Positions 1 to 34,231 of a stretch of 34,231 bases of DNA are shown here, piece after piece. The position numbers were made by a program, and so were the translations under genes. The notes under the pieces were generated by a model. The model was given only the letters and a program-made list of their open reading frames with translations, was not told the DNA's origin and ran no database searches. Every line of letters starts with the position of its first letter. Position 1 is the first letter of the stretch. This stretch comes from Lactiplantibacillus pingfangensis (GTDB lineage Bacteria; Bacillota; Bacilli; Lactobacillales; Lactobacillaceae), in the NCBI RefSeq assembly GCF_005404945.1, contig NZ_BJDG01000029.1, positions 1-34,231 of the forward strand, written 5' to 3'.

Positions 1-92
1 CACAAGGATTGCTAGACCCTACACATTTGATTTGTCGAAACTTTGTTCAGTTTTCAAAGGTCTAATTCGTTGGTTGATTACCTCAACGCAAC
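1..92 (-). other. 5' leader of an rRNA operon (16S lies outside the window)
   Basis: Read on the minus strand, this stretch directly follows a strong promoter and carries the typical Lactobacillus pre-16S leader wording, including CTTTGAAAACTGAACAAAG (complement of about 41-59), a boxA/antitermination-like region. No 16S sequence itself is present, so the mature rRNA must begin left of position 1. The identification rests on recognition of the leader and on the promoter; the neighbouring sequence would confirm it. Confidence 0.7.
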
Positions 93-98
93 TTAATC

Positions 99-127
99 AT
101 CATACCAAGTTGATAACAACTTGTCAA
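99..127 (-). promoter_or_regulatory. rRNA operon proximal promoter (P2)
   Basis: The minus strand reads TTGACA (122-127), a 17-nt spacer, then TATGAT (99-104), a near-consensus housekeeping sigma factor promoter. A/T-rich sequence (aactttttataa) lies just upstream, in the position of an UP element. Transcription would run left into the rRNA leader. Confidence 0.8.
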
Positions 128-198
128 CAACTTTTTATAAATGATTTTCGGTTGAAGGCTTGCGGCTAACCGCTTTGTGCGCCTCAACAACGTATACT

Positions 199-227
199 AA
201 TTTACCAATTATCCTGACAGATTGCAA
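199..227 (-). promoter_or_regulatory. Possible rRNA operon distal promoter (P1)
   Basis: The minus strand reads TTGCAA (222-227), 17 nt, TAAATT (199-204), about 100 bp upstream of the strong proximal promoter. Tandem promoters are common for rRNA operons in Firmicutes. The hexamers are weaker than those of P2, so this is a moderate call. The remaining 230-470 stretch shows no gene. Confidence 0.4.
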
Positions 228-474
228 GCCCTAAATATCAAAAAGAACCGGTCAATATTGCCATGTTGATCGTACCATTTTATTAATGTACGGAAATCAG
301 CTAATTTAGGTTAATTTAATCTAGCTAACAATCGGATTTGTCTTTCTATCAAACAATGATTAGGTCCATGCAACGAAACAATGTTCGTTTTAAAATTTAT
401 TCACTTTTTTCAAAAAAGATTGATTACAGTGCTAAAAATCAATCAAAAGCACTCACAAACACTGCACAAGTGCC

Positions 475-516
475 AAAAAAACTGGTTTGAAATTAGTCAG
501 ACTAATTTCAAACCAG
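475..516 (-). terminator. lysS terminator
   Basis: A perfect 16-bp inverted repeat (482-497 with 501-516, 3-nt loop CAG) ends just after the lysS stop codon and, read on the minus strand, runs into a TTTTTT tract (475-480). It closes the lysS unit before the rRNA promoters. Confidence 0.9.
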
Positions 517-528
517 CTCAAATTAAAT

Positions 529-2058
<1,530 letters not shown>

Positions 2059-2068
2059 TCATTAATGA

Positions 2069-2097
2069 AATATCGCTAAACAACTACTACATGTTAA
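2069..2097 (-). promoter_or_regulatory. Candidate lysS promoter
   Basis: On the minus strand TTAACA (2092-2097), 17 nt, GATATT (2069-2074). It lies between the dusB terminator and the lysS start, where a promoter is needed. The -10 is imperfect. A TTCATTAATGAA palindrome overlaps the start region. Confidence 0.4.
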
Positions 2098-2115
2098 TTT
2101 TGACAATCAGGACGT

Positions 2116-2140
2116 AAAAAAGCAAGTGAATTCTTCACTT
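2116..2140 (-). terminator. dusB terminator overlapping its stop codon
   Basis: Stem AAGTGAA/TTCACTT (2124-2130 with 2134-2140, 3-nt loop) followed on the minus strand by GC and TTTTTT (2116-2121). The dusB TGA (2135-2137) lies inside the right arm, so coding and termination signals share bases. Confidence 0.8.
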
Positions 2141-3160
2141 TACCGGTCGACTTGCTAAATAAGTCGCCAATTGATCGGCATAGTCGTCGAGCAAGTCTGT
2201 CATTTCACCTACTGAAGTTGCTGACATCAACGCTACTTTGGTTCGTGTTGACCGTGGAATGCCTTTTAAATAGTACGAAACCTGCTCACGGAAATCTTGA
2301 CAACCTTGGTGCTCGCCTTTTAACCCGACTAACCGTTGCAAGTGCTCGGTCGCAATCGTCAACTTGGTCATTGGCGCTGGCAGCGGTAATAACTCGCCGG
2401 TCGCGAGATAATGCGTCGTTTGCGTCAAGATCCAAGGATTTCCTTGTACTGCACGTCCCATCATGACTGCAGTTGCACCAACTTCAGTCAGCATCTGCTG
2501 GGCGTCTGCCGGTGTCCGGACATCTCCATTACCGATTAACGGAATCTTAATGGCAGCGGCGACTTGCTTCAAGATTTCCCAGTCCGCTTTACCCCGGTAT
2601 AACTGTTGACGGGTTCGCCCATGCATCGCAATTGCAGCCGCACCACCACGTTCGGCAGCTAAGGCGTTTTCAACCGCATACACATGTTCATCATCCCAAC
2701 CAGTCCGCATTTTAACCGTTACCGGTTTATGAACCGCCGCGGTAACAGCCGCAACCATTTCATATACTTTGTCAGGGTCCAGTAACCATTTTGCCCCAGC
2801 ATCGGTCTTCGTGACCTTATTAACCGGACAGCCCATATTGATATCAATAATATCGGCACTCGTCTGCTGATCAACAAACTTAGCTGCTTGAACTAATGTT
2901 TCTTTAGCGCCACCATAGATTTGAATACTCATCGGATGTTCTTTTGGGTCAACGAACAGCATATCCAGTGTCTTCTGATTATGATACATGATACCCTTGT
3001 CAGAAATCATCTCACAGACGACCAAGCCGGCACCAAAGTTTTTGCAAATAATCCGGAAGGCTGCATCCGTCACACCAGCCATCGGCGCTACCACGACGCG
3101 ATCAGGAATTGTCACATCCCCGATTTTCCAAGGGGCAGCCAACTGGCTAGGCATCACCAT
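2135..3160 (-). CDS. dusB: tRNA-dihydrouridine synthase B
   Basis: A 341-residue flavoenzyme that reduces specific uridines in the tRNA D-loop to dihydrouridine using FMN and NADPH. The N-terminal TIM barrel carries VVVAPMAGVTDAAFR (about 22-36) and the catalytic cysteine in NMGCPVNK (Cys111); later come KMRTGWDD and the FMN-phosphate-binding GNGDVRTPADA. Length is normal. The gene starts 14 nt inside the end of hslO; two candidate ATGs (3160 and 3154) straddle the hslO stop and neither has a strong Shine-Dalgarno, so translation is likely coupled to hslO. Annotation as DusB rather than another Dus paralogue rests on its place next to lysS, as in other Firmicutes. Confidence 0.93.
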   Translation of the reverse strand: MVMPSQLAAPWKIGDVTIPDRVVVAPMAGVTDAAFRIICKNFGAGLVVCEMISDKGIMYHNQKTLDMLFVDPKEHPMSIQIYGGAKETLVQAAKFVDQQTSADIIDINMGCPVNKVTKTDAGAKWLLDPDKVYEMVAAVTAAVHKPVTVKMRTGWDDEHVYAVENALAAERGGAAAIAMHGRTRQQLYRGKADWEILKQVAAAIKIPLIGNGDVRTPADAQQMLTEVGATAVMMGRAVQGNPWILTQTTHYLATGELLPLPAPMTKLTIATEHLQRLVGLKGEHQGCQDFREQVSYYLKGIPRSTRTKVALMSATSVGEMTDLLDDYADQLATYLASRPVK

Positions 3161-4034
3161 GCGAACGACTCAAGACCGCTTGTAACTCGGCCACTGAAAA
3201 TTGATACTTCTCACCGCAAAAATGACAAACTGCTTCCGCACCTTGATCCTCATCAATCATTGCTTGGACTTCATGTTTGGGCAAGGCCATCAGTGATTCG
3301 GCAAAACGTTCTTTAGAACAATCACAGGCAAACTTAACGGGCATCTTGTCGAGAACTTTGACATCACCATCAAACAGCAAGTTCAAAATATCTTCTGGCG
3401 TCTTACCATCCCGCAAGAGTTGCGAAACTAATGGTAAGTCTTTTAATTTACTTTCTAACGAACTAATCGCTTCATCCGTGGCATTCGGTAACACTTGAAC
3501 TAAGAAACCACCTGCTACACCAATAGTGTTATCTTCGTTGACGAAAACCGATAACCCAACAGCCGATGGAATCTGTTCAGACTGTGCCAAGTAATAGGTG
3601 AAATCTTCACCAAGTTCGCCCGAAACCAACGGGACTTGTCCGGTAAACGGCTCACCGACGCCTTGTAACTTAGTAACCGCCAAATAGCCATTAGACCCAA
3701 CCGCTGCTTTGACATCAATCTTATGTTTATCATTCAACGGTAAGTGGACATGCGGATTTTGTAAATAACCTTTAACAGTACCTTTGGCGTTACCATCAAC
3801 GACGATCCCGCCGACTGGTCCGTCACCATTAATTTTAACGGTTAACTGGTCATCGCCTTTCAGCACAGACGAAGACAACAATAACGTGCCAACTAAGCTA
3901 CGGCCTAACGCTGCCGAAGCGGCACTCCAAGTATCATGCCGACGTTGGGCTTCCGCCACGGTATTGGTCGCATTCACTGCGTAGGCACGAAACATTTCGT
4001 GACCCGCCACACTCTTAACTAAATAATCTGCCAT
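3147..4034 (-). CDS. hslO: Hsp33 redox-regulated holding chaperone
   Basis: A 295-residue cytosolic chaperone that binds unfolding proteins when oxidised. The C-terminal zinc/redox switch is intact: CDC (Cys237, Cys239) and CHFC (Cys270, Cys273). The N-terminal body has the family features (DYLVKSVAG start, substrate-binding linker). The ATG at 4034 is chosen because TAGGAGC lies 8 nt upstream; an open frame extends 21 codons further but would run through the promoter region. It is followed, with a 14-nt overlap, by dusB. It is preceded by the ftsH terminator, which also contains the -35 of its likely promoter. Confidence 0.95.
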   Translation of the reverse strand: MADYLVKSVAGHEMFRAYAVNATNTVAEAQRRHDTWSAASAALGRSLVGTLLLSSSVLKGDDQLTVKINGDGPVGGIVVDGNAKGTVKGYLQNPHVHLPLNDKHKIDVKAAVGSNGYLAVTKLQGVGEPFTGQVPLVSGELGEDFTYYLAQSEQIPSAVGLSVFVNEDNTIGVAGGFLVQVLPNATDEAISSLESKLKDLPLVSQLLRDGKTPEDILNLLFDGDVKVLDKMPVKFACDCSKERFAESLMALPKHEVQAMIDEDQGAEAVCHFCGEKYQFSVAELQAVLSRSHGDA

Positions 4035-4068
4035 CAATAAGCTCCTATCTCTTTTTAACTTTCGATTA

Positions 4069-4097
4069 ATCATAACGCATAAAAAGAGCCGAGACAA
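4069..4097 (-). promoter_or_regulatory. hslO-dusB promoter embedded in the ftsH terminator
   Basis: The minus strand reads TTGTCT (4092-4097), 17 nt, TATGAT (4069-4074). The -35 is made of terminator loop and 3' arm bases, and the T-tract is part of the spacer. The start site would be about 25 nt upstream of the hslO ATG. Confidence 0.55.
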
Positions 4098-4110
4098 AGT
4101 CTCAGCTCTT
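4081..4110 (-). terminator. ftsH terminator
   Basis: Minus-strand hairpin AAGAGCTGAGAC-TTT-GTCTCGGCTCTT, fully paired with one G-T pair, followed by further Ts. It begins 14 nt after the ftsH stop codon. Confidence 0.85.
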
Positions 4111-4124
4111 TCAGCGATTTTTTA

Positions 4125-6302
4125 TTAAGCTTGACTGCCAGAATCATCAGCAGATGATGCCGCACTGTCGGCTTCACTAACTTCGCTCATCGCACTTGTC
4201 GCTGAATCAGCTTCGCTCGTTGCGATTGAAGTTGCTTCAGAACCAGCGGCTGACTCACTTGGGAAAGTGGTTTCGCTTGTTGCATCCGCATTGTTAGCTT
4301 GGGCGTCCGCTTGCTTTTCAGCTTCACGGCGTTCCAATTCACGTTTAGATTCTTCGAAGGAAGCCGCTTTTTCACTCGGAAATTCGCTGCCAGTCTTCTC
4401 AGGCATCTTCCCAGTGTTAAACAAGCTGAGAATTTGCTTTTCATCCAACGTTTCATACTTCAGCAAGGCTTCCGCAATCAACTTATGTTGTTCACGGTGC
4501 GATTGGATAATATCGGTCGCAGTTTGGTGAGCTTCCTCAGCCAAACGACGAACTTCATCATCAATCAATTGGGCAGTGTGCTGTGAAAAGGCACTAGCGC
4601 CCATACCTTGTTGGTAAGCAGCTTGCTGGTTGGCATTTTCTAATTCAACTGGACCGAGTTTTTCACTCATCCCATATTGCGTCACCATTGCACGGGCAAT
4701 TTGAGTTGCCTGTTCAAAGTCATTAGAAGCGCCAGATGATTGTGCATCAAAGATCACTTCTTCGGCTGCACGGCCACCCATCAAACCAGCCATCTGTTCC
4801 TTGGCATCACGTTTTGACATCAACATCTGATCTTCACGTGGCAACATGATCGCGTATCCGCCAGCACGGCCCCGTGGGACAATCGTTACCTTATGCACAA
4901 CCCGTGCATCGTTCAAGACCAACCCAACAATCGTATGTCCAGCTTCATGGTAAGCCACGGTTTCCCGTTCTTGCTTGCTGACCACCCGATCATGTTTGGC
5001 TGGCCCGGCGATAACCCGGTCTTCGGCTTCATCTAAGTCTGAAGCATCGACTTGTTTCTTATTACGACGGGCGGCAAGTAACGCTGCTTCGTTCAATAAG
5101 TTTTCCAAATCGGCCCCAACAAACCCAGGTGTTTGCTTAGCAATTTCTTTCAAATCAACATCTGATGCCAAAGGTTTATTCTTAGCATGGACTTTCAAAA
5201 TGGCTTCCCGACCCTTAACGTCTGGACGACCAACTAAGATCTTCCGGTCAAAACGACCTGGACGTAATAAGGCAGGATCCAAAACATCGGAACGGTTAGT
5301 CGCTGCCATGACGATAACGCCTTCGTTACCCGTAAACCCATCCATTTCAACCAATAATTGGTTTAAGGTTTGTTCACGTTCATCATGACCGCCACCCATG
5401 CCGTTACCACGTTGTCGACCAACCGCATCAATTTCATCAATAAAGATGATTGATGGGGCATTCTTCTTGGCTTGTTCAAACAAGTCACGTACTCGGCTAG
5501 CCCCGACCCCGACGAACATTTCAACGAAGTCTGAACCAGAGATTGAGAAGAATGGCACGCCCGCTTCACCAGCGACCGCCTTAGCCAATAACGTTTTACC
5601 AGTACCCGGAGGCCCCTCGAGCAAGACACCCGATGGGATCCGCGCGCCTAAGGAAACAAACTTACGCGGATCTTTCAAGAATTCGACAACTTCGACCAAT
5701 TCTTGTTTTTCTTCTTCTTCACCGGCAACATCTGAGAAACGAACTTTGTTTTGCTTACTATCGGCTGGTTTGGCCTTCGTTTTACCAAAGTTCATCACCC
5801 GGTTGTTCCCGCCACCTTGACCAGATTGTCCCATCATCATATAGAATAGGAACACAAACAAGATCAATGGTGCGATATACATCAATAGCGTGACCCAGAT
5901 TCCGCTAGATTCTTCAGCTTTCGCTGTTAATTTAACGTCTTTCTTAGCAGCTAACTTGGAAACTTGATCCACCGTTGAGTTGTTTTCCAACATTGTCGTT
6001 GAGAATGAAGTCGTCTTGCTAGACGAACTACTAATTCCTAACGCATTTGTTGAGGAAACCTTTTGCGCTTTCCGGTATTGACCAGTCACCTTGTAGACGC
6101 CGCCACTAGGCTGGATGCTAACGTTTTTGACGTTATTCTTGTCTAATTGCGTGACAAATTCGCTATAGCGGATATTTTGGGTTTGTGAGCCGGAATTATT
6201 TCCAAAGAAGAAGTAAATAATCCCCATTAAGCTTAGAAAAATCAAAATATAAAATAAGCTATTACGAAAGAGTCCATTGCGTCGATTGTTGTTGTTGTTC
6301 AT
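4125..6302 (-). CDS. ftsH: ATP-dependent zinc metalloprotease FtsH
   Basis: A 725-residue membrane-anchored AAA+ protease for membrane and regulatory protein turnover. Seen: a transmembrane segment at about 15-33, an extracytoplasmic domain, a second at about 136-158, a Gly-rich linker, Walker A GPPGTGKT (230-237), Walker B IIFIDEID (285-292), the RPGRFDR arginine-finger region (about 347-353), and the zinc motif HEAGH (452-456) with the downstream Asp ligand in SNDFEQAT. The ATG at 6302 has AAGGAGG 7 nt upstream; an upstream in-frame ATG overlaps this site and is rejected. The last 60 or so residues are an Ala/Ser/Glu/Asp-rich low-complexity tail beyond the protease domain. Expression is probably heat or protein stress responsive through the CtsR-type site at its promoter. 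Confidence 0.97.
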
Positions 6303-6368
6303 ATGTGCCTCCTTCATCGAAACTTTTATAACCTATTAAAAGCACGGTACTATTCTTCGATAGTCTAA

Positions 6369-6398
6369 ATAATAGCACATTTGACTATCATTGACCAA
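6369..6398 (-). promoter_or_regulatory. ftsH promoter
   Basis: On the minus strand TTGGTC (6393-6398), 18 nt, TATTAT (6369-6374), starting right at the hpt stop codon. The TATTAT is flanked by inverted GATAGTC/GACTATC arms (about 6359-6365 and 6382-6388). It overlaps a CtsR-like site. Confidence 0.6.
6380..6396 (-). promoter_or_regulatory. CtsR operator at the ftsH promoter
   Basis: The minus strand reads GGTCAATGATAGTCAAA, which fits the heptad direct repeat recognised by the stress repressor CtsR (RGTCAAA-NNN-RGTCAAA) with one mismatch. It overlaps the -35, as expected for repression. ftsH is known as a CtsR regulon member in L. plantarum. Confidence 0.75.
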
Positions 6399-6941
6399 TT
6401 ATTTATGCTCGTAAATTGCTGGCTTCAAAATTCCAACGTAAGGTAGGTTCCGATAGCGTTCTGCATAATCCAAACCGTACCCGACCACAAATTCATTTGG
6501 CACTTCGAATCCGATATAATCGGCCTTAATATCAACTAGTCGACCAGCTGGCTTATCTAGTAAGGTACAGACTTTAACTGACTTCACATTCCGCCGCTTC
6601 AATAAATCCACCATAAACTTCAACGTCCGGCCAGTATCAATGATATCTTCAATGACCAAGACATCACGGCCTTCAACGTCGTCATCTAAATCCTTCGTTA
6701 ATTGGACATCACCACTTGAAATGGTTTCATTACCATAGCTGGATAGATTAATAAAATCTAAGTCCGCATAAACATCCATTTCCCGGATAATATCCGTGGT
6801 AAATAAGACGGCACCCTTGAGTACACAAATAATTAATGGATTTTTGCCAGCATATTCCGCCGTTAATTCCTTACCCAACTTCTGCGCAACCTGATGGATA
6901 TCCTCGCGACTATAAAGTACTCGTTCAATGTCGTTATTCAT
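6399..6941 (-). CDS. hpt: Hypoxanthine-guanine phosphoribosyltransferase
   Basis: A 180-residue purine salvage enzyme that makes IMP and GMP from hypoxanthine, guanine and PRPP. The PRPP-binding motif [14 protein letters not shown] is at about 95-108, the PPi-loop LKGAV at about 42, and the C-terminal [15 protein letters not shown] is typical of the family. Length is normal. The ATG at 6941 overlaps the tilS stop codon by 4 nt (ATGA), so the two genes are co-translated. tilS-hpt-ftsH is the usual order in Bacilli; here a separate ftsH promoter begins at the hpt stop. Confidence 0.96.
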
Positions 6942-8311
6942 CGTTTCAGATGTACTCCTTTCAACTCCGTATGTTTTAAGGCTAAAAATACTGTTTGTGC
7001 CCTAGCACTGTTTGGATCACGGTAACTGAACTTATGACCCACTAACCACAACACCGTTCCTTGAGCAGTGACTAACACCATTGCTGCCGCACGTTCTGCC
7101 GGTGGCACCTTCTGATCAATTAAAATACGGCGAACGAATTGTTGCCCACCATTTTTTAACTTAAGCTGATCACCCGGTTGCCAGGGACGTAAGACTAGCG
7201 GCATGTCGCTTGCCAACAATGGAAATGGCTGGCTCGCATGGTCTGGTGACGTCGCAAAAATGCCCACTGATTGGGTCGCAGTAATTTTCTGCCATTGGTT
7301 TAAGTCTACCATAATTTTTTCACTGGGCCTTAACTTTTTGACCCTTTTTTTAACAGGTAAAACCGTCAGCATCCCGGCAACTTTCACCAACTCAAGCGAT
7401 GTCGTCAATGACAGGCGCGCCGTCGTCTGTGGCTGGATGGCCCAGTGATAGGTTGGTGCTAACTTGGTTTCACTAACTAACTGTGGTAAGTATTGCTGCA
7501 GCCAAGTCTGAAATACCGCCAATCGCCAGTCACTCGGTAGCTTTAACAGCTTTTTTGGGTCCAATTGTCGTTGAACTTGCACGGTTGGCAGTAAAACGGC
7601 AATCATTTGTTTCTTTGCCTTTAGTAGTGTTGTTAATTGGTCTTCATAAGCCGCAATGTGGGTTAAAAGCGCAGGATTGACTTGCATCAATTCCGGGATT
7701 ACGCGTTGTCGCAAGCGATTACGGGTTAACGTGACATCTGTATTGGTTGCATCTTCATAGTAAGTTAACTGTCGCTCGGCTGCATACTGGCGCAACTGTT
7801 GTTTTGAAAACGAGAGCAACGGTCGCACGAGCCGACCATTTCGAAACGACCGCGCCGCCTGAATCCCTTGCAACTGTGCCAAATCACCACCACGAGCGAG
7901 CTTCATTAAATAAGTTTCCGCTTGATCATTAGCATGATGAGCCGTCAGGACAGCTGTTGCGCCAGTGGTCACCATGACTTTTGCAAAAAAATCATAGCGA
8001 AATTGACGTGCAGCCGCTTCAACCCCCGTTTGTGGATGATCCTCAACCAACCAGTCTGCTAGCTTGAGTGTCACGGGCAAGGTCGCACAATAATTGGTCA
8101 AAAATGCCGCTTCTTCGGCAGACTGTGCACGCAAATGATGATTGACATGAGCTACCACGATTTGTGGTCGCTGCTGTACCGGAAGCTGCAACAACAAATC
8201 TAGCAGTACCATTGAATCCACTCCAGTTGACACGGCCACCACAACTGTCTGTGTTGGCGACAACAACTTTTGCCGTGCTAATTCCCGATTCACTTGTTGA
8301 CGCAATGTCAT
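6938..8311 (-). CDS. tilS: tRNA(Ile)-lysidine synthetase
   Basis: A 457-residue N-type ATP pyrophosphatase that attaches lysine to C34 of the minor tRNA-Ile, so that it reads AUA. The P-loop reads STGVDS (28-33) rather than the usual SGGVDS. Following motifs are [32 protein letters not shown] and [11 protein letters not shown]; the C-terminal TilS domain ([10 protein letters not shown]...[10 protein letters not shown]) is complete. ATG 8311 is chosen because AAAGGAG lies 9 nt upstream; an upstream in-frame TTG abuts the ribosome binding site. The gene is essential in most bacteria, so the P-loop substitution is presumably functional. In this window it is separated from yabR by an 0.85 kb repeat-bearing gap. 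Confidence 0.95.
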
Positions 8312-8401
8312 GGATTGCAACTCCTTTCAATAGTAAACACCCTAATAGCAACTTCTATATCGAAAGATTGAAAGACGAAAAGCAATGTTGTTAGTTACAT
8401 T
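8312..8401 (-). promoter_or_regulatory. Upstream region of tilS with a weak promoter candidate
   Basis: The minus strand contains TTGCTT, 18 nt, GATATA, ending about 45 nt before the tilS ribosome binding site. Hexamer matches are modest. This short block separates tilS from the first structured repeat. Confidence 0.3.
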
Positions 8402-8589
8402 CCGCTTCCAGTCGCCGCTGATTACATGCGGACGAGGGACCAGGATAAGCCTGAGAAACGTCTTATCCTTCGCCCGGAATAGTCGCACAACCCGCAACTA
8501 TCCCGGACAGTCCGTCCTGTAAGGCCGTCAAAAATCGCCGCCCAACACGACCTTCACGCCCGATGCAATCAGCGGCGACTTCCAGCTAG
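8402..8589 (-). repeat. Structured repeat, copy 1
   Basis: One of four related intergenic elements of about 187 bp. On the minus strand it begins AGCTGGAAGTCGCC and ends GGCGACTGGAAGCGG. The ends pair (GTCGCCGCTGAT with ATCAGCGGCGAC). Inside are the hairpins ATAGT(T)GC...GCGACTAT and AGGATAAG...CTTATCCT, plus the shared blocks GTCCGGGATAGTTGCG and TTCCGGGCGA. No open frame of interest. Its orientation is opposite to copy 2. Confidence 0.9.
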
Positions 8590-8937
8590 ATGGCTATCCG
8601 AATTCATGTTATCAAGGATGAAAGTTGCTGGCACATGATTGTCTTAGCGTTATTTCGGCTAAGACCTATCAGAGTAGTCTTACATCACGATTATCAGAAA
8701 CGCGCCTATGAATCAAAATCTAATAAACCATTTGCAATTCATGCTGTAAGTGTAACGGTTAGCCTTACGCTTTCAAACTTTAACAAGCTTAAAACGCAAC
8801 TAATACTCATCAATCTTTTTACTTCAAAACTTCTCGACAAAATTAATTTTCAAAACTACAGTCAAAATACCGAGAAAAATATTCCAGTCCCAAAAATCGT
8901 TGATTTTGATAACCGATACAGTTAAAAAACAGTCATT
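8590..8937. other. Spacer between two inverted structured repeats
   Basis: An A/T-rich 348-bp stretch. A 111-codon open frame runs through it but has no good ribosome binding site and a composition unlike a protein of this genome, so it is not called. The only structure seen is the hairpin GTCTTAGC/GCTAAGAC (8641-8648 with 8658-8665), which has no T-tract after it. Nothing else is recognised. Confidence 0.5.
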
Positions 8938-9126
8938 TAGCTGAAGGCGGTTGCTGATGCCATCGAGCGTGAAAGTCCCGTTAGATTGGCGTTTTTTGCC
9001 AATTTTACGGGACGGACGGTCCGGGATAGTTGCGGTTTTGGCAACCATTCCGGGCGAGGGAGAAGACCGGTTCTCAGGCTTCTCCCGGTCCCACGCTCGC
9101 ATGACATCAGCAGCCGCCGGAAGCGG
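8938..9126 (+). repeat. Structured repeat, copy 2
   Basis: Same family as 8402-8589, on the plus strand. The outer stem is GCGGTTGCTGAT/ATCAGCAGCCGC. Inner stems are GTCCCGT...ACGGGAC with ATTGGC/GCCAAT at its tip, ATAGTTGC/GCAACCAT, and GGGAGAAG/CTTCTCCC. Base pairs differ from copy 1 but pairing is kept. It lies head to head with copy 1 and just downstream of the yabR terminator. Confidence 0.9.
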
Positions 9127-9154
9127 CTATCTATCCTTACCCAACAATTAAACT

Positions 9155-9196
9155 AAAAAAAACACCCGCACAGACCTCAATAGTCTCGCACGGGTG
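9155..9196 (-). terminator. Terminator of the pth-to-yabR cluster
   Basis: Minus-strand stem CACCCG(T)GC.GAGAC...GTCT.GTGCGGGTG (9163-9196) followed by eight Ts (9155-9162). It lies about 40 nt after the yabR stop codon and ends this minus-strand block. Confidence 0.9.
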
Positions 9197-9235
9197 CTTG
9201 AATTTAACTAAATTAAATGGCGAGTAGCATCACGC

Positions 9236-9778
9236 TTAGCTTCGACGACCACCACGGCCGCCACGCTTACCTTCAGTGTTACGCTTCAAGGTTGCCAAGC
9301 GATCTTCACTATCCTTTAAGAAGCCAGACATCAATGAATCAAAGTCATCCTTCTTAGGTTCATGTTGTCGTGATTGGAAACGGCCACCGCCGTTACCGCC
9401 ACGACCATGGAAATTATTTGGTCGGTGACTGCCGCCACCATTGCTTTGATGTTCGTTGTGGTCAGAGTGACCATGATTATTGCTAGGTCGACTATTATTG
9501 CCGCCCTGGTGACTGTTATGATGTTCATGTTCCCCTTGCGGATGATCAACAGCCTTCCGAATGGACAGCCCAATTTTGCCGTCATTACCAACAGTTAACA
9601 CTTTGACGGTCACTTCATCGCCGACACTCAAAACATCATGGATGTCTTTAACAAATCCATCGGAAACTTCACTGATGTGCACCAGCCCCGTTTGATTGTT
9701 ACCTAGGTTCACGAACGCACCAAAATTAGTGATCCCAGATACTTTACCAGTGACTTTCGTACCTACTTCAATTGCCAT
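9236..9778 (-). CDS. yabR: S1-domain RNA-binding protein (YabR/CvfD-like)
   Basis: A 180-residue cytoplasmic protein with one N-terminal S1 RNA-binding fold (about 1-75: GTKVTGKVSGITNFGAFVNL, then GLVHISEVSDGFVKD, then GDEVTVKVL). The family includes B. subtilis YabR and CvfD, a ribosome-associated regulator. After residue 80 comes an unusual His/Asn/Gly-rich low-complexity section, then FLKDSEDRLATLKRN and an RGGRGGRR basic end. The S1 core matches the shorter relatives; the His/Asn insert lengthens it. ATG 9778 has AGGAGG about 13 nt upstream, a slightly long spacing. It sits after divIC, as in Bacilli, with its own extended -10 promoter. Confidence 0.92.
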   Translation of the reverse strand: MAIEVGTKVTGKVSGITNFGAFVNLGNNQTGLVHISEVSDGFVKDIHDVLSVGDEVTVKVLTVGNDGKIGLSIRKAVDHPQGEHEHHNSHQGGNNSRPSNNHGHSDHNEHQSNGGGSHRPNNFHGRGGNGGGRFQSRQHEPKKDDFDSLMSGFLKDSEDRLATLKRNTEGKRGGRGGRRS

Positions 9779-9813
9779 AAAAAAAGTTGTTCCTCCTATG
9801 AAATAATGGTTTT

Positions 9814-9822
9814 AGTATAGCA
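9814..9822 (-). promoter_or_regulatory. Extended -10 promoter for yabR
   Basis: Minus strand TGCTATACT (TATACT at 9814-9819), with no convincing -35. A small inverted repeat AGTAT-AGC-ATACT covers it. Confidence 0.4.
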
Positions 9823-9902
9823 TACTTTGTGAAATGTTGAGTTAAATTTTCACGGGTCCTCTCGAAAATGGTCTACCTAAAAATAACTGCACTAAAGATT
9901 GA

Positions 9903-10301
9903 TTAATTAGCAGTTACGTCCGCCGCATTGTCATTTGGTAAACTATAAACCGTTTCGCCACTCTTCGTATAATCATACTTCGACCGCAATAATTTCTGGA
10001 GATAGTCATCATTATTGAGCTGCTTGATTTGGCTATTGAGCTTGGCATTTTTCCGTTGTTCCTGTTTCAAATTAACTTGACTAGTTGCAACTTGATGATT
10101 GACTTGACTAAGGTTTGCACGCGTATTGATCAACTGATACCCAAAGAATAATACTAACGCCCCAAAAATAGCGACAATCAAAATAAAGCGTCGCCGGCGA
10201 ACTTGGCTAGCACGATCAGAATAGCCTTGCTTATCAGAGGCTATTTGTCGCGAATAATCATTATTTAAGTGTTCGACGTTATTGCGTGACCCATTTGTCA
10301 T
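9903..10301 (-). CDS. divIC: DivIC/FtsB-type cell division protein
   Basis: A 132-residue single-pass membrane protein of the divisome (septum formation initiator family), partner of FtsL and DivIB. Seen: a basic cytoplasmic N-terminus (VRRRR), one transmembrane helix (RFILIVAIFGALVLFFGYQL, about 38-57), then a Leu/Gln/Lys heptad coiled coil and the conserved DDYLQKLLRSKYDYTKSGE end. ATG 10301 is chosen; AAAGGA lies 12-14 nt upstream, and an in-frame TTG seven codons earlier overlaps that site. It has its own promoter (10337-10365), so it can be made independently of the genes before it. Confidence 0.93.
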   Translation of the reverse strand: MTNGSRNNVEHLNNDYSRQIASDKQGYSDRASQVRRRRFILIVAIFGALVLFFGYQLINTRANLSQVNHQVATSQVNLKQEQRKNAKLNSQIKQLNNDDYLQKLLRSKYDYTKSGETVYSLPNDNAADVTAN

Positions 10302-10336
10302 GTTGTGTGTCAGTCCTTTCAAATTGTGTTGACTAA

Positions 10337-10365
10337 ATTATAACAACTTCAACCGGTGGTGTAAA
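10337..10365 (-). promoter_or_regulatory. divIC promoter
   Basis: Minus strand TTTACA (10360-10365), 17 nt, TATAAT (10337-10342): consensus -10 and good -35, in the 134-nt gap between rqcP and divIC. Confidence 0.75.
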
Positions 10366-10435
10366 CGACATCATCACGATTAGACCAATGTTTACGGTCA
10401 TTCTAATAAACCGATTAAGCTAATTGACCGACAAC

Positions 10436-10723
10436 TTAATCACTGAATGGCTGCCGATAATCCGTCTTGTAATCCTCACTGACAATGTCATACATCAGTT
10501 CAGCATCGTTTTTCTTAGTTGTTTCCAACAATTGATTAACTTTAATGGTTAAGGTTTTGTTCCCAAAACCAATGATCAATTCGTCACCAACACTCACATT
10601 GCTTGAAGACTTGGCAACTTTACCATTGATTTGAATTCGGCCTTTATCGGCGATTTCTTTGGCAACCGTTCGCCGTTTAATAATCCGTGAAACTTTCAAA
10701 AATTTATCTAAACGCATACTCAT
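10436..10723 (-). CDS. rqcP: RqcP, S4-domain ribosome quality control protein
   Basis: A 95-residue cytoplasmic protein consisting mostly of an S4 RNA-binding fold ([20 protein letters not shown]..., then [13 protein letters not shown] and [10 protein letters not shown]). In Bacillus the homologue YabO/RqcP binds the obstructed 50S subunit and supports RqcH-driven poly-alanine tailing of stalled chains. ATG 10723 follows AAAGGA with about 9 nt spacing; a longer open frame has no such site and lies within the flippase gene. It begins 3 nt after the flippase stop codon, so they form one unit. Confidence 0.93.
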
Positions 10724-10725
10724 TA

Positions 10726-12324
10726 TTAATGTTCCTTTCCTTTGAGAACTGACTTCATGACACGTTTGCCATAGGGGAGCACTAACCACTCTCGAATCGT
10801 GAACAATCGAACCGCGATCGCTCCCGCGACAAATACGACTACGCCGACAATCACACCGACCAGCGTAATCATGCCAGTCATCCAGCGATCGTTAGCTAAG
10901 ATTGGCCCAACTAACGATTGAATTTCGTGACTCGTTAATAAAACGGCCATACCCATGATACCGCTGACCAGAACTAATTTGACTAAATAGCCACTTTCTA
11001 ACAAGACCTGTTGTAAATCCTCGGGTGACCCAATCCACATGATGGCAAACATCACAGCCAAGCTGGCAACAGTGGCCAGACTAGCCCCGTTGATGCCAAA
11101 ATGGACAACCATCAAATAATTGAGGCCCACCTTGGTCGCCAAGCCAGCGATAATTCCGACAATCATTGCCGTGTATTGATCTAAACTTTGTAGCACACTA
11201 GTGTACGTGGTGATCAAAGCGGCAAATAGAATACTAAAAACATAGACCCGTAATGCAGTTGTCCCTTCCATTGAACCGAATAGCAGTCGGTTGATTTGTG
11301 GCATCAAGGCCACCAAACCGACCGTGGCTGCCATCGACAAGGCAAGGCTCACATGAACCATCGCACGCGTATGGCGTTTAAACTCGATGACTTGCCGCTT
11401 CGCGAGTGCATTTGTCAAGGCTGGTAATAATGTCGCTGAAAATGAGGTTGCGACCACTAACCCTAATTGCACCAGTGGTTGCCCACGGTCATAGACCCCC
11501 TTGATCGACTTCGCTGCTTCAATCGGCAAGCCTTGTCGAACTAAGCCGCGCATGACGGAGAACGAATCGACTAGTTGTAATAAGATCACAACTGCAGCCA
11601 CGAGACAGAGCGTCCCACCCTCGACAATAAAACGGTGGGCTAACTTGCGATAACTAGGTAGTGGATGCGTGGCGATTGGCGCCGGGGCCAATAAATGACG
11701 CAACCCAAAGCTGACAAAGATTAATGAGGAACAAAGTGCGGCAATGGGGGCCGAACTCATCGCCCAAGCGCCCATATGGTAATCATCCCAACCACGATGA
11801 AGACTGAAATACGCGGCCATAATAATCACACCAACCCGGACAGTTTGTTCAATCAACTGCGAAACTGCCGTCGGTCCCATCAAAAAGTTGCCTTGGTAAT
11901 ACCCCCGTCCGGTCGCTAACCACGGCATAAAAATAAACATCCAAGCAACCGAGTCAATAATGGGCGCTAGCTTGATATCGCCCATCCGCAACGCAATCCA
12001 ATTCGCACCAAACTGGAGCACTAAAAAGATGACTAATGATAACGCGCTTAAAATATGAAAGGCGCGTCGGGTGACCAAGGACTTGCTAGTCTCATCCGGC
12101 TGCTCCGCAACTAATTTAGAAATAAAGGTTGGAAACCCATTCAATGCAAAGGTCATGCCAATCCCGTAAATGGGATAAATCTGCTGATAAACGTAGAAAC
12201 CGGTATTACCCACCATATTTTGAAATGGAATCCGGTAGACTGCACTTAGAATCTTCGCCACTAACGACGAAATTGAAAGTATCAAAGCCCCCCGAAACAT
12301 GGTGTTCAGGTGATCTTTCGGCAT
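10726..12324 (-). CDS. MOP-superfamily lipid/polysaccharide flippase (SpoVB/MurJ-like)
   Basis: A 532-residue polytopic membrane protein with about 14 hydrophobic helices. The start ([22 protein letters not shown]) and the [18 protein letters not shown] stretch are typical of the YabM/SpoVB/MurJ branch. Members flip lipid-linked sugars such as lipid II across the membrane; the exact substrate cannot be read from sequence. The ATG at 12324 is preceded by GAAGGGAA. It starts 19 nt after mfd and leads directly into rqcP, as in B. subtilis (mfd, spoVT, yabM, yabN, yabO), with spoVT and yabN absent here. Confidence 0.9.
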
Positions 12325-12343
12325 AACAATTCCCTTCTACCGA

Positions 12344-15300
12344 TTACTTACTCGGTGTCGCCGTTTCAGTTGGTGTCAAAACGGCCCCCAACTGTTGTAC
12401 GAATAACGTCAGCTGTTCTAGCCAGTCTGACTCGGACATTTTTGGCTGAATCACTAATTTAACCTTCATTTTATCATCATCAATGCCAACTGTCGCTCGT
12501 AATTTGGCTTTTGCCAACGCCTTAAAGATATCTTTAGTATCTAGTTTGGCCGTGCCTTGCTTCGACAACGTCAACTGTAACTCGCTATCCACCCGTTGAA
12601 TCTTATCAATCAAGGCATCATCCGCTAAAAGTTTCAACTTACCGACAGCCAATAACCCAGCCACTTCGGCGGGATAATCCCCAAAACGGTCGATCAAATC
12701 AGCTTGGACTTCCAAGAATTGATCGTTATTTTCGAGCTGACGAATTCGCTTGTAAATTTCAATTTTTTGCCGTTCATCTTCAATATAAGTCGACGGTAAG
12801 TAAGCTTCGATGCCCAACTCAATCGTGGCATCCGTTTTAACTTTCGCCTGCTTACCTCGTTTCTTAGCCACGGCTTCCGACAACATTTGCGTATACAAAT
12901 CATACCCAACCGAGTCAATAAACCCATGTTGTTGCTTACCGAGTAAGTTTCCGGCGCCACGAATCGACAAATCGCGCATCGCAATTTTGAACCCAGAACC
13001 AAGTTCAGTAAAGTCCTTGATTGCTTGTAAACGTTTTTCGCCGACTTCGGTTAACACTTTATTTTGTTGGTACGTAAAGTATGAATACGCCACGCGACTG
13101 CTACGGCCAATCCGACCACGTAATTGATACAACTGTGACAAGCCCATATGGTCAGCATTTTCAACAAATAACGTGTTGACGTTTGGAATATCGACCCCAG
13201 TCTCAATGATGGTCGTCGTAACGAGCACGTCATACTCACCACGAATAAAGTCGTATAAAATTCCTTCTAATTGTGATTCCGGCATCTGACCATCAATATG
13301 TGCCACGGCAGCATCCGGCACGAGATCTTTAATTTGGGCAACCACCTTTTCAATATCATGAACGCGATTATGCAAGTAAAACACTTGACCGTTTCGCTGC
13401 ATTTCGCGCTCGATACCTTCTTTGATGACGCCAAAATTTTGTTCCATCACATAGGTCTGAATGGGATAGCGGTTGGTCGGCGGCGTTTCGATGACGGATA
13501 GATCCCGTACACCTAGCATTGACATGTGTAACGTTCGTGGAATTGGCGTCGCGGTCAGTGTTAAGACATCTACACTCGCCTTCATTTCCTTGAGCCGTTC
13601 CTTATGCTTGACGCCAAACCGTTGTTCTTCATCAATGATCAATAGACCCAAATCCGCAAATTTAACGTCTTTAGACAACAAGCGATGTGTCCCGACGACA
13701 ATGTCAATCTCGCCGTCTGCTAACTGTTTAACGGTCTCTTTCATTTCCTTACCAGTCCGGAAACGGGATAGCATCCCAACATTGACTGGGTAACCTTCAA
13801 ACCGGTTAAGCATGGTTTCATAATGTTGCTGGGCCAAAATCGTGGTCGGCACTAAGAAAGCAACTTGTTTCCCCGCTTCGATTGCCTTGAATGCCGCCCG
13901 CAAAGCGACTTCTGTTTTCCCATAACCAACATCGCCAACGAGTAAGCGATCCATTGGCTTTGGTCGCTCCATATCATGTTTGATTTCGTCAATACTCCGT
14001 AATTGGTCCGGTGTTTCTGGATACGGAAATTCGTTGTCAAAATCTTGCTGATAACTGTCATCTGGTGGGAAGGGAAAGCCCTTTTCGGCCTCACGTTTGG
14101 CATATAATTCAACCAACTCATCCGCAATATCTTCAATCTTAGCCGCAACTTTTCGTTTGGCCTTCGTCCACTCCGTCCCACCTAACTTGTTAATATGTGG
14201 CGTCTTGGATTCTGAAGAAACGTACTTTTGAACGAGATTTAACTGGGTAACCGGAATAAAAATTTTGGCATTATTTTGGTAAGCAATCGTGATGTAATCC
14301 TGATGAACGCCATCAACTTCCAACGTTTCCATGCCAATATACTTCCCAATCCCATGGTTCACATGGACCACATAATCACCCGGTTTGAGATCGGTATAAC
14401 TTTTTAGTCGTTCCGCGTTGGCTAACGTTTGACGACGCGGCCGCTTTTTGGCGACCTTTTTGAACATTTCTTGTTCGGTCACAATGACCAAATGCCCATC
14501 TGGAAATTCAAAGCCATTTTGCAAAGTGCCTTGCACAATTTGGACGACACCTGGTTGCAGGTTTTCGGCTTTCGTCATCACCGCGTCAATTTCGAAGTCA
14601 TCAAGGGTATTGCTAACTTTAGTTAACCGTTCAGCCTCCGATACCATCAAAACGACCGTTTGTTTCAATTTGTGCCAACGATCAAGCTCCGTCTTCAACG
14701 CAGGTAGCTGACCAAAGAATTCTTGCATCGGCCGTGTCCGCACGGCTGTAATCTGTGCCAAGCGGACGTTACCGATCCCTTTTTGAAATAACGACACTAA
14801 AATCTGCGCATGACTGTCCGCCTTCAACAGATCGCGCATATCATTCCCATAATTAGCCGTTGATAACACTTTATGGTGGGCCAACTGATCCGTAATCCAA
14901 TCGGCTTCACCTTGAAGTAATTGCTGTTCACTATCTAAGATACGTGAATACTCATCAAAAATCACGACACCATCTGATTGCACGTAGTCAAAAATACTCG
15001 TCTTACTACTATAGAGGTACTCCCCATATAACAATAAATCATTGCCAATGAGCCCTTTTTGCATATCAGACAATGGCTGGGCTAAGTTGTCAGCCAACGT
15101 TTGGCGATCGGTTGCCTTGAGCTTTTTAGTTTCAGCGGTCATCGCCTTAGTCAGCCGTTCCGCGCCAGCAGTCATCATCGCTTGGGTCAAAATAAAATCA
15201 GTGGCTGGTAACACCGTAAAGCTGTCGAGATTATCGACTGAGCGCTGGGTTTCTGGATCAAAATATTTTAAGGTATCAATTTCGGTGTCAAAGAGATCCA

Positions 15301-15874
15301 ATCGAATCGGATAGTCCGCATCTAACGGATAGATGTCAACGATTGATCCCCGGACAGCAAAATCACCGGGTCTGGCAACGAGTTTTTCTCTGACATACCC
15401 CATATCATGTAACTGAACTTGTAGCTGTTCTAAATCGACTTCATGACCAATAGTTAGCGGTAATCGGGCCGCTTTAAACTGGGCCACTGGTGGCAAAAAG
15501 CGTCGCGCACCAGAGACCGAGGTCACCACAATCGCTGGTTGATCACTCAGCAACGCATTCAGGGCTTGCACCCGTTGTGACCGATACTCTGGCGAACTCG
15601 TCGCAATTTCTGAGGCGACCATTTCTTCGGCTGGAAACAAAAAGACTTGATCTTCATCTAATAAGCCGTTTAAATCATCCACCATTTGGCTCGCATGAAA
15701 CAAATTATCCGTCACGATCAATAAAGAATGCGTGAGTTGTCGAAAGAGGGCGCTCACATAAACAGTCCGAGCGGAGCCATTTAATCCCGTAATTAACTGC
15801 CGACTGGCCGGACTAATCCCGGCTAAAATCGTCTGAAAATCCGGTGTTTGTTCAATAATCGCTTCAATATCCAT
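12344..15874 (-). CDS. mfd: Transcription-repair coupling factor Mfd
   Basis: A 1176-residue DNA translocase that removes stalled RNA polymerase from lesions and recruits UvrA. In order: a UvrB-like N-terminal module (about 1-330), the RNA-polymerase-interacting CarD-like domain (LKPGDYVVHVNHGIGKYIGM, about 490-560), the RecG-like helicase core with Walker A GDVGYGKTEVALRAA and the DEEQRFG box, then LTATPIPRTLHMS, the second helicase lobe with LRGRIGRSS, the TRG motif region (GNLLGKQQHGFIDSVG), and the C-terminal UvrA-masking domain. Full length. ATG 15874 has AGGAGG about 10 nt upstream. It follows pth by 17 nt and is cotranscribed with it. Confidence 0.97.
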   Translation of the reverse strand: MDIEAIIEQTPDFQTILAGISPASRQLITGLNGSARTVYVSALFRQLTHSLLIVTDNLFHASQMVDDLNGLLDEDQVFLFPAEEMVASEIATSSPEYRSQRVQALNALLSDQPAIVVTSVSGARRFLPPVAQFKAARLPLTIGHEVDLEQLQVQLHDMGYVREKLVARPGDFAVRGSIVDIYPLDADYPIRLDLFDTEIDTLKYFDPETQRSVDNLDSFTVLPATDFILTQAMMTAGAERLTKAMTAETKKLKATDRQTLADNLAQPLSDMQKGLIGNDLLLYGEYLYSSKTSIFDYVQSDGVVIFDEYSRILDSEQQLLQGEADWITDQLAHHKVLSTANYGNDMRDLLKADSHAQILVSLFQKGIGNVRLAQITAVRTRPMQEFFGQLPALKTELDRWHKLKQTVVLMVSEAERLTKVSNTLDDFEIDAVMTKAENLQPGVVQIVQGTLQNGFEFPDGHLVIVTEQEMFKKVAKKRPRRQTLANAERLKSYTDLKPGDYVVHVNHGIGKYIGMETLEVDGVHQDYITIAYQNNAKIFIPVTQLNLVQKYVSSESKTPHINKLGGTEWTKAKRKVAAKIEDIADELVELYAKREAEKGFPFPPDDSYQQDFDNEFPYPETPDQLRSIDEIKHDMERPKPMDRLLVGDVGYGKTEVALRAAFKAIEAGKQVAFLVPTTILAQQHYETMLNRFEGYPVNVGMLSRFRTGKEMKETVKQLADGEIDIVVGTHRLLSKDVKFADLGLLIIDEEQRFGVKHKERLKEMKASVDVLTLTATPIPRTLHMSMLGVRDLSVIETPPTNRYPIQTYVMEQNFGVIKEGIEREMQRNGQVFYLHNRVHDIEKVVAQIKDLVPDAAVAHIDGQMPESQLEGILYDFIRGEYDVLVTTTIIETGVDIPNVNTLFVENADHMGLSQLYQLRGRIGRSSRVAYSYFTYQQNKVLTEVGEKRLQAIKDFTELGSGFKIAMRDLSIRGAGNLLGKQQHGFIDSVGYDLYTQMLSEAVAKKRGKQAKVKTDATIELGIEAYLPSTYIEDERQKIEIYKRIRQLENNDQFLEVQADLIDRFGDYPAEVAGLLAVGKLKLLADDALIDKIQRVDSELQLTLSKQGTAKLDTKDIFKALAKAKLRATVGIDDDKMKVKLVIQPKMSESDWLEQLTLFVQQLGAVLTPTETATPSK

Positions 15875-15891
15875 AGCGACTTTTCCTCCTA

Positions 15892-16449
15892 TTAATTGTA
15901 TTGATTCATCAAGGCGGCAAAATCGTTAGTCGCGATCCAAGCTTCGATGGCCGCTACCGCGGTTATTTTTGCGTCATTAACTAGTGGCAACTGTGCTGGC
16001 GTAAACTTACCTAAAACATAGTCAACCACACTCATCTTTTGGGGGTGTTCAATCCCTACTTTGACCCGTTTGAACTGTTGGTCTCCAACGTGGGCGATGA
16101 TACTTTTAATGCCATTGTGACCGCCCGCAGAACCTTTTTGTTTTAACCGAACTTTACCCAGTGGCAAATCTAGGTCGTCATGGACAACCAGCAACTCGGC
16201 TGGGTCGATATTGTAATACGTCAACAACGGCCCCACTGCTCGACCAGAGTCGTTCATGTAAGTCGACGGCTTGACGAGTAAAATTTTCTCGCCATTGACA
16301 AAAGCGGTTGCCACTTCGGCTTCAAACTTACTCGTTTTAAAGTCGGCATTGAGCTTATCCGCGACTTCATCAACGACCATGAAACCGACATTATGCCGCG
16401 TTTGGGCGTATTTCTGACCAATATTTCCTAAACCAACAATCATTTTCAT
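15892..16449 (-). CDS. pth: Peptidyl-tRNA hydrolase
   Basis: A 185-residue cytoplasmic esterase that frees tRNA from prematurely released peptidyl-tRNA. Catalytic His19 and Asn20 are in TRHNVGFMVVD, with Asn9 in GLGNIG, the DDLDLPLGKVR loop (about 91-101) and GGHNGIKS. ATG 16449 is preceded by GGAGC at 12 nt; a second ATG two codons in is possible. It is the first gene of the pth-mfd-flippase-rqcP unit and is preceded by a structured leader of about 180 nt. Confidence 0.96.
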   Translation of the reverse strand: MKMIVGLGNIGQKYAQTRHNVGFMVVDEVADKLNADFKTSKFEAEVATAFVNGEKILLVKPSTYMNDSGRAVGPLLTYYNIDPAELLVVHDDLDLPLGKVRLKQKGSAGGHNGIKSIIAHVGDQQFKRVKVGIEHPQKMSVVDYVLGKFTPAQLPLVNDAKITAVAAIEAWIATNDFAALMNQYN

Positions 16450-16483
16450 TTTAAGTGAAAGCTCCTATAGTCCCGTTGACATG

Positions 16484-16518
16484 CAAAACAGGCCGAACCA
16501 GATTCAAACTGATTCGGC
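16484..16518 (-). terminator. Terminator-like hairpin in the pth leader
   Basis: Minus-strand stem GCCGAATCAG/CTGGTTCGGC (16509-16518 with 16492-16501, one G-T pair, 7-nt loop) followed by CTGTTTTG. The T-tract is broken, so it is a weak terminator or an attenuator. It lies between the pth promoter and the pth ribosome binding site. Confidence 0.5.
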
Positions 16519-16569
16519 AGCGTTACTTGCACGGTTAATTAATAGTTTTAGTTTTTAGGGTCTCCGGTT

Positions 16570-16607
16570 GCAGGTGACAGGAACTTGCCCAATCACCCTG
16601 TCATTGC
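16570..16607 (-). other. Second stable hairpin in the pth leader
   Basis: Arms GCAATGACAGG and CCTGTCACCTGC (minus strand, 16597-16607 with 16570-16581) pair over about 11 positions with a 15-nt loop. With the terminator-like hairpin downstream it forms a folded 5' leader or a separate small RNA. Confidence 0.45.
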
Positions 16608-16641
16608 TGACGACAACCATAACCACAAATTTAGTGCAATC

Positions 16642-16650
16642 AGTATACCA
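16642..16650 (-). promoter_or_regulatory. Extended -10 promoter of the pth operon
   Basis: Minus strand TGGTATACT (TATACT at 16642-16647). No clear -35. The predicted start lies near 16635, giving a leader of about 185 nt before pth. Between here and the ldh promoter (about 16660-16855) no gene is seen. Confidence 0.5.
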
Positions 16651-16858
16651 CAAACCAACTAATAATACCCAGCTGAAACGTCTATATTCTGAGGCTTTCA
16701 TTAGTTAAGTTAACTTTGCGTTGCTGTCTCAAATCGCATGATGCTGCCCCCACCTTTACCGAACAGTGTCCAATTTACACGCACACCTAATCTTTGACTC
16801 GCTTAATTACACTTCCATTAAAAACACAGCTGTTTTAGCGACTTCACAAGGATAACCA

Positions 16859-16867
16859 TGGTATACT
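16859..16867 (+). promoter_or_regulatory. ldh promoter (extended -10)
   Basis: TGGTATACT (TATACT at 16862-16867), with a poor -35, about 45 nt before the ldh start codon. This matches a strong glycolytic promoter of the extended -10 kind. An ACAGCTGT palindrome lies 35 nt upstream. Confidence 0.6.
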
Positions 16868-16906
16868 CAAACCGTTGAAAAACAAATTTTCGTTATGAGA
16901 GGATGA

Positions 16907-17875
<969 letters not shown>

Positions 17876-17891
17876 CCCTAAATCATTTTTG

Positions 17892-17925
17892 GCACTTACT
17901 GGTCACCACCGGTAAGTGCTTTTTT
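17892..17925 (+). terminator. ldh terminator
   Basis: Stem GCACTTACTGG/CCGGTAAGTGC with a 6-nt loop, followed by TTTTTT, 16 nt after the ldh stop codon. Confidence 0.92.
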
Positions 17926-17955
17926 GATTGACCCAACGCTTAACAGGCATGAGTG

Positions 17956-17984
17956 TTGCACTTAACATCAAAGTGTAATATGGT
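17956..17984 (+). promoter_or_regulatory. Promoter of the L,D-transpeptidase gene
   Basis: TTGCAC (17956-17961), 17 nt, TATGGT (17979-17984). It lies inside the possible upstream reading frame, which argues for the downstream ATG at 18022. Confidence 0.55.
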
Positions 17985-18021
17985 GAAAGATATTACGACA
18001 CAATTTTGGGGGCAAATCCAC

Positions 18022-19416
18022 ATGAAACACAAACGCGGCCTAAGTATTGCTGGCGGCATCGTTGGCCTACTCGCCATCGGATACATTGCCACCAGCCTAG
18101 TCTGGCAGCATCAACAAACCTTTTTATCGCATACACAAGTTGCCGGCGTTGATGTCAGCGGAAAAACCGCCACACAAGCCGTACCGAAAGTTAGTCAAGT
18201 CCTCGAACACCGTACTTACCGTGTCACTGAAAACGGTAAAGTCCGCTATTCATTCACTAGCAAATCTGCTGGGATTACCGTAAACACCAAAAAAGAACTC
18301 ACCCAGTTAGTTAACACTCAAAATTACTGGCGCTGGCCATTAGCTTTACTACAATCGGCCAAGGCTGCTAAAACGACTAGTGTCGGCCAGCTACATGTGA
18401 GTCAGGCAAACATGACGAAGTTGTTGGCAGCTATTACACAGACGACGACTACCACGAAGCGAACACCGACCGAAAATGCCAAATTAGTTTATGCCAACAA
18501 TCAAGTTGAAATCAAAAAAGAAATTCAAGGCACTGAAATCAGTCAAGCTAAGCTCAAACAAACGGTTAGTCACGCGATCGACACTGGTCAGACGACGATT
18601 GCCTTACAAAAAGCCTATGTGACGCCAACTGTCACAAGCACAAGTCAAACACTAAAGACTGCTAAAAATAGCACGCAAAAATACGCGAGTGAAAAAGCCA
18701 GCTACACGATCAATGGCCACAAATTTGAGGTCCCACATGCCACAATTTTGAGTTGGCTCAAAGTAGATTCGGCCGGCAAGGTCAGTTTGGATGACGCCGC
18801 GGTTAAGGCCTACGTGACACAACTGAATGATAAGTATCATACTTATCATACGACGCGCACTTTCAAAAGTACCCAACGCGGCGACGTCAAAATTAGTGGC
18901 GGGCTCTATGGTTGGACCATTCAAACCAATGCCGAGACTAAGGCGCTATCCAAGGCAGTCTTGGCCGGTAAAGACTTTAGCCGCTCACCGTTAATTAATG
19001 GTTCCGGCTATCACAATAATCGCCAAGATATTGGCGATACTTACATTGAAGTCGATAAACAGGCTCAGCACATGTGGGTCTACGTCAATGGTCAAGTCAA
19101 GGTCTCAACCGATGTGGTCACTGGAAAACCTGGGGCCCATGAAACCACGACCGGGGTCTGGAGTGTTTGGAACAAAGAACGCAATAGTACCCTTAAAGGT
19201 CAAAATGATAATGGTTCAGATTATGCGCAGCCCGTTGCTTACTGGATGCCATTTGATGATACTGGCCAAGGTATTCATGATTCTCCTTGGCAAACCCAAT
19301 ACGGTGGCACCTGGTACAAGACCCATGGTTCGCATGGCTGTGTCAACACGCCACCCGCCGAAGTTGCCAAAGTTTACAATGCAATTGCGATTGGCACACC
19401 GGTCGTCATTTTCTAA
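18022..19416 (+). CDS. Membrane-anchored L,D-transpeptidase (YkuD family)
   Basis: A 464-residue cell-envelope enzyme. The N-terminus is a basic stretch and a hydrophobic anchor (LSIAGGIVGLLAIGYIATSL), followed by a long extracellular part with a peptidoglycan-binding-4-type module (TQVAGVDVSGKTATQA), then a C-terminal YkuD catalytic domain. The latter starts at DTYIEVDKQAQHMWVYVNGQ and has the catalytic motif HGSHGCVNTPP with the nucleophilic Cys near residue 440. Such enzymes form 3-3 crosslinks or attach proteins to peptidoglycan. ATG 18022 is preceded by GGGGGC; the frame is open 23 codons further upstream but the promoter lies there. It sits between ldh and a CBS protein, with its own terminator. 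Confidence 0.92.
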   Translation: MKHKRGLSIAGGIVGLLAIGYIATSLVWQHQQTFLSHTQVAGVDVSGKTATQAVPKVSQVLEHRTYRVTENGKVRYSFTSKSAGITVNTKKELTQLVNTQNYWRWPLALLQSAKAAKTTSVGQLHVSQANMTKLLAAITQTTTTTKRTPTENAKLVYANNQVEIKKEIQGTEISQAKLKQTVSHAIDTGQTTIALQKAYVTPTVTSTSQTLKTAKNSTQKYASEKASYTINGHKFEVPHATILSWLKVDSAGKVSLDDAAVKAYVTQLNDKYHTYHTTRTFKSTQRGDVKISGGLYGWTIQTNAETKALSKAVLAGKDFSRSPLINGSGYHNNRQDIGDTYIEVDKQAQHMWVYVNGQVKVSTDVVTGKPGAHETTTGVWSVWNKERNSTLKGQNDNGSDYAQPVAYWMPFDDTGQGIHDSPWQTQYGGTWYKTHGSHGCVNTPPAEVAKVYNAIAIGTPVVIF

Positions 19417-19435
19417 TTTAAATCTAATTTAAGAA

Positions 19436-19468
19436 GTCAGCGATGGGTACTCCCTCGCTGGCTTTTTT
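19436..19468 (+). terminator. Terminator after the L,D-transpeptidase
   Basis: Stem GTCAGCGA/TCGCTGGC (one G-T pair, 11-nt loop) followed by TTTTTT. Confidence 0.9.
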
Positions 19469-19491
19469 GAGTTAAGCGCTATTGTCCCGCG

Positions 19492-19530
19492 CATAAAACG
19501 CTCCTCTCAGCTAGCGTTTTATGGTATTAT
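19492..19530 (+). promoter_or_regulatory. Promoter with an 11-bp palindrome upstream of the CBS gene
   Basis: CATAAAACGCT (19492-19502) and AGCGTTTTATG (19513-19523) are perfect inverted repeats with a 10-nt spacer, directly before TATTAT (19525-19530); the TG at 19522-19523 makes an extended -10. There is no T-tract, so an operator is more likely than a terminator. Confidence 0.5.
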
Positions 19531-19569
19531 TTATTAAAACAAACTAATAAATCTGGGGGATCATTCGTT

Positions 19570-20208
19570 ATGTTATTAAAAACTCTCGTTAAACCTAAAG
19601 AACGTTTAACTACGGTGAACGCCGATGCCACTTTAGCCGAAGCCTTACAAGTGCTTGAAGATTCTGGCTTCCGTTGTGTGCCGATTTTAGACGAAACTGG
19701 GCACATCTTCCGTGGTAATATTTACAAAATGCACATTTATCGCCATAAATCACGAGGTGGCGACATGTCGTTGCCAGTAACCTCATTACTCAAAAATGCG
19801 ACTAAGACGATTCAAGTCGACTCCGCGTTTTACAACGTCTTCTTCTCCATCAAAGATTTGCCATACATCGCAGTTTTGGATGAACATGGCTACTTTTATG
19901 GCATTTTGACCCATACGCGCTTGCTCGATATGCTCTCACAATCTTGGAATGTTAACGTTGGTAGTTACGTGTTGACGGTCGTTTCAATTGGCGAACGCGG
20001 TGACTTGGCGGCTATGGCTAAAATCATCACAAAATACACCTCAATTGCAAGTTGTATGACCTTGGATGTGCAAAACGGCACCCTTGGTCACCGAACACTT
20101 TTCACGCTGCCAGAAGACGTGGATACCGAAAAGCTCAAACGGATTACGGATAATTTAAATCGGAAGCAATTTAAAGTCATTGAAGTTGAAGATTTACAAG
20201 CTGAATAA
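19570..20208 (+). CDS. cbpA: CBS-ACT domain protein, probable c-di-AMP-binding CbpA-like
   Basis: A 212-residue cytoplasmic protein with paired CBS motifs (about 8-60 VNADATLAEALQVLEDSGFRCVPILDETG, and about 75-135 with DLPYIAVLDEHGYFYGILT) followed by an ACT-like region (VLTVVSIGERGDLAAMAKIITKY onward). This layout is that of the Cbp proteins of Listeria and lactobacilli, some of which bind cyclic di-AMP and link it to potassium and the stringent response. The exact paralogue name is an inference from layout. ATG 19570 follows GGGGGA. It is monocistronic, ending at the shared terminator with queT. Confidence 0.85.
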   Translation: MLLKTLVKPKERLTTVNADATLAEALQVLEDSGFRCVPILDETGHIFRGNIYKMHIYRHKSRGGDMSLPVTSLLKNATKTIQVDSAFYNVFFSIKDLPYIAVLDEHGYFYGILTHTRLLDMLSQSWNVNVGSYVLTVVSIGERGDLAAMAKIITKYTSIASCMTLDVQNGTLGHRTLFTLPEDVDTEKLKRITDNLNRKQFKVIEVEDLQAE

Positions 20209-20214
20209 GCCATC

Positions 20215-20255
20215 AAAAAAAGGAATCAATTCGAAAGTGAATTGATTCCTTTTTT
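20215..20255. terminator. Bidirectional terminator between the CBS gene and queT
   Basis: Perfect 11-bp stem GGAATCAATTC/GAATTGATTCC (20222-20232 with 20239-20249), with A7 on the left and T6 on the right, so it works for both converging genes. Confidence 0.92.
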
Positions 20256-20277
20256 GATGCTTCAGCAATGATGATGA

Positions 20278-20787
20278 CTATTTTCCAATCCGTTCGCTGA
20301 ACCGTAACACTCGGTTCAAACCATACATAATTGGTGCCGTAATCGACATAATAATTAATTCTGATAAAGCAGTGGTTAAGTAAGTTGGCCAAAAAGCGGT
20401 GGCGCCACCAACAATCATAAGCATCCACGCGATCATGCACATCGACAACGTGAATAAAATGATGTTTAAGACCATTCGTTGCCAAACCGTCTTCAATTTA
20501 GGCCCTATCCAGCTGACGACTAATAAGGCTAACAGCGATTGCCCCCCGCCAAAGACCACATTGAGTAAACTGGCCCCCGGACCAAAGGCGTCAAATAAGA
20601 CAACCCCAGCGACAATTCCCCAAATATACTTGCGATTAAAAACGACTAAATGGTTTAGCCCTTCGGAAACGCGGAATTGAATAGCACCGGAAGCCAAGTT
20701 AAAGGCAGCTGGACCAACGGATAAAACGATATAAATTGCGGCGACCAAGGCATTAATAATCCATGGTCGAATTTTAGATTGCGTCAT
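20278..20787 (-). CDS. queT: QueT family queuosine-precursor transporter (ECF S component)
   Basis: A 169-residue integral membrane protein with five or six hydrophobic helices. The GAIQFRVSEGLNHLVVF motif (about 35-51) marks the QueT family, substrate-specific subunits of energy-coupling factor transporters taking up a queuine precursor such as preQ1. The ATG at 20787 follows AGGAGG. That ribosome binding site is part of a preQ1-I riboswitch fold, which independently supports the substrate. The ATPase and T component of the ECF transporter are not in this window. It is transcribed alone and ends at the bidirectional terminator. Confidence 0.92.
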   Translation of the reverse strand: MTQSKIRPWIINALVAAIYIVLSVGPAAFNLASGAIQFRVSEGLNHLVVFNRKYIWGIVAGVVLFDAFGPGASLLNVVFGGGQSLLALLVVSWIGPKLKTVWQRMVLNIILFTLSMCMIAWMLMIVGGATAFWPTYLTTALSELIIMSITAPIMYGLNRVLRFSERIGK

Positions 20788-20799
20788 GTGTGCTAAGTT

Positions 20800-20838
20800 C
20801 CTCCTAGTTTTTTAACGTGGGATGGTTACGAACCACGT
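20800..20838 (-). promoter_or_regulatory. preQ1-I riboswitch controlling queT translation
   Basis: On the minus strand a 6-bp stem ACGTGG/CCACGT closes a 12-nt loop (TTCGTAACCATC) and is followed by TTAAAAAACTAGGAGG. The A-rich tail and the C-containing loop match the class I preQ1 H-type pseudoknot (as in Bacillus queC). The tail includes the queT Shine-Dalgarno, so ligand binding would hide it. Confidence 0.88.
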
Positions 20839-20861
20839 TTTGAAAATGACAAGCGGTTTAC

Positions 20862-20890
20862 ATCATAGCACGTGCCGAAACTCGCCGCAA
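20862..20890 (-). promoter_or_regulatory. queT promoter
   Basis: Minus strand TTGCGG (20885-20890), 17 nt, TATGAT (20862-20867). The start site would be near 20855, so the riboswitch sits at the very 5' end of the transcript. Confidence 0.7.
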
Positions 20891-20966
20891 ACTTTAATTG
20901 TCAGTGTTAGATCCGTTATTCCCATTTTCAGCTTATCAATTAATGACCGGTTAATTCCCGCCTACC

Positions 20967-21103
20967 GGGGGCTTCGTTTGGGGCTGGAACGCCATGAACC
21001 ATTTTTGAGCCAAAAGGCGGTCTCAAAAGCTGGTTTTTGACTAACCGCGGAAAATCCGCCGCGCTAAGTCAAACGCCACGGCTGAGCCCCAAACGAAGCC
21101 CCC
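20967..21103. repeat. 19-bp inverted repeat element with internal hairpins
   Basis: GGGGGCTTCGTTTGGGGCT (20967-20985) is perfectly complementary to 21085-21103. Within it are TTTTGAG/CTCAAAA (21003-21009 with 21022-21028) and a longer hairpin TTTGACTAACCGCGG/CCGCGCTAAGTCAAA (about 21036-21073). Neither strand has a T-tract after it. No reading frame. It resembles a structured RNA or a miniature repeat and is unrelated in sequence to the other four repeats. Confidence 0.85.
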
Positions 21104-21622
21104 TCACGGCTAAATATAGACGCTATTTTGAGTGACCGATCACCTAAAAATCTTAGCTAGATGTCGACCGAACTAACCGGCATTTAAAAACAGGCCATTC
21201 AATGCTCAACGATTTTTGTTTTTCTTCAAAATCTGCCAAAATTTTTGCCAGGAAAATCGCTGACTTCCTATTTGCTGTGTGGTAACTCAATTAGAGATAC
21301 AGGGCTCTTCTTTGTCACCCAGACTTCCTACCAAGAGAAATTTCACACTAACTCATCAGCTTGGTCGGATCACAAAAAAAGTTGCCAACATTGCAGCAAC
21401 TTCTCCAATAAACACGATTCACAACCAATCACTCATACGTGTAATAATTTTAATGCTTTAAGTCAAGGCACTAAAGGTGGCAAATATAAAAAGAAACGTA
21501 GACAGGATCATATCAGTAACGGTCCTCCCTGAACCAGATTCGCGGTGCATGTGCTATCGGTCTGAATCGTTGTGCTATAACCTAGTCAAATTGCAATTCT
21601 GCCGGTCTTCGCTAAGTTTAAT
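21104..21622. other. Gene-poor stretch between the inverted repeat and structured repeat copy 3
   Basis: No confident gene. It holds a short minus-strand frame of 17 codons (21458-21511: starts MILSTFLFIFATF) with GGGAGG 12 nt upstream, and a clear terminator further on. Two direct TGTGCTAT copies lie at about 21549-21581. Possibly a small or decayed toxin-like transcript. Confidence 0.35.
21374..21402 (-). terminator. Orphan terminator on the minus strand
   Basis: Minus strand AAGTTGC, 10-nt loop, GCAACTT and a run of seven Ts (21374-21380). There is no confident gene before it; argF ends 490 nt upstream and repeat copy 3 lies between. It could end the argF transcript or a small RNA. Confidence 0.65.
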
Positions 21623-21807
21623 CTGCTGGAGGTTGGGACTGATAGCATCGGTCGTGATGGTGGCGTTACATCGGCCGTTTTTGCCGAGGTTACACCACGG
21701 ACGGTCCGGGACACTTGCGATCTTTGCAAGGGTTCCGGGCGAGGGCCAAGACGTCCCTGGCTTGGACCGGTCCCACGACCGCATGTTATCAGTCCCAACC
21801 GGAAGTG
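21623..21807 (+). repeat. Structured repeat, copy 3
   Basis: Same family as copies 1, 2 and 4, plus strand. Outer stem GGTTGGGACTGAT/ATCAGTCCCAACC, then TCGGCC...GCCGA, ACACTTGC/GCAAGGGT and GGGCCAAG/CTTGGACC. It lies 85 nt beyond the argF stop codon. Sequence before it (TTCTGCCGGTCTTCGCTAA) also resembles the flank of copy 4. Confidence 0.9.
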
Positions 21808-21891
21808 AAACCTGTTTGGGCTAGTTACTAACACGATAAGGCTTACTTTCAAATTTCATCTTTCACCGCTTTAACCAAGAAGACGCGCTTT

Positions 21892-22911
21892 TCACTTGAA
21901 GAGGGTCTCTGGAATAAAGAGATTGCCCAAACTCACGGCCATGATTGCCTTAATCGCGGGCATCCGATTAGCGGCTTCCGTAAAGACGACAGATTTGGAC
22001 CCATTGAAGACCTCATCCGTGATTTCAATGGCTGGTAAGTGATACTTTTCGCCTAAGGCCGCACCCACTTCGGTTTGATGGTCATGTAGTGCTGGTAAAC
22101 AGTGCATGATGATCGTCTCGTCTTTACCGGTTTGCGCTAATAAGGCGGCATTAATTTGGAAAGGTAACAGTTGCTTGATGCGCGCGCCATAATCCACCTG
22201 CTCCCCCATCGAAACCCAGACATCCGTATAGAGCGCATCCGCCTGCGCAACCGCCGCCAGCGGATCGTCAGTAATTAAAATGTTACTCCCAGTTTGATCT
22301 GCGTACCCTTGGGCGAGTTTGACCACTTTCGGATCGGGCTGTAGCTGGGTTGGCGCCCCAATATGAATATTCACACCTAACATCGCGCTCGTCACCAACA
22401 AGCTATTCGCCATATTATTCCGGCCATCACCGACATACGTCAGCGTCAGTCCAGCTAAATGCCCAAAGTGTTCCTTTAATGTCAGAAAATCCGCAATCAT
22501 CTGCGTCGGATGCCAGTCATCGGTTAGACCATTCCAGACCGGAACACCGCTATATTCGGCCAGTTGCTCGACCGTTTGCTGCGAAAAGCCCCGAAACTCA
22601 ATGCCATCAAACATCGAACCCAATACTTTCGCCGTATCAATCACAGATTCTTTTTTGCCGAATTGGATATCATTTTTGCCTAAGAACTCTGGATGAGCAC
22701 CTAAGTCATTAGCCGCCACGGTAAACGCGGAACGGGTCCGGGTCGACGTTTTTTCGAATAAGAGTGCAATATTTTTGCCTTGTAAATAAGGATGCGGAAT
22801 ATGATTGGCCTTGAGTGTTTTTAAGTGGCTCGCAAAGTCAATTAAGTAGGTCAGTTCCGCCGGTGTAAAGTCGATCTCTTTTAAAAATGATGCTCCTGCA
22901 AAATGGCTCAT
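21892..22911 (-). CDS. argF: Ornithine carbamoyltransferase
   Basis: A 339-residue cytosolic enzyme joining carbamoyl phosphate and ornithine to citrulline. The carbamoyl phosphate loop STRTR is at 56-60, followed by the [15 protein letters not shown] region, [14 protein letters not shown] (catalytic Cys-Leu-Pro) and the ornithine loop. Length is normal. ATG 22911 shares one base with the argD stop codon (TAATG), so translation is coupled. It is the last gene of argCJBDF. Placement with biosynthetic arg genes rather than arcA/arcC marks it as anabolic. Confidence 0.96.
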
Positions 22912-24065
22912 TAAACCGCCTCCGTTTCAAATTGGGCTAAGACTGTCGCAATCGTTTGAACGCCAGCCAGCAAGTCTTCAACTGACATCACTAATGGTGG
23001 TAACAACCGCAATGTGTTATCGCCAGCAGACAAGGTTAATAAGCCGGCTTGTTGTAAGGCCGTAATCACCTTAACCACTGACACATCTGGCACTAAGTGA
23101 ATGCCAATCATGAGGCCCTTCCCCGTCAATCGCGCCACCATCGGTAACCCAGCGACTTGTTGGTCTAAGGCTTGCCAAACTTGCTGGGCTTTTGCTTGCA
23201 CATCAGTTAAAAATGTCGGCGTCAAATTAGTCAACACCGCTTGGGCGGCCGCCATCGCTAAGGCATTGCCGGCAAACGTCGACCCATGGCTACCTGGACC
23301 AAAAGCACTCGCGAATTGGGCCCGTCCAACCATGGCACCCACAGGTAAACCATTAGCTAATCCCTTGGCCGTCGTATAAATATCCGGATCTAACCCATAG
23401 CCTTCATAAGCAAACCGGTAGCCGGTTCGGCCAATTCCCGTTTGCACTTCGTCAATAATCAACAAGACCTGATTGGCTTGACACTTAGCTTGAACCGCTT
23501 GTAGCCATGCTTTTTGGCCTGCAAAGACCCCACCTTCGCCTTGAACCACTTCTAAAATCACCGCTGCTAGATCCGGCGTAATTTGTGCTAAAGCCGCCGG
23601 ATCATTATAAGTGGCAAACGCCACATCTGGCACTAACGGCGCGTAACCCGCTTGAATACTAGGGTTGCCAGTCATTGACATTGAGCCATACGTCCGCCCA
23701 TGAAACGACTGATAAAAAGCTAAAATTTTCGTTTTGCCCGTATATTTACGGGCGAGCTTCAACGCCGCTTCATTGGCCTCGGTTCCCGAGTTGGCAAAGA
23801 ACACTAAGCGGTCCTCACCATGAACGAGTAACTTGGCAACTGCATCTTGCAACGTATTTTCATACAAATTCGAGGTATGCCAAATTTTTGGCAACTGTGC
23901 CTGAACCGCTGCTTGGATTGTGGGATTTTGATAACCAAAATTGCACACGCCGATACCGGACGTAAAGTCTAAGTAGGTTTGACCATGCGCATCCGTGAGG
24001 CGCACGCCTTGACCACTTTTTATTTCGATTGGAAAACGTTGATACGTTGGATAGACATATTTCAT
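22911..24065 (-). CDS. argD: Acetylornithine aminotransferase
   Basis: A 384-residue class III PLP-dependent transaminase that converts N-acetylglutamate semialdehyde to N-acetylornithine. Features: [19 protein letters not shown] (PLP phosphate site), [23 protein letters not shown] (PLP-ring Asp), the lysine in [15 protein letters not shown], and [13 protein letters not shown]. Length is standard. ATG 24065 overlaps the argB stop codon by 4 nt. Confidence 0.96.
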
Positions 24066-24808
24066 ACTGCCGCCTCCTGAATGATTGCTGTTCCTGGTTG
24101 ATCAATGGCATTCGTGATTACCGCTTGCTGAACGCCGGCCTGAATCGCTTGGATTGCCGCTTGAACTTTTGGTCGCATGCCGGCCGTAATGACCGCTTGC
24201 TGGGTTAAGGCCTGGGCTTGATGTGGGGACAAGGTGGTCATGACCGTCCCGTGATGCATAATGCCGGGAACATCGGTCAGTAAGACTAACTTTTCAGCGT
24301 GCAATTGTTGCGCTAACGTGGTCGCTGCCATATCGGCATTCACATTGAGCCACGCGCCAGTTGTGGTTAGCGCTAATGGCGCCAATACCCCAATTTTCGT
24401 CGTTAAATAGGCTCGCAATTTAGGTCCATCAACTTGGGTGACTTGCCCGACAGCTCCGAGCTGCGCTTGATTAAGATAAGTGCCGGTCAACAGTTGATTG
24501 TCGGCCGCATTTAAGCCAATAACCGGTAAGTCATGCTGCGCCAGTTGGGTCAGCAATGCGGGTTGGGCATCACCTAATAACACCATTTTAGTTAACGCTA
24601 ACGTGGCCGCATCCGTGACCCGGAGCCCGTTAAGCTTATGTACGGGCAATTGTAGTTTCGTCGTCAATTTTGTAATCATTGGGCCACCGCCATGCACAAT
24701 CAAGAGTTGCTTACCTTGTTCGTGCCACTGCTGGAGCTGTTGAAAAAAGCGCTCACTCAGTTGCTGAATCGCTTGCCCGCCGATTTTGATAATAATCAGA
24801 TTTTTCAT
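24062..24808 (-). CDS. argB: Acetylglutamate kinase
   Basis: A 248-residue amino acid kinase that phosphorylates N-acetylglutamate. It has IIKIGGQAI at the start (phosphate-binding lysine), VHGGGPMIT, LKNGLRVTDAAT-like LNGLRVTDAATL, NVNADMAA, and VLLTDVPGI. It is short, lacking the N-terminal helix found in arginine-inhibited hexameric forms; whether it is feedback-inhibited cannot be read here. ATG 24808 has GGGAGG 6 nt upstream; the in-frame GTG two codons earlier lies too close to that site. Confidence 0.95.
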   Translation of the reverse strand: MKNLIIIKIGGQAIQQLSERFFQQLQQWHEQGKQLLIVHGGGPMITKLTTKLQLPVHKLNGLRVTDAATLALTKMVLLGDAQPALLTQLAQHDLPVIGLNAADNQLLTGTYLNQAQLGAVGQVTQVDGPKLRAYLTTKIGVLAPLALTTTGAWLNVNADMAATTLAQQLHAEKLVLLTDVPGIMHHGTVMTTLSPHQAQALTQQAVITAGMRPKVQAAIQAIQAGVQQAVITNAIDQPGTAIIQEAAV

Positions 24809-24822
24809 TGGCACCCTCCCGT

Positions 24823-26031
24823 TTAAGTATGATAGCTCGCGTTAATTTTGACGTAATTGTAAGTGAGGTCACAACCCCACGCTTGGCCGTGCGCCGTGCC
24901 GTGATGTAGATCAACATCAATCATGATCTGTGCCTGCTTTAATGACGTTTTCACAGCTGCTTCATCAAACGGCAACGCCAAACTAGCGGCGACTAAGGGC
25001 ATGCCATTCATTGCAATATCAACTTGATTAATATCAATATCGGCATCCGTCGCGCCAATCGTACTAATGATTCGACCCCAGTTTGGATCTTCGCCAAAAA
25101 TCGCGGCCTTGACCAAATTCGACCCAACGATGGCTTTAGCAACTTGTTGGCCATCCAACGCAGTAGCGGCGTGCGCCACGTTACATTCGACCAACTTGGT
25201 TGCCCCTTCGCCGTCAGCCGCAATCTGCTTTGCTAACTGACCAAGGACGTAATGGAGCGCCTGATTAAAAACTTCATAATCACTTGTCCCCGGCACCACC
25301 GTCGGATTATCGGCCAACCCATTCGCCATTGTCACAACCATGTCATTAGTCGAAGTATCCCCATCAACCGTAATTTGGTTGAAGGTCGAGTCAACGTTTT
25401 CACTTAATAAATCCTGTAAGACTTCCCCATCAATTTGGGCATCCGTCGTCACAAAACCTAACATCGTCGCCATTTTTGGATGAATCATGCCAGAACCTTT
25501 GGCAAAACCAGTGATCGTCACAAGTTGACCACTCAGTTCACACTGCACACTAATCGTTTTAGGGTGCTTATCCGTTGTCAAGACGGCGTATGTGACCGCA
25601 TCACTCTTAGTCGGGGTGAGTTGCGGTAGACCATTTTTAATTAAGGCCATCGGGAGCTGGGCACCAATTAAGCCCGTCGAAGCGACCCCAATCAAACTTG
25701 GATCAACCGCCAGCTTGTTCGCTAACCAGCGTTGTTCTTGTAAGGCATTGTCCCAACCTTGTTGGCCAGTGCAGGAATTCGCAATCGCACTATTTAACAG
25801 GAGCCCTTGCAACTGATGATTTTGATTGATCATCGTTTTCGTTAATTTTGTTGGCGCCGCTTGAAATTGATTGGTCGTATAAGTTCCAGCAGCGGCAGCC
25901 GGAACTTTCGAAAAGAGCCAGCCGAAATCTGGTTTAGCTTTCCGCAGACCAATATGAATCCCATCGCTGTAAAATCCGACCGGCCATTGAAAGGCGACCT
26001 TTTGAAATTTGATACTCGTTAAAACTGGCAT
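24823..26031 (-). CDS. argJ: Bifunctional ornithine acetyltransferase/N-acetylglutamate synthase
   Basis: A 402-residue enzyme that moves the acetyl group from N-acetylornithine to glutamate, and may also use acetyl-CoA. The self-cleavage site before the nucleophilic Thr is in GEGATKLVEC; also MIHPKMATMLGFVTTDA, VDGDTSTNDMV, and the NSAIANSCTGQQG region. Length is full. The presence of ArgJ and the absence of argE in the cluster indicates the cyclic acetyl pathway. ATG 26031 follows AGAGGAAG. Confidence 0.96.
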   Translation of the reverse strand: MPVLTSIKFQKVAFQWPVGFYSDGIHIGLRKAKPDFGWLFSKVPAAAAGTYTTNQFQAAPTKLTKTMINQNHQLQGLLLNSAIANSCTGQQGWDNALQEQRWLANKLAVDPSLIGVASTGLIGAQLPMALIKNGLPQLTPTKSDAVTYAVLTTDKHPKTISVQCELSGQLVTITGFAKGSGMIHPKMATMLGFVTTDAQIDGEVLQDLLSENVDSTFNQITVDGDTSTNDMVVTMANGLADNPTVVPGTSDYEVFNQALHYVLGQLAKQIAADGEGATKLVECNVAHAATALDGQQVAKAIVGSNLVKAAIFGEDPNWGRIISTIGATDADIDINQVDIAMNGMPLVAASLALPFDEAAVKTSLKQAQIMIDVDLHHGTAHGQAWGCDLTYNYVKINASYHT

Positions 26032-26048
26032 TGAAACGACTTCCTCTC

Positions 26049-27074
26049 TTATGGAAAAACGGGTAACATGGGTAATCCGGCGGTTGGGGCCAACTTAAAT
26101 AACTGATTAAAGTTTTGAATTGCTTGACCCGCAGCCCCTTTCATCAAGTTATCAATCACACTGACGACCAAGATCGTCTTAGTCGCGGGATTAACATTGA
26201 CCCCAATCGCACAATTATTCGATCCTATCACCGTCTTCAACGTGGGCATTCCAGTTGGCAAAATTTGAACAAAGGGTTGGTCTGCGTAGACTCGTTCAAA
26301 GGCAGCGCGGACTTGGGCGGTCGTGATTGGTTGGGCAGCCTTAACATAAATTGAGCTCATAATGCCCCGTGTCACCGGAATGAGCGTCGTGGTGAACTCA
26401 ATCGCCGGAATTGCCGACCACCATTTTTTGAGTTGTTGCATGATTTCAGGAATGTGCTGATGTTGATTAAGTTTATATAGTTGTAAATTATCATTGACCA
26501 TCGTGAATTGACTCGTCGCCGCTAATTTCTTACCAGCGCCAGACAAGCCCGACTTGGCATCGACCACAATACTAGTCGGATCAATCAACTGCTGTTGAAC
26601 TAGCGGCGCCAGTCCTAATAAGGTTGCCGTCGCATAACAGCCGGGATTAGCCACATAAGTGGTTAAGTGGTGATTGAATTCGGCCAAGCCGTAACTCGCT
26701 TGAGCTAAAGCCGTGGCTGGGGCGGCCGGACGATGATACCAATGTGTATAGTCGGCTGGATCTGGCAACCGGAAGTCCCCAGATAGATCAATCACCGGAA
26801 ACTTCGCCGCAACTAGTGGCAGTGCTAATTGACTCGTGACCCCAGCCGAAGTTGCAAAGAAAATTAGGTCGTTGGTCGCCATCACCGCCTGTGCCTCAAA
26901 TGGTCGAATTATGGCGGTTTCTTTCTGATACATCGGTGCAATGGTCTTTAATGCGACCGGCTCAGCATCCGGATGACCGTATAAGTTAATGTGGTCAATC
27001 GCCGGATGTTGTTTTAAGAGCGCATATAACGTCATCCCGCTATAACCGCTGACCCCAACTAGTGCAACTTGCAT
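26049..27074 (-). CDS. argC: N-acetyl-gamma-glutamyl-phosphate reductase
   Basis: A 341-residue NADPH-dependent dehydrogenase for the third step of arginine synthesis. The NADP-binding GVSGYSGMTLYALL is at 7-20 and the catalytic Cys in VANPGCYATATLLGLAP at about 146; the conserved KSGLSGAGK and HQHIPEI follow. Length is normal. It is the first gene of argCJBDF, 17 nt before argJ, with its promoter and an ARG-like box in the divergent region. ATG 27074 follows GAGGTGATTTT. Confidence 0.96.
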   Translation of the reverse strand: MQVALVGVSGYSGMTLYALLKQHPAIDHINLYGHPDAEPVALKTIAPMYQKETAIIRPFEAQAVMATNDLIFFATSAGVTSQLALPLVAAKFPVIDLSGDFRLPDPADYTHWYHRPAAPATALAQASYGLAEFNHHLTTYVANPGCYATATLLGLAPLVQQQLIDPTSIVVDAKSGLSGAGKKLAATSQFTMVNDNLQLYKLNQHQHIPEIMQQLKKWWSAIPAIEFTTTLIPVTRGIMSSIYVKAAQPITTAQVRAAFERVYADQPFVQILPTGMPTLKTVIGSNNCAIGVNVNPATKTILVVSVIDNLMKGAAGQAIQNFNQLFKLAPTAGLPMLPVFP

Positions 27075-27139
27075 AAAATCACCTCAAATAATCAAAAATA
27101 GTTTCGTTAATGCATATCTATGCGTTTAGCATGCTTCAC

Positions 27140-27168
27140 ACTATATTCTCATCAAATGACAAATGCAA
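27140..27168 (-). promoter_or_regulatory. argC operon promoter
   Basis: Minus strand TTGCAT (27163-27168), 17 nt, TATAGT (27140-27145), giving a start about 60 nt before the argC ATG. Confidence 0.7.
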
Positions 27169-27175
27169 GTGTTTT

Positions 27176-27189
27176 TGAAAATTTATTCA
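27176..27189. promoter_or_regulatory. Candidate ARG box (ArgR operator)
   Basis: TGAAAATTTATTCA matches the palindromic ArgR/AhrC pattern TGAATNNNNATTCA at most positions. It is just upstream of the argC -35 and between the two divergent promoters. A/T-rich sequence continues for about 50 bp, with further weak half sites. Confidence 0.55.
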
Positions 27190-27257
27190 ATTTATTCTAT
27201 ACATTTGCATATTTAATCCATATAGACGGTATATATTCACAATTATTGTATTTTAGC

Positions 27258-27286
27258 TTGACTTCCCGTCAAAATAATTGTTTACT
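27258..27286 (+). promoter_or_regulatory. Candidate carAB promoter
   Basis: TTGACT (27258-27263), 17 nt, TTTACT (27281-27286), 54 nt before carA. The -10 is imperfect. The -35 lies in a small inverted repeat TTGAC-TTCCC-GTCAA. Confidence 0.45.
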
Positions 27287-27340
27287 TAGCTCACAGTTCA
27301 AAATGAATTTTAATCTATTTATTAGAAAGGACGTGCAGCG

Positions 27341-28411
27341 ATGCAAAAATTTTTAACTTTAGCGGATGGGGCCCAATGGATCGGAACGGCGATTGGTGAC
27401 AGTAACCGGACTGGCGCTGGTCAACTCGTCTTTAATACGGGGATGTCTGGCTACCAGGAAACAATTACTGATCCTTCTTATTTAAATCAATTAATTGCCT
27501 TCACCTATCCATTAATTGGTAATTACGGCATTGATCCGAGTGTCGACCAGGCCACGACCATTGGCACTCAGGCAATTATCGTGCATGAACTTGCCGACTT
27601 TAGCGATCATTACACTAGTCGTGACACGCTCGCACACTTTTTGACCGCTCACCATATTCCAGGAATTGCCGGGATTGATACGCGTGATCTCACGACACAT
27701 CTTAGAAAAACCGGTTCGCAAGCCGCAATTTTAAGTAACCAGCCGGTCAAGGACTTTGCGTCCGAATTCGCCGCTGTTCCGTTAAAAAAATTACCAGCAA
27801 AACCGTTGCCAGTTGGGGTGCAAAATGGTCAGCAACCTAACATTGTCGTGCTCGATTTCGGTGAAAAACAAGCCATCACGGATGCGCTGATTGCGCGTGG
27901 CTGTCAAGTCAACACGGTTCCCGCCACGACTTCATTCAAGGCCATCGCCGCCTATCAGCCAGATGGCATCTTATTGTCAAATGGCCCCGGTGACCCGCAA
28001 GCTTATAAAACCGTGCTACCACTCATTCGCCAATTGGCCGCCGCTTACCCCTTAGCTGGGATCTGTTTAGGCCATCAGTTGATTGCTTGCGCGTTTGGTG
28101 CCAAGACTTATCAACTGACATTCGGCCATCACGGCTTAAATCATCCGGTGAAAAACTGTACGACTGGCGAAGTCGTCATGACGGCCCAAAATCACGATTT
28201 TGCGGTAGATCCAGCTTCATTAGCTAAAACGCCCTTGGTCGTGACTTACACCGAACTGAACGATGGCAGTGTCGAAGGACTTAGCTTGCCACAGCAAAAT
28301 GTACAATCCGTCCAGTTTCACCCCGAAGCCCATCCGGGACCACAAGAAGCCGGCATCTTTTTTGACCAATTTATCCAAATGACTACTCAGGAGGCCGTTG
28401 CCAATGCCTAA
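27341..28411 (+). CDS. carA: Carbamoyl-phosphate synthase small subunit (arginine type)
   Basis: A 356-residue class I glutaminase that supplies ammonia to CarB. It contains [17 protein letters not shown] at the start, the catalytic Cys in [14 protein letters not shown], and the catalytic His-Glu in [10 protein letters not shown]. Length is near that of Bacillus CarA. ATG 27341 is preceded by GAAAGGA. It lies divergent to argCJBDF, the arrangement of the arginine-regulated enzyme in L. plantarum; a pyrimidine-regulated copy is expected elsewhere. The end overlaps carB by 8 nt. Confidence 0.96.
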
Positions 28412-31400
28412 AAACACTCAAATTAACTCAGTTGCCGTGATTGGTTCTGGCCCAATCAAGATTGGACAAGCGGCCGAATTCGACTACGCCGGTACCCAAG
28501 CGTGCCTAAGCTTAAAAGCGGCCGGCTACCATGTCATCTTAATTAATTCCAATCCGGCAACCATCATGACCGATCCCGAAACAGCGGACGAAGTCTATTT
28601 ACAGCCACTCAAACTGGCGAGTGTCACAGCCGTTTTAGAAAAAAGTCAGCCCGATGCGCTATTACCAACATTAGGCGGCCAAACTGGCCTAAATCTTGCC
28701 AAAGCACTCGATGAGGCTGGCGTCCTCAGCCGCTTACATATCAGTCTGTTAGGAACGTCATTAGCAACGATCAATCAAGCCGAAGACCGCGCCGCCTTCA
28801 AAACATTAATGACCCAGCTACAACAACCGATTCCGGCCAGCACGACCGTTCATCATGTTGCTTCGGCTTTAACTTTTGCCGCCAAAATCGGCTATCCGGT
28901 CATCGTTCGCCCGGCGTTCACGCTGGGCGGTTCGGGCGGCGGCATCGCTGATGACCCCACGGCACTCAAACAAATTTTGCAACGGGGACTCACAATGTCG
29001 CCGGTCAATGAATGCCTGATTGAGCAAAGTATCGCCGGTTTCAAAGAAATCGAGTTTGAAGTCATGCGTGACAACCTTGGGACTAAAATCATTGTTTGCT
29101 CGATGGAAAATTTTGATCCAGTTGGCATTCACACGGGCGACTCGATCGTTTACGCACCAGCACAAACGTTAAGCGATACGGAATTACAAACCTTACGAAA
29201 CGCCGCCCTCACAATTGTCGAAGCCTTAAATATCAAAGGTGGCTGTAACGTACAACTCGCGCAAGATCCCCACAGCGCCCAATACTATGTCATCGAAGTG
29301 AATCCCCGGGTCAGTCGGTCATCAGCGCTCGCTTCCAAAGCTACCGGCTACCCAATTGCTAAAATTGCGGCCGAAATCGCCGTGGGCATGAACTTATCTG
29401 AAATTAAGAACCCGGTCACTAAAACAACTTACGCCGCCTTCGAACCGGCTCTCGACTATGTTGTCGCCAAGATTCCACGCTTCGCATTTGATAAATTTCC
29501 AACCGCCGACGCGCATTTAGGGACGCAAATGAAAGCGACTGGCGAAGTCATGGCGATTGGCACGACGCTTGAAGAAGCAACGCTAAAAGCCGTCGCATCG
29601 TTAGAACTCAATGCCACGGTTCAGACAACCTTATTGCCATTACAGCGACTCACTAAGTCGCAATTAGTGGCTGAATTAACGCAACCAACTGACCAACGGC
29701 TCTTTTACTTATTCGCTGCTTGTGCCAACCATTGGCCATTAGCCAAACTGGCCGAATTAACCAAAATTACGCCATTTTTCTTGAGTAAGTTACAACATAT
29801 CATGACCCTAGCCCAACAATTACAAACGTTACCCACTGTGGATAACTTATTGGCCGCAAAAAGATATGGCTTAAGTGCGGCGACTTGTGCACATTACAGT
29901 GGTTTATCCACAGCTGCCATCGTCAACGCGACCGCCCAGCAACCGCTTGTGTATAAAATGGTGGATACTTGTGCCGGCGAATTTGCCAGTGCCACGCCAT
30001 ACTTTTATAGCACCGCCTTTGGCACAACTAATGAAAGCCAGCCACTCGGCCATAGTGTACTCGTACTCGGTTCCGGTCCCATTCGAATTGGACAAGGCAT
30101 TGAGTTTGATTACACAACCGTCCATTGTGTTAAAGCGATTCAGCAAGCCGGCTATCAGGCGATTGTCGTCAATAATAATCCTGAAACCGTCTCAACTGAT
30201 TTTTCCAGTTCAGATAAATTATATTTTGAGCCGCTTACTTTGGCACGCTTACTCCCCATTATTCAGCTTGAACAACCGCTTGGCGTTATTGTGCAATTTG
30301 GTGGTCAAACCGCGATTAATCTTGCAAAACAATTGGCTGACCACGGCGTCAAAATTTTAGGAACGAGTGTCACTGCCACCGATTTAACTGAAAATCGGCA
30401 AGCCTTCGCAGACTTGTTGGCCCAACAACATATCGCCCAAGCAACCGGCACCACCGTCAAAAATCTGACGGAAGCCGAACAAGCTGCGCCCAAGATCGGT
30501 TATCCACTGCTAGTCCGGCCCAGTTTCGTTTTAGGTGGTCGGGCGATGGCAATTGTCCACAATGCCGGTGAGTTAACCCCGGTCATTAAAGCCGCGGTTG
30601 CCGCCGGCCATGGTGCCCCCATTTTGATGGATCACTACTTAGCTGGTCAAGAATGCGAAGTAGACGTCCTCGCCGACGGACAAAACGCTTGTATTCCAGG
30701 CATTATGTCCCATATTGAAGGCGCGGGGATTCACTCCGGCGATTCGATGGCCGTTTATCCCCCACAGCACTTATCCACAGCTGTCCAAACGCAACTCATC
30801 AAAATCGCAACTCAGATTGCCCGGGCATTGCATTGTGTTGGCCTACTGAATATTCAATTCGTCGTGACCGACCAAGTTTACGTGATTGATGTGAATCCCC
30901 GGGCGAGTCGGACGGTACCCTTCATGAGTAAAGTCACCCAGTTACCCCTAGCCCAATTGGCGACTCGCCTCATTCTGGGTGAAAGTTTGACAACTTTAAA
31001 CTTGCCCAGTGGTTTGTATCCTGTCAGAGATGGCGTCGCCATTAAAGCGCCCGTTTTCTCTTTCAACAAATTAGCCCAACTCCCCACGGCCTTAAGTCCG
31101 GAAATGAAATCCACCGGCGAAACGATTGGTTTGGGGAAAACGTTTGACCAAGCTTGGCGCGCTGCAATCACCGACAGTTATCAGTTGGAAAACTGGCAGT
31201 TAAGCGACGGCATTGTGACCGATGCAACCACTTGGGCCTTACCCGCGGTTCAATCTTGGGCTCAGCAGCAGACCGTCCCCATCACCGTGGTGACAACACT
31301 TGCTGCGTTACAAGCGGACACGCCGGCTGTCTTTTTCAGTTTGGATGCCACTGGACTGGCCCCGTTAGTCACTTGGGCGTTAAACCATGCGAAACCACTC

Positions 31401-31460
31401 CTCACGGCTTTGGATACTTTGAAAACTTTGGTCGCCGTCAATCAAGTTCCCGTAAGATAA
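28404..31460 (+). CDS. carB: Carbamoyl-phosphate synthase large subunit (arginine type)
   Basis: A 1018-residue enzyme of two homologous ATP-grasp halves that make carbamoyl phosphate from bicarbonate, ammonia and two [23 protein letters not shown] opens half one and [20 protein letters not shown] half two (about residue 552); each half has the VRPxFxLGG and IEVNPRx[11 protein letters not shown] motifs. The C-terminal MGS-like allosteric domain is reduced: after [11 protein letters not shown] only about 100 residues remain and its first part looks missing, compared with E. coli (1073 residues). ATG 28404 has CAGGAGG 9 nt upstream and lies within the end of carA. It contains four DnaA-box 9-mers. 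Confidence 0.96.
29837..29956. promoter_or_regulatory. Three DnaA boxes inside carB
   Basis: TGTGGATAA (29837-29845), TTATCCACA (29904-29912) and TGTGTATAA (29948-29956, complement TTATACACA). Two are the strict consensus and all fit TTATNCACA. They lie 46-58 nt apart. A coding explanation cannot be excluded. Confidence 0.6.
30771..30779 (+). promoter_or_regulatory. DnaA box in the second half of carB
   Basis: TTATCCACA, the strict consensus, with the following GCTG also shared with the box at 29904. Confidence 0.5.
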
Positions 31461-31488
31461 CACGAGTTATTTTTCAATAGTTAGATTC

Positions 31489-31575
31489 TTATCCACAAGC
31501 AACTGCTTAGTGACTGTTCACAAGTCATCAACCAAGTTAACTTAACTCGCCGCCTTAATCGGTGCTTGTGGATAA
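31489..31575. promoter_or_regulatory. Inverted pair of DnaA boxes after carB
   Basis: TTATCCACAAGCA (31489-31501) and TGCTTGTGGATAA (31563-31575) are perfect 13-bp inverted repeats 61 nt apart, each holding the strict DnaA box. They lie in the non-coding gap between the converging carB and mazF, before the shared terminator. Confidence 0.65.
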
Positions 31576-31592
31576 TAGCTAATGACTAAACT

Positions 31593-31642
31593 AAAAAATC
31601 AGCACTCGCCTAGTCAATTTGACTAAGTGAGTGCTGATTTTT
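31593..31642. terminator. Bidirectional terminator between carB and mazF
   Basis: Outer stem AAATCAGCACTC/GAGTGCTGATTT with inner TAGTCAA/TTGACTA, flanked by A6 on the left and T5 on the right. Confidence 0.92.
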
Positions 31643-31703
31643 ACCTGCGCTCGGTGACTCACACCGAAACGAATCAATTATGTAAATGACTTATCCCCAT
31701 CAA

Positions 31704-32096
31704 CTAAGGTTGCATGGTGCGTCGCGGTCGCCGTTTCGCCCGATCAGCTAATCCAATGCTGACCTGCAAGGCATTATCGACTCGTTGCATGGTTTGTTCG
31801 TCTAAGTGCGTGACCCGGTCCTTCAATCGCTGTTTGTCGATTGTCCGAACTTGTTCTAAAAGAACAACTGAATTCTTCTCAATCCCCGTGTGGGCGGCGT
31901 TGATGTTCACATGCGTGGGCATTTTGGCCTTTTGAACTTTAGCCGTAATGGCCGCAACAATTACAGTCGGACTGTAATGATTGCCAACGTTATTTTGGAC
32001 GATTAACACTGGCCGCATTCCGCCTTGTTCAGACCCAACGACCGGTGAAAGATCAGCATAAAAGATGTCACCACGCTTAATGTCAGCTGCAGCCAT
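31704..32096 (-). CDS. mazF: MazF/PemK-family endoribonuclease toxin, solitary
   Basis: A 130-residue protein with the full PemK/MazF fold: [65 protein letters not shown] and the C-terminal helix. Such enzymes cut mRNA at short sequences. ATG 32096 has GGGAG 8 nt upstream; ATG 32120 is an alternative that also has GGGGAG nearby. In Bacillus the antitoxin gene lies between alr and this gene; here none is found in the 185 nt between them. It has its own promoter after the alr terminator. The C-terminal RAKRRPRR is basic. Confidence 0.92.
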
Positions 32097-32162
32097 CGCC
32101 TCATCTCCCTTTTTACTCATAGCTCTCCCCATAGGCACTAGTTGTGACTATACTTGAGTTTA

Positions 32163-32192
32163 ATAATAGCATGAACGCTTAACTTTTAGCAA
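32163..32192 (-). promoter_or_regulatory. mazF promoter
   Basis: Minus strand TTGCTA (32187-32192), 18 nt, TATTAT (32163-32168), located after the alr terminator. Confidence 0.55.
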
Positions 32193-32225
32193 CCGTTACC
32201 AACCCTAGGATTAGTTAAAACCACC

Positions 32226-32266
32226 AAAAAAGCCTGAATCTCGGACTTGGTAATCCATCATCAGGC
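32226..32266 (-). terminator. alr terminator
   Basis: Minus strand GCCTGA...TCAGGC (32261-32266 with 32232-32237) followed by TTTTTT (32226-32231), 15 nt after the alr stop codon. The loop is long (23 nt). Confidence 0.75.
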
Positions 32267-32280
32267 AATAAAAATAGTTG

Positions 32281-33408
32281 TTATTCAGTATAAACTCTTG
32301 GCAAACGCGTTGCTAAACCACAAGCAATTTCATAGTGAATCGTGCCACAATAATCGGCAACTGACTGTAATGAAATGGCGTTGTCCCCATCTTGTCCGAC
32401 CAACGTCACTTTGGCGCCAACTGGTACCTCGTGAGGCAAGCGCACCATCATCTGATCCATGCAAACCCGACCAACGATTTCACAAAACTGACCATCAACT
32501 AGAACATGGAATCCTTGCAAGCGGCGTTCATAGCCATCAGCGTAACCGATTGGCACGGTGCCAATCCATTCATCTTGCTTGGCAGTATAGGTCGCCCCGT
32601 AACTGATGGACTTACCTCGAGCAAGCTTTTTAACAAAAGACAGCTCAGCGGTCAACGATAAGGCTGGTTGTAGATGATAGGGCGCGCTCAGTTCGATCCC
32701 AGATGGGTTCAACCCATACAAAGCCACACCAAAACGAATCATATTACCGTTACAAGCTTGATGCCACAAACTCGTCGCTGAATTGGACACATGCACATAA
32801 CGTGGCAATTCAGGAACGACCGCAATCAGCGCTTTCCAGTTGGTCAGTTGATGGGTGAAATACGTATCATCGGCTTGGTCCGCTGTGGCAAAATGAGTAA
32901 AAATCCCTTCAAAATCAAATGGTGTCTCAGTTTGACTCAAGGTCTTCACCGCAACGGCAAGCTCTGTTGGCGTTTGAAACCCAATTCGTCCCATGCCAGT
33001 ATCCAATGCTAAGTGCACATGCAATGGTGTCTGAACCTGATTGGCGGCGAGAATTGACTGTGCCTGATCTAACCACGCTTGTGACCCGACTGCGACTGAA
33101 ATACCTTTTTCCGCAATCAATGGCGCATATTCTGGTTCGGTAATCCCCAACACCAAAATCGGTTCGGTAATCCCAGCAGCACGTAAGGCCAGTGCTTCGT
33201 CCAAGATGGCAACGCAAAAACCTGTCGCGCCCGCTTGCTTCGCGGCTTGGGCCACTTGAATAATCCCATGACCATAACCGTTTGCCTTCACCACTGCCCA
33301 AAGTTCGGTCAATGGATCTTTCCGTGTCATTTCTTCATTGATATTATGTTTAATTGCCTGCAAGTCAATTTTAACTTGTGTGTGGCGGTGTTCCCCAATT
33401 ACAACCAT
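32281..33408 (-). CDS. alr: Alanine racemase
   Basis: A 375-residue PLP-dependent enzyme that makes D-alanine for peptidoglycan. The PLP-lysine is Lys41 in [22 protein letters not shown] and the ISYGATYTA catalytic tyrosine region follow, with [10 protein letters not shown] near the C-terminus. ATG 33408 overlaps the acpS stop (TGATG) and has AGAGG about 9 nt upstream; the frame is open further up but inside acpS. acpS-alr is the common Firmicutes pair. Confidence 0.96.
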
Positions 33409-33770
33409 CACGATTTGCCTCTTTCCAAGATAACTTGTGTCATTACTAATTGATCCGTATGTGAAATTGAAATCCAAGCCGTCCCATCAAATGGCTGTCG
33501 GGTAATTTCCGGACGGCCGAGCGCATTATCCAAAATCTCAATGTCTTGAAAGCCAACCTGGGCACCAATGCCAGTGCCAAAAGCTTTGCTATAGGACTCC
33601 TTCGCCGAAAACCGACCAGCCAGAAATTCGACGCGGCGCTTTTCGCCGTAACTGTTAAAGACCGCTAATTCCGCTGGCGTTAAAACCTTCTTCGGTAATT
33701 TGAGCCCTGCCGCTAACATGGCGGCGATGCGTGATAATTCAGTTAAGTCAATTCCGGTGCCATAAATCAT
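33408..33770 (-). CDS. acpS: Holo-[acyl-carrier-protein] synthase
   Basis: A 120-residue phosphopantetheinyl transferase that activates acyl carrier protein with CoA. The Mg-binding Asp8 is in GTGIDLTEL, and [16 protein letters not shown] is at about 51-66. The C-terminus has [21 protein letters not shown] 33770 follows AAAGGTGG at 8 nt; an upstream GTG four codons earlier overlaps that site. Translation is coupled to alr. Confidence 0.95.
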
Positions 33771-33844
33771 CACCCAGACCACCTTTCACTACTGATGTTT
33801 CCAATTTAACACAGTTTTCACCGACATAACAGACCTGTTAGCAC

Positions 33845-33894
33845 GCAACCTTTTCACTAAGTCATGAAAGGCGATACCTTAACTAGAAGGTTGC
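33845..33894. repeat. Inverted repeat upstream of acpS
   Basis: GCAACCTT (33845-33852) and AAGGTTGC (33887-33894) pair across a 34-nt loop that itself contains CTTTTCA/TGAAAG. No T-tract. It lies between acpS and the last structured repeat and may be a leader or an operator; no function can be assigned. Confidence 0.45.
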
Positions 33895-33958
33895 AAGATC
33901 AAAATTGCTAGTAACTACCGCCATGTCAATGATTAGGGCATGAAGATTATTAACATGG

Positions 33959-34148
33959 CCGCTTCCAGTCACCACTGATAACATGCCGCCGCGGGACCGG
34001 GTCAAGCCTGAGAAACGTCTTGGCCCTCGCCCAGAACCCTTGCACAAATCACAAGTGTCCCGGACGGTCCGTGGCGTAACGCCGGCAAGAAACATGCCGA
34101 CCCAACGCCACCTTCACGGCCGATGCTATCAGTGGCGACTTCCAGCTA
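33959..34148 (-). repeat. Structured repeat, copy 4
   Basis: Same family as the others, minus strand. Outer stem GTCGCCACTGAT/ATCAGTGGTGAC, GTGGCGT...ACGCCAC, ACACTTG..CAAGGGT and GGGCCAAG...CTTGACCC. It lies about 190 nt upstream of acpS. The minus-strand sequence to its right (TTCTGCCTGCTTCCGCTAA) resembles the flank of copy 3. The remaining 34149-34231 shows no gene. Confidence 0.9.
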
Positions 34149-34231
34149 ATTTAACTGTTTTTAGGTTAGGTTTAGCGGAAGCAGGCAGAAATCGTTGTGC
34201 TGTGTCGGTAAGATTGGCCGGCGGGTCTTGG

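Follow-up and report, generated by a model that had tools for sequence, protein, structure and literature searches.

The window analysed here, a 34,231-nucleotide stretch of Lactiplantibacillus pingfangensis DNA, carries four copies of a structured unit of ~185 nt. They lie at 8403..8586 (copy 1, minus strand, 192.8 bits with the R1 model and supported by fold and covariation), 8940..9125 (copy 2, plus strand, 205.3 bits), 21625..21807 (copy 3, plus strand, 195.9 bits), and 33960..34146 (copy 4, minus strand, 187.5 bits). A sequence-only reading of the window had placed four copies at these locations and aligned them end to end; both points are confirmed, and in R1 coordinates the fold spans are slightly shorter than it had claimed. 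Copies 1 and 2 are neighbours in "- +" order with a gap of 353 nt, and copy 2 adjoins a terminator-like hairpin with a T-run, read by eye, of an S1-domain gene (9153..9200, minus strand).

Terminal-repeat ends were clear for the right end of copy 4 and weak and decayed around copies 1 and 3. The element of copy 4 (33883..34231, minus strand) has a clear right-end motif at 33883, 77 nt from the unit, and its remainder lies beyond the contig end. A decayed terminal-inverted-repeat element probably surrounds copy 1 (8362..8782, minus strand), where each end differs from the 13-base end motif by at most two substitutions and no target duplication was recognisable. Copy 3 is flanked on both sides by end-like stretches that may delimit a further decayed element (21471..21873, plus strand, weak); the left one, TAAAGGTGGCAAA at 21472, is three substitutions off the motif, and the right one stops 67 nt past the unit. 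No terminal repeats were seen around copy 2, whose flank scores equal the background.

Applied to the four window copies, RNAalifold recovered the closing stem with three inner hairpins that had been proposed from the letters, and in 20 of the 72 predicted pairs both partners were altered in one copy or more, bearing out the compensatory change described there. Folded by itself, copy 2 reaches -119 kcal/mol, compared to a mean of -67 (sd 4.2) for shuffled sequences, none of which (0/200) was as low. The same ~185-nt architecture of a long closing helix and three hairpins describes the family at large. Among 48 full copies from the host genome, 97.2% of the cells are paired, compared to at most 40.9% in slid control alignments; double-change cells number 310, compared to 102 for shuffled controls, none of which (0 of 500) attained 310, and at most 74 in slid alignments. 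Pairs are standard at a rate of 97% for the host and 93% for other genera, double changes far exceeding those in controls, and the cross-genus fold is retained at a mean identity of 60% (26 units), together with the unpaired motifs CGAG, AGAC..GGCT, and GTG. At five orthologous sites the units keep 79% of aligned positions, whereas the intervening spacer keeps 55%. Wobbles favour one strand, with G-U:A-C ratios of 158:35 in the host, where a single column gives 45 of the 158, and 52:13 in other species of the genus; the excess is modest outside the genus (55:29 in other genera and 195:52 in C. nantensis). Compensatory change and retention of the fold are strongly supported, also across genera and at orthologous sites, with a contribution from copying between repeats. 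We infer selection on the fold beyond what such copying alone would give.

The four copies belong to a large family, as the wider search of the host genome and other lactobacilli revealed many further copies. The host genome has the unit in at least 141 places when partial copies are counted, and matches were obtained in 71 of 397 sampled Lactobacillaceae genomes, representing 10 of 40 genera; all six matches in an order-level sample fell within the Lactobacillaceae. In one 2.71-Mb chromosome, 148 match rows of ~175 nt amount to about 1% of the sequence. A second model, R2, built from C. nantensis, made few additions to the 137 rows of R1. Nine of ten syntenic species contain 13 unit-bearing intervals, nine of which match window intervals without a unit and four of which coincide with a window interval carrying one. 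An empty site was also found: the close relative G012 is empty at the site of a G020 element, and near-identical direct repeats were seen there by eye. The unit was not found in phages and plasmids when one host element was used as the query against collections that may omit near relatives of the host.

A known Rfam RNA was rejected for these units on the following searches. At the gathering threshold, Rfam 15 matched none of the copies in the window, its sole match there being a PreQ1 riboswitch elsewhere; at E<=10, the region 8300-9250 with copies 1 and 2 gave no match, and among seven loci from other species the only matches were three group II intron pieces of locus L118, outside its units. 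The sequence-only reading had put no family name to it, and our literature searches returned no description of the family, including in a table passage of PMC2267715.

In Lactiplantibacillus, many copies reside in gene-free elements of ~540 nt when complete, in which diverged L (minus) and R (plus) units stand head to head between outer tails of ~77 nt. The terminal inverted repeats have a 13-14-bp core, T(A/G)AAGGTTGAAAG, with the likeness extending further in one subtype. The right-end motif occurs at 44 host sites compared to none for its reversed control, the ends of different elements align, and terminal inverted repeats were found at 15 of 16 loci of genome G001. For most G001 and host end pairs the end-to-end length is 334-569 nt, the interior being filled by units and tails. 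Target duplications of 8-10 bp reached a score of at least 8 in 18 of 46 end pairs, a set that includes a few spurious pairings, compared to a control rate of 0.007; no duplication of score 8 was present in the other 28, including two of three insertion sequence (IS) copies.

These IS copies come from three sister species, in which the element ends also bracket an IS4-family transposase gene, 1507-1563 bp apart. The transposase frame is full-length in L257, nearly full in L255 with an N-terminus unlike the model, and broken in L256; the L257 and L255 proteins were scanned and matched the IS4-family model NF049925 with 481.6 and 435.9 bits (cut-off 250). None of the three IS copies contains a structured unit, so the element interior is not IS-derived. 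Between neighbouring units, no transposase gene was found at four loci, which held only one host gene, presumably recX-like, and a 69-residue frame. No excision event was seen. Because its ends are common to an IS4-family IS in sister species, the carrier looks like a miniature inverted-repeat transposable element (MITE) moved in trans. The earlier suggestion of a mobile element is thus upheld by ends, duplications, and IS copies, whereas the hairpin-driven mobilisation proposed with it explains movement in this genus less well.

The head-to-head arrangement extends beyond these elements. Close neighbours are in "- +" order in 10 of 10 host pairs less than 500 nt apart (one overlapping same-strand pair being left out of the count), in 15 of 15 pairs below 600 nt in Companilactobacillus genome G328, where two "+ -" pairs are spaced 1044 and 1150 nt apart, and in 31 of 33 pairs below 700 nt in C. 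nantensis. The divergent doublet was absent from the sequence-only reading; terminal repeats, copy number, and distribution are not visible from the window alone. Single units are also frequent, and they keep the fold as paired units do in Companilactobacillus (97.1%, n=63, and 96.7%, n=62, respectively; p=0.91), which speaks against their being decayed doublets.

At the Companilactobacillus units, which occur alone or in "- +" pairs, neither terminal ends nor target duplications were detected. An inverted-flank test stayed at control level in G328 (15 pairs), in other species (16 pairs), and in wide pairs of the host (7); even its own positive set scores below the cross-element control, since the best matches are those between like ends of different elements. 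As no ends or duplications were detected there, IS4 carriage cannot account for the whole family. The heavily covarying fold is separable from its mobile carrier, occurring with transposon ends in one genus and without them in another. Such a case allows a test of what maintains dispersed folded repeats: a benefit to the host, their own spread, or mutation.

Based on these results, we consider it probable that the structured doublet is the cargo of an IS4-type MITE in one genus and, overall, a repeat module selected for its structure. An IS4-family transposase acting in trans would recognise the ends common to its own IS and the MITE, excise the element, and insert it with an 8-10-bp duplication, in several cases apparently directly beside a gene's terminator; the units, spread through Lactobacillaceae genomes, would be kept by selection on the folded single strand. 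As a putative role, we tentatively suggest that the fold forms in transcripts crossing the site; whichever side transcription comes from, one unit of the inverted doublet would then present its fold in the sense orientation.

An alternative, which we consider somewhat doubtful, is that mobile DNA multiplied a family of UTR elements or genes for structured non-coding RNAs, which act on transcripts. The fold and unpaired motifs conserved across genera, the better keeping of units than of spacer at orthologous sites, and the excess of G-U over A-C are in line with it, as is the report (PMC3446304) that mRNAs contain about half of the bcr repeats of Bacillus cereus, of which some have a conserved fold. 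However, no promoter signal was found upstream of 133 C. nantensis units, and orientation relative to genes differs between the host, where tandem-gene settings are 19 antisense and 2 sense, and C. nantensis, where single units are 23 sense and 11 antisense. A rule placing the whole family 3' of genes was likewise rejected, holding in the host and failing in C. nantensis. A replication-strand rule, prompted by the mostly uniform orientation within host contigs, showed no trend in 250-kb bins of one single-contig Companilactobacillus genome in which the origin was not located.

It is unlikely that the doublet itself moves as folded single-stranded DNA via a Y1 (HUH) transposase, in the manner of REPINs or BIMEs, with the IS4-type ends secondary and confined to one genus. 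The nearly universal "- +" order, the Companilactobacillus units with neither shared ends nor duplications, and the strand-biased wobbles, which suit a folded single strand, would all fit. REP singlets, however, are likely defunct remnants according to PMC3116915, whereas single ~185-nt units keep their fold like paired ones. Nor do Y1_Tnp genes track the element in the genus: they are present in 13 of 21 genomes and absent from G001, G007, G010, G012, and G020 despite 21, 54, 105, 105, and 94 match rows, respectively. These five element-rich genomes leave a Y1/IS200 or RAYT partner unsupported for this genus.

We find it quite improbable that the arms are kept alike by mutation, through quasipalindrome correction, which works by template switching, or through copying between repeats, instead of by selection on the fold. 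G-U pairs are scarce (5.2%, 3.5%, and 2.4% of cells) and replacements mostly Watson-Crick; copies cluster by genome, each of the 48 host units having its nearest relative in the host genome; and in two of the five orthologous doublets one unit was, by eye, apparently swapped for another subtype. All this would fit such a mutational origin; arm correction, however, does not predict the conserved unpaired motifs, and the strand bias of the wobbles also stands against this reading. The remaining proposal, improbable as a whole, sees in the unit a folded RNA or single-stranded DNA that spreads independently and by itself, a bacterial counterpart of SINEs. It would multiply to more than 100 copies in Companilactobacillus without terminal repeats or target duplications, preferentially join a resident copy head to head, and have been captured additionally by an IS4-type MITE in Lactiplantibacillus.

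This is an abundant repeat in a family of food bacteria, with no description found in Rfam or in the papers searched; a lactic acid bacterium can hold more than 100 copies whose shape is kept while the letters change. Conserved unpaired motifs within a covarying fold are a trait that it shares with structured RNA families in Rfam. Some IS4-family insertion sequences have MITEs, for example MIC231 of Bacillus cereus, and the Lactiplantibacillus elements resemble such MITEs in being short, gene-free, and multicopy, with inverted ends common to an autonomous IS and with target duplications; in contrast, the interior here consists of structured units, not a deleted IS, and the units are free of ends in another genus. 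REPINs, described in PMC3116915 as inverted REP doublets linked to RAYTs, share with BIMEs and the present family extragenic inverted doublets of a repeated unit, high copy number, and compensatory changes. They differ in that their unit is a short palindrome, whereas the one described here is ~185 nt with three hairpins, keeps its fold as a singlet, and is plentiful in five genomes of the genus without a Y1 transposase. The bcr1-bcr18 repeats of the Bacillus cereus group are likewise intergenic and interspersed, with bcr1-3 MITE-like and bcr10 and bcr18 having a conserved fold (PMC3446304); judged by that description, what sets the present repeats apart is that one and the same element is both mobile and folded with heavy covariation, in another bacterial family.

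The sequence-only reading had placed four copies of a folded ~185-nt repeat (the unit) in the window, and all of them were present at 8403-8586 (-), 8940-9125 (+), 21625-21807 (+) and 33960-34146 (-). The fold it had described, a closing stem with three inner hairpins, was borne out as a ~25-pair closing helix, one hairpin and a short helix bearing two further hairpins. Its claim of compensatory change likewise held in the host genome, where similarity searching of 37 fetched regions plus the window found 59 pieces; the 11 shorter than 160 nt were left out, and the remaining 48 copies (≥160 nt) were aligned. These copies showed standard pairing in 97.2% of cells, changes on both sides at 25 of 63 pairs, and 310 double-change cells, compared to 102 after shuffling and no more than 74 after sliding. 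A pattern scan listed 78 stretches, and the full set of 64 loci that it gave for Companilactobacillus nantensis supplied 137 matches to the covariance model of the unit. Those matches showed 96.9% pairing and 1409 double-change cells (336 shuffled, at most 157 slid) in an alignment fitted to, and leaning towards, the model. In this species pairing was alike in single units (n=63) and members of doublets (n=62; p=0.91), with short pieces and units near locus edges left out.

On the unit's own strand, G-U pairs outnumbered A-C by 158:35 in the host (45 of the 158 from one column), 52:13 in its congeners, 195:52 in C. nantensis and 55:29 in other genera. This excess, counted over few wobbles, suggests a folded single strand of the unit's sense, although in DNA, too, G-T is the more favourable mismatch. 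No promoter signal was detected upstream of 133 C. nantensis units. Orientation relative to genes, judged with a simple frame caller, varies. In the host, the 3'-side gene points to the unit in 37 of 47 cases, and 19 of 21 tandem settings have the unit antisense. In C. nantensis, 23 of the 34 single units placed in tandem settings lie in sense orientation, and units do not avoid divergent intervals (19/84 with units versus 32/149 without). Doublet partners aside, most units of one host contig share an orientation (e.g., contigs C21, C6 and C14), and no such pattern was seen in the Companilactobacillus genome G328.

The model matched the host genome in 142 rows, or at least 141 places (partial copies counted) after one opposite-strand duplicate was dropped, a lower bound since diverged partner units are mostly missing and only the best 150 candidates were scored. 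Within the genus, 17 of 21 genomes contained from 1 to at least 126 matches each, and four had none. With the best six candidates per genome scored under strict filters, matches occurred in 71 of 397 Lactobacillaceae genomes (10 of 40 genera); in a sample of the order they occurred in six of 295, all six Lactobacillaceae (the output does not give the share of the 295 outside this family). The 78 stretches listed by the one pattern scan named as hosts C. nantensis, C. insicii, C. tucceti, C. huachuanensis, C. nodensis, C. jidongensis and Levilactobacillus yonginensis. Units group by genome: the nearest relative of every host unit (48/48) is another host unit, and eight units of the congeneric genome G001 have a mean identity of 98%.

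In Lactiplantibacillus, complete elements of the fetched loci hold two units whose 5' ends face each other; one (R) is strong, the other (L) diverged. Close neighbours follow this '- +' order in 10/10 host, 15/15 G328 and 31/33 C. nantensis cases; G328 also has two '+ -' pairs, at 1044 and 1150 nt. L-kind starts (AGTGGAG) and ends (CGGAACG) were seen again by eye in other genera. Many elements start with T(G/A)AAGGTTGAAAG and end with CTTTCAACCTTTA, ~77 nt from the R unit. The right-end pattern had 44 host sites (none for the reversed control), and the end pair was spaced 334-542 nt apart in 15 of 16 G001 loci. Target duplications of 8-10 bp scored ≥8 in 18 of 46 end pairs, a few spurious pairings among them, against a control rate of 0.007. 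The contig end at 34231 lies inside the element of the fourth window copy, where the repeat probably broke the assembly.

The same ends also lie 1507-1563 bp apart in three sister genomes. G004 has a 451-residue frame matching almost the whole IS4 model, G013 a 440-residue frame matching it from position 55, and G017 frame fragments only. None of the three IS copies contains a unit; the G013 copy has a 10/10 target duplication, and the other two lack one.

Occupied and empty sites were compared at the tilS/S1-gene interval. The protein matches on its two sides are 148 nt apart in G012; in the closely related G020 the distance is 568 nt, and the interval carries an element with a largely deleted R unit. 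By eye, elements in several species (loci L188, L185 and L184) stand directly 3' of the S1-domain gene's terminator-like hairpin, which may reflect a target preference. Across ten syntenic stretches, units of nine species occupied 13 intervals, nine without a unit in the window and four coinciding with a window interval: tilS/S1 in G002 and G020, and queT/argF and beyond acpS in G017 (both weak). Relics at some seemingly empty sites, seen by eye, indicate that loss happens too. The arginine/carbamoyl-phosphate block at 21892-31460, presumably argF to carB flanked by queT-like and mazF-like genes, is absent here in G002, G010, G020 and G012. A PreQ1 riboswitch above the gathering threshold lies at 20798-20842 (-), 5' of a gene that we take to be QueT-like.

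In Companilactobacillus, the unit flanks showed no common end motif and no duplication excess at any offset, and conservation ceases 17 nt 5' of the unit and within about ten nt 3' of it. At five sites orthologous between G328 and C. nantensis, the same base was kept at 1250/1587 aligned positions in units, 375/683 in spacers and 399/464 outside both (alignable parts only, gene ends included), with 214, 440 and 416 gap columns, respectively. One site lacks a unit and two appear to have one swapped for another subtype, so copying or replacement takes place. Group II intron pieces lie near C. nantensis units at 5980-7798 (-) of locus L118.

In our reading, the unit is a repeat module under selection for its structure; in one genus, an IS4-type MITE has captured it as a doublet. 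No description of the unit family was found in Rfam or in a literature search whose reach excluded most subscription journals. Dispersed folded units are a likeness to REPINs and bcr repeats; we did not class the elements as REPINs, since five genomes failed the Y1 partner test. The MITE class fits those elements that have ends and resembles them in movement, although their interior, unlike that of a MITE, is not derived from the IS.
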